This document shows, piece after piece, positions 1 through 64,000 of a stretch of 64,000 nucleotides of DNA. A program made the position numbers and the translations under genes. Within the stretch, counting starts at the first letter, position 1; every line of letters starts with the position of its first letter. The notes beneath the pieces are model-generated. The model searched no databases. It was not told where the DNA came from and worked only from the letters and a program-made list of their open reading frames with translations. Source of the DNA: Flavicella sp. (GTDB lineage: Bacteria > Bacteroidota > Bacteroidia > Flavobacteriales > Flavobacteriaceae); assembly GCF_029238425.1 (NCBI RefSeq), contig NZ_JAQWGB010000067.1, positions 1-64,000 of the forward strand, given 5' to 3'.

Positions 1-145
1 ACTTTAATTCTAAAATCGTCAAAACTTCTAAAATTTTATGGTAATTTGCTTCTAAGTTGTGCATATAAATTGTGAGTCTGGTAACTTCAATTTAAGCCTA
101 TTATGGGCATTGCACAACTTTTTTATTAATGCACTACGGGTATCT
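1..145. other. Intergenic edge with long inverted repeat
   Basis: No gene is visible. Positions 54-63 and 111-120 form a perfect 10-bp inverted repeat (AAGTTGTGCA / TGCACAACTT). The 47-nt interval contains shorter complementary pieces, for example AAATTG against CAATTT. A T-run follows the right arm on the plus strand, so as a terminator it would act on plus-strand transcription entering from outside the window. It could also be a bidirectional barrier after the leftward sulfatase gene that ends at 146, although the leftward direction has no clear T-tract. The structure is seen directly; its role is inferred. Confidence 0.35.
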
Positions 146-1654
146 TTAATTATTCTCAGACTTAAATTGTGACATATCTAATTCTCCCTTCCCTTTTCTT
201 GGAACTCTAAGTATGTCTCTATTTCTCAAATTAAAGTGTTTCAAATATAGTTCTTTCGCTGTTGCTCCAGATGTTTTTTCTATTTTTCGCTTTATCACGG
301 GCTGTTCCCATTCTACCATTCTTACATTACAGCCACCAGGAAAAGAATTCCAGCCAGGCTTTACAAGACCTTTCTTCCATTCATTCAAATCAACAACCAT
401 ACTTTTTACTTTATCGTTGGTTCTGTTATCCATTAATTCTTTCACATTCTTCGTTAGGTTAAATGTATAATATGCTTCACCAAAAGGATGTATCAGTTTT
501 ATATCTCCTTTACGAGAGGCATAAGAAGGACCAAATCTCCAAAACAATGTTCGATCATCAAATTGATCATTTTTTGTTGCGTTAATTTGCTCCAATAGAT
601 TCACTCCATCCAACTCATCCACAGGATCCAAACCTGCAACAGCGATACTTGTTGCTGCAATATCTAATGAAGAAACTAAAGGTTTGTACTTCATAGGTTT
701 TAATTTTGCTGGCCATTTGATAAGATAAGGTACATGTATACCTCCTTCAAACAAGTCTCCTTTAACTCCATAATACGGATCATTTAAAGAACTATTTATT
801 TTAGTAGGTCCTCCATTATCACTTAAGAAAAAGATGATTGTATTCTCTTCTAAATCTAACTCTTTCAGTCTTTTTGTAAGATTCCCTATGCCTTCATCTA
901 CCGCAGACATCATGGCTAAAAAAGTTCTTCTCTTTTTATTTTTCACATCAGGGAATCGATCTAGATATTTTTTTGTTGCATGCATAGGACTATGTGGAGC
1001 GTTGTAACTTAAGAACATAAAAAATGGATTTTCTTTATTTTCATGGACGAAATCTACGGCAGCATCCGTTAACAAATCAGTCAAATACTCCCCTTTAGGA
1101 GCTACCTTATCATTGCCATCATACATATGAGCAAAACTCCCATCTTTCAAAGGAAAATAACTGCTACCACCACCAAGAAAACCAAAGAAATCGGTAAATC
1201 CTTTTTGGATAGGTCGTTGATTGTATGCATGACCTAAATGCCACTTACCAATCACTGTAGACTTGTAGCCAGCTTTACTTAAATATTCTGGTATCATGGA
1301 TGTTGTCGGTGGGACATAAGCATATTCATTATCTATCGGAATCAATCCTTTTTCACTTAAACTCGCGGGATAATTGTGATCATATCCGAATCGCTGTTGA
1401 TGAATCCCAGTCATAAGTCCAGCCCTAGAAGGCCCACATTGTGGAGCAGAAACATAGCCATTCTCACAGATAACACTCTCACTGGCTAATTGATCAATAT
1501 GCGGAGTTCTGACATCTTGAGATTGATTTTGAAAACCTAGGTCTGCAAAACCAAGATCATCCAAAAGGATCACGATGATGTTAGGCTTAGAGTTTTGAGC
1601 ACCCAAATTTATTCCTATCAAGAGGAATGCGAGTAAAATTGTTATTTTTTTCAT
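146..1654 (-). CDS. S1-family sulfatase (arylsulfatase A-like), secreted
   Basis: A 502-residue sulfatase expected to hydrolyse a sulfate ester on a sugar of the target polysaccharide. A Sec signal peptide covers about residues 1-19 (cleavage near GAQ). The metal-binding start PNIIVILLDDLG follows, and the nucleophile motif is C-G-P-S-R with Cys73, which would be converted to formylglycine by a maturase not encoded in this window. The GKWHLG segment near residue 137 and a late SDNGG segment are also typical of the family. No T9SS tail is present, so it is probably periplasmic. It is the last gene before the window edge in the leftward unit that starts at 12480. The exact S1 subfamily and sulfate position cannot be read from the sequence by eye. 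Confidence 0.93.
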   Translation of the reverse strand: MKKITILLAFLLIGINLGAQNSKPNIIVILLDDLGFADLGFQNQSQDVRTPHIDQLASESVICENGYVSAPQCGPSRAGLMTGIHQQRFGYDHNYPASLSEKGLIPIDNEYAYVPPTTSMIPEYLSKAGYKSTVIGKWHLGHAYNQRPIQKGFTDFFGFLGGGSSYFPLKDGSFAHMYDGNDKVAPKGEYLTDLLTDAAVDFVHENKENPFFMFLSYNAPHSPMHATKKYLDRFPDVKNKKRRTFLAMMSAVDEGIGNLTKRLKELDLEENTIIFFLSDNGGPTKINSSLNDPYYGVKGDLFEGGIHVPYLIKWPAKLKPMKYKPLVSSLDIAATSIAVAGLDPVDELDGVNLLEQINATKNDQFDDRTLFWRFGPSYASRKGDIKLIHPFGEAYYTFNLTKNVKELMDNRTNDKVKSMVVDLNEWKKGLVKPGWNSFPGGCNVRMVEWEQPVIKRKIEKTSGATAKELYLKHFNLRNRDILRVPRKGKGELDMSQFKSENN

Positions 1655-1764
1655 GTTCTTATAATTATTTTAATTTGTATTCTCATTAAGTATTTCAATA
1701 CACCATAGTGCATTTAATACTAATTTAAAATCTGTTATTCGAGTTGTTTTTCAGACTTTAAAAA

Positions 1765-3573
1765 TTATTTTATTTCCTCAAACTGATTATTTGTAATATG
1801 GGCATTTTTTACATTGACCGCATTTATAGCTGAGGACTCTTTATATAGTATATTATTTGCTTTTATTTCAATATTCTTTCCAGAAACCTTCACACCATAG
1901 ACCTGAGAATCAAATCTAATATCCATCCTAGAAGCTTTATAAATAGTATTATTGATAACTTTAGCTCCATCAATTTTTCTCATCATAATGGCAGCGATCT
2001 CTTTATTCGTTTTATTTGGAGAATCATACCAATCTTTGAAAACATTATTATCTATTGTTATATCCTTTACATAGGCCCCTTTGCCGTTAGCTAGTATTTC
2101 TATAGGAGCTAGATTGGTCTTAATAAATGTATTGTTTCTTATGGTAATATTCGATGGAATTGGTCCTTCGTAGAAAGCACCAGCAAGATTATATAGTACT
2201 ACACCATTACCTCCCAACCCATTGAAGGTGTTTTCTTCAATGATACCTCCTGGAGCTCTTGCCAAAACTCCATGACGTCTTTGATCTCCAAACCTATTGT
2301 TTCTAATGATATAATCTTTACCACAGGCATCCAGATTATATAATCCGGTTTTATCCATTTTTTCTGTCCCTATGGGTCTATAGTCAGTTCCTTCAAATAA
2401 AACCAAATTAGGTATTTCTTTATTTAGTTTAACAATTCTTATATTTTTATCGCTTGTTTTTTTTATAGAAAGAACTTTCAACCCCCTGCTTATATTGCCT
2501 GCTTTTGGTGTATAAGTCATTAACTCATTACCTACTCTCGGGTAACGTGAAGATCTACAAGCAATTTTATATTTATTCTTGCCTAAAGATTTAATGATCC
2601 AATAAGGTGTTACTGAAATATTTATAGCATCATCCATCATTCCTTCAAAAAGCCCTCCTTCTATAATAGGTCCTAGAGTATTGTGCTTACAATGAAAACC
2701 ATCTTTATGGCTAGTAATCAAATGAGTAGTCCCTTCCTTATATGTTATTTTAGAATCTTTAATATGTACTCTTCCGATATTATCCGAAATAGAATAGTTC
2801 ATACCTTCTCTTGAGGTATAAATAATGACCTTCTCAAAAAGTATATTCTCACTTCTTTGTATGACATTATTAGATTTACCATTCCCTGCATAAAAGGAAG
2901 TTACAAGGCGATCGTTTGCTTTTAAATGAACAATATCTTTTAAAGGAACAGAAAATTGAATTAAGTCTTTTCCCCTGTTTTTCATATTAAGAAAGGTATA
3001 GTGGTTATTTCCACTTTTCTTCATTGATCTTTTATCTGGTTCAATGACAAAAAATGACCTTTTCCCTTTGGAAACTCCATTGTTAAGTTGTTTATCCCAT
3101 TTAACATCAAAAGGGTTTTCATAGCCCTCTTGGATTTTTACCAGAACCGTACCTTCCTTTTTATTAACTACTAGAAATTTACCTTGTGTAAAAGGATAAG
3201 GGTAATAGTCAATTTTAAAACCTCTAATTATTATATCCTTTGATTCTACAACAGCGAATGTCCCATTATAAGGATTATTAATAAGCTCTGCTCCATTACC
3301 TTCTAGCGTTAAACCTGAAATATTAGAAAAGTAGAATTGGCTGTTGTTTCCGGTATATTTTGCAAGTCTGTATTTTTTAGGTTCAAAAATTACCGTAGAT
3401 CCTTCACCAGCCTTTATGGCTTTAGAAATTGCTTTACGGATTGCAGGGCCATCGTCAGTTACACCATCTCCTGCGGCACCAAAATCTTTTACATAAAAGT
3501 TTCCACCTGCAAAAACAAATGATGTGTAAATTAAAGCAATCGAAGTTAGCAGTAGTTTAAATTTTATTTTCAT
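1765..3573 (-). CDS. GH110-like right-handed beta-helix protein
   Basis: A 602-residue exported protein with a signal peptide (residues 1-22). It has the YVKDFGAAGDGVTDD opening common to right-handed parallel beta-helix enzymes, followed by beta-helix rungs (IRNNTF, IDNNVF type). Near the middle, Asp291, His294 and an Asp314-Asp315 pair sit at the same spacing as the catalytic Asp...Asp-Asp set of the clear GH110 galactosidases at 10558 and 55549. Overall similarity to those two is otherwise low, so I call it GH110-like. A role as an exo-alpha-galactosidase or related glycosidase is inferred. It has no T9SS tail, unlike the longer paralogues at 14332, 16690 and 37861. A generic pectate-lyase-fold annotation is the main alternative. 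Confidence 0.7.
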   Translation of the reverse strand: MKIKFKLLLTSIALIYTSFVFAGGNFYVKDFGAAGDGVTDDGPAIRKAISKAIKAGEGSTVIFEPKKYRLAKYTGNNSQFYFSNISGLTLEGNGAELINNPYNGTFAVVESKDIIIRGFKIDYYPYPFTQGKFLVVNKKEGTVLVKIQEGYENPFDVKWDKQLNNGVSKGKRSFFVIEPDKRSMKKSGNNHYTFLNMKNRGKDLIQFSVPLKDIVHLKANDRLVTSFYAGNGKSNNVIQRSENILFEKVIIYTSREGMNYSISDNIGRVHIKDSKITYKEGTTHLITSHKDGFHCKHNTLGPIIEGGLFEGMMDDAINISVTPYWIIKSLGKNKYKIACRSSRYPRVGNELMTYTPKAGNISRGLKVLSIKKTSDKNIRIVKLNKEIPNLVLFEGTDYRPIGTEKMDKTGLYNLDACGKDYIIRNNRFGDQRRHGVLARAPGGIIEENTFNGLGGNGVVLYNLAGAFYEGPIPSNITIRNNTFIKTNLAPIEILANGKGAYVKDITIDNNVFKDWYDSPNKTNKEIAAIMMRKIDGAKVINNTIYKASRMDIRFDSQVYGVKVSGKNIEIKANNILYKESSAINAVNVKNAHITNNQFEEIK

Positions 3574-3681
3574 AATCTAATACATTTATTTAATTTCAAT
3601 CCACAACTCTTCTATCAGGTCACAGTTCAAGGGCTTCCTCAATAATACGTTTGCTATAATATTTAGTATTTCACTTAAAAC

Positions 3682-3780
3682 TTATTGAATTGCTTCTTCA
3701 TTACAATTAAACTGAATTTTCCGTATGCCTTCAATATCTAATAATTTGATTTTATCTACCGAAGGCATTGCCGGAATCCA
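3682..3780 (-). pseudogene. Possible 3' remnant of a lost gene (32 codons)
   Basis: Directly after the TAG stop of the aldo/keto reductase, the same reading frame stays open for 32 codons before a TAA at 3682-3684. The peptide contains MPSVDKIKLLDIEG and reads like normal coding sequence rather than random AT-rich DNA. It has no signal peptide or recognisable domain. It could be the surviving 3' end of a deleted gene, or a former extension of the reductase cut off by the TAG codon; reductases of this type normally end about where this one does. The rest of the gap (3574-3681) shows nothing further. I do not recognise the family. Confidence 0.25.
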
Positions 3781-4761
3781 CTATTTCAATACCTTCTCAA
3801 TATTTGCCAATTCTTCATCAGAAAATTCAATATTATTTAGCATCTCTACATTGTCGTCTAATTGACCAACCGAGCTGGCTCCAATCAACACTGAGGTAAC
3901 CCTTTTATCACGAAGTACCCAAGCCAATGCCATCTGCGCAAGAGACTGTCCTCTTTCTTCAGCAATCTTATTCAAACCTACAATTCTCTTATGAGCTGTT
4001 TCCACATGTTCTGATTTTAAAAACCCTTCGCGTGTTGCTCGAGACCCCTCTGGAATTCCCTTCAGGTATTTATTTGTAAGTAAACCTTGTGCTAGTGGTG
4101 AAAACGTAATACATCCCATACCTTCCTCTTCCAATACATCTAGTAACTCATCTTCAATCCAACGCACAAACATCGAATACTTTGGTTGATGGATGATACA
4201 AGGTGTTCCTAATTCTTTTAAAATACGAGAAGCTTCCTTCGCCTTATCCGCTGGATAATTTGAAATCCCTGCATATAAGGCTTTCCCAGAACGAACCGCA
4301 TGGTCCAGTGCCATCATTGTTTCCTCAAGAGGTGTATTAGGATCAGGCCTGTGCGAATAAAAAATATCCACATATTCCAAATCCATTCGTTTCAAACTTT
4401 GGTCTAGACTAGATCGCATATATTTTCTACTTCCCCAATCACCATAAGGTCCTGGCCACATGGTATATCCGGCTTTTGAAGAAATGATCAATTCATCACG
4501 ATGTGCCGAAAAGTCTTGTTTTAGTATTCTTCCAAGATTTTCTTCGGCGGATCCTGGAGGCGGTCCATAATTGTTTGCTAAATCAAAATGGGTAATTCCC
4601 AAATCAAAGGCTTTATGCAATAAAGCTCGTCCGTTTTCAAAATTATCGACACCTCCAAAGTTGTGCCACAGACCCAACGATACAGCTGGAAGCTTTAATC
4701 CCCATTTCCCACAGTGATTGTATTTCATCGAATCGTATCTTTTTTCATCTGGCTTGTACAT
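3781..4761 (-). CDS. Aldo/keto reductase, YghZ-like (L-glyceraldehyde 3-phosphate reductase type)
   Basis: A 326-residue cytoplasmic NADPH-type aldo/keto reductase. The family tetrad is visible: Asp60 and Tyr65 (in DLANNYGPPPGSAEE), Lys96 and His137 (FYSHRPDPN). The N-terminus and the LSLGLWHNFG-type region closely match E. coli YghZ as I remember it, and the length is similar. YghZ reduces L-glyceraldehyde 3-phosphate and other aldehydes. Here it probably handles an aldehyde or deoxysugar intermediate produced from the imported glycan. It has no signal peptide, unlike most neighbours, which fits a cytoplasmic catabolic step. It lies 62 bp below the sulfatase gene at 4824, in the same direction and probably the same transcript. 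Confidence 0.88.
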   Translation of the reverse strand: MYKPDEKRYDSMKYNHCGKWGLKLPAVSLGLWHNFGGVDNFENGRALLHKAFDLGITHFDLANNYGPPPGSAEENLGRILKQDFSAHRDELIISSKAGYTMWPGPYGDWGSRKYMRSSLDQSLKRMDLEYVDIFYSHRPDPNTPLEETMMALDHAVRSGKALYAGISNYPADKAKEASRILKELGTPCIIHQPKYSMFVRWIEDELLDVLEEEGMGCITFSPLAQGLLTNKYLKGIPEGSRATREGFLKSEHVETAHKRIVGLNKIAEERGQSLAQMALAWVLRDKRVTSVLIGASSVGQLDDNVEMLNNIEFSDEELANIEKVLK

Positions 4762-4823
4762 ATTTTTACTTTTTTATTATTCAATTATTTTTAAATATTA
4801 TTTATAAACTCAAGAAAAGTAGT

Positions 4824-6416
4824 TTACTTCGATTTCGGAAATTCCCGCATCCTACTGTAGCGCAAATAAGAATCAAAAATCTCCTTATCCGGTCCAGAGA
4901 TTCTTGGATCTTCTGTACGAATCAACTCCTTTTCAAGCGCATTCCTTAACTTTTGTTTTGTACTTTCAAACTCTTGTTCCCCAATTAGGTTATTTAGACA
5001 AAAGGGATCCTTTTCAATATTGAACAGCTCATATTCCGGCCTTTTGCCCATTGTCCAATGGAAATAGGGTTCGTATTCTTCAATATCTTTATTCTCAACA
5101 ATAAATGATTTTGAAGGAGAAGCATCAATATCTGTAAATGCCCATTCCGAATGATGTTTTCCTTCTGTATCCACCCCATACATAGGCCATAATTGATCTT
5201 TTGTTCCTGCAACTATTCGCTGAGGATCACCGGCAGGCCAACGTTCTGGTTTCATATTCCAAATCAACAAATATTCTTTACTACGAACCATGCGTTGCGG
5301 ATAGCCCCTATTTTTATATCTAGAACTTGAATGACGTTCACGTCCTGAAAATGCGTATTTTCTTTTTTTATCTTCTTCTCCGTTTAAAAGAGCTAAGAAA
5401 CTTTTTCCAGAAATGGGCTGCATTCCATCAGCCTCAATTCCTGTAAGTTCTAGAATTGTAGGAGCAATATCCGCAAATCCAACAGGGGTATTGATTCTTT
5501 TCCCCGATTCAAAGCATTTTGGAAAACGAACGGCAAATGGTACATGAATACCATATTCATATCCATTGGCTTTTGCTCTTGGAAAAGCCATACCATTATC
5601 TGATGTTACGATAACAATGGTATTCTCTAATTCTCCTCTTTCTTCAAGGTCCATTAGCATTCGTTTCAAATGCAAATCAAACCATTCAATCTCAACGGCA
5701 TAATCCAAAACGTCACCCCTTGTTATTTTATGATCTGGTAAAAAACCAGGGACCTTTGCATCTTTCAAATTTTTATCATTTCTACGCCACGAATCTTTTT
5801 CAAATGCACGATGTGGTTCCTTTGCTCCAAACCAGAAAAAAAACGGTTTGTCTCCTCGTACACTGTCCATAAAAAACTTATAATTCTCAAAGTAATTGAT
5901 ATCACTAATACCTTTTGCTGGCCTATTATCATCGGTTGTTCCTGAATGGTAAACGATACGACTGTGCTCTATACCAGCAGCATCTGTCTTTCTCCATAAG
6001 GAATCGGACTTAGAACGTGCGTATCGAAAAGGAGAAATACCTTTACCTGTTCTTCCTGTTGCATATCCATTTTTTTCAAGTACCTCAATAAACGGTACAT
6101 ATTTTTTCAACCATGAACTTGCATGCTGACCTGACTGTTCATTTTGCCAATGTTGTCTTCCTGTTACAATACTACTGCGAGAAGGTGCACAGCCCGGAGA
6201 GCCAGCTATACAATTTGTAAAATAGACACCTTCATTCGCAATTCGATCAAAAGCAGGAGTTTGGATAAATTTGCATCCGGCAAAACTGGTATGCGCAAAA
6301 GATTGATCATCTGATATAGCAAAAATGATATTTGGCCTTTTATTGCTTTCCTTATGAGTGCAGGCTTGCATCAGTAATTGGCATACACAAAACAGTACAA
6401 ATAAAAATCTGTTCAT
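4824..6416 (-). CDS. S1-family sulfatase, heparan N-sulfatase-like, lipoprotein
   Basis: A 530-residue sulfatase with a lipoprotein-type signal (LLMQAC, lipid-acceptor Cys19), so it is probably membrane-anchored. The active-site motif is C-A-P-S-R with Cys76, preceded by PNIIFAISDDQSF. The ordering of motifs after the nucleophile (SIVTGRQHWQNE, then GKGISPF) resembles the SGSH/heparan-sulfamidase-like branch of S1, as does the sulfatase at 31174; that subfamily placement is inference. A SDNGMAFPRAK segment carries the late metal ligands. It sits between the unknown secreted protein at 6509 and the aldo/keto reductase, all leftward with short gaps. Confidence 0.92.
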   Translation of the reverse strand: MNRFLFVLFCVCQLLMQACTHKESNKRPNIIFAISDDQSFAHTSFAGCKFIQTPAFDRIANEGVYFTNCIAGSPGCAPSRSSIVTGRQHWQNEQSGQHASSWLKKYVPFIEVLEKNGYATGRTGKGISPFRYARSKSDSLWRKTDAAGIEHSRIVYHSGTTDDNRPAKGISDINYFENYKFFMDSVRGDKPFFFWFGAKEPHRAFEKDSWRRNDKNLKDAKVPGFLPDHKITRGDVLDYAVEIEWFDLHLKRMLMDLEERGELENTIVIVTSDNGMAFPRAKANGYEYGIHVPFAVRFPKCFESGKRINTPVGFADIAPTILELTGIEADGMQPISGKSFLALLNGEEDKKRKYAFSGRERHSSSRYKNRGYPQRMVRSKEYLLIWNMKPERWPAGDPQRIVAGTKDQLWPMYGVDTEGKHHSEWAFTDIDASPSKSFIVENKDIEEYEPYFHWTMGKRPEYELFNIEKDPFCLNNLIGEQEFESTKQKLRNALEKELIRTEDPRISGPDKEIFDSYLRYSRMREFPKSK

Positions 6417-6508
6417 TTTATTAAGTTTAGTTATCTCAAAAAAGCTTTTTAAACATTTAATAGGAAATGAATAAGGCTTATATATTACCGTTTGGGGTTT
6501 TTGAACTT

Positions 6509-7351
6509 CTAACTATTTATTAACTCTTTAAGTGCCCAACTCACGGTTTCACCTGTGATTAATTGCACACGACCATCACTATCAACAAGATAATGAGTAG
6601 GTACTCTTCCCCAACCTATTTGAGCATAACTGTCTAATTTCATTGTCCCACCTGAAATTGGTACTTCAATAACACCTTCGTACATAATCCTCTGATTCGG
6701 AAAACAAATTGAGTTTTCCAACATATCAAACACAAATGCATCCGATGTTCTAAGCTTCCCGGAAGAAAGTATTGATAATAAAGACCAATTCGCAATCAAC
6801 CTGTTTTCGGTGTGCTGCTTTTTTTTAGTGTTTTTTGATTTTACTATTAGCAAATCGTTTTCCCAACTTCCATTCTCAATGAATCGTGTTTCTGGGACTC
6901 CTTTAACAAAAGATTCCATCTCCCAATTTTCAACAAGAAGAGACTCAGCTTTATTGTTTAATTTAAGCTTGACTATACCATGCAGCTCATCTTTTGCATT
7001 TCTCATTTCTGTAGCACTAAATTTATCTTCAAAAACCTGTAGCTTAAGAGAACCTGAAATTTCATTAATAGAAACGCCTTTTTCATTCGATTGCTTCTTA
7101 TTTTTACTTTTTGCACCAAAGGTTTGTCCATAGTGTCTGACTAACTCATATCTTGCATAAAAAGAATCTTTCATCCCCCCCTCCATTACAGGTGAAAAGC
7201 TAGGTAAATAACCGGTTATGGGCTCAATCGCTGCCGGTGAAGTATACCTATTATCCTTAGCGTTTCTTTTATACTCTTGGGCATTCATATTCGTTATAAA
7301 GGCTAATAATAGCAATCCCGTGAACACTGCTTTTGTATAATTTTTTTTCAT
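6509..7351 (-). CDS. Secreted protein of unknown function in sulfatase operon
   Basis: A 280-residue protein with a Sec signal peptide (about residues 1-24, ending NMNAQ). I do not recognise the family. The mature part is mixed alpha/beta in character, with a central lysine-rich stretch (around residues 80-90 and 174-180) and a C-terminal half of alternating hydrophobic residues (YEGVIEVPISGG, LDSYAQIGWG, THYLVDSDGRVQLITG), which suggests a beta-sandwich or beta-barrel. No catalytic motif is obvious. It lies between sulfatase genes at 7482 and 4824 in the same direction, so it probably works on the same glycan in the periplasm or at the outer membrane. The final WALKELINS could be an amphipathic helix. 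There is no T9SS tail. Confidence 0.8.
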   Translation of the reverse strand: MKKNYTKAVFTGLLLLAFITNMNAQEYKRNAKDNRYTSPAAIEPITGYLPSFSPVMEGGMKDSFYARYELVRHYGQTFGAKSKNKKQSNEKGVSINEISGSLKLQVFEDKFSATEMRNAKDELHGIVKLKLNNKAESLLVENWEMESFVKGVPETRFIENGSWENDLLIVKSKNTKKKQHTENRLIANWSLLSILSSGKLRTSDAFVFDMLENSICFPNQRIMYEGVIEVPISGGTMKLDSYAQIGWGRVPTHYLVDSDGRVQLITGETVSWALKELINS

Positions 7352-7481
7352 CGGTTTTTATGGGTTTCTTAAAGTTCAAAAAATTGAAGACCTTTAGCAT
7401 TTCAAATGATTCTCATCATTGAAAATAATATTTTGAATGATATAAATTCGTCTTTGAAACTTGTCGTTTATTGAAAGTAAA

Positions 7482-8885
7482 CTACCATTCAGTTTTGACT
7501 TGATTGTAGAATTCATTGATTGTCTTGAACACTTTTTTTGTTTTTTTAGGTTTTTTAGTAGAATTCGATTTTTCTTCAGAGGGTGTATAAATTGTTATCT
7601 TGTCTAAATAATCCTTAAGATATTTCTTATGCCTTTTCAAAACCTTTTCCCCTGTTTTATAATTAGCCAAATCTTTCGTTTCAAGAGGATCGTTTATCAT
7701 ATCATAAACTAAAACTTTGCCACTAACATAAATAATACTTTTATATTGTTTATCTCGGATTCCAACTTTTGCGCCTCCATTTCCTTGCCAACTCTCCCCT
7801 ACGATATACGTATGCCAATCATCAACTTCTTGTCCTTCTACTATAGGCTTTAAGCTTTTCCCAATAGTCATTTTGGGCAATAATGGAACCTTTGCGTAAT
7901 CGCAAATTGTTGCCGTTAAATCCACCCCGATACTCGGATGATCCCAGTCTTCAGATTCATTTTGCATTTTCCCTGGAGGAACGATGATAAGCGGAACTCT
8001 CCAAGCTTCATCCTCCATTTTACTTTTACTGCTCCATCCATGAAAACCAAGTCCATCACCATGATCTGAAGAAAAAATCACCATGGTGTTATCCTTGAAT
8101 TTTGAACTCATCAGTGCATCATACAACCTACCAACCTCAGCATCCACCATCTCCATATATTTATAATACATATAAATATAGAACTTGAAATAGTCTTCCT
8201 TTTCTTTATTTGCTTTTTCATTTCTACTTTTACCTTTGTAAGACCAAAAATTTTCAGGCAAAGGAGGCAAATCTCGTTTTATCTGATTAGCAAATTCAAA
8301 TTTAGCTTCCCCTCCTTGAGCTCCACTAGTATAGCAGCAATCATGCGGATTCACAAAACCTGCAGTTAGAAAAAAGGGTTTATCGCCTGCATAATTTTCT
8401 AAAAATCCTACACAAGCTCTTGCTGTTTGCGCGTCAAACAATTCTCCTTTACTTTCACCATATGTTGAAATAAGTTTAAATCCATCACTTTGATCACGTC
8501 CTGTGACATGCCATTTTCCAGCAGCAGCGGTAACGTAATCCCCATTATCCTTTAACCACGAACCCAAATCAGGTAAGTCAGAAGGCAGTCTATGGCCATT
8601 GATCGCTAAGCCGTGTTCACTGGTTACTCTTCCCGTGAACCAACTTGCTCTTGCAGGAGAACACACTGGATTGGCCGAATAATGTGTTCGGAAAGAGTAG
8701 CCATCTTTGACCATTTTATCGATACCTGGTGTTTTAACATATTTATTCCCATATGCTGAAACTGCCTGCCAATGCATTTGATCTACATGGATAAAAATGA
8801 TATTTGGACGTTCTTCACTCTGAGCAAAAACTGCAGTTACAAAAAGTATACAAATAGCGAATAACAGAATCTTTTTAATCTTCAT
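7482..8885 (-). CDS. S1-family sulfatase, secreted
   Basis: A 467-residue sulfatase with a Sec signal (residues 1-21, VFAQ). The core start PNIIFIHVDQMHW has Asp-Gln instead of the usual Asp-Asp, a variation found in some choline-sulfatase-like and related S1 members. The nucleophile motif is C-S-P-A-R with Cys75. Further family landmarks are GKWHVTG, VNPHD and SSDHGDGLGFHG. The C-terminal 60 residues are very Lys/Ser-rich and end FYNQVKTEW. It belongs to the leftward run from 12480 and is probably periplasmic. Substrate position is unknown; the differing metal-site residue and short insert pattern suggest a specificity distinct from the tandem sulfatases at 18738-28802. Confidence 0.92.
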   Translation of the reverse strand: MKIKKILLFAICILFVTAVFAQSEERPNIIFIHVDQMHWQAVSAYGNKYVKTPGIDKMVKDGYSFRTHYSANPVCSPARASWFTGRVTSEHGLAINGHRLPSDLPDLGSWLKDNGDYVTAAAGKWHVTGRDQSDGFKLISTYGESKGELFDAQTARACVGFLENYAGDKPFFLTAGFVNPHDCCYTSGAQGGEAKFEFANQIKRDLPPLPENFWSYKGKSRNEKANKEKEDYFKFYIYMYYKYMEMVDAEVGRLYDALMSSKFKDNTMVIFSSDHGDGLGFHGWSSKSKMEDEAWRVPLIIVPPGKMQNESEDWDHPSIGVDLTATICDYAKVPLLPKMTIGKSLKPIVEGQEVDDWHTYIVGESWQGNGGAKVGIRDKQYKSIIYVSGKVLVYDMINDPLETKDLANYKTGEKVLKRHKKYLKDYLDKITIYTPSEEKSNSTKKPKKTKKVFKTINEFYNQVKTEW

Positions 8886-9010
8886 ATTATTCTTTTAAAA
8901 CGATATAAACAATTTCATTCCTTTGACATTTTTCAACCCCATAACCTCTTATCCGAATATCAAACTCAAATTAATATTTTATAATACAGCTTATATTGTT
9001 GATTAACTTT

Positions 9011-10501
9011 TTACTCCTCAATAGGAAATGATCCATTTGGTGTAATTACAACCTTTACATCTCTTGCATTGGCAATATGATAATCTGTTCTAAATTGTTC
9101 CTTGCCATAATATCCAAACTTTTTTAGGTAATGATCTCTTGGTTTTATGGTCTCATCTCCAATTCGTATCAATTCTTTTGTCATTGCTTTATCCAATCTA
9201 GACTGCACTTTACGCAAGCTTTTTTGATTCACCAGGTTATGGATCTGTGTTGGATCCTTTCGGTTATCAAATAGCATACTTGGTCCTTTTGGCGTTTTTA
9301 CATAGGTATAACTTGCCGTTCTGATAGCCCTGTACTCATCAATAGGAAATGCTATCCCAAATGGGGTAGGATTCATGTACAAGGCTGCTCTTTCAATATC
9401 CTTAGAAGGATCTTTCATTATATCAGACAGGTCATATCCTTCGATACTTTCTGGAATATCAATATCACATAACGAAAGTAATGAAGGTAAAATATCCGGT
9501 GTAGTAATGGCTGCTTCTGCTGTTTTTCCTTTAGCCTTCTCCATTCCTGGATAAGAGATTAGAAAAGGAATATTCGATGCTTCCGAATAGGGTAAATGTT
9601 TTATCCATGGCCTGTACCCATGGGCTCCCATCATTTCCCCATGATCAGAAGTAAATACAAAGATTGAATTGTCATAAATACCCAATTCTTTTGCTTTATT
9701 GATAATATCTCCAATGGCCTTGTCAGTTGCAGAACAATGGGCATAATACCCTTGTAACTCTTTATAAGCCCACTCTTTCATATCATCTGGCACATTGTCC
9801 GGAAGCGTTAATTTCTCTCTTGGGTACATTTTTTTATATTTATCAGGCGCCGAATCATGCGGAAAATGTGGAGTTGACAGAGATACAAACATGCAAAATG
9901 CTTCTTCCTCGCTCACTTGTTCTTGCATATAACGATTTGCTTCATCAGCGATAGAATATGTAGAATAGCCTTCCCAAAAACGACGTGTTCTATCCTCATT
10001 ATCATAATAATGTTCTTTTGCATAGTTATGGTCACATTCCGCTCCCTTCCAAAACTCCCAACCTTGTCTTCGCTCTGGAGCAACAAAGTTTTTTCTACCA
10101 TGACCATCTAAATGCCATTTACCTAAATAGGCCGTGTTATACCCTGCTTCGCTAAAAATCTCTGCCATACAATACTCTTCAGAAGGCAAATAAAGATCAT
10201 TAATAGACATTCCTGTTGATGTAGGATAACGACCTGTCATCAAAGAAGCTCGATAAGGTGTACAAACAGGTAATACAGAAACTGCATTTTTAAAATTAAC
10301 TGCTTCTTTAGAGAACTTATCTAATTGTGGTGTTTGAACCACATCATTGCCTGCATATCCCAAGGCAGAACCGCGCCATTGATCTGTTAAAATGAATATA
10401 ACATTGGTTGGTTTCTTTTTTTTAGAAACTTGATTATAACTTGTCAGCGTAACTGAAATTATAAAAAGTACAAGTAGCCAAATTTTCATTTTGTTTTTCA
10501 T
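9011..10501 (-). CDS. S1-family sulfatase, secreted
   Basis: A 496-residue sulfatase. The N-terminus has an uncleaved-looking or long signal segment (residues 5-24) followed by a Lys-rich stretch. The first metal motif is NVIFILTDQWRG, again with Asp-Gln, and the nucleophile motif is C-T-P-Y-R with Cys80. GKWHLDGHG and TSDHGEMMGAHG are typical of the branch that includes many Bacteroidota exo-sulfatases. The gene follows the GH110 galactosidase at 10558 with a 56-bp gap, so the two probably act in sequence on sulfated galactose residues; that pairing is inference from position. No sorting domain is present. Confidence 0.93.
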   Translation of the reverse strand: MKNKMKIWLLVLFIISVTLTSYNQVSKKKKPTNVIFILTDQWRGSALGYAGNDVVQTPQLDKFSKEAVNFKNAVSVLPVCTPYRASLMTGRYPTSTGMSINDLYLPSEEYCMAEIFSEAGYNTAYLGKWHLDGHGRKNFVAPERRQGWEFWKGAECDHNYAKEHYYDNEDRTRRFWEGYSTYSIADEANRYMQEQVSEEEAFCMFVSLSTPHFPHDSAPDKYKKMYPREKLTLPDNVPDDMKEWAYKELQGYYAHCSATDKAIGDIINKAKELGIYDNSIFVFTSDHGEMMGAHGYRPWIKHLPYSEASNIPFLISYPGMEKAKGKTAEAAITTPDILPSLLSLCDIDIPESIEGYDLSDIMKDPSKDIERAALYMNPTPFGIAFPIDEYRAIRTASYTYVKTPKGPSMLFDNRKDPTQIHNLVNQKSLRKVQSRLDKAMTKELIRIGDETIKPRDHYLKKFGYYGKEQFRTDYHIANARDVKVVITPNGSFPIEE

Positions 10502-10557
10502 ATTTAAAAAATTATTTTATTTCAATTGAATAGTAACTTAAAGAGTCTTTGACGCTA

Positions 10558-12480
10558 TTAATAAGTTAGATCTTCAATATTTAAATTGTTTTTACTAATC
10601 ACATTTTCAGAAGCCGTAGCATTCACTTTTGTTGTATTACCCCAATTGTATTTATTTCCCTCGACAGTGACATTTTTGCTTTTAGAAAAAGTAAAAGCGG
10701 GTCCCTTTTCATTCGTAACTACTGGGTAACTCTCACTTCTGACAATTGTATTATTTGAAATTTTCAAATTTTCAACAGATGCCGCACTGATCACCTTTCT
10801 ACTAAAAGTTTTTATCAAGTTATCAGAAAACACAATATTCTTATGGATATAAAAAGGTGGTTCCACTTGCACATCAGGATTCACATTGATGGTCAACACA
10901 GGTGCATTTCCTGCCCCAAGCCCCATATTTTCAAATACATTATTCCTAATAGTTAAATTAGTAACGGGACCACTTTCGTACCAAAAGCCAACATTTGCGC
11001 CTGAAACTAACACCCCTGTATACGTACAATTATAAAAATGATTGTTTTCTACAAGGTGTTCACCTGACGTCTTTAGCAATATACTTCTTGCTCTATTATT
11101 TCTAACAATACAATTCGTTATAACAACATCCGCTTGCCAGTCTGCATTGTCAGCTACAATGGACAATGGATCTACATTTGGTATCTTTTCATTAAATGTA
11201 AGCTCAAAATAGGTAGAATTTATTTCTTTAACTGACTTTACCGTAAGGGTATCAATTGGCATTATATTACTCCTATTTACCAAGACCACTTTTTCTCCTT
11301 TGCTAGCGAATATCATACCTTGCTGTTGCGAATGTCCTCTCGCCATACCTAAGGTATACGCATCAACAAATTCTTTCACCTCAGCATATGAACCATGGAC
11401 ATTAGTGGCATCATCAAGCATATTTTCAAAAATGCAATCATCCATTTTTATAAGTCCTTTACAGGCATTAAAGTGAGTTGCATCTGCAGTTGTACTTACC
11501 AAACGTCCAGAATTCTCTGGTAACATAACATTATACTTTTGCAATGTTATATTTTCGGACTTTTGAGCTATAAGAGCAATCCCAGAGGAATGATGCACAT
11601 TAACATTATCAATATAAGTATCTTTACAATCATCGATATTTATAGCAGGAGCCAAACGATTATCTTCTTTATTTCCCTTGATAATTAGTGTCCATCCTAC
11701 CTCTGGAAGCATGCTACTGGCATCGTACAAACGTACCATATTATCTTCAATCTCTTCTGCAGTTGCTTGTTTATTCAATTTCTTGTTCCAAGAATACAAA
11801 CGCGCTGGATTTTCCACATTAAACATAGGCGCTTTTGTTTCTTTATCAAACCATATATTCCAATTGATATCCTGTGTCCATCTCACATCATTTTGCGATG
11901 GTGGAGCCATTTTCATCCAAGCATTATCAACCATTTTTTTATTTGTAAAGATCAATTGACTTCCTTGAATTTCATAAATACACTCTTGAAACACTTTTAG
12001 ATCAAAAGCATTTTTTTCTGGGTGAACTGCTACAACTTCAGCCTGAAAATAAAATGGCATTGCCCAGTCAATTGAAAAGTTTTTCAAGGTAACATCACTT
12101 GAGTTTTCTAAATGAAACGGCACTATATAATCATGGCAAATAAAAGAACTACCCTGTGCATCAATTTCAAAATCTTTAAACCCTTCAATAGGAAAAGCAA
12201 TTCTCTTAAGACCATCATCATTGTTGGTAATATGTAAATATTTTTCTTGAGCTTTTTCAGGGTATAAGTGATATGTTCCTTTTGGAATTACAAGTTTAAA
12301 AGCCTTCTTTTTTTTACAATCCTTTAGTGCATTTGAAATCGCTACCGTAATATCCTCTCCATCTTTTAGTCCATAATTAGAAGCGTCTATAACCAGACTT
12401 GAATCCGTTGGTGCACAACTTTGAAATGTAATTGTTATGATAAAAATCATAACTAAAATATATGTTTTTCTTTGAATCAT
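10558..12480 (-). CDS. GH110 exo-alpha-1,3-galactosidase, lipoprotein
   Basis: A 640-residue right-handed beta-helix glycosidase. It has a lipoprotein signal (TITFQSCAP, Cys22), so it is membrane-anchored. The GH110 hallmark block is present: STTADATHF, with Asp333 and His336, then MLDDATNVHG, with Asp356-Asp357. Family GH110 uses such an Asp...Asp-Asp arrangement to remove terminal alpha-1,3-linked galactose with inversion; the spacing of 23 and 24 residues matches the Asp321/Asp344/Asp345 set I recall from the structurally studied Pseudoalteromonas enzyme. Rung repeats (LTIRNNVFENMG, VVITNCIVRNN) fill the C-terminal half. It is the first gene of a unit with its own operator-like repeat and promoter at 12514-12569. 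A close paralogue lies at 55549. Confidence 0.88.
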   Translation of the reverse strand: MIQRKTYILVMIFIITITFQSCAPTDSSLVIDASNYGLKDGEDITVAISNALKDCKKKKAFKLVIPKGTYHLYPEKAQEKYLHITNNDDGLKRIAFPIEGFKDFEIDAQGSSFICHDYIVPFHLENSSDVTLKNFSIDWAMPFYFQAEVVAVHPEKNAFDLKVFQECIYEIQGSQLIFTNKKMVDNAWMKMAPPSQNDVRWTQDINWNIWFDKETKAPMFNVENPARLYSWNKKLNKQATAEEIEDNMVRLYDASSMLPEVGWTLIIKGNKEDNRLAPAINIDDCKDTYIDNVNVHHSSGIALIAQKSENITLQKYNVMLPENSGRLVSTTADATHFNACKGLIKMDDCIFENMLDDATNVHGSYAEVKEFVDAYTLGMARGHSQQQGMIFASKGEKVVLVNRSNIMPIDTLTVKSVKEINSTYFELTFNEKIPNVDPLSIVADNADWQADVVITNCIVRNNRARSILLKTSGEHLVENNHFYNCTYTGVLVSGANVGFWYESGPVTNLTIRNNVFENMGLGAGNAPVLTINVNPDVQVEPPFYIHKNIVFSDNLIKTFSRKVISAASVENLKISNNTIVRSESYPVVTNEKGPAFTFSKSKNVTVEGNKYNWGNTTKVNATASENVISKNNLNIEDLTY

Positions 12481-12513
12481 CTTGTAATCTTAAAATGTTT
12501 AGCTTATAAAGTT

Positions 12514-12521
12514 TAAAGGTA
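12514..12521 (-). promoter_or_regulatory. Predicted -7 box (TACCTTTA) for the 12480 unit
   Basis: On the minus strand this reads TACCTTTA, matching the Bacteroidota TAnnTTTG element except for the last base. It lies 22 bp gene-proximal to the repeat at 12543-12569, the same geometry as at four other sites in the window. Confidence 0.5.
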
Positions 12522-12542
12522 TCAACTGGGACTCAAAAACAA

Positions 12543-12569
12543 TGTTCTCTAATAAGTTCTTCTTGTACT
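12543..12569 (-). promoter_or_regulatory. 21-bp-period direct repeat, predicted hybrid-regulator operator (site A)
   Basis: On the plus strand, TGTTCT at 12543-12548 and TGTACT at 12564-12569, exactly 21 bp apart. The second half-site continues as TGTACTTTTTTACACA, a string nearly identical at 32830 and 28906. It lies 63-89 bp upstream of the GH110 start codon. AraC-family domains usually bind direct repeats about two helical turns apart, so the hybrid regulator at 51129 is the obvious candidate protein; that link is inference. Confidence 0.65.
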
Positions 12570-12670
12570 TTTTTACACATAATCCTAAAATCCAACAAAA
12601 TAAATCCGAACAAGACGCTAAACGTGTGGGAAAAAGAACTATACCATAAATTCATTTCTTAAATTAGCAT

Positions 12671-14083
12671 CTAAGCTAATTGCAAAAAGTTTTTAGCGTT
12701 ATTATAACAGATATCTTCTATCATACCCCCAATTAATTTTTGATCATTTGGAATCAACCCTTTATTGATATCTTCCGCTAAAAGATTACATAATATTCTT
12801 CTAAAATAATCATGTCTTGGATAAGACAATAGACTCCTAGAATCCGTAAGCATTCCTATAAACCTGCTAAGTAGGCCTAATGAAGAAAGACTATTTATTT
12901 GCTTTTCCATACCCTCTTTTTGATCCAGAAACCACCATCCTGAACCAAATTGCATTTTTCCACTAATTGTTCCATCCTGAAAATTTCCAATCATCGTAGC
13001 TACCAATTCATTATCTCTAGGATTCAGATTGTAAATGATAGTCTTTGTAAGTTGATTCTTTGCGTCCAGTTTATTGAAAAATTTTGACATGTTTTGTGCC
13101 ACAGCTAAATCTCCTATAGAATCAAAACCGGTATCAGAGCCTAAAGTTGTCAATAAACGTGCGTTATTATTTCTTAGGGCTCCATAATGAAATTGTTGTG
13201 TCCATTTTTTTTCCCAATCCATAATTGCCAAATCATGTAAAATTGCTGATTTGTATTTTAAGGCTTCTTTAGAGCTGATTTGAATTCCTTGCAGACTTTT
13301 CCTGAAAATGAGATTTATTTCAATTTCGGTATACTCATCTGCATAAAACTCTTCAATACCATGGTCAGAGAGTTTGCACCCTAATTCCGAAAAATAGTCG
13401 TGTCTTTTTTGCAAGGCCTGTAAGAGTGTTTGATAAGAATTTATTTCTATATCACTCACCTCGGATAGTTTTAAAATATAATTTAAAAAATTTATTGAAT
13501 CGTCAATAACCAGTACTTTATCGGCCCTCCAAGTAGGAAACATTTTTATTTCATTGTTCTCTTCTCCTAACTGCTTGTGGTATTTTAAATCATCTATAGG
13601 GTCATCGGTTGTACAAAAGAGCTCTACATTATAATGTTTTAAAATATCTTGGGGTTTGAATTCCGTGGAACTCAGTTTGAGGTTGCATTTATGATAAATC
13701 TCTTTAGCTGATTCTTTATTTAACAAATCTGTGATATTGAAAGCGGATTTTAGTTCCATATGAGTCCAGTGATACAAAGGATTTCGAACGGTTGCAGGAA
13801 CAGTTTCAGCCCATTTTTCAAATTTCTCCCAATCATTGGTGTTTTTTCCGGTACAAAATTTCTCATCTATACCGTTTGTTCGCATGGCTCTCCATTTATA
13901 ATGATCACCATAAAGCCAAACCTCTGTTATTGATTTGAAATTTTTATTCTCTGCTATCTGTTTAGGATCCAAATGACAGTGATAATCAATAATTGGTAAA
14001 TTAGCTGCATAATCATTGTAAAGTATTTCTGCTGTTTTACTGTCTAAACAGAAATTTTCATTGTTAAATTCTTTAATCTTCAT
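12671..14083 (-). CDS. uxaC: Uronate isomerase (glucuronate/galacturonate isomerase)
   Basis: A 470-residue cytoplasmic enzyme, the same length as E. coli UxaC. It interconverts D-glucuronate and D-fructuronate, or D-galacturonate and D-tagaturonate, the first step of intracellular uronate breakdown. The amidohydrolase-fold metal motif is at IDYHCHLDP (His35, His37), and WLYGDHYKWRAMR and TDSRSLLSYPRHDYF near the C-terminus are characteristic. There is no signal peptide. No uxaB, uxuA or kdg genes are in this window, so later steps must be elsewhere. Its presence inside the PUL argues that the substrate contains a uronic acid. It has its own gap upstream (14084-14331), and site A lies downstream of its stop. 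Confidence 0.93.
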   Translation of the reverse strand: MKIKEFNNENFCLDSKTAEILYNDYAANLPIIDYHCHLDPKQIAENKNFKSITEVWLYGDHYKWRAMRTNGIDEKFCTGKNTNDWEKFEKWAETVPATVRNPLYHWTHMELKSAFNITDLLNKESAKEIYHKCNLKLSSTEFKPQDILKHYNVELFCTTDDPIDDLKYHKQLGEENNEIKMFPTWRADKVLVIDDSINFLNYILKLSEVSDIEINSYQTLLQALQKRHDYFSELGCKLSDHGIEEFYADEYTEIEINLIFRKSLQGIQISSKEALKYKSAILHDLAIMDWEKKWTQQFHYGALRNNNARLLTTLGSDTGFDSIGDLAVAQNMSKFFNKLDAKNQLTKTIIYNLNPRDNELVATMIGNFQDGTISGKMQFGSGWWFLDQKEGMEKQINSLSSLGLLSRFIGMLTDSRSLLSYPRHDYFRRILCNLLAEDINKGLIPNDQKLIGGMIEDICYNNAKNFLQLA

Positions 14084-14233
14084 TTTTGCTTTTATTAATT
14101 CCGGTAAATTGTCTACCTATAATTTGAGTTAGACACGCTGTTTGAGCTTTTTCCAAAAAACACTAATTATGCAATATGGACACCCCTTCAAACATCATCA
14201 AGCATTTTATTTAGGGATACTATTTCACAAAGC

Positions 14234-14269
14234 ATCCCAATCAAATTCCGCTAAAAATTTGATTGGGAT
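14234..14269 (+). terminator. Strong hairpin between uxaC and the beta-helix gene
   Basis: A perfect 14-bp stem (14234-14247 with 14256-14269) and an 8-nt loop, followed on the plus strand by TTTGTTTTTT. The T-run is on the side that would end plus-strand transcription, yet no plus-strand gene is visible here. In the minus direction it lies about 60 bp after the stop of the gene at 14332 but lacks a good T-run. The rest of 14084-14331 shows no gene. Confidence 0.5.
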
Positions 14270-14331
14270 TTTTGTTTTTTATTTGTCCTGTCTACATCAT
14301 TTATTGATGTCTTTCCTACCTAATATTATTT

Positions 14332-16374
14332 CTAAAGAATAATTTTCTTGACCAGTTGAAGTCCATCTCCATACATATTAATAATATAAATACCAGGAAC
14401 TATTCCTGACACATTCAATGCACTTTCATTCTTTATAAATGCATTATCCACTTTACGACCGTATAGGTCATATAAGTGAACTTCATTGATTTCAATGTCG
14501 CTGAATATTTTTAATAGGTCTCCTTTTCTCACCAATCTGAGTCCTTGACTTACTGTCTCTTTTATACTAAGCGATTTCCCTTGAGTTGAAGAACCACTAC
14601 AGTCAAATATTATTTCAGATTCTTCAGTATTGACTATAGTAAAGTCATCGTTAACAATAGTTATATCTGAATTGTTTAATTGATTCCCACAATTGAAAAT
14701 AATATTTTCTGAATTTATTACTTGTATCCCTTTCTTACTCTCATCCTCTGAATTTTCATAAAAAAAGTTCCCGGTAAGTTTTACATTTTTAGTGTTACGA
14801 ATACTAGCTACAAATTCATCTGCATAAGACCTAAAGGTGTTATTTTCAATTCTAATATCATCTACCAATTTATCAGGTATATTAGCATAGGACTCGGCCG
14901 TAATTCTTAAAGGCCATTTTCTAATATTGGTGATTAAATTATCCCTTACGGTTATATTACCAGGAATCGGTCCTTCTTGAAACGCATGCACTTCATTTGT
15001 AATAACGACACCCGCTGAAGTATTATTAATTGTATTATTTTCAATAATACCATCTCTATTACGACATAAAATAGCATAACGTCTATGATTCCTGAATATA
15101 TTATTACGAATTCTGAATCCTGAATTTGAAATATTTAAATTCATTACATAGGTTTTCTCCTCGTCATTTTTATCCGAACAATTCCCATTAGCACAAGTTG
15201 TCACATCGACAACTCCATCCTCTGTAGTTACGTAATTATTATCTAAATCTATTGTTTTGATCCGCGTTCTACCAAGCTCTTTACCTACTTTCATATTCAT
15301 GAAAACTAGCGTGTCACCTACTTGCATATTTGAAGTTCTGTTAAGCGTAAAACTATCGTTCCCTTGCATATCGTCTACATAGGCATAGTAGGAATACATA
15401 TTCACACCATCATCACAAATTCCTTCTACAAGACAATTTTCAATAATGGGTCCTACTCGGTTATTCAACCAGATAAAACCTCCTCTATAACCGGAAATCA
15501 ATCGACCTGAATTTGGCTTTCTTCTTATATTTACACCATCCAAACGTAAGCTTCCTGTATTCAATCTCCCCATAAACACCTGGGCTCTAGCAGAATAGTA
15601 ATTACAATTCTTATAGACAATTTTTGCACTGCTGATGATATGGTTGAAAGCAGTTGTTTTAGCGACAATATCCATGGTAAATCGGTCGTTTATTTCCATC
15701 GCTTCCAAATGGATTTTACTATTATTTCTCACAGTGATCTTTACACTACTGCCTCCTAAAAGCTCACGCTGATCTGTCCATATCAATTCTTTCTTAATCT
15801 CATCTCCCGTAGGCCCCCATAACATTCCCCAAGGATTTGTTGCTGGAGGTGTTGTATATGGCAAAGGCAAAGGAAACCCTTGGTCAATATCCATAATAAA
15901 ACTCCCCTCAGAAGTATCTACCGAAGTAATTCTTCCTTGTGTCCAACTCGTAGTTTGGTAATCAAAAGTCAGCCCGTTAATGATAATATTTTCACAACCA
16001 CTTAAACGTGAGCCTAAAATATTCTCGTCCCCGATTATTGTTGCTCCTCTACCAAGAATTTTTTTATTCTTTTGATTCGATAGATTGAACAGTGTTTTAT
16101 CTAAATCCGTATTATTAATGCAACGATACACACTTTCTGGTTCAAAATACAAGGTCGCTTGTGCTTCTGGATCTGCCAGAAAAACATCCATGGCTTGCTC
16201 TATTGCAGACAGATCATTGGTCGTACCATCTCCTGTAGCTCCATAATCTTGAACATAGACTTCTAATTGGGAATATACCACCGAAGTTGTCATTGGAAAA
16301 AACACGAATAGAATCATCATGATTTTCAGATAGTTTGCAATTGTTTTTCTTCTGTTAATTAAATAATTTTTCAT
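14332..16374 (-). CDS. GH110-like beta-helix protein with altered active site and T9SS tail
   Basis: A 680-residue exported protein with a long N-terminal signal region (to about residue 35, VVYSQ), the YVQDYGATGDGTTNDL beta-helix opening, many rungs (IRNNIF, VRDNLI) and a C-terminal T9SS type A sorting domain (about residues 610-680, with VHLYDLYGRKV and VSGIVPGIYIINM). It is therefore probably secreted or surface-attached. Aligned on the GPIIENC...CDD block, the Asp pair is kept (Asp321-Asp322), but the GH110-like upstream Asp is Gly298 and the following His is Ile (RGGFIW). The neighbour at 16690 shares this change. It may be a non-catalytic glycan-binding protein, or an enzyme with a shifted mechanism or an endo mode. 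It has its own operator-like site and promoter at 16407-16462. Confidence 0.72.
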   Translation of the reverse strand: MKNYLINRRKTIANYLKIMMILFVFFPMTTSVVYSQLEVYVQDYGATGDGTTNDLSAIEQAMDVFLADPEAQATLYFEPESVYRCINNTDLDKTLFNLSNQKNKKILGRGATIIGDENILGSRLSGCENIIINGLTFDYQTTSWTQGRITSVDTSEGSFIMDIDQGFPLPLPYTTPPATNPWGMLWGPTGDEIKKELIWTDQRELLGGSSVKITVRNNSKIHLEAMEINDRFTMDIVAKTTAFNHIISSAKIVYKNCNYYSARAQVFMGRLNTGSLRLDGVNIRRKPNSGRLISGYRGGFIWLNNRVGPIIENCLVEGICDDGVNMYSYYAYVDDMQGNDSFTLNRTSNMQVGDTLVFMNMKVGKELGRTRIKTIDLDNNYVTTEDGVVDVTTCANGNCSDKNDEEKTYVMNLNISNSGFRIRNNIFRNHRRYAILCRNRDGIIENNTINNTSAGVVITNEVHAFQEGPIPGNITVRDNLITNIRKWPLRITAESYANIPDKLVDDIRIENNTFRSYADEFVASIRNTKNVKLTGNFFYENSEDESKKGIQVINSENIIFNCGNQLNNSDITIVNDDFTIVNTEESEIIFDCSGSSTQGKSLSIKETVSQGLRLVRKGDLLKIFSDIEINEVHLYDLYGRKVDNAFIKNESALNVSGIVPGIYIINMYGDGLQLVKKIIL

Positions 16375-16406
16375 TGGTTTATAGTTTATAAGTTTGTAGT
16401 TAACTA

Positions 16407-16414
16407 TAAAACTA
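16407..16414 (-). promoter_or_regulatory. Predicted -7 box (TAGTTTTA) for the 16374 gene
   Basis: Minus-strand TAGTTTTA fits TAnnTTT(G/A). It ends 22 bp from the repeat at 16436-16462, as in the other regulon promoters, and would place a transcript start about 25 nt before the start codon. Confidence 0.5.
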
Positions 16415-16435
16415 TAGCATTCAGTAAAAAATTAT

Positions 16436-16462
16436 TGTACTCAAAAAAACCATCTTTGTACT
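16436..16462 (-). promoter_or_regulatory. 21-bp-period direct repeat, predicted hybrid-regulator operator (site D)
   Basis: TGTACT at 16436-16441 and TGTACT at 16457-16462 on the plus strand, 21 bp apart. The first copy continues CAAAAAAA, as at 32809 (TGTTCTCAAAAAAA); the second continues TTTT. The flanks differ from sites A-C after that, so the conserved part is the half-sites and their spacing. Confidence 0.6.
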
Positions 16463-16607
16463 TTTAGTTGATCATATGTCTGTTTTTCAATGCATATCAA
16501 CAACAACTGCCATGTACCCTATAAAACCTAGAAAAGTTTCATAAGAAAACACCAAATAACATAATCCAAACCAAAGCCCCTTTACCAACTCAACCGTAAA
16601 GAGCTAA

Positions 16608-16653
16608 AAAAGCCCCGTGAAAGAAAATTTCTATTTTTTTTCATGGGGCTTTT
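16608..16653 (-). terminator. Intrinsic terminator after the 16690 gene
   Basis: A 15-bp stem with one G-T pair (16608-16622 with 16639-16653) around an AT-rich loop; the arm contains AAAAGCCCC / GGGGCTTTT. In the minus direction a short T-run follows. It lies 37 bp beyond the stop of the beta-helix gene at 16690 and separates the seven-gene unit from the unit starting at 16374. The remaining bases of 16375-16689 hold site D and its promoter. Confidence 0.75.
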
Positions 16654-16689
16654 GATTAAGAAACCAGTACCTTAATACAATCCAAAATA

Positions 16690-18642
16690 CTATAAGATGA
16701 TTTTAGAAGTTTGTTTATACCCACTACTTGATATATATACTATATAAACGCCTGGATTGATACTTGAAATATCAAGTAGATTTTTATTATTAAATAAGGT
16801 ATTATTCAACTTTCGCCCATGTATATCATACAAATGACCTTCATAATTTTTAATATCCGTTGACACTCTTAAAAAACCACCTTCTTTCCAAAATTTAAAA
16901 AGTTGGTTCTTCTTTTCATCGACTTCTACAGATAGGCTACAATCAAATATAACATCGGATGCATCCATCTTACCTATCGTTAAGTCATTTACAGATGCAA
17001 TAGTTGTATTATTTAAGGTGTTTTCACAATCAAAAATAATATTATCGCAATTTATCAGTTCTATACCGTCATTTTCAAAATCCAAAAATGTATTACTGAT
17101 TAACTCTATGTTACGAGCATTTTCGATACTAGCAACATGTTCCCCTTCGGTACTTGAACTAAAGGTATTATTAATCAGTCGAATATCACTCACCAATTTA
17201 TCAGGTGTGGATGCCCAGGTTGCTGCATGAATTCGCAATGGCCACCTTCTAATATTTGTGAAAGAATTATTTTTAGCAACTATATTCCCTGGAAATGGTC
17301 CCTCATCAAAAGAATTAATCTCATTCATTATAACCAAACCACCTCCTGTATTATCACCATTGTTATTTTCAATAACACCATCTCTTGTTCGGCAGAGAAT
17401 GGCAAAACGCCTATGATCTCTAAAGGTATTATTACGTATTTCATACATTGAATTTGAAATATTCAAGTTCATCACGTAAGTTGTTGTTTTAGCGTCCGTC
17501 TCACCTGCCACTACATTCAATATATCGCTTGTAGTTGTTACAACATCATCATTTAAAGTTGCAATATTAGTTCTACCAAGTTCCTTACCTTCATTCATAT
17601 TCACAAAAACCAATGTATCTCCCACTTGCATATTATCTGTTCTATGGAGTGTAAATTGGTCATCACCAGATTTTTCATTTACATAAGCATAGTAGGAATA
17701 CATATTGATCCCATCATCGCAAATGCCTTCTACGTAGCAATTTTCAATGATAGGCCCCATTCGGTTATTAAACCATATAAGTCCTCCTCTATAAGCGGAA
17801 AGCAATCTGGTAGTACCTGGTCTTCTTCTAATCTCCACACCATCTAGGTGTAATTTCCCTGTGTTTGTCCTACCTACAAACACCTGTGCTCGCCCCGAAT
17901 AATAGGTGCAATTTCTAAAGGTGATATTTTTACTACTGATGATATGATTGAATGACTTTATTTTGGCAACAATATCCATTGTAAAACGGTCATTTATCTC
18001 CATGTTATCCAACTTTGTCTTATTATTTTCTCGAACGATAACTTTAACACTCCTTCCCCCAAGAAGAATGCGTTGGTCCGTCCATACAATTTCGTCTTTT
18101 ATCTCATAACCAGTAGGTCCCCATATCATACCCCATGGATTCGTTGGTGGTGGGGTTGTATAACCAACCGGCATAGGATATCCTGCCTCTATCTCCATAA
18201 CAAAACTCCCCTCGATTGGATCAACAGCAGTCACTTTTCCTTGTGTCCAGCTTAGTGTATTATAATCAAAAGTAAGTCCACTTACTTCAATATTATCACT
18301 ATTTCTTAATTCGAATCCTAATAAATCTACATCTCCTAAAATCTCTGAACCGTTACCTACAATTGTTTTGTTTTGCTTATTATTCATTCTGAAAAGTATG
18401 TGCTCCTCAGTAGGAATACAACGGTATACTTTATTTGATTCAAAATACAAGGTAGAGGGAGAATTGTCATTAATAAAGTCTTCAATAACTTCCATTAACG
18501 CAGGTAAATCGTCTGTTGTACCATCTCCAACGGCTCCATAATCCTTGACATAATAATCAGCGGCGAAAACAACTGAAACTGTCATTGGAAAAAATACAAA
18601 TAGAATCATTGAGATTCTAATAAGATTTATAATTGTTCTCAT
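16690..18642 (-). CDS. GH110-like beta-helix protein with altered active site and T9SS tail
   Basis: A 650-residue tandem paralogue of the protein at 14332, with a similar signal region (ILFVFFPMT shared), a YVKDYGAVGDGTTDDL opening, beta-helix rungs and a C-terminal T9SS domain (about residues 580-650, GHLYDIHGRKL, ISSINPGVYIVYI). The putative catalytic Asp of the GH110-like set is Gly286 and the next landmark His is Ile289 (RGGLIW), while Asp309-Asp310 remain. Because the same changes occur in two diverged copies, they are probably selected rather than a decay event. It is the last gene of the leftward unit from 28802, just after the sulfatase at 18738 (95-bp gap), and is followed by the terminator at 16608-16653. 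Confidence 0.72.
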   Translation of the reverse strand: MRTIINLIRISMILFVFFPMTVSVVFAADYYVKDYGAVGDGTTDDLPALMEVIEDFINDNSPSTLYFESNKVYRCIPTEEHILFRMNNKQNKTIVGNGSEILGDVDLLGFELRNSDNIEVSGLTFDYNTLSWTQGKVTAVDPIEGSFVMEIEAGYPMPVGYTTPPPTNPWGMIWGPTGYEIKDEIVWTDQRILLGGRSVKVIVRENNKTKLDNMEINDRFTMDIVAKIKSFNHIISSKNITFRNCTYYSGRAQVFVGRTNTGKLHLDGVEIRRRPGTTRLLSAYRGGLIWFNNRMGPIIENCYVEGICDDGINMYSYYAYVNEKSGDDQFTLHRTDNMQVGDTLVFVNMNEGKELGRTNIATLNDDVVTTTSDILNVVAGETDAKTTTYVMNLNISNSMYEIRNNTFRDHRRFAILCRTRDGVIENNNGDNTGGGLVIMNEINSFDEGPFPGNIVAKNNSFTNIRRWPLRIHAATWASTPDKLVSDIRLINNTFSSSTEGEHVASIENARNIELISNTFLDFENDGIELINCDNIIFDCENTLNNTTIASVNDLTIGKMDASDVIFDCSLSVEVDEKKNQLFKFWKEGGFLRVSTDIKNYEGHLYDIHGRKLNNTLFNNKNLLDISSINPGVYIVYISSSGYKQTSKIIL

Positions 18643-18737
18643 TTATTTAATTTTAAAAGCGTTAACCGACGGTTCCACAAAAAAGAACCTGTTAAAAACT
18701 CAAGGATGCTTCAAAAGGAATTTTATCTATTATGTGA

Positions 18738-20540
18738 CTATAGTACAACCTGAATCGCCTGCATCTTGTTTTGATTTTTAGCAATTACTATATAAACACC
18801 TTTTGCTAATCCAGATATATTTATTTTGGTTTGCCCGTCAGGTATTTCCTTCACAACTCTTCCGAAAGAATCAATCAAAGAAACGTTGGTAATATTTTTT
18901 TGGGATATTATATATAGTAAATCTCCATCGCGATACACCTTAAACATATTATTCACTTTGTCCAGGTCATTGAATACACTAAGGGAGTCATCGTTGAAAT
19001 ACAATTCATACTTCATCGTTTCTGCACCGGTGAGAGGACCATCAGGTAGACCTGTTGGAGAAAGAGTGCCCACCCAAACTATCAATTCATCTCTAAGGCT
19101 CTCCGCAGTTTCTGGATATTGTTCAATAAGATTGTTCTTTTCTTCTTTGTCTTCGTTCAAGTCAAAAAGGAACTCCATTTCATCCGAAACTCTTAGTAAT
19201 TTCCACTTTCCTTTTCGGATGGCTGTTTGCGTATAAAATCTCCAAAACAAGGGTCTTACTAACAAATCATCATCATCTTCTCCATTTAAATAAGGAAGAA
19301 GATCAACTCCCTCCAGTTCTGGCAATGTACTAACATCTCCCCCGGCATTCAACAGTGTTTTAGCCAAGTCAAGTGTATTGACAGGTTTGTTACTCGTTTG
19401 ACCAGCGTTAATTTTACCTGGCCATGACATCACCATAGGAACTCGAATACCTCCTTCCGAAACCATACCTTTGTCTCCGTTTAATGGTTTGTTATCCGAA
19501 CCGTCCCAAGTAATATTCATCCCATCGGTATATAGAGGGTGATTCTCATCAACATATGAATATGCAGCTCTACCACCACCTGGGGCATCAAGATACTGAG
19601 TGATTACAGCACCATTGTCACTCGCAAATATTACAATCGTATTGTCATAAATATTCAAGTCTTTTAATTTTTGAACTATTTGTCCAACACCTTCATCAAC
19701 AGCTAACATAAGAGCAAGTCCCTTACGTCTTACTTCTGAATCCATGTCTGGAATTTGATCCAAATATTTATCAGTTGGAGTTAGGGGAGTATGAGGAGCA
19801 TAATAGGCGGTATATAAAAAGAAAGGCGCGTCTTTATTCGCATTTCTTTCAATAAAATCGATACTCGCATCTGTTTTTTGGTCAACACGGTCACCACCTA
19901 CAGAAATAGTTTCACCAGATTCCGAATCTTCATGTGGAGGAAAGTTAACTAAATAACTATTTCTTGTTCCCCAATAGTATTCATCAAACCCGCGATTACC
20001 AGGAAAATAGGGTTCTTGTAAATTTAATGGAATGGCATCTACATCTACTTTATCTCTATTTCCGTCTTTATAAATAGCATCAGGATAATTTTCCTCTGCC
20101 CATTCAACGCTCCAAGGATCTATATCAAGATGCCATTTTCCAACCATTCCCGTTTTATAGCCAAAACTTTTCAAATGATCAGCTATAGTTTTCTCTTCAT
20201 CATTCAATGGTAAAGAAGGAATGGCGTCAAAACCATAACTTTGTTGATATTTACAAGTTAAAAACCCAGCTCTTGAAGGAGCACATTGAGGAGAGGTTAC
20301 ATAACCGTCTGAAAACAACACACCGCTTTGAGCAAGCGCATCAATATTTGGAGTAGCCACATCATCCAAAATATCATGGATACTTACATCGCTATATCCC
20401 CAATCATCGGTGTAAATCACAATGATATTAGGTTCGTCCGATTGTGCTTGCGCCAAGGACTCCACATGTGTAAGAATAACGCTGACAAAGGCAATAACTT
20501 TTATACAACTTTTAAAAAACTTCAATCTCGTCATTTTCAT
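18738..20540 (-). CDS. S1-family sulfatase with T9SS sorting domain
   Basis: A 600-residue sulfatase. A Sec signal spans about residues 1-31. The metal motif IIVIYTDDWGYSD is followed by nucleophile motif C-A-P-S-R (Cys86) and the unusual continuation AGFLTCKYQQ, with Cys where many members have Gly. FASDNGA supplies late ligands. A T9SS type A sorting domain forms roughly the last 75 residues (VSLIDSFGRVV, ISGLAKGVYIVIA), so it is predicted to be secreted or surface-bound. It is one of three close paralogues (with 20681 and 25685) in one unit. The ATG at 20534 (Met3) is an alternative start. Confidence 0.93.
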   Translation of the reverse strand: MKMTRLKFFKSCIKVIAFVSVILTHVESLAQAQSDEPNIIVIYTDDWGYSDVSIHDILDDVATPNIDALAQSGVLFSDGYVTSPQCAPSRAGFLTCKYQQSYGFDAIPSLPLNDEEKTIADHLKSFGYKTGMVGKWHLDIDPWSVEWAEENYPDAIYKDGNRDKVDVDAIPLNLQEPYFPGNRGFDEYYWGTRNSYLVNFPPHEDSESGETISVGGDRVDQKTDASIDFIERNANKDAPFFLYTAYYAPHTPLTPTDKYLDQIPDMDSEVRRKGLALMLAVDEGVGQIVQKLKDLNIYDNTIVIFASDNGAVITQYLDAPGGGRAAYSYVDENHPLYTDGMNITWDGSDNKPLNGDKGMVSEGGIRVPMVMSWPGKINAGQTSNKPVNTLDLAKTLLNAGGDVSTLPELEGVDLLPYLNGEDDDDLLVRPLFWRFYTQTAIRKGKWKLLRVSDEMEFLFDLNEDKEEKNNLIEQYPETAESLRDELIVWVGTLSPTGLPDGPLTGAETMKYELYFNDDSLSVFNDLDKVNNMFKVYRDGDLLYIISQKNITNVSLIDSFGRVVKEIPDGQTKINISGLAKGVYIVIAKNQNKMQAIQVVL

Positions 20541-20680
20541 TTCCTATTTATTAGGTTAATATTCAATCGTTTAGATTCTATAACTTGTCAATACCCCCAT
20601 CTGAATCGCGACAGGGGTTTGTTTTTTAAAAAAAATCAGTAATTTTCAATTGATATAAAAGACATTCTTAGTTTATCTTA

Positions 20681-22489
20681 TTAAAGCAACACCTTAGTAT
20701 AATTAACCTCATTATCTTCTGTTACATATACTGTATAAACACCTACAGGCAATCCTGATATATTCGCAGAAGTTTGTCCATCCGTTATTTCAAGAACAAC
20801 AGCTCCAAAAGAATCCAATACGGTAATATTGGTAGTCGTTTTATCTGAAATTACATGAAGTACATCTCCATCTCTATATGCCTTCAATGAATTTTCTTGC
20901 ACGGCCAATTCACTCATTACGTTAACCATGATATCCTGCCCTCCGAAATAAAGCTCGTATTTCATGCTTTCCGCACCTGTTCTTGGTTCAGTTGGCAGGT
21001 TTGGGAAGCTTGTTGTAGCAGCCCAGTCAGCTAATTCTTCTCTAAGATTGATGGCTCTTTGTGGGTATTGCTCAATTAAATTGATTTTCTCCTCTTTATC
21101 TGTATTCAAATCAAAAAGGTACTCTGTTTCATCAGAAACTCTAAGTAATTTCCATCTTCCTTTTCGTATTGCTGTTTGCGTATAAAATCTCCAAAAAATA
21201 GAACGCTTTGCCAAGACTGAAGAATTTTCCTCACCAGTTAAGAAGGGAAGAAGATCAAGTCCATCAAGTTCTGGTAATGCGCTAACATCACCTGCAGCCG
21301 TCAAGAAAGTTTTCACTAAATCAAGCGTATAGACATTTCTTGTAAATGTTTGATTGCCGTTTATTTTTTGCGGCCAAGATATCATCATTGGAACGCGAAT
21401 ACCTCCTTCAGAAAGCATTCCCTTATCTCCGGTTAAAGGTGCATTGTCAGAACCATTCCATACAAGACGCATACCTTCTTCAAAATCTGGATGATCTTCA
21501 TCTACATACGAACGTCCAACTCTAATATCATTGCTGTCGTAAATATACTGAGTAATAGGAGCTCCATTGTCACTGGCAAAAATCACGATGGTATTCTCAT
21601 AAATATCCAGTTCTTTCAATTTATCAATTATTTGTCCAACCCCGGTATCAACCGCTAACATAAGAGCAAGTCCTTTTCTTCTTACATCTGATTCAATTGA
21701 GGCAGGAATTTGGTTTAAATATTTATTAGATGGATTTAATGGTGAATGAGGAGCATAGTATGCTGTGTAAAGAAAAAATGGTTCATCTTGATTTGCATTT
21801 CTTTCTATAAAATCTAAACTAGCATTTGTCTTTTGATCTACGCGACTTCCACCAACACTGATCTCCTCTCCTGAAACAGTGTTTTCATAGGGAGGGAAAT
21901 TCACTAAATAATTGTTTCTAGTTCCCCAATAATACTCGTCAAATCCACGGTTACCTGGGTTATATGGCTCTTTTAGATCAGCTGACACTAAGTCCATATC
22001 AACTTTCTCTGTCCCCCCTTGAGGGTATACGGCATGAGGTGCAAATTCATGAGCCCAGTCAGCACTGAAAGGGTCTACATCAAGGTGCCATTTCCCAACC
22101 ATACCCGTTTTATATCCAAAACTTTTCAAATAATCGGCAATCGTTTTCTCCTCAACCCTTAGTGGTAAAGAAGGAATCGCATCAAAATTAAAACGTTGTT
22201 GATATTTACAAGTTAAAAACCCAGCTCTTGACGGAGCACATTGAGGTGACGTAACATACCCATTAGTCATTAACACCCCACTTTCTGCAAGTTCTTTAAT
22301 TTTTGGAGTTATAATATCATCCTTAATATTATGGTTTTCTATATCACTATACCCCCAATCATCTGTATAAATAACAATGATATTTGGTTCATCCGTTTGG
22401 CCCTGAGCAAAGGCATTCATTTGCAAAATAGTTAAACTGACAAAGGCAATAACCTTTATACTGCTTTTAAAAAAATTTAATGTCTTCAT
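20681..22489 (-). CDS. S1-family sulfatase with T9SS sorting domain
   Basis: About 602 residues from the ATG at 22489; a longer reading from a TTG codon at 22525 would put 12 polar residues before the signal peptide, so the ATG is preferred. The signal peptide ends near NAFAQ. The nucleophile motif is C-A-P-S-R (Cys84), again with FLTCKYQQ, and the metal motif is TDDWGYSD. The C-terminal T9SS domain (ITVLDSFGAVV, ISGLPVGVYTVYV) predicts export across the outer membrane. It is closely similar to the products at 18738 and 25685; the three probably arose by duplication and may remove sulfates at different positions or chain contexts. The gap to the next gene downstream is 140 bp. Confidence 0.93.
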   Translation of the reverse strand: MKTLNFFKSSIKVIAFVSLTILQMNAFAQGQTDEPNIIVIYTDDWGYSDIENHNIKDDIITPKIKELAESGVLMTNGYVTSPQCAPSRAGFLTCKYQQRFNFDAIPSLPLRVEEKTIADYLKSFGYKTGMVGKWHLDVDPFSADWAHEFAPHAVYPQGGTEKVDMDLVSADLKEPYNPGNRGFDEYYWGTRNNYLVNFPPYENTVSGEEISVGGSRVDQKTNASLDFIERNANQDEPFFLYTAYYAPHSPLNPSNKYLNQIPASIESDVRRKGLALMLAVDTGVGQIIDKLKELDIYENTIVIFASDNGAPITQYIYDSNDIRVGRSYVDEDHPDFEEGMRLVWNGSDNAPLTGDKGMLSEGGIRVPMMISWPQKINGNQTFTRNVYTLDLVKTFLTAAGDVSALPELDGLDLLPFLTGEENSSVLAKRSIFWRFYTQTAIRKGRWKLLRVSDETEYLFDLNTDKEEKINLIEQYPQRAINLREELADWAATTSFPNLPTEPRTGAESMKYELYFGGQDIMVNVMSELAVQENSLKAYRDGDVLHVISDKTTTNITVLDSFGAVVLEITDGQTSANISGLPVGVYTVYVTEDNEVNYTKVLL

Positions 22490-22602
22490 GTTTGTTTGGT
22501 TTTGTTGATTCGTATTAATTATCAATTTAATTGAGTCTATAAATTATATCCCGAGATTTGAGTTTTTAGAATTTTACCCAATACTGATTGTTCTTTATTT
22601 TA

Positions 22603-24114
22603 CTATTTAAACTCATCATATTCAGGATTCACATCAGCATTTTTAAATCGCTCACGATCTTTCCATAATTCGTAGGTAGCTCTTAACTGGTTTTTATCTT
22701 CTGGATACATTCCTTTATCATCCGTACGTTCAATCCAATCATTCAATATTTTACGGTGTTTTTTAAGTTCTGACTTGAACTGAGATTCTAGAGCTAGATT
22801 ATGCATCTGATGCGGATCTTTGGCTACATCATAAAGTTCCTCTTCTGGACGTTTTCCAAACCAATGTTCTTCTTGATAAGGGGTAAGTAAGTCATCTTCA
22901 CGCGCTTTCTTAAAATCCAACACAATAGGTTTGTTGTCACGGTAGCTAGGCTGCATCATTGTTCTCTCCGGAAAATAATTTTGAATATATCGGTACTGAT
23001 CCGTTCTTACAGTTCGAATATGGTCTATCGTATAATCACATCTATCTCGGGCTCCAATAACATAATCAACAGTTTGATAATCATCAGAAAATAAATCTTG
23101 GCCATCAAAATGATCTGGTATAGAACCTCCAGCCAAAGCCAGTGTTGTTGCACTAACATCCAACAATGAAACTAAATTATTCACACTGCTTCCTGGTTTA
23201 ATGGCTTTATGAGCACCTGCAATAATTAGTGGCACCTGCATCCCTCCTTCATAACAGAATTGTTTGTGGCGCAATGAGGATGGACTTCCATGATCCGAAA
23301 AGAAAAAAACAATCGTATTTTCTAACTCGCCATCGGCTTCCAACTGCTTTAATATAGCTTCTACCTGTGTATCCGATCCACGTGCAGCATTATAATGTTC
23401 CGTCCATGCTTGTCGTTGTGATGGGATATCTGGAAAATAAGGAGGTAATTCTACGTCATAATCTTCTAATTTTTGACCCTCACGAACATGTTTTGAATCT
23501 TTTTTCCCTCCCCACAGTTCAATCTGACCAAACCATGGCATCTTTTTGTCCGGCCTAGAATTCCACACATTTTTTGTCCATGAAAGTAAAGAGGAGGGCA
23601 TATTACCTTGCCATCCATTCATACCTACTTTATAATTTTTCCTTGTTCCTACATCATATAAATCATGTCGGTTATAGTGGAAATTATAATCATCTTTATT
23701 ATTACTAAAGGTAAAATACCCCTGCTCTTTCATTAACTCAGGAATCGTTTTTACGCCTTCTGGTAAATAAATTCTTAGCTCTTCAGGTACCACTACGTTA
23801 TCTGTTGTACGACTGGAACGATGGTTATGTGTCCCCAAGGTTGTTTGCATAACACCCGTAATAAATGCAGATCGACTGGCAGAACATACGGGAGCAGTAG
23901 CATATGCTCTTTTAAAAAGCACACCTTCCGATGCCAACCCATCCACTGCTGGTGTAAAACCCGAGTTAATTTCGTCCTGATAACAACCAAGCACCGGATT
24001 GAGATCCTCAGCGATTATCCAAAGGATATTGGGTTGTTTAACTTCTGGATTCGTACAAGAAGTGCCTAATGTGCTTAGGACAATAAAAAAAGGGAAGATT
24101 AGTAATTGTTTCAT
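22603..24114 (-). CDS. S1-family sulfatase with C-S-A-S-R motif, lipoprotein
   Basis: A 503-residue sulfatase with a lipoprotein signal (STLGTSC, Cys20). The nucleophile motif is C-S-A-S-R (Cys77): Ala replaces the usual Pro, which is known for some formylglycine sulfatases but is the only case among the 11 here. The first metal motif reads NILWIIAEDLNP, with Glu-Asp instead of Asp-Asp. FFFSDHGSPSSLRHKQ marks the late metal site. It is clearly diverged from the flanking tandem sulfatases, and a different substrate group is likely. It follows the GH28-like gene (73-bp gap), and the two may act on the same uronate-containing part; that is inference. Confidence 0.92.
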   Translation of the reverse strand: MKQLLIFPFFIVLSTLGTSCTNPEVKQPNILWIIAEDLNPVLGCYQDEINSGFTPAVDGLASEGVLFKRAYATAPVCSASRSAFITGVMQTTLGTHNHRSSRTTDNVVVPEELRIYLPEGVKTIPELMKEQGYFTFSNNKDDYNFHYNRHDLYDVGTRKNYKVGMNGWQGNMPSSLLSWTKNVWNSRPDKKMPWFGQIELWGGKKDSKHVREGQKLEDYDVELPPYFPDIPSQRQAWTEHYNAARGSDTQVEAILKQLEADGELENTIVFFFSDHGSPSSLRHKQFCYEGGMQVPLIIAGAHKAIKPGSSVNNLVSLLDVSATTLALAGGSIPDHFDGQDLFSDDYQTVDYVIGARDRCDYTIDHIRTVRTDQYRYIQNYFPERTMMQPSYRDNKPIVLDFKKAREDDLLTPYQEEHWFGKRPEEELYDVAKDPHQMHNLALESQFKSELKKHRKILNDWIERTDDKGMYPEDKNQLRATYELWKDRERFKNADVNPEYDEFK

Positions 24115-24187
24115 ATGTTTAAAATAAAATTATAATATGTTGATGTTATTTAGATGCATTGATCATTTTATGAGATTTCCGAAAGAC

Positions 24188-25645
24188 TTATTGTTTAAAA
24201 TCTATATCCAAAGAATTGACAATTTGCACGAGTCTTTTTGGTTTGATCGTAGGGTGAAAGAATTTTGTCCCTTCTATATAAGCGCCATTGACCTTATCAA
24301 AACACAAGCAAAACTCAGGAATATCTTTTCTAGTACTATGTACTTTAAAATTTCGGATATCCATATTATTAGCATGTTTCACATAAAGTCCATAGGCTGG
24401 TAAATTTTTTGCTTTTGAAAGGAAACCGTGTTTCTGGCTAGCTTTAATTTCAATTTCATCCCCATCAGAACCTTCTTCTCTTAGATAAATCTCTATATCT
24501 CGTAAAGTAAAATTTGAAATATAATTATCCGATTGACCAATAATTGAACTCCCAACAGATCCCACATTTACAGCTTTAATATCAGAGATTTCAACGCCTC
24601 TAAATATTGGCTTTTTAATGGTTTTTCTATTCCCTTCAATCTCAGGTCTCCAAACACGATTTCTGTCACCGATTCTAGCAGTAATTGGAGATAGCACTCC
24701 GTCCATGATAATATTAGAAATTGTTATGTTCTCTAATGTTGCTCCATCAGTAGCGAGTAAAAGAATTCCTCTTACCCCATTTGTCAATTGATATGGATGA
24801 TGGGTTGTTCTTTCTAAGGAAGGTTTTATAATGCAATTGGAAATATTAATTCGATTAAAATAGCCACTTGATGCGGTTCCAAATTTTATAGCGCTGGCAT
24901 GAGAACTAAAAATACAGTTTGACACAACTACATCTTCAACACCATAATCAGATTCGGACTTAAAGCAAAGTGCATCATCCTCGGAATCAATCAAACAATT
25001 AGAGATCATGACTCTATGACAATCCACAATATCCAAACCATCGTTGTTCATATTCGAGTGGTTATATACCTGAATATTTCTGATGGTCAAATTATCGCAT
25101 TCAAAATATCTTTGAGCCCAAAATGCTGTGTTTTGGATTTTTATTCCCTCTACTACAATATTTTTACAATTCCAGAAATAAATACCATAGGGTCTATTCC
25201 TCCTTAAAACTCCCACTCCTGGAACAAATACATCATGATTTTGCCCGTTACCATGTATAGTACCAACTCCAGTTATTTTAATATTTTCCTGACCTTTGGC
25301 AAAGATAAAAGCTCTGTTACTTTCAAAAATAAATTCTTCCTTTACGTCGGCATATACAGCAGCAGATGTATCTGCAATACCTTTCCAAACCGCATTTTGT
25401 CTAAGTTCAATGGTAATATTGCTTTTGAGGTCAATCCTTCCTGACATATACACTCCTGAATCAAATATTACCTTTCCTCCACCACTCTCAGAGCATTTAT
25501 TTATTACATCCTGAATAATTTGGGTATTATCCGTAATACCGTCCCCTTTTGCTCCATAATCCTGGATTGGGTAAGTATTCGCATTTGCCATATAGATGGA
25601 AAACAGATGGAAAAGAAAAATATGAAATACTTTTAAAAAGTTCAT
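24188..25645 (-). CDS. GH28-type polygalacturonase-like glycosidase, secreted
   Basis: A 485-residue right-handed beta-helix protein with a signal peptide (about residues 1-22). It has the IQDYGAKGDGITDNTQ opening and the GH28 order of landmarks: Asp202 in NNDGLD, Asp223-Asp224 in SEDDALCFKS, then HASAIKFGT near residue 249. The Asp...Asp-Asp spacing (21/22 residues) equals that of fungal polygalacturonases. The RIK motif of those enzymes is not exact here (FNRINIS). GH28 members hydrolyse alpha-linked galacturonate or rhamnogalacturonan-type bonds by inversion. Together with uxaC and the rhamnosidases, it suggests a uronate- and rhamnose-containing substrate. Exo or endo action cannot be decided. 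Confidence 0.8.
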   Translation of the reverse strand: MNFLKVFHIFLFHLFSIYMANANTYPIQDYGAKGDGITDNTQIIQDVINKCSESGGGKVIFDSGVYMSGRIDLKSNITIELRQNAVWKGIADTSAAVYADVKEEFIFESNRAFIFAKGQENIKITGVGTIHGNGQNHDVFVPGVGVLRRNRPYGIYFWNCKNIVVEGIKIQNTAFWAQRYFECDNLTIRNIQVYNHSNMNNDGLDIVDCHRVMISNCLIDSEDDALCFKSESDYGVEDVVVSNCIFSSHASAIKFGTASSGYFNRINISNCIIKPSLERTTHHPYQLTNGVRGILLLATDGATLENITISNIIMDGVLSPITARIGDRNRVWRPEIEGNRKTIKKPIFRGVEISDIKAVNVGSVGSSIIGQSDNYISNFTLRDIEIYLREEGSDGDEIEIKASQKHGFLSKAKNLPAYGLYVKHANNMDIRNFKVHSTRKDIPEFCLCFDKVNGAYIEGTKFFHPTIKPKRLVQIVNSLDIDFKQ

Positions 25646-25684
25646 TTATTTAATTTATTTTAATTCATTACAATTGGCTTCAAA

Positions 25685-27235
25685 TCAACTCTGAGGGAAA
25701 TAAAGATGATACTTCATCGTTTCTGGTGGAAGGAGTTTCCCTTTTGGTAAAACCCTCGCGGAAGTTTCTTTTTTAGCCCATGTTTTAAGAGCTTTTCTAA
25801 GTTCATTGGCTTCATTAGGATATTTTTCTATTAGATTGTTTTTTTCTTCTTTGTCCTCTTTTAAGTCAAATAAAAACTCCATTTTATCTGAAACCCTAAG
25901 TAATTTCCAATTCCCTTTTCGGATGGCTGATTGAGTATAAAACCTCCAGTACAAAGGCCTTTCTAACAAACCTGTATTATCCTGACCATTTAGATAAGGC
26001 AAAAGATCAACACCATTTAGATTTGGCAAACTGCTTACATCTCCAGCCGCACTCAAAAACGTTTTCGCCAAGTCGAGTGTATTTACAGGTTTATCACAAA
26101 CTTGACCAGACTTTATTTCTTTAGGCCAAGAAACAATCATAGGAACACGTATACCTCCTTCTGAAAGCAGTCCCTTATCACCATTTAAAGGTTTGTTGTC
26201 AGAGCCATTCCATCTCAGATGCATATCACTTGTGTATTTTGGGTGATCTTCATCAACATAAGACTCTGAAATTTTACCATTTGGAGTGTCAAGGAATTGT
26301 GCTAATGGAGCTCCATTGTCACTAGCAAATACAATTATTGTATTTTCATAGACATCTAGTTCTTTTAATTTTTTGATTATTTTTCCAACACCAGTATCAA
26401 CTGCCAACATAAGTGCCAAACCTTTTCGCCTTTGTTCAGATTCCATTGGTGGAATTTGATTCAAATAAAACTTACTAGGTGTTACAGGGTTATGAGGAGC
26501 ATAATATGCTGTATATAAAAAAAATGGTTTCTCTTTATTAGCATTTCTTTGAATAAAAGAAAGACTCGCTTTTGTTTTTTGATCTACTCGATCTCCCTTT
26601 AAACTAATTTCTTCTCCAAATTCGGTGTCTTGATAAGGTGGGAAATTGATGATATAATCTCTACTACGTCCCCAATAGTATTCATCGAAGCCGCGGTTAG
26701 CTGGCGCAAATGGTTCCTTTACCTTTTCAGGAATAAGATCCAAATTGACCATCTCTCTTCTTCCTTTCTTTTGTATAGCTTCAGGATAATTTTCTTGAGC
26801 CCATTCGACTCCCAAAGCATGTACACCTAGATGCCATTTTCCAACCATTCCTGTTCTATACCCAAAACCCTGCAAATGATTAGCAATTGTTTTCTCTTCC
26901 TTTATTAATGGCAAAGAAGGAATCGCATCAAAACCGAAACTTTGTTGGTATTTACAAGTTAAAAATCCGGCTCTAGACGGCGCACATTGAGGTGCGGTGA
27001 CATAGCCATCTGTAAATAAAACCCCGTCCCTAGCAAGTGCATCAATATTTGGGGTTTTAATATCACTCATAATATCATGAACTCCTAAATCACTATATCC
27101 CCAGTCATCAGTATATATAACAACGATATTCGGTTGATCTTTTTGCTGTTGAGCATACGTATTTATTGCCAATAAAAATATACAGATAAAACCAATTGCC
27201 TTCAGGTACTTACTTAAATTTTCACATTTAAACAT
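25685..27235 (-). CDS. S1-family sulfatase lacking the paralogues' T9SS tail
   Basis: About 516 residues from the ATG at 27235; a TTG at 27271 would add 12 charged residues before the signal peptide and is less likely. The signal ends near INTYAQ. The metal motif TDDWGYSD and nucleophile motif C-A-P-S-R (Cys84) with FLTCKYQQ match the sulfatases at 18738 and 20681 closely. The protein ends at PPETMKYHLYFPQS, exactly where those two continue from ETMKYELYF / ESMKYELYF into a T9SS sorting domain. It is therefore predicted to stay in the periplasm while its paralogues are exported, so the same chemistry may act on both sides of the outer membrane. The gap to the GH28-like gene is 39 bp. Confidence 0.93.
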   Translation of the reverse strand: MFKCENLSKYLKAIGFICIFLLAINTYAQQQKDQPNIVVIYTDDWGYSDLGVHDIMSDIKTPNIDALARDGVLFTDGYVTAPQCAPSRAGFLTCKYQQSFGFDAIPSLPLIKEEKTIANHLQGFGYRTGMVGKWHLGVHALGVEWAQENYPEAIQKKGRREMVNLDLIPEKVKEPFAPANRGFDEYYWGRSRDYIINFPPYQDTEFGEEISLKGDRVDQKTKASLSFIQRNANKEKPFFLYTAYYAPHNPVTPSKFYLNQIPPMESEQRRKGLALMLAVDTGVGKIIKKLKELDVYENTIIVFASDNGAPLAQFLDTPNGKISESYVDEDHPKYTSDMHLRWNGSDNKPLNGDKGLLSEGGIRVPMIVSWPKEIKSGQVCDKPVNTLDLAKTFLSAAGDVSSLPNLNGVDLLPYLNGQDNTGLLERPLYWRFYTQSAIRKGNWKLLRVSDKMEFLFDLKEDKEEKNNLIEKYPNEANELRKALKTWAKKETSARVLPKGKLLPPETMKYHLYFPQS

Positions 27236-27296
27236 TTCTTTAATTTTTAATTCTTTAAATTTTATTTCCAACTCTTAGCGATTAAATCTTTTCGAT

Positions 27297-28802
27297 TTAT
27301 TCCAAAAGTTGATAGAAATTGTACCAGGTTTGTTCCTTCTCAATCAAAGGTGTGGCATTTAGACCTCGCGGCGTTAATTCATTGCTCCATTCCTTTAATG
27401 CGATTTGAAGCTGGGCTGCCTTTTCAGGATATTTGTCAATCAAGTTTTTTGCCTCATGCGCATCCGTACTTAAATCAAACAGTGCATTACGACCATCACT
27501 CAAATGAACATATTTCCAATTATCACGACGCATTGCACCCTGTCCCCAAAAGCGCCAAAACAAATCACGATTCTGTAGTGTATTTGCTTTTTTACTGAAC
27601 GAAGGAATCAAATCTACCCCATCTAGTTCTTCAGGAATATTTTGCCCTGCTGCAGCTAACGCCGTTGGCATAATATCCAATGCCGAAACGGGTTGATTAC
27701 ACACTTGGCCTCCTTTGAAAGTACCAGGCCAACTAACCACAAATGGCACTCGAATACCGCCTTCAGAAAGCATACCTTTCTCCCCTATCCATGGTGTATT
27801 CTTTGATCCGTCCCATACAGCAAATCTCTTATTAAAAGGTTCATCAGCCATTGTCATATCCAATGGTGCACCATTATCGCTTAGAAAAAAGATGATCGTA
27901 TTCTCATCAATTCCATTTTCCTGAAGTAATTTTCGAATTTTCCCAACTCCATCATCAACCGCAGAAATCATCGAAAGACCGTAACGACGACGCTCTACCA
28001 TTTCCTCAGGAAAACGTTCAAGGTATTCCGGTGTAGATTCTAACGGAGTATGGGGTGCATAGTATGCCAAATAAAGGAAAAAAGGATTCGTTTTATTTCG
28101 CTCAATAAACGATAAAGCCGCTTCAGTTTTAATATCCGTACGAAAGCCTTCTTCTCGTTCCCATTTTATTGGTGTACCAAGTGTTTTTCCGGTTAAAGAA
28201 AAATTCCTCCAATACTGCTGAGACCTTCCGTAAAAATATTCATCAAACCCTTGTTGACTTGGATAATAGTCACGTAATTTTTCTTCAACTGGCCCATCAT
28301 CCGTTAGTAGGAACTCCTGACCTGGAAAACGCGGATATTCTTTTGAAATATGCTCATCTAGCTCATTTTCATATGCCCATGGAATTGACCAATGACCCGG
28401 ACACAAATGCCATTTACCAACCATTCCAGTTACATAACCCGCTTCTTTCATTCGCTCTGCAATAGTTACCTGATCCAATCCCATAGGAAGATCGGGTATT
28501 GCATCAAATCCAGCTCGTTGCTGATGTTTTCCGGTAAGCAATCCCACACGAGAAGGAGCACACTGTGGGGCTGTAATATACCCTGCAGTACACAAAACTC
28601 CATCAAGAGCAAGCTGATCAAGGTAGGGTGTATTTGTATCTTTTTCTTGACCATAAATTCCGAGATCAGCATAACCCATATCATCCATAAGAATAACAAT
28701 CACATTAGGGGCGTCAGCCTTTCTTTCTTGGGCAACTCCAGCCGTAATTATCCCGACTAAAAAAAACAGGTTTTGTAGTATGCGTTTCATCATAAAATTC
28801 AT
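27297..28802 (-). CDS. S1-family sulfatase, first gene of seven-gene unit
   Basis: About 501 residues from Met at 28802; ATG codons at 28820, 28793 and 28790 are alternatives, and the signal peptide (KRILQNLFFLVGIITAG) is intact from any of them. The metal motif is VIVILMDDMGYADLG and the nucleophile motif C-A-P-S-R (Cys81 from this start). GKWHLCPGHW and FLSDNGA follow. It belongs to the same broad group as the sulfatases at 18738, 20681 and 25685 (shared AGFDAIPDLP) but has GK instead of CK after the nucleophile and no T9SS tail. It opens the unit that carries site B and its promoter. Confidence 0.92.
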   Translation of the reverse strand: MNFMMKRILQNLFFLVGIITAGVAQERKADAPNVIVILMDDMGYADLGIYGQEKDTNTPYLDQLALDGVLCTAGYITAPQCAPSRVGLLTGKHQQRAGFDAIPDLPMGLDQVTIAERMKEAGYVTGMVGKWHLCPGHWSIPWAYENELDEHISKEYPRFPGQEFLLTDDGPVEEKLRDYYPSQQGFDEYFYGRSQQYWRNFSLTGKTLGTPIKWEREEGFRTDIKTEAALSFIERNKTNPFFLYLAYYAPHTPLESTPEYLERFPEEMVERRRYGLSMISAVDDGVGKIRKLLQENGIDENTIIFFLSDNGAPLDMTMADEPFNKRFAVWDGSKNTPWIGEKGMLSEGGIRVPFVVSWPGTFKGGQVCNQPVSALDIMPTALAAAGQNIPEELDGVDLIPSFSKKANTLQNRDLFWRFWGQGAMRRDNWKYVHLSDGRNALFDLSTDAHEAKNLIDKYPEKAAQLQIALKEWSNELTPRGLNATPLIEKEQTWYNFYQLLE

Positions 28803-28856
28803 CTTTATATTCACTAACATTTCGGTATAAAAACAAATATTGCTAGTTATAAAGTC

Positions 28857-28864
28857 TAAATCTA
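28857..28864 (-). promoter_or_regulatory. Predicted -7 box (TAGATTTA) for the 28802 unit
   Basis: Minus-strand TAGATTTA, identical to the box at 32781-32788 and 21 bp from the adjacent direct repeat, the same distance as there. Confidence 0.55.
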
Positions 28865-28884
28865 GAAACTTGAGTAGGGAAGAC

Positions 28885-28911
28885 TGTTCTCTAAAAAATT
28901 ACTTTTGTGCT
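28885..28911 (-). promoter_or_regulatory. 21-bp-period direct repeat, predicted hybrid-regulator operator (site B)
   Basis: TGTTCT at 28885-28890 and TGTGCT at 28906-28911 on the plus strand. The second continues TTTTTACACA as at sites A and C. The interval 28821-29130 otherwise contains the promoter box and the terminator at 29022-29068; no gene is visible. Confidence 0.65.
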
Positions 28912-29021
28912 TTTTTACACAACTCATTAGAAAACAACCCTAAAAAGTATTTAAACCACAGAAATCACACCTAAAAAAATAAAACATGCAAAGTAATTCC
29001 TTATTAAACGATACAAGAAAA

Positions 29022-29068
29022 CGCTATATCAATTCTTATAAATAACCTTTACAAGATTCGATATAGCG
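29022..29068 (-). terminator. Hairpin ending the 32721 unit
   Basis: A 9-bp perfect stem (29022-29030 with 29060-29068) around a 29-nt loop. In the minus direction it is followed by TTTTCTTG. It lies 62 bp after the stop of the GH110-like gene at 29131. The long loop and weak T-run make it a moderate candidate. Confidence 0.5.
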
Positions 29069-29130
29069 CTTAAAATTCAATTGTTTTTTTTATTGATCAA
29101 TTAGACTGAATAATTTCGAACCGACGAACT

Positions 29131-31032
29131 TTAACCTTCAAACTGAATAGTCTCGCTATCACTTTTATTATCTATCACAATAGCACTAGTATCTGTAGAA
29201 TGAATATTTTCTCCATTAATCATAAGTCCTTTGATAGAAATATCACCACAATTTTCCATTTTTACCGGAATGCCTTCCTTACCTATTTTAACAGGACCAA
29301 TTTTGTTATTTGTAAGAACAGCATTTTTAACTGCCCCCATCCATATTGCAGTTCCGTTCCATTCTTCTATCGTATTATTTTCTATAATTACACCATCTAC
29401 AACACGACCATCGCCTGTCTTTCTTGGAAAAACACGATTTCTGATTTCAATCCCGGTATTTTCAATATCCTTAATATAATTATTCCTTATGATTACATTT
29501 TCTGGATAAGGGCCTTCCGCTGAGCGAGGAAGGTTCCCATTGGCAACACCATTGGCAACCACAATTCCTTCACCATTTAGACCATAAATTTTATTTCCTT
29601 CAACAAGTCCATTTGCAGGTTTAAGAAACATCGCGTATCTACGATGGTAACGAAATGTATTATTTCTAATAATATAACCAGCTCCTGATGCAGTTCGATT
29701 ATAAAAAACCTGACCTTTTTTACGATTATTAGAAGCCGTTAGCCCTTTGATCGGTTGATCTAGTTCCACAGTATAATCTCTTTTTGCTATGCTTATTGAG
29801 ACTACTTTAACTCTTCCTAAACTATTCCCTTTTAAAGGTTCAAATGCCTCTAGAACATCCCCTTTTTGAATCAAAGTTCCGTTATTGAGTACATATTTTT
29901 TTGGAGAAATCACTTTCTTAATACTATTTGCACTACAGTAAATGTTAATACTGTCGTCAATTTGGCCTTCAATCAAAGAATCTTCAATAATAGAACCTCG
30001 TCTATTTTGTCTAAAATGGAAACCATCTGCACAGGAAGTAATCAACCTGTCACTATCTGGTTTAAAAATCACACGAATCCCTCTAAAAACAGCACGTTCT
30101 GTTTGTTTTGCTCCGAAAGTTAAACTCGGGCAAGAATAAACAGTTATATCCTCAAGGGTGTTCTCCATACCACCCGTAATATGCATTACACCACCAGCAT
30201 GCATCCCCAAAGGCAGGACAAATCTATCCCCTATTTCAATATCAGCTATATTTTTTGCTGAAAGTTCGTGTAATTTAAGTTTTACTCTTCGTTTCCCCGC
30301 TTTAGATTTCAGGATATCATAATCCCGAATACGGCATGCGTTCATCACATCTCGCTTGAACCTTCTACGTTTGGGTTCCATAATTACACCCCAGCCTCTT
30401 CCCAACGCATTTTTACCATTGTTCATTTTTACTTTACCATCTATCATCTGAGGTCCTCCAAAAAGTTTTGAATTGAATGGAGCGTCCGAAGGAATAGGAT
30501 ATCCTTTATGTACTTCCATCGTGAAAGTACCTTCTTGAGCATTTACATCATACACCGTTCCTTGCATAAATGGCAATGGACTATAATCTATAATAAACCC
30601 ACGAACCATTACATTTTTACAATTATTAATATCCAACGCAAGCGTATCGGGAGAAATTAGCAATGTAGCTCCATTTCCATGGATAATCATATTCTCTCCA
30701 TTATTTAGACGTAAAGCAAATTTTTTCGTTTTATGAGTCAACCTATATGTTTTGGCTGAGAACAACACCACACTCCCTGGCTTTTTTATAGCTGCATTCA
30801 TAGTTCTTTGAATTGCAGGAGTGTCATCTGTTCGCCCATCTCCTTTGGCCCCATAATCATCTACCTTAAATATTTTTGAGGCATCACTCGGTAGCACAAA
30901 TTTTTCTAGATCACCAACATAATCAGCATTGTTGTTCTTTAGAGAATCATTTCCAGCATGGAAAAGATGGGGTGTAACAGTTAAAAAACCTGTCATCAAA
31001 GTCGTTTTATGAATAAAGTCTCTTCGTTTCAT
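29131..31032 (-). CDS. GH110-like beta-helix protein with twin-arginine-type leader
   Basis: A 633-residue protein. The leader starts MKRRDFIHKTT, a twin-arginine-like export signal, unlike the Sec leaders of its paralogues. The beta-helix domain opens at residue 55 (FKVDDYGAKGDGRTDD). The full GH110-like set is present: Asp336, His339 (ADGFHF) and Asp359-Asp360 (GQIDDSIN). Rungs such as IRNNTFRYHRRYA and IRNNYIKDIEN fill the C-terminal half. There is no T9SS tail. It is probably a periplasmic exo-glycosidase on alpha-galactose or a related sugar; specificity is inferred. It is the second gene of the unit starting at 32721 and is paired with a sulfatase (141-bp gap). Confidence 0.72.
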   Translation of the reverse strand: MKRRDFIHKTTLMTGFLTVTPHLFHAGNDSLKNNNADYVGDLEKFVLPSDASKIFKVDDYGAKGDGRTDDTPAIQRTMNAAIKKPGSVVLFSAKTYRLTHKTKKFALRLNNGENMIIHGNGATLLISPDTLALDINNCKNVMVRGFIIDYSPLPFMQGTVYDVNAQEGTFTMEVHKGYPIPSDAPFNSKLFGGPQMIDGKVKMNNGKNALGRGWGVIMEPKRRRFKRDVMNACRIRDYDILKSKAGKRRVKLKLHELSAKNIADIEIGDRFVLPLGMHAGGVMHITGGMENTLEDITVYSCPSLTFGAKQTERAVFRGIRVIFKPDSDRLITSCADGFHFRQNRRGSIIEDSLIEGQIDDSINIYCSANSIKKVISPKKYVLNNGTLIQKGDVLEAFEPLKGNSLGRVKVVSISIAKRDYTVELDQPIKGLTASNNRKKGQVFYNRTASGAGYIIRNNTFRYHRRYAMFLKPANGLVEGNKIYGLNGEGIVVANGVANGNLPRSAEGPYPENVIIRNNYIKDIENTGIEIRNRVFPRKTGDGRVVDGVIIENNTIEEWNGTAIWMGAVKNAVLTNNKIGPVKIGKEGIPVKMENCGDISIKGLMINGENIHSTDTSAIVIDNKSDSETIQFEG

Positions 31033-31173
31033 TTCTGTTTCTTTAATTTATTATCATATGTACCGATCCACGGCACCACTGATTATTCTTACTTAAAATC
31101 TATTTATCTCAAATTACTTTTTACTATTTCAACCTGTTGATTTCACTAAAAAAAGCAATACACCTACCTAATT

Positions 31174-32721
31174 TTATGGCACTGGAGGCAAACCTACTGC
31201 CTTTAAACCTTCGGCATAGGAACGAGCAAAACTCTTTTGCCATTTTTTACTTGATTTGGCATTTTTGTACTCATCACAATATTCATGTGTGTGGTTGAAT
31301 AAAGCCATATCTCCAGTAAAACGAGGATCTCCTTGTTCAACCCCTATCTTCTTCATTTTTGTCTTAAGACGGGTAATATCTGATTGATATTTTGGATTGT
31401 TAATTAAATTATTTGTCTCCCAAGGATCTTTTTCAAGATCATAAAACTCCTCACCATCATTTTCAAAATGAATGATATACTCGAATCGTTTGTCACGAAT
31501 ATTTCGGCAGGCTGGTAATAGCTCATTTACAGAATGGTGTTCCATACCGGTCATCATAATATCGCGACTTGCATCAATTTGACCCGATGCTTTTGAATCG
31601 ATTATTTTCATCATACTTTTACCGCTCATCTCTTTTGGAATAGCAAGTCCTGCGGCATCAAGTATAGTAGGGCCAATATCGACAGCTGATACGAAATCAT
31701 CTACAACTCTACCTCCTGAAGTTCGGTTCTTCCACATTAAAAAGAAAGGAACATGAACCCCTGCATCATAACCAGAAGCCTTTCCTCTTGGGGTCTGATT
31801 TGCCCCTACTTTGTTAAGTGCAAAACCACTCGGATTATCTCCACGGATAAAAGTTCCATTATCTCCTATAAAAATGACCATCGTATTGTCTAGAAATCCT
31901 TTCTCTTCCATGGCATCAAGCATCATTTTAACAGTTCTATCATAATGAAGCATTTCATAAAAAAAACCAAGTTTTTGTTTACTTGGCTTGGTAGAGTTTC
32001 CTTTAGCGTTATAGTAGTCCGATTTTAACTTCCTAACGTCGATTCCGAATTCAGATTTTGTCTTTGTAATAGCCTCATTCGTTTTCATCCAAGAACCGTG
32101 AGGTTCAAAGATACCTGCCCAAATACAAAAAGGCTTGTCAGCACTGCGTTCAGAAAGAAAACTCTTTAATCCTGCAACATAATCTCTAGGGTACAAATAT
32201 TTCGTTTCTTTGGCGTCTTCTCGCATAAAACGGTTGTAATTATCACCAGCAACGGTACGCGAGTTATGCCCAACTTGACTAGGTGAAATTCCCGGACCCC
32301 AGTTTTTTCCAACAGAACATGTTTCATAACCATTTGCATTTAGAACCTGAGGATAAGTGACAAACTTTTGTGGAAAGAAAGCTTGCATAAAAGCTCCTTG
32401 TTCTAACTCCCAAAAATGCTTACCAGACAGCATAGATGCACGAGCAGGAGCACAAGAAGGCGCACTTACATAACCATTGTTAAATATAATCCCCTCTCTT
32501 GCTATTCGATCAACATTTGGAGTTGGCACATTGGAAGTTCCGTAAACACTGTGCTCAAACCAACTGACATCATCTACACTAATAATTAAAAAATTAGGTT
32601 TTTTTTCTTTTAAATCTGTTTTTGAATTTAGGAGCTCACTTTTCTCAAAAGCACTGGCCGTAAATACATTTGCTATCAACAGAAAAAATATTGTTATTTT
32701 AATAAATTTTAAAATGTTCAT
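31174..32721 (-). CDS. S1-family sulfatase, heparan N-sulfatase-like, secreted
   Basis: A 515-residue sulfatase with a Sec signal (about residues 1-24). The metal motif is FLIISVDDVSW and the nucleophile motif C-A-P-A-R (Cys90). The segments SMLSGKHFWELEQGAF and GKNWGPG resemble the SGSH-like branch of S1, as in the sulfatase at 4824; this placement is by eye. FIGDNGTFIRGD carries the late metal site. It is the first gene of a two-gene unit with a strong operator-like repeat and promoter (32781-32835), and is probably co-transcribed with the GH110-like gene at 29131. Confidence 0.92.
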   Translation of the reverse strand: MNILKFIKITIFFLLIANVFTASAFEKSELLNSKTDLKEKKPNFLIISVDDVSWFEHSVYGTSNVPTPNVDRIAREGIIFNNGYVSAPSCAPARASMLSGKHFWELEQGAFMQAFFPQKFVTYPQVLNANGYETCSVGKNWGPGISPSQVGHNSRTVAGDNYNRFMREDAKETKYLYPRDYVAGLKSFLSERSADKPFCIWAGIFEPHGSWMKTNEAITKTKSEFGIDVRKLKSDYYNAKGNSTKPSKQKLGFFYEMLHYDRTVKMMLDAMEEKGFLDNTMVIFIGDNGTFIRGDNPSGFALNKVGANQTPRGKASGYDAGVHVPFFLMWKNRTSGGRVVDDFVSAVDIGPTILDAAGLAIPKEMSGKSMMKIIDSKASGQIDASRDIMMTGMEHHSVNELLPACRNIRDKRFEYIIHFENDGEEFYDLEKDPWETNNLINNPKYQSDITRLKTKMKKIGVEQGDPRFTGDMALFNHTHEYCDEYKNAKSSKKWQKSFARSYAEGLKAVGLPPVP

Positions 32722-32780
32722 TCTAATATAATTATAAAGTTCCTTTTATTTTATGATTCTGAAATGTGATTGTGAAAAGT

Positions 32781-32788
32781 TAAATCTA
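32781..32788 (-). promoter_or_regulatory. Predicted -7 box (TAGATTTA) for the 32721 unit
   Basis: Minus-strand TAGATTTA, 21 bp from the repeat at 32809-32835. Sequence and spacing are identical to the box at 28857. Confidence 0.55.
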
Positions 32789-32808
32789 TGAACTAGAATA
32801 AAAAAGCC

Positions 32809-32835
32809 TGTTCTCAAAAAAAACAATGTTGTACT
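32809..32835 (-). promoter_or_regulatory. 21-bp-period direct repeat, predicted hybrid-regulator operator (site C)
   Basis: TGTTCT at 32809-32814 and TGTACT at 32830-32835 on the plus strand. The second continues TTTTTACACATAAT, matching site A almost base for base over 17 positions. It is 88-114 bp upstream of the sulfatase start codon. Confidence 0.68.
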
Positions 32836-32908
32836 TTTTTACACATAATACTACAAAACAATAAAACAGAGTTCCATTCAACTAAAAAAATTTATTTACC
32901 CAAAAAAA

Positions 32909-32948
32909 ACATCTTCTACTATTCAACTATGAATATTGTAGAAGATGT
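32909..32948 (-). terminator. Intrinsic terminator after the 33013 sulfatase
   Basis: An 11-bp perfect stem (32909-32919 with 32938-32948) and an inner 5-bp stem (32920-32924 with 32931-32935), followed in the minus direction by seven Ts. It lies 64 bp beyond the stop at 33013 and ends the unit that includes 33013-40834. Confidence 0.82.
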
Positions 32949-33012
32949 TAATTTTAGCTGATCATCTATTTGATTGCAAAACAATTAATTTGGAATTATT
33001 GTGGTGTCATTC

Positions 33013-34443
33013 TTATTTTTCAGATGGAGTTAATTTTTTTGCATCCTTCTTCAAGTCATCTAACCAAGAATCTAGTCGTTTGGCAAGCTTTTTTTCTTTC
33101 TTCTTGTTCTGTAAAGCATGTTCTCCGGCTAGTTCAGTAGGATTGACCTTTAAATCAACAAAATTATGTTTCGGAAGTTCGGTTCCATCAACAGCCATAG
33201 TCGGTCTACCATTTCGTATTTCTTTTAGGTTATCCATTCGGACTGCATGGTAATCTCCACGCCAAGACCAGAACAAATCTTTAGATGGGTAAGAAACATC
33301 CCCGGATAACCAAGGCAACAAGTTACGACCTTCATGAATATCCGCAACCTTTTCTTTTCCAGCCACTGCCAAACAGGTTGGCAATAAATCCAGAGAAGTA
33401 ATTGGATCCGACACTACTTTTCCTTCAGGTAATTTTCCTGGCCAAGAAACCATAAACGGCACACGAATTCCACCTTCATAAACATCTCCTTTAGCACCTG
33501 AAAACGGATCACAACGCGAACCATTCCAATTTTTAGAATTGACCGCTACCCCTCCATTATCACTAAGAAACCAAACCACTGTGTTTTCCAATTGCCCAGT
33601 CTCTTCCAGCGTATTTAGCATTCTACCGATCCCTTCGTCAAGAGATTCCATCATTGCTACAAATTTTCGACGTACCCCATTTTTAATATGCTTGTATTTT
33701 TTAAGTTTTTCAGGTTTGGGTTGCATAGGACCATGCGGTGCAGTATAGGAAAGATACAAAAACCATGGCTCCTTTTTATGTCGCTTGACAAAATCGATAC
33801 CACGATCGGTAAAAATATCCGTCGTATACGTGTCTTTTGGTAAATCCGAAAGATAAACTGCTTCTGCACTGCCTTCTTTTTTTTCTTGCAGGTGCTTGAT
33901 CCATCCAATTTTTGAACGAAAATCTGGAGTTGCATAAGGAAAATACTGTGAACTCCCTGCAAAAATTTTAAAGGCATAATCAAACCCGCGCTCCCAAGGG
34001 GCATTACCTTTTCTAGTATGACTCTTGGATCGATCTTTCTGAATATCATGAAAACCGATATGCCATTTCCCAACCATACCAGTTACATAGCCTTGTTCCT
34101 TCATCTGTTCAGGCAATATTTTAACTACCTCAGAAGATGGCAAACCATTATCTTGGTGATTATCCATTACTCCAAATCGAGCCTGACTTAACCCTGTAAT
34201 CAACCCTGCACGTGAAGGGCCACATTGTGGTGCAGTGACATAACCATCTGTAAAACGTATACCTCTAGCCGCAATACGGTCAATATTTGGTGTCTCAAAA
34301 TCCTTTACGCCATAACAGCCCAAATCGTTATACCCCAAATCATCTGCTATAATTAAAAGTACATTCGGTTGTTGTGCTTTTCCACAGGCCGATACTATCA
34401 GTATAAAAAACAGAACTGCTGTACTATTCTTAATCTTTGTCAT
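33013..34443 (-). CDS. S1-family sulfatase, lipoprotein-type leader
   Basis: A 476-residue sulfatase whose leader ends LIVSACGK, a possible lipobox (Cys20). The metal motif is VLLIIADDLGYND and the nucleophile motif C-G-P-S-R (Cys74), like the protein at 146. GKWHIGFHD and FLSDNGG follow. The C-terminal 40 residues are rich in Lys. It starts 6 bp after the stop of the GH106 rhamnosidase gene, so the two are certainly co-transcribed, and it may desulfate rhamnose or a neighbouring residue to make it accessible; that functional pairing is inference. Confidence 0.93.
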   Translation of the reverse strand: MTKIKNSTAVLFFILIVSACGKAQQPNVLLIIADDLGYNDLGCYGVKDFETPNIDRIAARGIRFTDGYVTAPQCGPSRAGLITGLSQARFGVMDNHQDNGLPSSEVVKILPEQMKEQGYVTGMVGKWHIGFHDIQKDRSKSHTRKGNAPWERGFDYAFKIFAGSSQYFPYATPDFRSKIGWIKHLQEKKEGSAEAVYLSDLPKDTYTTDIFTDRGIDFVKRHKKEPWFLYLSYTAPHGPMQPKPEKLKKYKHIKNGVRRKFVAMMESLDEGIGRMLNTLEETGQLENTVVWFLSDNGGVAVNSKNWNGSRCDPFSGAKGDVYEGGIRVPFMVSWPGKLPEGKVVSDPITSLDLLPTCLAVAGKEKVADIHEGRNLLPWLSGDVSYPSKDLFWSWRGDYHAVRMDNLKEIRNGRPTMAVDGTELPKHNFVDLKVNPTELAGEHALQNKKKEKKLAKRLDSWLDDLKKDAKKLTPSEK

Positions 34444-34449
34444 CTATTC

Positions 34450-37400
34450 TTAATTTAAAATTGTTTTAATTATGTTCACCTCACCAATCAAACCAGAAGG
34501 CAGGAGCACCTGCTCACTTTTCTCATCGTAGTGTCTCCTCGTAATAGGTTCAAGATAGCGGTCTTCCTCTTTTCCTAGCTCATCACCTATAAGTCTATTG
34601 ACCCAATGATTGGCAACTCTTATTTTAAGTGTGTTTTTACCTGTTTTTAATAATTTAGTGATATCCGTTTTATAGGGTGGTTTCCATACAATTCCAGCCT
34701 TTTCGTTATTCACATAAATTTCAGCAAGTTCACATACCTTTTCTAACTCAAGGATATAACTTGCTCCGTTTTCAATAAAATCATCGGATATTTCTATATC
34801 TTTTTGGTAGGTCGCAGTCCCTGAAAAATATTTTATCCCTTTATCCATATGTGTGTGCAATGACGATAAGTTTTCGAAAATTATTTGTTCTGGCGCCCCC
34901 CATCCTTGAGGAAAACTAACCTTCCAGTCTCCACCAATCAATTTTGTTTCAACATCCGTTTTACGAACAGTAGGTGTCATTATTTTGGTGGAAGTACTAT
35001 TTCTAAAGACAACAAAGGTTGCACCATAAGGCTCTAATGTAAAATTAGTTTGTACACTATTCCCTTGAATATTATAGTTGTCGCAGTTTTGAATCTCACC
35101 TGTTTCTGGATTCCATAATTCTGGTGTTTTACCATCAATCCTAAATCTTCCTTTAATAGCTACCTCCTTATCAGACTGATTCGAAACAAAATACAAATCC
35201 TGACCTTCAAGCTTTCGATGCAGATACATTACATCAGGTTCTTCTTTAACATCAGAAAACCAATCAAAATCAGGATGTATTTTTTTATTTCTCAATACTT
35301 CCTCCATAGGGATTCCCCAATATACTATCCCTTTACCAAGCGAATTTTCTATTCTATCCTCCTTAGTTACTCCCCAAATATCATCCGCTAACTTCTGAAC
35401 CTCTTTATCGGTGTCTGGGTAATTCACCAACGAAGGTGATTTTTGAGGTTTGGGTGCATACAAAGTAGCACCATCAATAACCAGTTGCTTAATTGCTGCA
35501 AGCAGTTCTGGAGTAAAATCGATATTTTCAGGCAACATAAGCACTTCATACGACGCTCCATGTGGCAATACCAAACGCCCCTCTTCTACTTTCAAACGCT
35601 TTACAATGGTTTCTGTGTTACAAGCTGACCAAGCATATCCTTGAGGTGACAATTTTCGATACCAGTCTTCTTTATAATTTCTACTAAGCTCTCTATCGCC
35701 ATAACATTTAGAACCAGGTGGATATGCAAAATAAACTGAATTATCTGCTCCTTCTCCGATAAATGCCAATATATCACCTACAAAATTTCCTTGTTGCAAT
35801 AGATACTGACAACGCGCCAAGTAATCAAAATATGGAGATGCCATATTCCACCATGTAAGTTTACGATTCATAGCAATTCCCCATGGAACCATTTGCCACC
35901 CGGGTAAAGACTCATCAGGTTGATGTGCATAATCGTGAAAATAAAACATATTTATCCCCAATGCAAAGGCCTGATCTCCTGCCTTTTTAAGATTATAGGG
36001 GGCATGTCTCCAATCACCTCGAGAGGAAGTAAAGGCTTCAGCTGCTACCACCTTCTTGTCATACAAATGAGAAGATGCAATTGCCTCCATAAAAGCACCA
36101 TTGGGACGCATCCCAGGATTATCACCTGCATTGGGACGCACCCAAAATTCAGTCATAGGTTTGTCTACTACAGAAGGGTATGCAATTGGATCCATCATAT
36201 TTTGCTGCGCACCAGAAGCTTCTGCTTGATAGTTTAAACCATTGGCCTCACACAATTCTTGAATTTTCATATAGCAATTCTCTTTGTATAGATCAGCAAT
36301 CGTACGTCTAAAATCCCATAGAAAGCGTTCAGATTCTTCCATACTCCCAACCACTTCATCACACAAAACAGGTAAATACGGAGTCATATCATATCCTCGA
36401 AGCTTTTTAAATTCTTCCGGAAAATCTTCAGTCCAGTTAGCAGCATAGGCTTCCCAGCTGTCTGTTAAAAAATGTGTAAAAGATTTGTCTATAAACGCAC
36501 GATTATCATCGGCCAAAGTTTGAGGACCTGCTTTAAAATAATCAGTCACATGTTTGGCATTCATTTTATCACATTCCAATCCTTTTCCGGCCTTTGTTGC
36601 AGGATATGTGGTGCGACCCGTAGTAGTATAGCCTATACGAATGATTTCCCATTCACCTTCTGGAGCTTCCCAATCTAGGACACCCTCTGAAGAAAGGTGT
36701 GAAGTGATATCAATCAATGAATTTTTACGAATACTCCAATTATCTTTTAATGGAGTTTCAGAAAAATAATCACGTCCCCTACGAATGAAATTAGATGATT
36801 TTTTTAGAAAATCATTCATTTTCAAGATAGAGGCATTTGTGTTCGCTCCCATTAATTCAAACTCATGAAAGCTGAAATAATCATTTTCGGGTTTACGTCT
36901 CCCTGGCTTTGTCATAACCAACTTAAAATATTTGGCTGTGATTGCTTCAAACATTTTTACCGCTTTCGGTGCCGCTACAGACATGTTCTGCACTTTTATA
37001 AACTTCCTACCATCCTTAGAATACTCCAAAACGTATTTTGCAGGACGCTCGTTTTGGTTTGTAAGAACATCTGTTATTGCTACTCCAGTTGCCGTAAAAG
37101 GTTTTTCAAATTCAATTAGTAGCGCTACCGGTTGATCTGAATCGGCAGCATGATAAAATTTTGCCGCAGAAACTACATTTGCATCCGTTGCATTTTCGAG
37201 ACCTTCCGATTTATGTGTCGAACTTACTGTAAAGTGCTGCTCATACATAGAATTTTTAGTAGCTGTAGTTGTCGGATAAGCCATCACAGCAACATCTTTA
37301 TAAAAATTAAGATTGGCTGGGGGCTGTTGCAAACTTTTTTGAACTCTTTGCCCACCTTTTACATAAGATTTTGAAAATGTAATTTCTTTCATTGATTGTT

Positions 37401-37803
37401 GTGGACTGACCCATGGTCCTCCGGAATGACTCCAACCATCACAATTGTGAATACTAAGACGCAAATCGTATTTCTCAGCCTCAGAAAAAGCATGTTTCAC
37501 CATAGCTTTCCATCCCGGTGACATATAATCATAAACCGGTTTTCTGTCTTTAAACTCGTCGGTATTGATACCAAGTGTAAGAATCGTTGCTCCTCCTATT
37601 CCTTGATCCACCATCGCTTTCAAGTCTTTGGTAATCCCCTCTTTGCTAATATGTCCGTCTATCCAATGCCACCAAACATGTGGCCGGGATTCAACAGGAG
37701 GATTTTTAAACCCTGCTTCCAATTCGCTATGTTTCATGTTATTCAATCCGCAAGAGGAAAGCATAATTAGTAGGAAATAAAAAATACTATTTAAATATTT
37801 CAT
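34450..37803 (-). CDS. GH106-type alpha-L-rhamnosidase, lipoprotein
   Basis: A 1117-residue enzyme with a lipoprotein leader (LIMLSSCGL, Cys18). The GH106 N-terminal signature is clear: FKNPPVESRPHVWWHWIDG, then KDLKAMVDQGIGGATIL. Around residues 225-305 there is a discoidin-like insert (AKYVLEYSKDGRKF, KYFKLVMTKPGRRK), and the last 150 residues form a jelly-roll sugar-binding-like domain (ELAEIYVNNEKAGI, KNTLKIRVANHWVNRL). GH106 enzymes remove terminal alpha-L-rhamnose with inversion and calcium. The length suits the family (about 1000-1150). It is predicted to be anchored facing the periplasm or the surface. It follows the T9SS beta-helix gene at 37861 by 57 bp. Confidence 0.88.
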   Translation of the reverse strand: MKYLNSIFYFLLIMLSSCGLNNMKHSELEAGFKNPPVESRPHVWWHWIDGHISKEGITKDLKAMVDQGIGGATILTLGINTDEFKDRKPVYDYMSPGWKAMVKHAFSEAEKYDLRLSIHNCDGWSHSGGPWVSPQQSMKEITFSKSYVKGGQRVQKSLQQPPANLNFYKDVAVMAYPTTTATKNSMYEQHFTVSSTHKSEGLENATDANVVSAAKFYHAADSDQPVALLIEFEKPFTATGVAITDVLTNQNERPAKYVLEYSKDGRKFIKVQNMSVAAPKAVKMFEAITAKYFKLVMTKPGRRKPENDYFSFHEFELMGANTNASILKMNDFLKKSSNFIRRGRDYFSETPLKDNWSIRKNSLIDITSHLSSEGVLDWEAPEGEWEIIRIGYTTTGRTTYPATKAGKGLECDKMNAKHVTDYFKAGPQTLADDNRAFIDKSFTHFLTDSWEAYAANWTEDFPEEFKKLRGYDMTPYLPVLCDEVVGSMEESERFLWDFRRTIADLYKENCYMKIQELCEANGLNYQAEASGAQQNMMDPIAYPSVVDKPMTEFWVRPNAGDNPGMRPNGAFMEAIASSHLYDKKVVAAEAFTSSRGDWRHAPYNLKKAGDQAFALGINMFYFHDYAHQPDESLPGWQMVPWGIAMNRKLTWWNMASPYFDYLARCQYLLQQGNFVGDILAFIGEGADNSVYFAYPPGSKCYGDRELSRNYKEDWYRKLSPQGYAWSACNTETIVKRLKVEEGRLVLPHGASYEVLMLPENIDFTPELLAAIKQLVIDGATLYAPKPQKSPSLVNYPDTDKEVQKLADDIWGVTKEDRIENSLGKGIVYWGIPMEEVLRNKKIHPDFDWFSDVKEEPDVMYLHRKLEGQDLYFVSNQSDKEVAIKGRFRIDGKTPELWNPETGEIQNCDNYNIQGNSVQTNFTLEPYGATFVVFRNSTSTKIMTPTVRKTDVETKLIGGDWKVSFPQGWGAPEQIIFENLSSLHTHMDKGIKYFSGTATYQKDIEISDDFIENGASYILELEKVCELAEIYVNNEKAGIVWKPPYKTDITKLLKTGKNTLKIRVANHWVNRLIGDELGKEEDRYLEPITRRHYDEKSEQVLLPSGLIGEVNIIKTILN

Positions 37804-37860
37804 TGTTTTGTTATTTGTTATGTTTATCTAAGTTTAAACTACTTTTTGGTTAGATTCCTT

Positions 37861-39885
37861 TTAACTTTTAATAATCTTTCTTTGATATTCACCCTCTTCG
37901 GTTATTAAATTTATTAGATATACTCCACTTGACAAATCTGATACATCAATAACTTCAGAAGGATTATTTATTCTTTTAACGAGTCTACCATTGATATCCA
38001 TTATTTCAATTTGAAAAGATTGAATTGCCGTTTCAATACCAAATTTCTCTTCTACAGGATTCGGTATTATTTGAAACATATCTTTATTTTTTAATTGATC
38101 TTCTCCAATAGAAAGAGGATCACAGTCAAAAGAAAAGTTAGAAGTACTCACATTTTTACCGGCATTTATACCCGTATCAATTGATGAAATTTTTGTTTCA
38201 TTATATTGATTATCGCATTCAATTTTAATGTTAGTACTGTTGATAACTTGAATTCCCTCTGAGACAGCCGCATCCCCATAGAATTTATTCCCTTTCAGCA
38301 CTACATTATCTACATCCCTGAAAATAGGAGCAATCCCTACTCCATCATTCCCAAAAGTATTGTTGATAAAAGTTATATCTTGAAGTAAAGGTTCTGGAAA
38401 ATCTTTAAAAGATGATGAATTCAAATAAAGTGGCCATCTTCTAATTTCAGTAAAAGAATTGTTACGGATCATTATATTCCGTGGGAAAGGCCCTTCATTG
38501 AAAGTACCAACTTCATTTGTAAGAATAATTCCTCCATCAAGATTTGTCCCAATATTATTCTCTATCAAGCCGTTCGGTGAACGAATTAACATGGCATAAC
38601 GACGTTGCCCGCCAAATGTATTGTTACGAATTATATATCCTGAGTTGGATTTATTAAGATTCATCACAAATGTTGTATTCTCTTCTAGAACGGCTCCAGC
38701 AACAACTCCCTCAATTGCACTTACAGTTGTAACATCATTACCCGAAGTAGCTGCTACGATGGTTTTGCCTAAATCTATACCATTTTTCATATCAACGAAT
38801 AAAAGGGTATCTCCCACTGAAAAACTGGAAGCATCATCCATTTGAAATTGTGTTGAGGAACTTTTTCCGGTAACATAATAGTAACTCCCAGAAAGATTGA
38901 TGGCATCATCACAAATTCCATCTATATAACAATTCTCGATGATAGGACCTTGTTTGTTTTTCTTACAGTGAAATCCATCTCTATAACCCGATATAAGGCG
39001 GTCTGTTCCTGGCCTTCTTCGTATTTGCACACCATTCATTCGTATCTCTCCTTTATTCTCAATGATTCCAAACATCAAAGAGCGCGCTGAATAAAAAGTA
39101 AGGTTTTCACAAGTTATATTTTTACTTCCCCTTATATTATTTAAAGTCCCACCGACACCGTAAACATCAATTGTAAATCTATCATTCAACTGCATATCAT
39201 CTAATGCACTATGACTATTAGACTTCAGTGTTAATTCGACTGTATTATTTGTCAATTTTGTACTAGCATCAATCCATACTAGTGAATTTTTTATGTTATA
39301 ACCTGAGGCTTCCCATATCATTCCCCATGGATGAGGGCGTCCCACATCTCTATAATTATCCGTTGGAATAGGATATCCAGTATCTATCTCAAGACTAAAT
39401 TTTTTATTCGTTTCATCAATATTTTTAATGGTTCCTTGTGTCCAAGTTAAAGGATCATAATCAAACTTTATATCTTTGATAAGAATATTATCAGAATCTA
39501 AAATTTGCACACCTAAAATTCGAGGTTCAATAAGCATCTCTGCTCCATTTCCTAGAATAGTTTTGTCCTTTGCACCTGTAAACTCTAATAGTTTACCGCC
39601 ACCTAAACATCTGTATACTTTATCCTCAAAATGCAAAGTCGCAGGTAAAGGGTCTGCAGCAAAATCTTTTACGGCCTCTTGAATGGCATCCAAGTCATCA
39701 GTTACACCATCACCCATAGCACCATAATCACTTACATAATAATCATTTGCAACTGGCTGATCCAAATTAGGTTCAATATTCTCTTCTGGCGTAATATTTC
39801 TTCCGGCTTTAAATAATGTTGCATGCACTTGACTTTCTGTAATACTGAATAAACTTAATAATATTAGTAGTTTGATTTTTTTCAT
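37861..39885 (-). CDS. GH110-like beta-helix protein with intact Asp set and T9SS tail
   Basis: A 674-residue exported protein with a signal peptide to about residue 22 and a YVSDYGAMGDGVTDDL opening at residue 50. It is most similar to the proteins at 14332 and 16690 (shared WTQG, HPWGMIW, RRRPGT, GPIIENC), but here the GH110-like set is complete: Asp303, His306 (YRDGFHC) and Asp326-Asp327. A T9SS type A tail covers about residues 600-674 (IEIMDINGRLV, VSDLSSGVYLINL). It is therefore the best candidate for a secreted active enzyme of this subgroup, and the natural comparison for the two altered copies. The gene upstream ends at 39887, one base before this start codon. Confidence 0.74.
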   Translation of the reverse strand: MKKIKLLILLSLFSITESQVHATLFKAGRNITPEENIEPNLDQPVANDYYVSDYGAMGDGVTDDLDAIQEAVKDFAADPLPATLHFEDKVYRCLGGGKLLEFTGAKDKTILGNGAEMLIEPRILGVQILDSDNILIKDIKFDYDPLTWTQGTIKNIDETNKKFSLEIDTGYPIPTDNYRDVGRPHPWGMIWEASGYNIKNSLVWIDASTKLTNNTVELTLKSNSHSALDDMQLNDRFTIDVYGVGGTLNNIRGSKNITCENLTFYSARSLMFGIIENKGEIRMNGVQIRRRPGTDRLISGYRDGFHCKKNKQGPIIENCYIDGICDDAINLSGSYYYVTGKSSSTQFQMDDASSFSVGDTLLFVDMKNGIDLGKTIVAATSGNDVTTVSAIEGVVAGAVLEENTTFVMNLNKSNSGYIIRNNTFGGQRRYAMLIRSPNGLIENNIGTNLDGGIILTNEVGTFNEGPFPRNIMIRNNSFTEIRRWPLYLNSSSFKDFPEPLLQDITFINNTFGNDGVGIAPIFRDVDNVVLKGNKFYGDAAVSEGIQVINSTNIKIECDNQYNETKISSIDTGINAGKNVSTSNFSFDCDPLSIGEDQLKNKDMFQIIPNPVEEKFGIETAIQSFQIEIMDINGRLVKRINNPSEVIDVSDLSSGVYLINLITEEGEYQRKIIKS

Positions 39886-39886
39886 T

Positions 39887-40834
39887 TTAAATATTAGTTT
39901 TTATATAATCTGCATATACCTTATTAATATCAATAGTTTCACTATTTCCTTGATGTACCAACAAACGATATCGAAGAATCGTAGGTTGTTTATTGGAGAG
40001 AGGAACTGAAGTTGCTCCAGGAAAAGGATAGACCGCATTTTGCATACTACCTTTGGCACGTAAAATCCAATAATCCTGAGCACCAGGATTATCCGGGTGA
40101 CATAGAATACTTAACCCAGCCTGAGGACCTATCTTCCCATAACCCCATGAAAAATCCATCCATCCAATAGATTTTACCGGGAATTTATTTGGCTCAATAG
40201 TTCCTTTTGAACCTGTAAAATGAATGTCTTCAGGAAAAAGAACCCTACAAGAAAAACCACCATAGCCTTTATCGTTTTCCGATCCTCCAATACGCATATT
40301 TTTCTCAAGAGCGAGTAATGATATTTGAATATCAATTTGTCTGTAATCATTTTCCCTTGGATACACTTTTATTGTAGTAATTTCCTTAACTACAGGTTTT
40401 TTCTTTCCATCAGAGTCCAGCCATTTATTAGTTTTCCATAAAACTTTTGATTGAATAATTTTTGCATTCCCTAGCACTTTTAACTCTTTTACGGAGGAGA
40501 TCTCCCAATAAAAATCTTTTATTTCCCAGGAATTCCCTAAACGTTTGTCACCAATATATAATTGACGCCATGCCCAAAAAACACCTCGATGATGTGGATG
40601 ATCAGCAGGAAAGTCTTCTGTTAATTTTTGTCCATCTAACCCGTAAATCGGATGGATATAATTAGTTCTATTAAAAGCTCCATTAAGAGATTTTTCAGCA
40701 ATCTGATATGCTAAGATGCTGTCTTTATTCTCAACAAAATAAACCGCATCTTCATGGATTCTGACCTCCACTTTTTGAGCATTTATCAAGTTTGCTAAAC
40801 TTATAAAATAAATAAAAATGATTATTCGATACAT
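39887..40834 (-). CDS. DUF6807 (PmoA-like) family secreted protein
   Basis: A 315-residue protein with a Sec signal (residues 1-19). The HPIYGLDGQKLTEDFP and DHPHHRGVFWAW segments are typical of the DUF6807/PmoA-like family often found in Bacteroidota and Planctomycetota glycan loci. The fold is expected to be beta-sandwich; no biochemical role is settled, and the methane-oxygenase name is historical. The conserved His-His pair could bind metal or substrate. It sits one base from the T9SS beta-helix gene at 37861, so the two are translationally close, and it heads the run that ends at 33013. A possible promoter lies in 40835-40984, but I could not define it. Confidence 0.82.
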   Translation of the reverse strand: MYRIIIFIYFISLANLINAQKVEVRIHEDAVYFVENKDSILAYQIAEKSLNGAFNRTNYIHPIYGLDGQKLTEDFPADHPHHRGVFWAWRQLYIGDKRLGNSWEIKDFYWEISSVKELKVLGNAKIIQSKVLWKTNKWLDSDGKKKPVVKEITTIKVYPRENDYRQIDIQISLLALEKNMRIGGSENDKGYGGFSCRVLFPEDIHFTGSKGTIEPNKFPVKSIGWMDFSWGYGKIGPQAGLSILCHPDNPGAQDYWILRAKGSMQNAVYPFPGATSVPLSNKQPTILRYRLLVHQGNSETIDINKVYADYIKTNI

Positions 40835-40984
40835 TGAATCTTATTTCTTGTCACTAGTTATATGTTCCTTTTTTTTCGTTTATGCTAGAACATAGAGAAT
40901 TTTTAAGTTGTTTATCTCCCTTAATAATTCTAGAAATAGTGATAATTAGTTTTTTGAGCTATATTAATTCCGAAACCTTATTTT

Positions 40985-43135
40985 CTAAATATTTAATTTT
41001 CCATTTTTAATAAAGGGTTGCTTGTAAAGTCTCACTCCCAAGGCAGCTTTTATGGCATTTGCCACAGCCGGTCCTGCGGGCGGTAACGTAGGTTCTCCTA
41101 AACCAGTAGGAGCTATATCACTTTTAACAAAATAAGTTTCTAGCCTTGGGGTTTCATTCATTCTTATAAGTCGATACGAATCAAAATTTAAATTTTGAGC
41201 TGCCCCATTTTTTAAATCTAAATCTCCATACATAGCATGGCCTATACCATCTATCACGCCACCTACACATTGATTGTCTGCTCCCAATGGATTTACCACA
41301 ACACCACAATCAACCGCACAATATACTTTTTTCACAATAGGCAATTGATTTTCAATGATAACTTCAGCTATAAGAGCCACATGCGTATTATGACTAAAAT
41401 ATGAGCTAAAACCTTGATAGGTTCCATTTGGAGCTTCACCCCAATTTGCCTTTTCCGTAACCAAATTAATCACACCTTCCATTCTTTTAGGGCTGTATGC
41501 CATTCTGCGATCAGAAGTGTCAGCTTTCTTCAATAACTCTAATCGTAAACTAACAGGATCTTGTTGCAATTCTTCGGCCAATTCATCCATGAAACTTTGT
41601 TCTGCAAAAGCCAAAATATTGGATATAGGTGCTCTCCATGCCATGGTAGTCACCCTACTTTTTATTCTAGCTATATCAATCTGATAGTTTTCGATAGAGG
41701 CAGCTGGAAAAAAATTAGCCCTAGAATCATTGATATTCCCACCAACTGCTATTTCTTTTAGGTAATAACTAGTAACCTTACCATTTTTAATACCTGCCTT
41801 GATTTGATATTTAACTTTAGGCCTGTAGAAGCCGTTTGCAAAATCGTCTTCTCTTGAATTCACCATTTTTATAGGCTTCTTTACCAAGTGAGAAATTTCT
41901 GCTGCTTCCAACACAAAATCATTTTTTAACCTTCTACCAAAGCCACCACCAATTCGAGTCATTTCCAACTCTATATCATCCCTATCTCGTCCCAATAAAC
42001 GAGCAACTGCCATTGCCGCCCCAGTTGGGGTTTGAATAGGTCCTACCAAATGAACTTTATGCTTTGTTACATTGGCATAAAAATTCATAGGTTCTAAAGT
42101 GTTATGCGGTAAAAAGGGAGCTTCATATACAGCAGAAACTATTGTATCAGCGTCATCCAACGCAGCTTTCACATTCCCATCTTTTCTTCTAGTTTTTAGC
42201 TGAGAAGGATTCTCTTTCTCTACTAAATCCAGCATTTTTTTATCCTGTTGTGTCGTACTTTCTAATTTTTCATTTGAAGTCCATTTTACCTCAATTAGTT
42301 TCTTTGCTTTGAAAACAGTCCATGTGTTAACTCCAACAATGGCTATTTTATTTTTGAATTCAATTACATTCAAAACTCCAGATAAGTTCTTTGCTTCATC
42401 TGCATTAAAACTTACAATTTTTTGTCCAAAAGAAGGTGGTCTAATAACAGTAGCAATAAACATTCCTTCAATTTTATAATCTAACCCAAACAACGGTTTT
42501 CCGGATACAATTTTATCTAAGTCTACATTTTTAATATGTTGTCCAATAATTTTAAACTCTGATGGATCTTTTAATTTTATTTTAGTGGGTACTTTTAATT
42601 TTGTCGCATCTTCTACCAACTCTCCATAACCTAATTGATCACCCCTCCTATTATAAACAATCCCATTTTCCGCATGACAATCCTTTACAGACACTTTCCA
42701 TCTCTTTGCTGCAGCAGTGATAAGCATTTGTTTGGCTGCAGCGCCTGATGTTCTCAATGGCAACCATGAAAACTCAATTGATTTACTTCCGCCGGCTCCT
42801 TGTCTTTTATATTTTTTTATATCAAGTTTAGCTTGCTCCACAATTACATTTTCCCAAGCTACATCTAACTCTTCTGCAATTAACATGGGCAAAGATGTTT
42901 TAACACCTTGACCAATCTCAGGGTTAGGTGCATAAATTATTACCTTACCATCTTGTGCAATTTTAATGAAGGCATTAAAATTAAGAAAACCTGAACGTGC
43001 TTGCTCTTCTGAAAGTATCGTAAGAGGATTTTTGGCGTTTAAAAAATTAATTCCAAACAATAAACCTCCACTTGCAAACAAGGTAGATTTTAAAAACTGT
43101 CTCCTACTTGAATCTGTCTGATTTGTTGCTTTCAT
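40985..43135 (-). CDS. Molybdopterin hydroxylase large subunit (isoquinoline 1-oxidoreductase beta-like), Tat-exported
   Basis: A 716-residue xanthine-oxidase-family subunit. A twin-arginine leader is present (SRRQFLK, residues 10-16), so it is exported folded with cofactor. Landmarks are NPEIGQGVKTSLPMLIAEEL, the molybdopterin-contact region GGGFGRRLKNDF, and a C-terminal GLGEPTLPPAGPA with the family's essential Glu. The family oxidises aldehydes or N-heterocycles at the molybdenum centre using water. The small [2Fe-2S] subunit is encoded immediately upstream with a 13-bp gap. No FAD subunit or cytochrome is adjacent, so the electron acceptor is unknown. Within a PUL, a periplasmic aldehyde oxidation of a released sugar is the simplest inference, though an unrelated passenger role is possible. 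Confidence 0.88.
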   Translation of the reverse strand: MKATNQTDSSRRQFLKSTLFASGGLLFGINFLNAKNPLTILSEEQARSGFLNFNAFIKIAQDGKVIIYAPNPEIGQGVKTSLPMLIAEELDVAWENVIVEQAKLDIKKYKRQGAGGSKSIEFSWLPLRTSGAAAKQMLITAAAKRWKVSVKDCHAENGIVYNRRGDQLGYGELVEDATKLKVPTKIKLKDPSEFKIIGQHIKNVDLDKIVSGKPLFGLDYKIEGMFIATVIRPPSFGQKIVSFNADEAKNLSGVLNVIEFKNKIAIVGVNTWTVFKAKKLIEVKWTSNEKLESTTQQDKKMLDLVEKENPSQLKTRRKDGNVKAALDDADTIVSAVYEAPFLPHNTLEPMNFYANVTKHKVHLVGPIQTPTGAAMAVARLLGRDRDDIELEMTRIGGGFGRRLKNDFVLEAAEISHLVKKPIKMVNSREDDFANGFYRPKVKYQIKAGIKNGKVTSYYLKEIAVGGNINDSRANFFPAASIENYQIDIARIKSRVTTMAWRAPISNILAFAEQSFMDELAEELQQDPVSLRLELLKKADTSDRRMAYSPKRMEGVINLVTEKANWGEAPNGTYQGFSSYFSHNTHVALIAEVIIENQLPIVKKVYCAVDCGVVVNPLGADNQCVGGVIDGIGHAMYGDLDLKNGAAQNLNFDSYRLIRMNETPRLETYFVKSDIAPTGLGEPTLPPAGPAVANAIKAALGVRLYKQPFIKNGKLNI

Positions 43136-43148
43136 AGTACATCTAAAA

Positions 43149-43610
43149 TTAGTTCATTTCTTCTGCCGCCTTTGCCACCGCATCTTCAATTCTATTGTAT
43201 GCAGCACATCTACAAATATTTCCATGCATTGCATTTCTAATTTCCTCAGTTGATGGTTTATTATTTTGATTTAAAAAAGATGCAGCTGTCATGATTTGAC
43301 CAGATTGACAATAACCACATTGAGGAACATCCACCTCTTTCCAAGCTTTTTGCAACGGGTGCGAATTATTTTCAGACAATCCTTCTATCGTTTTAATTTC
43401 ATTTTCTCCAATGGCACTAATTGGTAACAAACAACTTCTAATTGCGACCCCATTAAAATGAATAGTACACGCGCCACATTGACCTATACCGCAACCAAAT
43501 TTAGTCCCCATCAAACCAAGTGTATCTCTCAATACCCAAAGCAATGGAGTTGTTTCGTCCACATCTATTTTATAAGACTTTGCATTGACTTTTAAATTAA
43601 ATACTGCCAT
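43149..43610 (-). CDS. [2Fe-2S] subunit of the molybdenum hydroxylase (IorA-like)
   Basis: A 153-residue electron-transfer subunit with two [2Fe-2S] sites. The plant-ferredoxin-type cluster ligands are Cys40, Cys45, Cys48 and Cys60; the second, helical cluster uses Cys98, Cys101, Cys133 and Cys135. Size and order match the small subunits of isoquinoline 1-oxidoreductase and CO-dehydrogenase-type enzymes. It has no signal of its own, so it is presumably carried out with the Tat-tagged large subunit encoded next. It lies 76 bp downstream of the GH78 gene. Confidence 0.93.
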   Translation of the reverse strand: MAVFNLKVNAKSYKIDVDETTPLLWVLRDTLGLMGTKFGCGIGQCGACTIHFNGVAIRSCLLPISAIGENEIKTIEGLSENNSHPLQKAWKEVDVPQCGYCQSGQIMTAASFLNQNNKPSTEEIRNAMHGNICRCAAYNRIEDAVAKAAEEMN

Positions 43611-43686
43611 TGTTACTGATTTTATTCAACTCATAAACTAAATTTTCGACTATTTAAATAGGTCCATTTATTTAGAGCTTTGAAAA

Positions 43687-45969
43687 TTATTTCGCACTAA
43701 TTTTATATTCCCCACCTTTGACACGATATAGCCTATGGTTTCCATCTTTCTCTTTTGAACTCACCTTCTCCCCATTGATTGTAACCGTTTTATTTCTTGT
43801 AGGAATATAAACCACGGCTTCACTTCCAGTAGGAACAGATAATTCAATATCCATTCCTCTTTTCACTTTCTTCACTTGCACAGCAACTTTTCCTGCAAGC
43901 GTTTCATTCCCTGTTTTGGCAAATTCTAAACCAGCTAAATCTGGTTTCACCATAAAACTTTTCCAGCCGGATTCCAATGGGTACAATCCACAAACATATT
44001 GTGCCAATATGGTCAAACCACCTCCACTCCAGGCATGGTTTGTAGAACCACCACCGTAGCCACTTTTTCCAATTCCCCAACCTTCAAAAAGAGTTGTGTG
44101 ATCTTGGCTGTCTACCATTGGCTGAAAACGTTTTTTCAAACGTTGCAAACCATATTCTGATTTCCCCATCAAAAACAGGGCTTCACATACATATTTTTCC
44201 ATATAAGGACTCGCATATTCCTGAGTCTTCAAGGTTTTGTAAATAGCTTTAAACTTATCAGCATCTGCCAAACCTGCCACTACAGCAAGTGCCTGTCCAC
44301 GGTCGTCAATATCATCTTTATAATGGTAAGAACGGTATTGCTTTCCTATCCAAAACGTTTTGTTAAATGCTTTTTTGAAATCAACCATTTGATCCGAGGC
44401 CCAAGTCGCTTCTATATCTTTCCCTAATACTTCCGACATATTTTTATATCCTTTTAGAGCAAGATAATACCACTCATTCATCAACAAATCTTTATCGACA
44501 TTAGTACCCCAGTCTCCCCAATACCAACCTTTGCTTTCTTTCTCAGTCATACGTTTTACCAACACACCATTTTCGTCGAGTTTCCAAACATCTAAATATG
44601 CTTTCACGCCATCATAAACTTTTGCAATCGTCTCTTTATCACCCGTATTTAAATAATAGTTCCAAAAACCATAATACCCAACGCTAGCTAACATTTGTCC
44701 CGGTAATTCACGACCCCAATTTCCCGCAGGAATTGGTGAAAAAATTGTCCCGTCTTCTCTTTGCCAATTGATCAATTCCAAAATACCTTTTTGCGTTAAA
44801 AAACGACTTTCAGGATCGAGTGCATAAAATGCTTCTCCACTTTCATTTACCATATCTCCCCACCACTGTGAACGTTCTCGATCAGGACAATCCATATAGG
44901 TATCTCGCATGGTTACGTATAAAGTCCTTTCTGCTTTTTTCCAGAGTTTTTCGTAAAAATCATCATCGCAAGCAAAATGTCCTGTAAACTCTGTATCATA
45001 GCCAGTTTCTCGGTATTGTAAATCCAGAACTATTACTCCTTTCGGAATGATATAATGTACTTCTTGACCGTTCATCCACCCAAGGTTTTCGTATTCCTGA
45101 ACTCCTTTTCTTGCTATATACTCACCACGTACATTTACGGGCCCACCTCCTTTGTAGTGATCTGTTAACACTTGTATTTCTTCACCTCCATTAGCCTCAA
45201 CTTTAAAAAATGGTGTTATTTGAGCATTATAAGGCAGTTTACATACAATTGTATCTCCTTCACTTGTAAATGGGAATGCCATTTTATTTTCGTACGATTT
45301 CATACCAAAATCTTTCCATTGAGGAATTGGTCGTTTTACCAAGTTATTCCATGGTGCAACCCCTGGTTTTCCTAAAGGCACTATTCCTCTCCATTTATTT
45401 GTTTTAAAATTAGCTTTAGTGAAATCAAAATTACCTACACGTGCATCATATCGAATACTCGATTCCGGAAGTCTGAAGTTAGGCAATGGAAATCCAGCTG
45501 TTCCAAATTCATGGCGTATAGCTGCTTTCCAAGATCCATTTGTGAAAAGTTCAAATTCCGAAGTTTGGCAATCCAAAACCAATGCTGCTTTTCCACTACT
45601 GTTATGTGAAAATCCATCTTTACCAAAATACCAAACAAGCACAGAAATACTGTTTTTTCCTTTTTTCAAGAATGGTGCAATATCTACCTCATCATAATAT
45701 GTATCATTGGGATTGGGACCACGCTTTAATTGTCCTTCAAAAACAGCTAATTCTCCATTGATCCACATCCAATATTTTGAATCACAGGCAATTCTAGTTA
45801 TAGCACTCTCTGGCAAATTTTCAACCAGAAAAGTTTTATTGTAAGCCGTCCAGTTATTTGTTTCGTTTTGTTGTTCAAAAGCCTTTATCCATTGTGCCTT
45901 CCAATTGGTACTCTGTGCAAAAGCTGTCATGCTTATGCAAATAGTAAAGATGATTCCAAATTTTTTCAT
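43687..45969 (-). CDS. GH78-type alpha-L-rhamnosidase, secreted
   Basis: A 760-residue protein with a Sec signal (residues 1-18, TAFAQ). A beta-sandwich N-terminal region (WMWINGELAVFEG, FLKKGKNSISVLVWYFG) leads to an (alpha/alpha)6 catalytic domain with the GH78 hallmark MDCPDRERSQWWGD (about residue 375-390, including the general-acid region) and a final beta domain after WSGGGLTILAQYVCGLYP. GH78 enzymes release terminal alpha-L-rhamnose with inversion. It is somewhat short for the family (often 850-1100). With the GH106 at 34450, it gives the locus two unrelated rhamnosidase folds. The gap upstream (45970-46259) separates it from susD. Confidence 0.85.
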   Translation of the reverse strand: MKKFGIIFTICISMTAFAQSTNWKAQWIKAFEQQNETNNWTAYNKTFLVENLPESAITRIACDSKYWMWINGELAVFEGQLKRGPNPNDTYYDEVDIAPFLKKGKNSISVLVWYFGKDGFSHNSSGKAALVLDCQTSEFELFTNGSWKAAIRHEFGTAGFPLPNFRLPESSIRYDARVGNFDFTKANFKTNKWRGIVPLGKPGVAPWNNLVKRPIPQWKDFGMKSYENKMAFPFTSEGDTIVCKLPYNAQITPFFKVEANGGEEIQVLTDHYKGGGPVNVRGEYIARKGVQEYENLGWMNGQEVHYIIPKGVIVLDLQYRETGYDTEFTGHFACDDDFYEKLWKKAERTLYVTMRDTYMDCPDRERSQWWGDMVNESGEAFYALDPESRFLTQKGILELINWQREDGTIFSPIPAGNWGRELPGQMLASVGYYGFWNYYLNTGDKETIAKVYDGVKAYLDVWKLDENGVLVKRMTEKESKGWYWGDWGTNVDKDLLMNEWYYLALKGYKNMSEVLGKDIEATWASDQMVDFKKAFNKTFWIGKQYRSYHYKDDIDDRGQALAVVAGLADADKFKAIYKTLKTQEYASPYMEKYVCEALFLMGKSEYGLQRLKKRFQPMVDSQDHTTLFEGWGIGKSGYGGGSTNHAWSGGGLTILAQYVCGLYPLESGWKSFMVKPDLAGLEFAKTGNETLAGKVAVQVKKVKRGMDIELSVPTGSEAVVYIPTRNKTVTINGEKVSSKEKDGNHRLYRVKGGEYKISAK

Positions 45970-46259
45970 GATATTATTTTTCCTATATAGTTTACTCTCT
46001 AGATGGCGGAATTTGTTTTTAATTCATGCCTACCCAAACTCATTATTCTCAGAATTATCTACAAGTAATTTATTCATAGCTTTTAATTGCAGACCAAATA
46101 AAAGTATAGGTAACCCAGATAAAACTGGTGTGAACTTGTACTATTCAATAGCTACAGATGAAATCTATACACAATGTGGGGAACATATAAAACATCCCCC
46201 ACGATTTCAACAAACTAAATCTTCATTAATTATGAATTCTTTTTACTTATCTTATCGAT
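45970..46259. other. Intergenic region between susD and GH78 gene
   Basis: 290 bp with no gene. A GC-rich 6-bp hairpin (46186-46191 with 46197-46202) lies 58 bp after the susD stop and has no T-run; it could slow or partly end transcription. One lone TGTACT half-site is at 46137-46142 without a partner 21 bp away, so I do not count it as an operator. Confidence 0.4.
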
Positions 46260-47780
46260 TTACCACCCTGGATTTTGACTAGAATTCTCATTTCTATCAA
46301 TTTCCTGAGTTGGAATTGGATACAACTCATAACTTGGATCATAAGTTCCCTCTTGCGCATTAATGTTAAATTCAAATACATCCTTAACTTTTCCTAATCT
46401 TCTCAAATCAAAAATATCATGGAATTCAAAATTCAACTCCTTTACTCTTTCCATCCAAATTTCATCACGCAATGTTTCGGTTGTCCAAGCCGCTGCTCTA
46501 TCTATAAGCGGAGCATTTGCTCTAGCAAGAATCACATCTAAATTATCATACACGACAGCACTTGGACCATTTAATTCATTTTCTACTTCTGCTAACATTA
46601 AGTAAGCATCTGCCAAACGATAAATAATAAAATCCGGATCTCCGTTACAACATTGGTTTTGATCAGGATCGATATATTTATTTTGCACCATACCCCTTTC
46701 TTTTAAATGGTAGGGAGGATTTACACCAAATCTTAATATTCTTCCATTCGATCTATGCTCATATTCAATTGCCAAATTCACGTCTTTTCGTTCATCAGCA
46801 ACATCATAAGCATTATACAATTCTTCCATGAATCCAATAAGATACTGCCCTCCAGCATTAAAACTTGTCCATTTTGACTGAAGTGCGCCATAGCTATAAG
46901 ACATAGCATTTCCGTGAACCGGTATCGATTGTGACTGCTGAACAGAAAATATCAACTCTGCGTTTAATTCCTTACTTCCATCAAATTGAGTACGGTCTTC
47001 TGAAATAGAAAACACATCAATATACCTTGGCATCAAACTATATCCATATTCCCCTTGGTTATTAATTACCTCTTCAAGGTTGGTCTTAGCCAGTGCTAGT
47101 TTTGAAGCATCTTCTAAAGGTTTCCCTGCCATTGTTAAATACACCTTACCCAATAGGAACGGAGCCGCTCCTCTAGCAACACGACCATCAATACCTTGAA
47201 TAGGCAAATTCTGCGCTGCAAACTCTAAGTCAGGAATAATAATTTCATCATAAATTTCTAACATAGGACTTCTTGCCAAATAGGCTTGTTCTTCTACTTC
47301 CGTCGGTGTAAATCTCTTTGGCACATCTCCATAAAGTCTCACTAAATTAAAATACAAATAGGCTCTCATCCAACGTGCTTCTGCTATGTAAGCATTCTTT
47401 TGCTCATCTGAAAGATCAACACCTGGGAGGTATTTAATTGCCATATTACATCTATTAATGATATCAAAATGGCTTCGCCAAGTTTGATTTATTTGAGCAT
47501 CAGATGCATCAAAATTATAAGTCATACGGTTTCTCACAGTAGCAGACCTAGAAACTGTAAACATTCCAGGCATCATTATTGTAAATACTCCTTGCTGCCT
47601 GTAAAAACCTATGGTATGTACTCCATGATAAATACCATTAATTGCTATTTCAGCATCTTCTGAAGTTTTAAAAAAACTTGCAGTTGTTACAGTGGAATAA
47701 GGTTCCTCTTTAAGATCAGAACAGGAAAAAATCCCTAAAGCAAGTATTAATGTTAGTAATTTAACGCTTAGTTTTTTCAT
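46260..47780 (-). CDS. SusD/RagB-family glycan-binding lipoprotein
   Basis: About 506 residues from the ATG at 47780, where MKKLSVKLLTLILALGIFSC gives a proper lipoprotein leader (lipid-acceptor Cys20). An upstream in-frame ATG at 47882 would add 34 residues ahead of it and bury the signal, so I reject it. The mature part has the SusD N-terminal motif (TTASFFKTSEDAEIAINGIY) and the C-terminal RagB-type region (YLMLAEVENEL, WMERVKELNFEFHDIFDLRRLG). It caps the SusC transporter at the cell surface and binds the incoming oligosaccharide. SusC is encoded just upstream, with a gap of about 103 bp from this start. Confidence 0.95.
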   Translation of the reverse strand: MKKLSVKLLTLILALGIFSCSDLKEEPYSTVTTASFFKTSEDAEIAINGIYHGVHTIGFYRQQGVFTIMMPGMFTVSRSATVRNRMTYNFDASDAQINQTWRSHFDIINRCNMAIKYLPGVDLSDEQKNAYIAEARWMRAYLYFNLVRLYGDVPKRFTPTEVEEQAYLARSPMLEIYDEIIIPDLEFAAQNLPIQGIDGRVARGAAPFLLGKVYLTMAGKPLEDASKLALAKTNLEEVINNQGEYGYSLMPRYIDVFSISEDRTQFDGSKELNAELIFSVQQSQSIPVHGNAMSYSYGALQSKWTSFNAGGQYLIGFMEELYNAYDVADERKDVNLAIEYEHRSNGRILRFGVNPPYHLKERGMVQNKYIDPDQNQCCNGDPDFIIYRLADAYLMLAEVENELNGPSAVVYDNLDVILARANAPLIDRAAAWTTETLRDEIWMERVKELNFEFHDIFDLRRLGKVKDVFEFNINAQEGTYDPSYELYPIPTQEIDRNENSSQNPGW

Positions 47781-47883
47781 ACTATTATTATTTTTTATAT
47801 TCAATAATGCCATGTAAGGATTACTGTTTTTAATCATTGTCTTGTGTACCAATATTTCATTTGTTCGTTTCATAGTTGTCATT

Positions 47884-50800
47884 TTATAATCCTAATTTAA
47901 CTCCAAATGTCATTGTTGTCGTTTGTGGGTACGCAAAAAAATCAACTCCAATTGCATCATCACTATTCCCAAAAAGATTCACTTCTGGGTCTGCTCCGCT
48001 ATAATTGGTAAATGTTAGCAAATTAGTTGCAGTAAAATACACCGTTAAGGAACGAATCCTTTCTACTTCTTTTAATGGAACATTGTATCTCAATGATACG
48101 TTCTTCAATCTTACATAGGAACCATCTTCTATTACTGCCTCTGTTGCTTTAATCGTGGAATTCCCTATAGTAGATGGATATCTAACATCGTTATGTGGGT
48201 TTTCAGGTGTCCAACGGTTTGCGTACCATTCAGCAGTATTATTCCATCGATTATATCCTTTTCCAATATAAATATTACCTGCATTGAACAATTCGTTACC
48301 ATATGCACCTTGAATAAATACATTCAGTGTAAAGTTTTTATATACAAAATCATTATTGAATCCAAAGTGAAAGTCAGGATTTGGATCACCAATAATCACC
48401 CTATCATCAGCTGTAATCAAACCATCTCCAGCATCAGGGATACCATCTCCATCAGTATCTACAGTTAACTGATCTTTATATTTAGTTGACCCTAGAGTTT
48501 CTACCCCTGAAAGTGTGGCAAAAGTAGGATTCCCATCTTGATCAAAATCTTCAGCCTGTATTAAACCATCCAATTCATATCCATAAAATACACTTAAAGG
48601 GTTATTTAAAAACTGCCCTGAAATAGGTTCATTTAGGAAGTTATTATCCAAGATTGGTCCTGGCACAAAATCTAGTCCTCCTAAGTCCAAAACCTTTGAC
48701 CTATTGGCAGAATAATTTAAATTCGTCTTCCATCTAAAAGTTTTACCTCTGACAGGCATTCCTGACAAACTTACTTCAATACCTTTATTACCAACACTAC
48801 CTCTATTAATTATAATACTTTGATATCCTGCTGACCCTGGCAATTGAAATGGTAATAATAAATCCCTAGTTTTTTTATCATAATAATCAACAGACAACTC
48901 AATTCTATTCTTAAATAATCCTAGATCCAGTCCTGCATTGAATTGTTCTGTAGTTTCCCATTTTAAATCTGAGTTCCCCATTACTGTTGGTCGTGCACCT
49001 GAAGCCTCTAAATCACCGTTTACATAGTTTGCTACTGAATATTGAGCAATAGATTGATATGGCTGAATAGCCTGACTACCCGTTTCTCCATACCCCCCTC
49101 TAATCTTTAAACTTGAGATTGCCTTAACACCTTGCATGAACTCCTCAGCACTCACTCTCCATGCAGCTGATACTGAAGGGAAAAAAGCATATTTATTTGA
49201 CTCTGTAAAAACACTTGAGCCATCTAACCTACCAGAAAAAGAAACAAGATATTTTGATTTATAATCATAATTTGCTCTAAAAAATGCCGATTGTATCTCT
49301 CTATCCGTTCTAGTATATGAGTTTACTAATACTTGATTGGCAAACGAAAGTCCATAAACTCCCAGTCCTTCAAAAGGAAAATCGACAGCAGTTAAATTGC
49401 TTAATTTAGTGATTGTTTTCTGATAAGAGGTCCCCAATACAGTATTAATGTTATGTCTACCTAATCTTTTTTTGTAGGTTAAATATGATTCTATCAAATT
49501 GGTAGTATTTGACGAATTATACAATCTACCCTGTCCATTTACTCTAAAACCCGCTGGTGTTTCAGAACTTAAGAATCTCTCTCGGATACCGGTTTTTGAA
49601 TTAGTTCCTGCCTGAACAGTTAAATTTAAATCATTATTAAACTTATAATTTGCAGTAAAATTCGCCAAAATCACCTTACTATTTTCATTGTCAATATCAC
49701 CCGTAATCTGTTTCAATGGGTTCGTTGGGACATCAATACCGTCAACTGGAAATTCATCATCACCAATTTCATCCTCATCAATCAAAGGAGAGGCTCTTAA
49801 AGCATTGAAAATAATACCACCTGCACTAACAGCTGTTCCATTGGAACCAGCCGCTCTTTTTGTATCTGTAACTGAATAGTTAAGATTTGTAGTCAGCGTT
49901 AATTTGTCATTTATTTTATTATTTAAATTCGCTCTTACCGTTGCACGTTCAAAACCAGTACCAATAATTACACCACCATAATCTGAATAAGAACCCGAAA
50001 TTCGGTACTTATTGTCGCTACTTCCACCTGCAACCGAAAGGTTTACATTCTGCCCAAATGAAGATTGAAGAACTTTATCAATCCAAACTGTAGTTGGTTG
50101 ATTTGTATCTTGAGGAGGATCAAATCTTCCTGTTTCATTTCCCCATTCAGCATAGTCAGGAGATGACATCATATCTGGATAATCCGCTGCATTAGTCACA
50201 AAAGTTTCAACCGATATATTTACAACTGGTTTCCCTTGACCTCCTTTTTTAGTCGTAATTAATATAACTCCATTTGCTCCACGAGAACCATAAATCGAAG
50301 TTGCCGAAGCATCTTTTAACACTTCCACACTCTCAACATCATCCATATTTATAAATGACAAGGGACCAGAGTTCGAAGCATCAAGTCCTCCGCCTGGAAT
50401 AGAACTATTATCTAAAGGAAAACCATCTAAAACGATTAACGGTTCATTATTACCAGAAATTGAATTATTACCTCTAATTCTAATTCTAGTTTCCGCACCA
50501 GGTTCTCCACTTACGGAAGATATTTGTAAACCAGTACTTCTACCCTGTAAGGCTGTTTCTAATGTTGGTGTATTGATACTAGCAATATCCTCGGCACTCA
50601 CGGAACTAATTGCTCCCGAAACCTTACGTGCTTCTTGAGTACCATAACCAACAACAACAACCTCTTCTAATTTGGCGAAATCTTCGATTAAATTAACCGT
50701 TATCGTTGATTCATCCTTGAATACAACTTCTTCAGTTAAATAGCCGATATAACTTATTACTATCGTTGCCCCTATTTTTACATTTGCTATGGAAAATTCA

Positions 50801-50973
50801 CCATCAAAATTGGTGATCGATCCTTTACTTGTTCCCTTAACTACTACTGTCGCACCAGGCAAGCCAATCCCTTCAGAAATTACTTTACCGGTAACTACTT
50901 TGTTCTGAGCATAGGTTATACCAGAAAATAGCATAAGACATAACAATAGCGTTATTTCCTTAATTTTAATCAT
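47884..50973 (-). CDS. SusC/RagA-family TonB-dependent outer-membrane transporter
   Basis: A 1029-residue transporter. A Sec signal (residues 1-22) is followed by a carboxypeptidase-like regulatory domain (VVTGKVISEGIGLPGATVVVKGT), the TonB-box region VVVGYGTQ near residue 108, a plug domain (LQGRSTGLQI, IRIRGNNSISG, DASATSIYGSRGANGVILITTKKG) and the beta-barrel, ending in a terminal aromatic-rich strand (TMTFGVKLGL). It imports oligosaccharides across the outer membrane with SusD. It is the only SusC/SusD pair in the window, so the whole enzyme set probably feeds one transporter. Operator-like site E lies 68-94 bp upstream. Confidence 0.97.
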   Translation of the reverse strand: MIKIKEITLLLCLMLFSGITYAQNKVVTGKVISEGIGLPGATVVVKGTSKGSITNFDGEFSIANVKIGATIVISYIGYLTEEVVFKDESTITVNLIEDFAKLEEVVVVGYGTQEARKVSGAISSVSAEDIASINTPTLETALQGRSTGLQISSVSGEPGAETRIRIRGNNSISGNNEPLIVLDGFPLDNSSIPGGGLDASNSGPLSFINMDDVESVEVLKDASATSIYGSRGANGVILITTKKGGQGKPVVNISVETFVTNAADYPDMMSSPDYAEWGNETGRFDPPQDTNQPTTVWIDKVLQSSFGQNVNLSVAGGSSDNKYRISGSYSDYGGVIIGTGFERATVRANLNNKINDKLTLTTNLNYSVTDTKRAAGSNGTAVSAGGIIFNALRASPLIDEDEIGDDEFPVDGIDVPTNPLKQITGDIDNENSKVILANFTANYKFNNDLNLTVQAGTNSKTGIRERFLSSETPAGFRVNGQGRLYNSSNTTNLIESYLTYKKRLGRHNINTVLGTSYQKTITKLSNLTAVDFPFEGLGVYGLSFANQVLVNSYTRTDREIQSAFFRANYDYKSKYLVSFSGRLDGSSVFTESNKYAFFPSVSAAWRVSAEEFMQGVKAISSLKIRGGYGETGSQAIQPYQSIAQYSVANYVNGDLEASGARPTVMGNSDLKWETTEQFNAGLDLGLFKNRIELSVDYYDKKTRDLLLPFQLPGSAGYQSIIINRGSVGNKGIEVSLSGMPVRGKTFRWKTNLNYSANRSKVLDLGGLDFVPGPILDNNFLNEPISGQFLNNPLSVFYGYELDGLIQAEDFDQDGNPTFATLSGVETLGSTKYKDQLTVDTDGDGIPDAGDGLITADDRVIIGDPNPDFHFGFNNDFVYKNFTLNVFIQGAYGNELFNAGNIYIGKGYNRWNNTAEWYANRWTPENPHNDVRYPSTIGNSTIKATEAVIEDGSYVRLKNVSLRYNVPLKEVERIRSLTVYFTATNLLTFTNYSGADPEVNLFGNSDDAIGVDFFAYPQTTTMTFGVKLGL

Positions 50974-51040
50974 AAATTTTTTTTTAAGTTCAGTTAGTTA
51001 ATTATGAATAACGAAGTAAGTAAAAACAAGAAAATAAGAT

Positions 51041-51067
51041 TGTTCTTTTTTGCGCTGAATTTGTTCT
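51041..51067 (-). promoter_or_regulatory. 21-bp-period direct repeat, predicted hybrid-regulator operator (site E)
   Basis: TGTTCT at 51041-51046 and TGTTCT at 51062-51067 on the plus strand, 21 bp apart, between the regulator's stop codon (51129) and the susC start (50973). Unlike the other five sites, I cannot find a good TAnnTTT box 21-22 bp downstream. Confidence 0.6.
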
Positions 51068-51128
51068 CAAGACTATATAAGGCTAATAAACAATCAATTA
51101 CAACAATATCAAGTGGATTTAGTGATGT

Positions 51129-54100
51129 TTATTTTTTGCTTAAAGACTCACGAAACTCTTTAGGAGTCATATGGTACTTCTCTTTAAAACATTTATAAAA
51201 ATAAGCACGACTTTTGAATCCACAATCCTGCATTATATTGCTAATAGCATCATCACTACTTTTTAGCATTATCACAGATTTTTTTATTCTATAGTTACGA
51301 ATTATTTCAATTGGAGTTTTTCCGGTAAGATTTTTTATCGTGACTAATAATTTTGTCTTACTTACATTTAAATTGGAAGATATAATATTAATATTCAGGT
51401 CTGGATTACCATACTGCTGCTGTAACACCTGAAGAAAAGAATATAAAAATTCTCTTTCCTTACTGTTTACCGGTTTTACATACTCGTCTTCTTTGAGACT
51501 GTCAGCATACCTAGATTTTATTGATTGCACCTCGGAAATAATATTTGACACGCGCGCTTTTAAAAACTCATTAGAAAAAGGCTTCGTAATATAATCTATC
51601 GCACCTATATCAAAACCTACTATTTTATTTTTCACCTCTGATTTTGAGGTTAATAAAATAAAAGGGATATGCGCCGTTAATTTATTTGATTTAACATATT
51701 TACAAAGTTCTATCCCATCCATTACCGGCATATTCAAATCACTAATAATTAAGTCAGGGACAATTGTTTTTATATTATTTAATGCCAGTTGTCCATTCTT
51801 AAACTTATAAACCTTGTATTCAGATGAGAATAATTCACCTATAAAATCTCTCATTTCTGCAACATCTTCAACAATATAAATAATATGATCACGGGAAGTA
51901 GGACGCGCATCTATCGAATATTCTAAGGTGTTATTCAAATTTTGATAGATCAATGATGGCTCTTGTTTATTGTTTTTCGTACCTAACATATCTGTAGAAA
52001 TATGTTCCTTACCAAGCAATAATTCTATCTCAAAAACGGCCCCTCCTTCTGGACTATTAAATACTTTTATGCTCCCTTTATGTGCCTCTACAATAGATTT
52101 CACTATGGACAAGCCAATACCTGCTCCTTGGATATTAGTTGATTTCCCTTTATAAAATCTATCAAACACTTGATTAATTTCATCCTCAGCAACTCCAAGT
52201 CCAGAATCGGAAACACTAATTCTAACCCGCTCTTCTTGTTTTTCTATTTTGATGGAAACGAATCCATTTTCGGGAGCATGCTTGAAGGCATTTGAAAGTA
52301 AATTGTAGATAATTTTTTCAAATTTTCTAGGATCAATCCACATCAATATTTTATCCGTATTTTTTTCAAAATTAAATTTAATCTGTTTCTTAACGGACAA
52401 GTCATCAAAGCCGATCTTAATATTCCAGATAAAATCCAAAATATTTATTTCATAACAGCTAAGATTTAATTTATCATTTTTGATTCTCCTAAATTCAATT
52501 AGTTGGTCTAATAAAAGTAATAGGTAGCTTACTTGGTTTTTCATTCGCAAAAGATTAAACCTAGTATTATCGTTTACGGTATGTTTTGCAAGCAGATTGT
52601 CAAGAGGCCCGTTGATTAAAGAAAGTGGTGTTTTAAAATCATGCGCAATATTGGTGAAAAACTTTATTTTCTCCTCAGTAAGCTCATATACTTTCTGTTT
52701 TTCAAATTTTTCAATCTGTATGCTCGTTTTTAAACGTTCAATTTTCCAAAGATAACGGTACACTAAAATAAGAACCGCTGAGAAAAGTAGTAAGTAAAAT
52801 AATTTAGCCCAAAACGTCAACCATATAGGTGGACTTATTTTTATGTTAAATGTTTTTGAGGGTTCAATCCAGTTATCTTTAGATACAGCCGCTGTGAATT
52901 CAAAAACATATTTACCTGGTGGTACTTTGACGTATTCTGCTGTAAAACTGGAACCATTTACCGTTCTCCATTTTTCATCAAAACCTATCAAACGATACTT
53001 TAATTTTCCACTTTGAGCATTCTTATAGTTAGTTGTTATTAGATCAATAGCAAAAACGTTTTCGTTATGTTCTAATTCAATTTGCTTCGTATAATCAAGG
53101 CCCTGTTGCAGCAAATTTCTATTATTAACCATTGATTCTGGCTTCACAACATCTCCAAACAATAAAAAGTCACCAAAGTGAATCTGAGCTAAATCTAACT
53201 CTTCATTTTTCAAATCAGAATTTAAAAAAGTAAGACCTTTATTCCCTGCAAACACCAATCTTCCATCTGGTAATGTTACCGCGTCGCTCGTGAAGAAATG
53301 TGACAATAATCCATCTTCTTCAGTAATAGAATTGAATGAAAGATTCTCTGTATTGAATTCGTTTAGTTTATTATTTGTGGCTATATATAAATTTCCATTT
53401 TTGCTTTCCGCAATTCCTTTACAAACATTATTAGACAAACCCTCCCGTTCACCGTAATTTATAATGACTATTTTATCACCCTTCTTTACCAACTCACTTA
53501 TACCACCACCCTCTGTAGCAACCCAAAGCCTATTTTTGGAATCTCTAAATATTCCACTTACAAAATTACTTCCTAGAGTATAGTTACTTTGTTCATTATT
53601 GGCAAATTGTTCATATTTTAAATTAAGTAGTTGTTTTTTATTATTGTTTGTTTCAATTTTCAATAACCCATTGTACCAAGTTCCAATCCACAAAGAATTA
53701 TCTATTGGATCATTATATACTCTTCTGATGACAAAGTCTTCATGTTGAGAAAAATTGAATTTTAAACTTTTTACAATTTTGTTTTCTTCGTCAACCTCTA
53801 TACGAAATAATCCTCTTCTACATCCGATCCAAATAAATCCAAAATCATCTTCTTTTATATCATATATAACTTTAGGAGCTCTGATCGTTTTATTAAATTC
53901 TACAACTGGCTTCAAAAATTTCTCACCATGTTTAAGTCTATACAACCCGCTTCCCCTACCGATCCAAAGATTTTCCCGGGAATCTTTATACATGCATTCA
54001 ATAACGGTAACATCGTTTTTATTTAACGTAAACCAAAGGGGTTCTACCAAGTTTTTTTTATAATTAAATGCGAAAACTCCTCTTTTTCGAGTACCGCAAA

Positions 54101-55220
54101 TAATTTTCGTTTCATCATAAAGTACTATAGAAGGTATATAATCTTCCGGCAACCCGTTCTTTCGGCTATATGCAAAAACTCTATTGGATTGACTTTTAAA
54201 TACACTTATACCATTATCAATAGTACCAATCCATATATTCCCCTCTTTATCTTCAAACATGCTGGAAACAGAGTTACTGCATAAAGACGTGTTATCATTC
54301 AAATCATTAGAAAGCTTAATGATTTCCGTTTGATTTTCATTGAAATGACGAATTATATTTATTCCTTCGCCAGGAATCGCTGCCCAAATATTCATTTTTG
54401 TATCGATCAAAAGTCGACGAATATTTTGTCCTCCTAAGTATTCCGATTCCTTTTCGAGAGAAATGCTTTCCCCTGTTTTAATTTTAAACTTTTTAATTCC
54501 ATCCGAGCCTGCCAAATATAAATATCCATTTTTATCGGTTTTACATATTGACAACCATTTCGTTCCCAGAACTTCCCGTTTAAAAATTTGATTTATCCTT
54601 AAATTGAAATCACAATTAATAAGTCCTCCGCCTGTTAGGACCCAGAAATTCCCATATTTATCCTCACAGAAATTAATAATATAACTTAAATTGGAAGTCT
54701 TTTTTTGTTCAAAACTAATCTCGCTACAAACATTATTTTTTAAATTATAAACAAAAGCTTTTCCTGATTCCGTAAGTATCCAAAGTCTATTTTCGGAATC
54801 CTCAGAAATCCTTGATATTCGCGTATTAAGATCATCAAGAGTTTTATTTCCGGTTCTTTCAAACCTTTGAAGTTGTCTATTGTAAACACAAATACCAGCA
54901 TCAGTCCCTATATACAACCGCCCACTTGAATGTTCTTGAATAGTCTGTACACGGCTGTTAATAATACTCGTTGAATCAGACAAAGAATTTCTAAAAACCT
55001 TAAAACTCTTCCCATCAAATCTATTTAAACCATCAAAGGTAGAAGCCCAAATAAAGCCTTCGGAATCCTGATAAACACTTGTTACACCAATATGAGATAA
55101 GCCCTCTTTAACAGAAATATTTTGGAACTTTATTTCTCCACTACCCGTAAAAGCAAAAGAGGTTATTTGTACAAAAAAGCAATTTAATATAATGATATTT
55201 AGGAGGAATTGTTTTCTCAT
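51129..55220 (-). CDS. Hybrid two-component system regulator (HTCS): sensor kinase, receiver and AraC-type DNA binding
   Basis: A 1363-residue one-protein signalling system for the PUL. Order: signal/first membrane segment (1-24), periplasmic beta-propeller repeats with repeated GLWIGT-type motifs (about 35-690), a Y_Y_Y domain (about 720-790), transmembrane segment about 800-823, histidine kinase with phospho-acceptor His860 (FFTNIAHDFKTPL), ATP-binding N box (NLLSNAFKHAPENG) and G boxes (DSGLG, GAGIGLSIVKS), receiver domain 1112-1225 with Asp1161, and AraC-type helix-turn-helix 1255-1363 (GFKSRAYFYKCFKEKYHMTPKEFRE). Such proteins bind a glycan breakdown product in the periplasm and activate PUL promoters. 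It is probably the protein that binds repeats A-F. Confidence 0.97.
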   Translation of the reverse strand: MRKQFLLNIIILNCFFVQITSFAFTGSGEIKFQNISVKEGLSHIGVTSVYQDSEGFIWASTFDGLNRFDGKSFKVFRNSLSDSTSIINSRVQTIQEHSSGRLYIGTDAGICVYNRQLQRFERTGNKTLDDLNTRISRISEDSENRLWILTESGKAFVYNLKNNVCSEISFEQKKTSNLSYIINFCEDKYGNFWVLTGGGLINCDFNLRINQIFKREVLGTKWLSICKTDKNGYLYLAGSDGIKKFKIKTGESISLEKESEYLGGQNIRRLLIDTKMNIWAAIPGEGINIIRHFNENQTEIIKLSNDLNDNTSLCSNSVSSMFEDKEGNIWIGTIDNGISVFKSQSNRVFAYSRKNGLPEDYIPSIVLYDETKIICGTRKRGVFAFNYKKNLVEPLWFTLNKNDVTVIECMYKDSRENLWIGRGSGLYRLKHGEKFLKPVVEFNKTIRAPKVIYDIKEDDFGFIWIGCRRGLFRIEVDEENKIVKSLKFNFSQHEDFVIRRVYNDPIDNSLWIGTWYNGLLKIETNNNKKQLLNLKYEQFANNEQSNYTLGSNFVSGIFRDSKNRLWVATEGGGISELVKKGDKIVIINYGEREGLSNNVCKGIAESKNGNLYIATNNKLNEFNTENLSFNSITEEDGLLSHFFTSDAVTLPDGRLVFAGNKGLTFLNSDLKNEELDLAQIHFGDFLLFGDVVKPESMVNNRNLLQQGLDYTKQIELEHNENVFAIDLITTNYKNAQSGKLKYRLIGFDEKWRTVNGSSFTAEYVKVPPGKYVFEFTAAVSKDNWIEPSKTFNIKISPPIWLTFWAKLFYLLLFSAVLILVYRYLWKIERLKTSIQIEKFEKQKVYELTEEKIKFFTNIAHDFKTPLSLINGPLDNLLAKHTVNDNTRFNLLRMKNQVSYLLLLLDQLIEFRRIKNDKLNLSCYEINILDFIWNIKIGFDDLSVKKQIKFNFEKNTDKILMWIDPRKFEKIIYNLLSNAFKHAPENGFVSIKIEKQEERVRISVSDSGLGVAEDEINQVFDRFYKGKSTNIQGAGIGLSIVKSIVEAHKGSIKVFNSPEGGAVFEIELLLGKEHISTDMLGTKNNKQEPSLIYQNLNNTLEYSIDARPTSRDHIIYIVEDVAEMRDFIGELFSSEYKVYKFKNGQLALNNIKTIVPDLIISDLNMPVMDGIELCKYVKSNKLTAHIPFILLTSKSEVKNKIVGFDIGAIDYITKPFSNEFLKARVSNIISEVQSIKSRYADSLKEDEYVKPVNSKEREFLYSFLQVLQQQYGNPDLNINIISSNLNVSKTKLLVTIKNLTGKTPIEIIRNYRIKKSVIMLKSSDDAISNIMQDCGFKSRAYFYKCFKEKYHMTPKEFRESLSKK

Positions 55221-55548
55221 TAAAAATTGAAATAATTAATAGTTAACTCATATGGATTCATACAGACAATATACGGATTAGAAAACAAACTAACCAACAA
55301 GTCTTTATCCACTTTAATTTCTTAAATTTTCATTAAGAACAATCCATTATTCTCAAAAGAATCAGACTAAAAACCATCCTAAATTCGAAAATCTAAAGTA
55401 CCATAGTTAATTTTTATTAAGAACACTAATTATCAAGATTTGCAACCTATAAAAATTCTTTAGTACGTAATCTTCATCAAGAAAATCAACTACTATGAGA
55501 ACTTTATTTTTTATAATTAGAAAGCACAATTTGATTCAATATTGAATT
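55221..55548. other. Intergenic region upstream of the regulator gene
   Basis: 328 bp with no gene. The string ATTAAGAACA occurs at 55332-55341 and 55416-55425, 84 bp apart. AGAACA is the complement of TGTTCT, so these might be inverted half-sites of the operator described elsewhere, but neither has a correct partner 21 bp away. I see no clear terminator for the GH110 gene ending at 55549. Confidence 0.3.
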
Positions 55549-57471
55549 CTATTTTACTTTTTGAATTCCTTTATTTCTTTTCGTTCGGACATTACTACAC
55601 TTATCTGTTTTCACAGTTGCCGTCTTTTCCAACAAGTATTTATTACCAACTAGTTTTACATCTTTTGAATTTTCAAATTCAAAAACTGGACTCTTATCGG
55701 TAGACAAAGGATAGTTTTTACTCGGCAACATCGTATTCCCTTTAATGAGTAGATTTTCCACTGAATTTGCATAAACCAAGGCTCTACTTGATATTTCACA
55801 AGTATTATTCTCAAAAATCACATTCTTATGATAATAATGATTCGGTGCGCCATCAAAAGCAACACGCGGTGTAAAACGAAGAATTTCAGAATTACCATCT
55901 GCCAAACCAAAATCACTAAAATGGTTATTTCGAATAATAACATTCTCTACAGGTCCAGACTCATGCCAATACGTAGCATCTCCTTCAAACAAAATACTAA
56001 CACCGGTACAAGTACTAAAAGTATTGTTCTCTATTAACACATCACCTTGTGTTGATATAAGGATTGAGCGTGCTCTATTTCTCCTGACTACAGAATTCTT
56101 TAAAGATACATCTGCCTGCCAACTCACATTGTCGGCAACACTACTTGAATGTAATATTTCACTTACTTTATCGCTGAAACGAAGTGTCATATACTCTTCA
56201 TTATACTCTTTTACTTCAACAACTTTTAAAGTAGCATAAGGTTTCATTGGTTTGCTATCACTTAATCGGATAGAATCACCAGCCTCTGCGAACTGAAAAC
56301 CTAACTGTTGACCATGCATACGACGTACACCAATAGTATAATCATCAACTAAACCATCAACCCTAGTATAAACTCCATGAAAATTACCCGCATCATCTAA
56401 CATGTTCTCAAAGGTACAGTTGTTATAATCTAACAATCCTTTACAATTCACAAAATGAGTAGCATCTGCTGTAGTACTTACTATACGTTTTGAATTAGAA
56501 GGTAGTAGTACATTAAAATTATTTAGCGTAACGTTTTCACAACGCTCACCTATCAACCCCATACCTGAAGAATGATGCAAGTTTACATTTTCGATTACTG
56601 TATTTTTATTACGAATTAAATGAATGGCCGGAGAAAGACGGCTCACTTCTTTTCGGCCTTTAACAACCAATACCCAACCAACTTTTGGCAAAACATTTGT
56701 AGCATCAAAAAACCGCACTAAACCAGGCTCTAGTTCCTCGGCTTGGTAACGAACTTTTTTCTTCTCATTATAACTTCTTAATATACTGGCTGCATGGTTA
56801 AATGCAGGTGCTTTGGTTTTAGAATCGTACCATATATTCCAATCTATTGTTTGTTCCCAACCATAATCATCTTCCAACGGAACAGCCCATTGTTTCCATG
56901 GTCTTATTGCCTTTTTTGCTTTTTCTACAAACAACAACTCATTTGCTACTATTTCGTAATCGCACTCTTCATATACCTTTAAATCAAATGAATTATTTTC
57001 TTGATTAAGTGCCACTACCTCTGCTTGGAAAAAGAAAGGCTTACTCCAGTCTATGCTAAAATTAGTAAGTTTAATATTTCTACAATTACCTACATCAATA
57101 GGCACAATATGTCCATGCATAATGAATTGAGATCCCTGGCCATCAATTTCAAAATCCTTCATATCCTCCAAAGGAAACAGAATACGCTTCATACCATTAT
57201 CGTTATTGCTTACTCTTAGGTATTTTTCTGTTGCTTTACCGGGGTAACAATTGTATACTCCTTTGGGAATAATAAGCTTTGAAGCTCGTTTTTCGACACA
57301 TGCTTCCAATGCTCTTCGTAATGCCGGAACGGCATCCTTGCTTGCTTCTAAACCATAATCTTTGGCATTTATAACAACATCATTTGCATATCCTTGAAAT
57401 GTAAAAAGTAGTACAAAGGACAATAAAACTATGCTATGGAGTATATTCGATTTTTGTTTAAAATTATTCAT
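55549..57471 (-). CDS. GH110 exo-alpha-1,3-galactosidase, secreted
   Basis: A 640-residue paralogue of the galactosidase at 10558, with the same length and layout. A Sec signal covers about residues 1-29. GH110 landmarks are STTADATHF (Asp336, His339) and MLDDAGNFHG (Asp359-Asp360), plus RSILISTQGDVLIENNTF and ESGPVENVIIRNNHF rungs. It lacks the lipoprotein Cys of the other copy, so the two may sit in different places (soluble versus anchored). It is expected to remove terminal alpha-1,3-galactose. It follows the Gfo/Idh/MocA gene by 75 bp in a two-gene unit driven from site F. The last residues are Lys/Arg-rich. Confidence 0.88.
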   Translation of the reverse strand: MNNFKQKSNILHSIVLLSFVLLFTFQGYANDVVINAKDYGLEASKDAVPALRRALEACVEKRASKLIIPKGVYNCYPGKATEKYLRVSNNDNGMKRILFPLEDMKDFEIDGQGSQFIMHGHIVPIDVGNCRNIKLTNFSIDWSKPFFFQAEVVALNQENNSFDLKVYEECDYEIVANELLFVEKAKKAIRPWKQWAVPLEDDYGWEQTIDWNIWYDSKTKAPAFNHAASILRSYNEKKKVRYQAEELEPGLVRFFDATNVLPKVGWVLVVKGRKEVSRLSPAIHLIRNKNTVIENVNLHHSSGMGLIGERCENVTLNNFNVLLPSNSKRIVSTTADATHFVNCKGLLDYNNCTFENMLDDAGNFHGVYTRVDGLVDDYTIGVRRMHGQQLGFQFAEAGDSIRLSDSKPMKPYATLKVVEVKEYNEEYMTLRFSDKVSEILHSSSVADNVSWQADVSLKNSVVRRNRARSILISTQGDVLIENNTFSTCTGVSILFEGDATYWHESGPVENVIIRNNHFSDFGLADGNSEILRFTPRVAFDGAPNHYYHKNVIFENNTCEISSRALVYANSVENLLIKGNTMLPSKNYPLSTDKSPVFEFENSKDVKLVGNKYLLEKTATVKTDKCSNVRTKRNKGIQKVK

Positions 57472-57546
57472 AAAAATATATTGTATTTACGTATTCTAAT
57501 TATTTATCTTTCTTTAATTGATTCTTCTGGGAGGCCTATTAAAACT

Positions 57547-58722
57547 CTATGGCCAACGAACAATGGAGTTGGTATACATGGCATCCAGTCCCATTTGTAC
57601 ACAGGTAGCCGTATTAGCTCCGGTTAGTACATTTGATTTTGGTTGCGTATTGTTGATGATAGCATCTCCAAAATCAATAAGTGCTTGTTTACTCGGATCC
57701 AAATGCTCAACGTTGATGGCATATCCTTTATTTTTATCCCATTGTGCTGTGGCTCCACTTACTCCATCGACATCTTTAATTACTTTATTTTTTTGACCCT
57801 CTGGATAAAACCAAGCTTGCTTTGTATCAATAACAATCGTCCCTTTATCCCCCATAACTTTTATTTCATAACCATCGCTAGCATTGCTAGTTAAACAGGA
57901 AAATTTTGCGATCACCCCACTTGGATAAGTGTAGGTCAAGTGAGTGTTATCAAAGGTTTCTCTTCCATCCTTCCAATAGTCAATCCCGCCAACTCCCATC
58001 ACTTGATTGGGTACTTCATCTAAAACCCAATTCACAAAATCGATTTGATGCGAACTTAATTCAGCTGTTAAGCCACCGGAAAACTCACGATACATTCTCC
58101 AATTAATAGCTTTTTCATACTTAGACTCGGGCACTGTTCGTCTCCAATTGGCATGCCGGTTCCATTGACACTCAAAGGCACAAATCTTTCCGATTTTACC
58201 TTGTTTTATCAATTCTACCACGTGTGCATATAACCTAGAACTGTGGTATTGATGCCCCGTTTGAAATATATTGTTTGACTGATTCGATTTTTCTACTAAT
58301 GATCGAATACCTTTATAACCTTTGGCCAGTGTTTTTTCACAGTACACATGTTTACCAGCATCCAGAGCATCCAGAGCAATCGATGCATGCGTACTAAACG
58401 GTGTTGCAACGATAACCGCATCAACAGCAGTATTATCAAGTAGACCTCTATAATCAGAATAACCAACAGGTTTTGAATTGGCCTTTGACAAACCATTCTC
58501 TAACCTAAAAGGGAGAATATCACAGGAGGCAATTACATTAAGGTTCTCTATAGAATTAAGAACTGACGTGAGTCCGCTTCCACGATTACCAGTTCCAATG
58601 ACTCCAAGATTAATGGTATTTAAAACATTCGGTTTAGACAATAAGCTTCCATAGGTGTATGAAGCCCCCATCATACCAGCCGTTGCTATCCCCGTTTTTT
58701 TAATAAATGATCGTCTTTTCAA
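57547..58722 (-). CDS. Gfo/Idh/MocA-family oxidoreductase, Tat-exported, TTG start
   Basis: A 391-residue protein with a twin-arginine-type leader (MKRRSFIKKTG) and the Rossmann NAD motif GVIGTGNRGSG near residue 40. The EKTLAKGYKG region, with the Lys typical of this family, and GGLTAELSSHQIDFVNW are also present. The start codon is TTG at 58722; an in-frame TAG two codons earlier excludes an upstream start. Exported members act either as NAD-dependent dehydrogenases or as retaining glycosidases that use bound NAD (GH109-like), so it may cleave or epimerise a sugar of the substrate. It is the first gene of the unit with the triple half-site operator F. Confidence 0.88.
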   Translation of the reverse strand: MKRRSFIKKTGIATAGMMGASYTYGSLLSKPNVLNTINLGVIGTGNRGSGLTSVLNSIENLNVIASCDILPFRLENGLSKANSKPVGYSDYRGLLDNTAVDAVIVATPFSTHASIALDALDAGKHVYCEKTLAKGYKGIRSLVEKSNQSNNIFQTGHQYHSSRLYAHVVELIKQGKIGKICAFECQWNRHANWRRTVPESKYEKAINWRMYREFSGGLTAELSSHQIDFVNWVLDEVPNQVMGVGGIDYWKDGRETFDNTHLTYTYPSGVIAKFSCLTSNASDGYEIKVMGDKGTIVIDTKQAWFYPEGQKNKVIKDVDGVSGATAQWDKNKGYAINVEHLDPSKQALIDFGDAIINNTQPKSNVLTGANTATCVQMGLDAMYTNSIVRWP

Positions 58723-58799
58723 AACCTAAATAATTTTTAGTTACGTAACGTTCTTTCGAGTTTTTATTAAAAAATTCTGAAATATTAATTACAACTACT

Positions 58800-58807
58800 A
58801 AAAGTAT
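58800..58807 (-). promoter_or_regulatory. Predicted -7 box (TACTTTTT) for the 58722 unit
   Basis: Minus-strand TACTTTTT fits TAnnTTT. It lies 21 bp from the repeat starting at 58828, the same distance as at sites B and C. Confidence 0.45.
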
Positions 58808-58827
58808 ATGGTAAAAAAAAAAAGCAT

Positions 58828-58854
58828 GTACTCTAATGTTCTAAAATTGTACTC
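58828..58854 (-). promoter_or_regulatory. Triple half-site operator (site F), 21-bp outer spacing
   Basis: TGTACT at 58828-58833 and TGTACT at 58849-58854, 21 bp apart, with a third copy, TGTTCT, at 58838-58843 (10 bp after the first, 11 bp before the last). All three would face the same side of the helix. It lies 106-132 bp upstream of the Gfo/Idh/MocA start codon. Confidence 0.62.
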
Positions 58855-58920
58855 AAGAACATAAACAACTGATTACATGAGAAATAAACAACACAGCCAC
58901 AAACACCTGAATAATATTAA

Positions 58921-59187
58921 CTTATACAAACCAACCAGCACAACTTAAACGTTTATGTAAAAAAAGAAAGGCTGGAAAAAATATTTCTAATAAAAATAGA
59001 ACCACATTTAGATATAGAGACGTTTTTAAAAAACAACCCATTACATATACCTGAAGAAATATTGTACGATGTTGCAGAAGCTTACCCTTTAACTAAACAA
59101 CTAATATTAAAAGATATGTTTAAAACGGATTATATTAGCTACATAAGAAGAGCAGAATTCCGCATCTTTTTCATAGCAAAAAAATGA
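58921..59187 (+). pseudogene. 3' remnant of an unrecognised plus-strand gene
   Basis: An open frame without a usable start (first ATG only near its end) runs from just after a TAA at 58918 to TGA at 59185-59187. It reads like coding sequence (for example EPHLDIETFLKN and IPEEILYDVAEAYPLTKQ), and an intrinsic terminator begins at the very next base. A stop codon directly before a terminator is what one expects of a gene's 3' end whose 5' part was lost. I do not recognise the family. Confidence 0.35.
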
Positions 59188-59213
59188 AAGCCACTCAATT
59201 TGAGTGGCTTTTG
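59188..59213 (+). terminator. Intrinsic terminator
   Basis: A perfect 10-bp stem (59188-59197 with 59201-59210), a 3-nt loop and trailing Ts on the plus strand. It follows the plus-strand coding remnant, and could also work leftward on transcripts of the gene ending at 59247. Confidence 0.75.
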
Positions 59214-59246
59214 ATTTGATTAACAAATACTAAAAAAAGCAAACAG

Positions 59247-60272
59247 CTATAATTTTAAGGTGTTTAATTTAGTTTCTCTTTGAGTTTCGAAAAATCTTAA
59301 CTTTTTCAATTGATATTTATTTGATACTATCTTTAGTTTTTTTTCATGTTCATAATTATCTGAATATTCTACCAATTTCCCTTTGGAATTAAACACATCA
59401 ATACAATTAACAATGTTATACAAAACATTGAACAAAATATTCTCCAGAATAACAAGTTGCTCTAAAGTTATATCTTGGGCTTTTCCCTCATGCATGTAAT
59501 TATTTCTTATTGTATACAATTTAACAATCTTCTCTTTATACCTATTTTGAGACCAATTTTCTGTCCAATCTAATAAAAAACCTAACCTTTTTACAACTAC
59601 CTGACACTTTTTCATATCCGCCTTATTTTCTACTAATAGCATCTCAAGAGCAACAATGTTTTTTAAAAAAGCATCCTCAACTCTCTCAGAACTTTGGGCT
59701 TGTCCAATTATTTTTACCGCTTCAATAATCATCTTTTCCCATTTAGAATTTTTACCCTTTTTATTGAGAATCCTTCGCAAAAAAGGAATAAACCAATATT
59801 TACGATGGAACTTACTCCAAGTATCGTTCAATTCAAGTTTAACAGAATTAACTCTAGCTCCCATAAAACTTGGCAAAGCACTTTTTAGACCAAGACTTAT
59901 GCCCTTTTGTAACTCACTTCTATCGTATGTTAATATTTTTTGTCCTATTTTTCGAATACTGAAAGACATATATGAAGCACAAAGAATACTTATTGATTTA
60001 TTAATTTCATTTCGTGCCCATTCAACATCACTAGAGTCAGAATATCTAACTATTGCAATTACTTTGAAGTTGGTAATGATATTTTTAAAAAAGCTAGTTG
60101 ATGAATTTAAATGTTCCAAGCTACCGATAGTATACTCCAATCCAAATTTTAGCCTAGTTTTGCGAAATCGTTTAAACGTGGTAAAAGTCACTAAGCCAAT
60201 TTTCAAATCCTTTAACGAATCCTCATTCAAATTAACGCCATAAACAGGTGTAATAAATAATTTATCTTCCAA
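59247..60272 (-). CDS. HEPN-type (ApeA-like) protein of unknown role, TTG start
   Basis: A 341-residue cytoplasmic protein without signal or membrane segments, rich in Lys and Ile. The C-terminal half contains IRNNYMHEG with Arg256 and His261, an R-x4-H arrangement typical of HEPN domains; HEPN RNases occur in toxin-antitoxin and phage-defence systems. The preceding NIVALEMLLVE is also common before that motif in ApeA-like HEPN proteins. The N-terminal 180 residues match nothing I know. The start is a TTG at 60272: the frame is closed by TAA 21 bp upstream and no ATG occurs between. The gene lies among mobile-element scars and is probably unrelated to the PUL. A defence function is only a guess. 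Confidence 0.6.
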   Translation of the reverse strand: MEDKLFITPVYGVNLNEDSLKDLKIGLVTFTTFKRFRKTRLKFGLEYTIGSLEHLNSSTSFFKNIITNFKVIAIVRYSDSSDVEWARNEINKSISILCASYMSFSIRKIGQKILTYDRSELQKGISLGLKSALPSFMGARVNSVKLELNDTWSKFHRKYWFIPFLRRILNKKGKNSKWEKMIIEAVKIIGQAQSSERVEDAFLKNIVALEMLLVENKADMKKCQVVVKRLGFLLDWTENWSQNRYKEKIVKLYTIRNNYMHEGKAQDITLEQLVILENILFNVLYNIVNCIDVFNSKGKLVEYSDNYEHEKKLKIVSNKYQLKKLRFFETQRETKLNTLKL

Positions 60273-60369
60273 TCTAATTATCTTTATTATGATTTAGGAA
60301 AGTTAGCAATTAAAAAAGACACTAAACAAACAAAATTAATCATCCCCCTAAACACCACTTAAAAACAAA

Positions 60370-60402
60370 AAACCTTACAAACATAGTGTTTATAAGGCTT
60401 TA
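60370..60402. terminator. Hairpin with near-perfect 11-bp stem
   Basis: An imperfect inverted repeat around CCTTACAAACA / TGTTTATAAGG with one mismatch and a 2-3-nt loop. It is flanked by A-runs on the left and Ts on the right, so it could act in both directions. Confidence 0.45.
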
Positions 60403-60411
60403 TGAATTTTA

Positions 60412-60549
60412 ACGCGGTCTAGAACGGACTCCTTCGACTACAAGCTTCTTACAGAAACATGTCTGAGGATACACTTCTCGCCCCAAAAATTTAGGCACAA
60501 AAAAACCTCTTCAAAAAGAAGAGGTTTTAAACGCGGTCTGGACGGGACT
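60412..60549. repeat. tRNA-3'-end-like imperfect direct repeats (possible attachment-site scars)
   Basis: ACGCGGTCT is repeated at 60412 and 60531; over 19 bases the copies (60412-60430 and 60531-60549) agree at 16. Read on the minus strand, the right copy plus its flank is TTCAAGTCCCGTCCAGACCG, which looks like the T-loop and acceptor 3' end of a tRNA. No complete tRNA is present. Integrative elements often leave such 3'-end duplications, but no integrase gene is visible. Confidence 0.4.
60502..60528. terminator. Bidirectional intrinsic terminator
   Basis: A perfect 11-bp stem (60502-60512 with 60518-60528), a 5-nt loop, A-run on the left arm and Ts on the right arm. It lies between the two tRNA-like repeats. 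Confidence 0.7.
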
Positions 60550-60797
60550 TGAAAAAAAGTCTACAAACCCAGTAAAATCAATTGCTTTCTAATATCTTGT
60601 AAATTGTGTTGACCGATTTGTTGACCTACCTTTTGTTATTATTTAGTACGTTTTAACTTTCAATCCGATAATACAAATTTACGACTTAACACTCTATGTA
60701 TAAAACTAAATAACGGTACATATCATGACACATAATTAGTCATTCCAGCGGTCATGAACAAAATCTAAAAACATACCCTATTCTTAAATAGAATGTA

Positions 60798-60953
60798 CTA
60801 TTGAAGTTTCGTAAAGGCAACTTCATACGCCTCTAATCTTGATAGTTTAGGTTGATTTTCCGTATAAGACTTGGCTAAAGAAATAACCTTTTCCCTTATA
60901 TTTAACAATGCTGATTCTTCTAGTAGTTCAATTAATAGTTTTTCTGAAGTCAT
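60798..60953 (-). CDS. Small hypothetical protein (51 aa)
   Basis: ATG at 60953 to TAG at 60798. The 51-residue product (beginning MTSEKLLIELLEESALL) is hydrophilic, probably helical, with no signal peptide or transmembrane part. Codon use and amino-acid balance look natural for this genome. I do not recognise it. It stands alone between the tRNA-like repeats and the fucP-like gene; the rest of 60273-61041 holds only the hairpins and repeats listed separately. Confidence 0.4.
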   Translation of the reverse strand: MTSEKLLIELLEESALLNIREKVISLAKSYTENQPKLSRLEAYEVAFTKLQ

Positions 60954-61041
60954 AATATATTAATGTTCTTTTTAAAATAATATTTGAGTCGATTAATCTT
61001 AGGTATATGTGAAGGTTTTAAAATTTCAAGGGTAGGATTTC

Positions 61042-62340
61042 TTATTTGTAAACCTTCAAGGTTCTATATCCATACAATGCAATAAAACAAAAACAAATAA
61101 AAGGAAGAATAAAAGAAAAATTAACTCCGGTAAATGGTCCTATATGATCCATATCTATAAGTAAACCTTGTAAGATAGGCATTAGTGCACCTCCTACAAT
61201 TGCCATAACTAGTCCTGCAGCTCCTAAAGCAGAATCTTCTTCACTTAAACCATTTAATGCAATTCCATAAATTGTTGGGAACATTAAAGACATAAATGCT
61301 GAAGTTGCAACTAATAAATAAAGACCTAAAACTCCTTCTATTAAAATTACACCAGCAATAGTTACCATAGCCCCCAATGCAAAAAACATTAATAATTTTT
61401 TGGCATTTACATATTTCATTAAAATTGTACTAACAAAACGGCTAGATAAAAATATACCCATTGCAACGATATTATAATTTTGAGCAGTTGCTTTAGAAAT
61501 ACCAAGGTTACCAGCATATTGAATAATAAAAGTCCAACACATTATCTGTGCAGCTACATAAAACATTTGAGCCAAAACACCTTCTTTATATTTTCCATTA
61601 GCAAACAATCTCTTAAAAGAATCTGCTGCACTTGAATAACTAACGTTATCGGCTCTTTTAGGCATTTTTGTAAATGCGATAAGTACCAACATTGCAATAA
61701 CGACAAAACCAAGTATTACATAAGGATTTCTAATAATTCCAAGATCATGAGTTCTAATAACAGCTTTTTGAGCTTCATCAAGTGTCCCAAAAATAATTTC
61801 ACCTGCTTCATCTCTTACATCAGAATCTAAGGCTACAAGAATAAACTTTGATGCTACGAACATTCCAAAAAGAGAACCAATTGGATTAAAAGCTTGTGCT
61901 AAATTTAATCTTTGAGTAGCAGTACGTGGATCTCCCATCGAAAGAATAAATGGATTTGCCGTAGTTTCTAAAAAGGCTAACCCAAAAGTTAAAATGTACA
62001 AAGACCCTAAAAAGAACCCGAAAATTTCGAATTCTGCTGCAGGGTAGAATAATAATGCTCCAATAGAATATAATGTCAATCCTAATAAAATCCCTTGCTT
62101 ATAACTGTATTTTCTTACAAATAAAGCGGCAGGAATTGCCATGGTGGCATAGCCCCCATAAAAAGCAAGCTGCACCAAAGCTGCTTTTGCAGTAGAGATC
62201 TCCATTACGGCACCAAAAGCGGCAACCATTGGGTTTGTAATATCATTTGCAAATCCCCAAAGTGCAAATAAAGATGTTATGATAATAAATGGTAAAAGTA
62301 CCTCTTTGGATACTACAGGAATTTTTTGAGTGTTTGACAT
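61042..62340 (-). CDS. fucP: FucP-like sugar:proton symporter (MFS)
   Basis: A 432-residue inner-membrane transporter with about 12 hydrophobic segments and the FucP-family motif FLETTANPFILSMG near residue 125, RLNLAQAFNPIG, and QIMCWTFIIQYAG. E. coli FucP imports L-fucose with a proton; family members in Bacteroidota also take up galactose, glucose and other hexoses, so the sugar is not certain. A TTG codon at 62346 is an alternative start, but ATG at 62340 is preferred. The gene lies downstream of the aldA-like gene with a terminator hairpin between them, suggesting partial read-through or a separate promoter in the 108-bp gap. Confidence 0.87.
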   Translation of the reverse strand: MSNTQKIPVVSKEVLLPFIIITSLFALWGFANDITNPMVAAFGAVMEISTAKAALVQLAFYGGYATMAIPAALFVRKYSYKQGILLGLTLYSIGALLFYPAAEFEIFGFFLGSLYILTFGLAFLETTANPFILSMGDPRTATQRLNLAQAFNPIGSLFGMFVASKFILVALDSDVRDEAGEIIFGTLDEAQKAVIRTHDLGIIRNPYVILGFVVIAMLVLIAFTKMPKRADNVSYSSAADSFKRLFANGKYKEGVLAQMFYVAAQIMCWTFIIQYAGNLGISKATAQNYNIVAMGIFLSSRFVSTILMKYVNAKKLLMFFALGAMVTIAGVILIEGVLGLYLLVATSAFMSLMFPTIYGIALNGLSEEDSALGAAGLVMAIVGGALMPILQGLLIDMDHIGPFTGVNFSFILPFICFCFIALYGYRTLKVYK

Positions 62341-62374
62341 AGTCAAGTTTGTTATTGGTTTGAAACTGTTTGAT

Positions 62375-62425
62375 ATAAAAAAAGCACTGTTGAATTTAGA
62401 TTATGAAATCTAAAACCAACAGTGC
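62375..62425 (-). terminator. Intrinsic terminator between aldA-like and fucP-like genes
   Basis: A long hairpin: outer 9-bp stem (62384-62392 with 62417-62425) and inner 8-bp stem (62395-62402 with 62407-62414), then seven Ts in the minus direction. It begins 24 bp after the aldehyde dehydrogenase stop. Confidence 0.8.
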
Positions 62426-62448
62426 CATATGTTTATTCTAGAAAAATT

Positions 62449-63888
62449 CTATTTATACTGCGCGTATACTACTTTAGTTTGCAAATATTCTTGCATACCA
62501 TGTTTACCATCAGCACCACCTAATCCAGATTTTTTCCATCCCGCATGGAAACCTTGAATTGCTTCAAAATGCTCTCTATTGATATATGTTTCTCCAAAGT
62601 CTAATTCTTGAGAAGCATGCATTACTTTATTAAAGTTCTCAGAGAAGATAGAAGATGTCAATCCAAACTCTGAATCATTAGCTAAAGCAATTGCTTCATC
62701 TAATGTATTAAACTTCATTACAGGTAAAACTGGTCCAAAAACCTCTTCCTGAATAATTTGCATGTTTTGTTTTACATTTGTCAATAATGTTGGCTGATAA
62801 AAGAATCCTTTATCAAACTGGCTAGAACGAGTTCCACCAACAACAACTTCGGCACCCTCTTTTTTAGCAAATTCAACCATTTCAGCAACTTTTTCCATTT
62901 GGTCTTTAGAAACCATACTACTCATATCTGGATTATTACCAGAAAAAGCGTCTTCAACTTTAACTTCAGACATTTTCTTAGCAACTCTCTCCATAAATTC
63001 ATCATGAATAGACTCTTCAACATACACACGTTCAGCGCAGTTACAAACTTGTCCACTAAAGATTACTTTAGATGATACAATTGCATTAACAGCTAAATCT
63101 AAATTAGCATCAGCACAAACAATAGCAGGTGCTTTTCCTCCTAATTCCAAAGAAACCTTTGTAATATTTTGAGAAGCAGCTTCCATAATTTTTTGCCCAG
63201 CGAAAACACTTCCTGTCAAACTTACAATACCTGTAATTGGACTTTTAGTAAGTGCATTTCCAACTACGGGACCAGAACCTAAGACAAAGTTCAAAACTCC
63301 TGCAGGTAATTCTATATTTTCAATTAATTTAACAAATTCCATTACTGTATTAGGTGCAACACAACTTGGCTTAATAACACATGTATTTCCAGTAACTAAA
63401 GAAGGAGCTACTTTACGTGCCATTACAAAAAACGGGAAATTCCAAGGTAATATACCTACAGCAACACCAATCGGTGATTTGTGTAAAAAGATATGTTCTT
63501 TTTGACGATCGCTTTGAATAATTTCTCCTTCAATTCTTCTTGCCCATCCAGCGTTATAATCAAAATAATCAGCAGTAACATCAATTTCAACTTGAGCTAA
63601 TCCAATTACTTTAGCTTGTTCATCAGCTAATGTTTCAGCAAGAAAAACTCTATTCTCACGAATTATACTTGCCATCTTGTTTAAATAGTTAGCTCTTTCA
63701 ATTGCAGGAAGAGATCTCCAACCTTTCTGTGAAGCTTGAGCTGCATCTAACGCATTATTTGCATCAACGACAGATCCTTTTGGTATTAATGATAAAACTT
63801 CTTCAGTACAAGGGTTAATTACTTTTGTTACTTCAGTAGAAGTAGATTTTACAAACCTTCCGTTTATATATTGATTGAATTCTTTCAT
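62449..63888 (-). CDS. aldA: Lactaldehyde dehydrogenase (AldA-like)
   Basis: A 479-residue cytoplasmic NAD-dependent aldehyde dehydrogenase, the same length as E. coli AldA and very similar along its whole length as I recall that sequence (RRIEGEIIQSDR, GILPWNFPFFVMARK, LELGGKAPAIV, GQVCNCAERVYVE, KSGLGGADGKHGM). Catalytic Cys lies in the GQVCNCAE motif and Glu in LELGG. AldA oxidises L-lactaldehyde, the product of fucose and rhamnose breakdown, to L-lactate. Here it fits the release of rhamnose by the GH78 and GH106 enzymes. No rhamnose or fucose isomerase, kinase or aldolase is within the window. Upstream of 63888 only 112 bp remain, with no further gene. Confidence 0.92.
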   Translation of the reverse strand: MKEFNQYINGRFVKSTSTEVTKVINPCTEEVLSLIPKGSVVDANNALDAAQASQKGWRSLPAIERANYLNKMASIIRENRVFLAETLADEQAKVIGLAQVEIDVTADYFDYNAGWARRIEGEIIQSDRQKEHIFLHKSPIGVAVGILPWNFPFFVMARKVAPSLVTGNTCVIKPSCVAPNTVMEFVKLIENIELPAGVLNFVLGSGPVVGNALTKSPITGIVSLTGSVFAGQKIMEAASQNITKVSLELGGKAPAIVCADANLDLAVNAIVSSKVIFSGQVCNCAERVYVEESIHDEFMERVAKKMSEVKVEDAFSGNNPDMSSMVSKDQMEKVAEMVEFAKKEGAEVVVGGTRSSQFDKGFFYQPTLLTNVKQNMQIIQEEVFGPVLPVMKFNTLDEAIALANDSEFGLTSSIFSENFNKVMHASQELDFGETYINREHFEAIQGFHAGWKKSGLGGADGKHGMQEYLQTKVVYAQYK

Positions 63889-64000
63889 GATAAGTCTTGT
63901 TGTTATTTGTGATTAATGAATTACTATTGAATAGGCTTCTATGATACCCGGTAATAAAAGAAAAAAAATTATTTTAAAAACAACTTCTCTTAGTGTAACA

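Follow-up and report, generated by a model that had tools for sequence, protein, structure and literature searches.

Which regulator, if any, would read the direct repeats ahead of the genes of this Flavicella PUL is the question raised by the locus. The initial annotation had described six intergenic, co-oriented TGTnCT pairs 21 bp apart, five of them followed by a TAnnTTT box, and had interpreted them as two-helical-turn activator sites next to promoters for an AraC-type protein. Pairs and boxes were borne out by our analysis, and the 21-bp geometry together with the constant box distance supports this interpretation as the best reading of the sites.

Paired sites and promoter geometry

In the window, i.e. 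the whole stretch of 64,000 bases analyzed here, TGTnCT-N15-TGTnCT has six exact matches, all on the + strand (coordinates in Table 1; five as annotated before, the sixth starting at 58827 rather than 58828), compared with a mean of 0.10 and a maximum of one match in 100 shuffles. Since every ORF longer than 195 aa lies on the - strand, the sites read AGnACA-N15-AGnACA in gene direction. With 34 ORFs of the window taken as genes, all six operators fall outside genes, into a non-gene share of 8.6% (5,530 of 64,000 bases), and end 61–104 nt before the start codon of a PUL gene. When coding-strand AGnACA pairs 8–60 nt apart were counted, six occurred at a lag of 21 and at most one at each other lag; on the opposite strand of the window, no pair was found at lag 21. 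The sites lack a graded tail, as AGnACAA-N13-RAGnACA with two mismatches matched 18 times versus 13.3 expected, and no site with up to two mismatches was found ahead of the HTCS gene.

Table 1. Candidate operators, -7 boxes and associated genes of the PUL (window coordinates).
Feature	Position	Strand	Remark
operator AGTACAAGAAGAACTTATTAGAGAACA	12543..12569	-	62 nt ahead of gene at 12480, beta-helix GLAA-B-like protein
-7 box TACCTTT	12515..12521	-	21 nt past operator 12543
operator AGTACAAAGATGGTTTTTTTGAGTACA	16436..16462	-	61 nt ahead of gene at 16374 (weak product matches, pectate-lyase-like and secretion-tail)
-7 box TAGTTTT	16408..16414	-	21 nt past operator 16436
operator AGCACAAAAGTAATTTTTTAGAGAACA	28885..28911	-	64 nt ahead of sulfatase gene at 28820
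-7 box TAGATTT	28858..28864	-	20 nt past operator 28885
operator AGTACAACATTGTTTTTTTTGAGAACA	32809..32835	-	87 nt ahead of sulfatase gene at 32721
-7 box TAGATTT	32782..32788	-	20 nt past operator 32809
operator AGAACAAATTCAGCGCAAAAAAGAACA	51041..51067	-	67 nt ahead of susC at 50973; -7 box degenerate
operator AGTACAATTTTAGAACATTAGAGTACA	58827..58853	-	104 nt ahead of Gfo/Idh/MocA oxidoreductase gene at 58722
-7 box TACTTTT	58800..58806	-	20 nt past operator 58827
hybrid two-component regulator (HTCS), 1363 aa	51129..55220	-	proposed ligand of the operators
SusC-like TonB-dependent receptor	47884..50973	-	first gene behind operator 51041
SusD-like protein	46260..47882	-	

The -7 box of Bacteroidota is TAnnTTTG. 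At five of the six sites, TAnnTTT begins 20 or 21 nt downstream of the operator, and when the six leaders were shuffled 20,000 times, the box never took a common position (within 2 nt) in five of them; operator 51041, ahead of susCD, is followed by a degenerate box with two mismatches to TAnnTTT. The downstream half-site, ending 20–21 nt before the box, would come to lie roughly at the position of a -33 element, so the regulator probably contacts RNA polymerase directly, in the manner of a class II-type activator.

The sites had initially been thought to be embedded in otherwise different flanks. This holds for three operators, which have no more than 17 of 30 upstream nucleotides in common with any other operator and differ in their spacers, but not for those at 12543, 28885 and 32809, whose upstream flanks are identical at 18–25 of 30 nt (background for 30-nt flanks: mean 9.1, with at least 18 in 0.14% of random pairs). 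In view of this likeness, the latter three sites may not be independent and are possibly copies.

The hybrid regulator as candidate ligand

We consider it very likely that the six paired sites are operators, i.e. candidate binding sites, of the PUL's own HTCS, a reading based on the 21-bp geometry, the constant distance to the box, the confinement of the full architecture to the regulon and the occurrence of 21-bp repeats elsewhere. As a hybrid two-component system, this protein unites a propeller sensor (Reg_prop), Y_Y_Y, HisKA, HATPase_c, receiver (Response_reg) and AraC-type HTH (HTH_18) in one chain; kinase motifs and the receiver aspartate (D1161) are recognizable and look intact, and the second HTH carries FKSR. 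In the mechanism we propose, glycan fragments would reach the propeller/Y_Y_Y sensor and the HisKA/HATPase part would phosphorylate D1161, whereupon two fused AraC-type domains would occupy the two direct half-sites, approximately AGtACAA and GAGwACA, which lie on the same face of the DNA at a distance of two helical turns. The HTCS may in this way turn on about nine transcription units, six in the window and three on another contig, C127. The glycan is probably sulfated, with rhamnose and uronate.

A variant of this mechanism, compatible with it, concerns the contact between receiver and DNA-binding domain (REC-DBD). In the majority group of HTCSs, the contact motif (S/CHIP-D-K; PMC11253607) is described as comprising HIP preceded by S or C, a D in alpha6 and a K in alpha8; proteins without it can still be HTCSs. 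The Flavicella protein reads A1183-HIP, E1255 and T1294, departing from the motif at three positions and hence falling outside the majority group, with the D and K positions assigned from conservation and from where the helices lie in a structure model (pTM 0.50). Among 40 relatives, position 1183 is S in 38 and N in two, position 1255 is D in 38 and E in two, and position 1294 is K in all 40. The REC-DBD model (pLDDT 82, pTM 0.50, three sequences) was relied on for helix positions only, as neither the model nor a PDB search with it gave the relative placement of REC and DBD.

If its inhibitory REC-DBD lock were broken at the three contacts, the HTCS, as an orphan lineage, might sit on its approximately nine operators without phosphorylation, permanently bound or partly acting as a repressor, the glycan tuning a regulator already in place rather than bringing it to the DNA. 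Precedents described in PMC11253607 are BT4124 and BT4663, where substitutions in the receiver part of the motif led to DNA binding without phosphorylation, and BT2391 (motif FHIP-QK), which represses its own PUL. We nevertheless regard this variant as rather unlikely for the Flavicella protein, considering the intact look of kinase motifs and receiver aspartate, the indirect assignment of D and K, the retention of the next lysine (1296) after position 1294 and the activator-like positions of the sites.

Specificity in the genome and extent of the regulon

The genome has 21 HTH_18 matches, and the sites might serve another AraC-family regulator, above all a 298-aa protein encoded 0.4 kb past the end of the window (C116:64357-65253), which lies near the PUL and has an AraC-type DNA-binding domain. 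Its gene is, however, divergent from an operon for L-fucose-isomerase-like, class II aldolase and FGGY kinase proteins, the usual arrangement of a local sugar regulator. Its second HTH reads GFSDRYHF instead of FKSR, and operator 51041 sits in the intergenic region that separates the HTCS gene from susC. Moreover, in the 19.3 kb of contig past the window, the sole match to operator plus box with one mismatch (C116:65901) lies inside the aldolase gene. In favour of such a rival, direct repeats can also be used by AraC regulators of other make-up, such as XylRA; the XylRA and RhaS literature concerns other AraC proteins and was set aside. Taken together, we judge service to a different AraC-family protein improbable.

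Across the genome, the TGTnCT pair by itself does not discriminate, with 18 matches versus 13 for a reversed control; the box is needed for specificity. Of the 12 bare matches outside the window, nine lie within ORFs, one extends across an ORF start (C101:9915) and two are intergenic, both on C127, where the exact match at C127:1530 was not counted for want of a box. The combination of operator and box (spacing 20 or 21) has five exact copies in the genome, all within the PUL; allowing a single mismatch adds seven more locations. Three of these, on the sulfatase contig C127, are intergenic, correctly oriented and 89–203 nt ahead of ORFs; besides C116:65901, those on C144 and C99 fall within ORFs and the one on C110, though intergenic, has no convincing gene ahead, and all four were rejected. 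The six-promoter regulon proposed initially thus stands for the window and is predicted to grow to about nine promoters with the three on C127. A genome scan, suggested at the outset as a check, gave near-background counts for the bare pattern and became specific once the box was included.

Counts of the bare pattern in 299 genomes, our own included, showed no regulon-like enrichment by eye; several genomes had 7–11 matches versus 0–5 in the control, and the 21 matches of one relative (G139; control 6) were mostly due to a 7-bp satellite mimicking a related pattern. That the repeats reflect chance, duplication of one promoter or an extended core-promoter motif that no regulator reads, as the near-background genomic count, the three alike flanks and such a satellite might suggest, is highly improbable given six matches versus 0.10 expected, every one intergenic and co-oriented, three operators whose flanks match those of no other operator beyond 17 of 30 nt and whose spacers differ, and the location of all five exact operator-box copies inside the PUL.

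Other HTCS loci and known operators

No orthologue of the HTCS or of the PUL was found, the best full-length HTCS matches being 29–32% identical, and a class-wide draw of 395 genomes gave no match at E <= 1e-170 besides the own genome. SusD homologues at E <= 1e-60 were present in 8 of 397 genomes (own included), but the stretches around the seven others held no exact site and 18 one-mismatch matches in total; footprinting by this route was dropped, as these PULs have little in common beyond SusC/SusD.

For comparison, 40 HTCS-centred stretches were surveyed: TACA-N17-TACA at lag 21 occurred in 16 of 253 promoters (0–4 at other lags from 12 to 35) versus 0 of 163 control promoters (0–5 at other lags), and TAnnTTTG followed downstream of several of these repeats. 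AGnACA pairs at lag 21 were found in none of the 253 promoters, so the link to these loci consists of the geometry and the TACA core only. The TACA repeat was present at 10 of 20 loci whose HTCS has FKSR in the second HTH versus 2 of 20 others (p = 0.014, for a grouping picked after the data were seen); the nearest relatives by DBD identity, L216 and L217 (38 and 37%), are not FKSR and both have the repeat. As a side observation not used as evidence, [AG]TACA at lag 21 occurred at 7 of 20 FKSR loci versus 0 of 20 others. A generic score of 21-bp self-similarity was elevated in control promoters too (5.1 vs 7.0) and was dropped as non-specific, since controls also peak at 21, in part owing to tandem and other simple repeats; the TACA count is the sole lag measure relied on for these loci. 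It suggests that the 21-bp direct-repeat rule of HTCS operators extends to other HTCS loci of the same family.

Such operators could make HTCS regulons readable from sequence in environmental genomes, even without known orthologues. The present case would add a sulfated-glycan PUL from beyond the genus Bacteroides for which a concrete operator and about nine regulon promoters can be named, with the downstream half-site placed 20–21 nt from the -7 box. In E. coli, AraC I1-I2 likewise consists of two direct half-sites 21 bp apart, adjoining the -35 region; the Flavicella sites differ from it in sequence, sensor and sigma factor. Closer to the present system, Ravcheev et al. 2013 (PMC3878776) predicted operators for 16 Bacteroides HTCSs. 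The initial statement that no published site was known for this protein stands, and the paired tag, new in sequence, belongs to an operator kind on record from gut Bacteroides. According to the description there, B. thetaiotaomicron HTCS operators are two-box direct repeats with a variable spacer and an average distance of 21 bp, ahead of susC/susD and enzyme operons, with the HTCS gene in the locus. The Flavicella PUL agrees with this in its two direct boxes at exactly 21 bp in all six sites, in their location ahead of susC/susD and further operons of the PUL and in an HTCS gene within the same locus. It differs in that the Bacteroides operators were footprinted across orthologues, whereas the search for orthologues here yielded none, AGnACA pairs are absent from all 253 promoters examined at other HTCS loci, and the distance to the -7 box was measured. 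As reported in PMC11253607, gel shifts with response-regulator fragments of B. thetaiotaomicron HTCSs showed binding to susCD promoter DNA; the Flavicella HTCS has the identical domain order and differs in leaving the S/CHIP-D-K motif at three positions.

Paired half-sites and promoter boxes in the gene cluster

The initial annotation had proposed TGTnCT half-sites 21 bp apart, intergenic and in one orientation, ahead of six genes of the glycan-utilization cluster (PUL). This arrangement was borne out: TGTnCT-N15-TGTnCT occurs six times in the window versus 0.10 expected (100 shuffles), and all six sites, which read AGnACA-N15-AGnACA in gene direction and end 61–104 nt from the start codon, lie in non-ORF DNA, 8.6% of the window when 34 ORFs are taken as genes. 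For AGnACA pairs on the coding strand at lags of 8–60 nt, lag 21 stands alone with six pairs, every other lag giving at most one. The TAnnTTT box claimed to be gene-proximal in five regions was likewise recovered at the distances tabulated below, leaving 51041 with a degenerate stretch; none of 20,000 sets of shuffled leaders of the six had five boxes at a common position.

Predicted operator sites in the window and on contig C127 (stretch L019, same genome; one-mismatch search)
Site	Box start past site (nt)	ORF faced	Distance to ORF (nt)	Alike upstream flank
12543	21			12570-12599
16436	21			
28885	20			28912-28941
32809	20			32836-32865
51041	degenerate (2 mismatches)			
58827	20			
L019:7768-7794, 9124-9150, 12468-12494 (taken together)		one SASA ORF (then sulfatase), two secreted-protein ORFs	105, 89 and 203, in the order of the ORFs	

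AraC-type activators contacting RNA polymerase usually sit around the -33 element. PMC7366714 gives TAnnTTTG as the -7 consensus of Bacteroidota; Bacteroides promoters also have TTTG near -33, and for Flavobacterium a -33 motif has not been identified. Given the box spacing and this promoter layout, the downstream half-site ends roughly at the place that a -33 element would take, a position from which a regulator bound there would be expected to touch RNA polymerase.

All window ORFs longer than 195 aa are on the minus strand. The PUL encodes sulfatases, beta-helix and pectate-lyase-like proteins, a GH28-type enzyme, GH78- and GH106-type rhamnosidases, a glucuronate isomerase, a SusC/SusD pair and a single hybrid two-component regulator (HTCS). 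Behind susCD and the GH78-type gene, the gene run includes a molybdopterin-binding oxidoreductase and its 2Fe-2S partner (40985-43610), to our knowledge an unusual companion for a sulfated-glycan PUL.

Specificity within the genome and sites on a second contig

A scan of the assembly (3.3 Mb, 215 contigs, 92.7% complete) with the bare pair, as the initial annotation had advised, proved not to be discriminating: 18 matches versus 13 for the reversed control is near background, and the 12 outside the window fall within ORFs (9), across an ORF start (1) or in intergenic DNA (2, both on C127). Combining the operator with a box at a spacing of 20 or 21 gave five exact copies in the assembly, all within the PUL. 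Allowing one mismatch added seven places over both spacings, of which three are intergenic and correctly oriented on C127, three lie within ORFs (C116:65901, C144, C99) and one, on C110, faces no convincing gene. As the reversed control yielded five at up to one mismatch over both searches, the four places off C127 match background. C127 carries genes for sulfatases, a SASA esterase, GH2 and secreted proteins, one of the latter weakly matching the beta-trefoil of ulvan lyases, at 23.9 bits against a cut-off of 27. A DDE transposase gene (L019:12739-13617) adjoins the operator at 12468.

The description of the flanks as otherwise different has to be withdrawn for 12543, 28885 and 32809, where 18–25 of 30 upstream nucleotides are common (background mean 9.1) and TGTGTAAAAA immediately precedes the site. 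Since TGTGT also lies 5 bases ahead of the upstream half-site at two C127 sites, TGTGT-N5-AG is found at five of the nine sites. The upstream half-site may be longer and AraC-like, with this element as its outer contact, or the element may have been left behind when promoters were copied.

Candidate regulators and comparison with relatives

The HTCS (1363 aa) matches Reg_prop, Y_Y_Y, HisKA, HATPase, receiver and HTH_18; motifs resembling the H, N and G boxes are recognizable in it, as is the receiver aspartate. HTH_18 has 21 matches in the genome, one of them in a 298-aa AraC-family protein that begins only 0.4 kb beyond the window end. That this neighbor regulates the sites seems improbable, as its gene is divergent from an L-fucose-isomerase-like/class II aldolase/FGGY kinase operon (gene and operon together at L020:357-5404, just beyond the window) and the sole operator-plus-box match on that side of the contig falls inside the aldolase gene.

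The best full-length matches to the HTCS reached 29–32% identity (overlapping draws of 99 and 397 genomes), with none at E <= 1e-170 outside its own genome in a class-wide draw of 395 genomes overlapping the others. SusD was matched at E <= 1e-60 in 8 of 397 genomes, its own included; the other seven are 36–44% identical, and the stretches of about 34–40 kb around them contain no exact operator site. In one relative (G139, stretches L114-L132), many of the 21 matches to the operator pattern are mimics produced by a dispersed 7-bp satellite resembling (AGTACAA)n.

We compared 253 upstream regions from 40 HTCS loci (chosen among the best HTCS matches; 4 from the same genome, 36 from relatives) with 163 from 20 control stretches, which were taken from other parts of the genomes of 20 of these relatives; the control retained one stretch with a 91-aa HTCS-like match, one with SusC/SusD and three others with SusC matches. 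AGnACA pairs at lag 21 were absent from both sets. TACA-N17-TACA (lag 21) occurred in 16 of the 253 regions (other lags of 12–35: 0–4) and in none of the control regions (other lags: 0–5), and ACA-N18-ACA followed by a box 15–23 nt on in 11 versus 0; generic 21-bp self-similarity was elevated in control promoters as well. The TACA repeat was present at 10 of 20 loci whose HTCS reads FKSR in the second HTH, as does the window HTCS, versus 2 of 20 others (p = 0.014, with the grouping chosen post hoc), yet the two relatives closest in identity of the DNA-binding domain (DBD) are not FKSR and both have the repeat.

Relation to known HTCS operators

For most HTCSs, it has been proposed that an S/CHIP-D-K motif keeps the DBD docked on the receiver (PMC11253607). 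The window HTCS departs from it at three positions (AHIP with A1183, E1255, T1294); in 40 aligned relatives, 1183 is S in 38 and N in 2, 1255 is D in 38 and E in 2, and 1294 is always K, so that neither A1183 nor T1294 recurs. In its AlphaFold model, E1255 and T1294 lie in the sixth and eighth helices, the same helices given for D and K in that paper, to which 1255 and 1294 would correspond. Because receiver-part changes in the motif enabled BT4124 and BT4663 fragments to bind DNA unphosphorylated (same source), the window HTCS may, by analogy, be bound to DNA before the signal.

Within our partial literature coverage, we recognized no report of such sites outside Bacteroides from titles and abstracts. 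For B. thetaiotaomicron, Ravcheev et al. 2013 (PMC3878776) predicted operators for 16 HTCSs, all direct repeats with an average distance of 21 bp, interpreted as bound by dimers that sit on a single face of the DNA at a distance of two turns, and in 2024 HTCS fragments were shown to bind susCD promoter DNA (PMC11253607). The PUL sites resemble these predicted operators in being direct repeats at 21 bp and, in light of the 2013 predictions and the 2024 binding data, would belong to an already known kind of operator.
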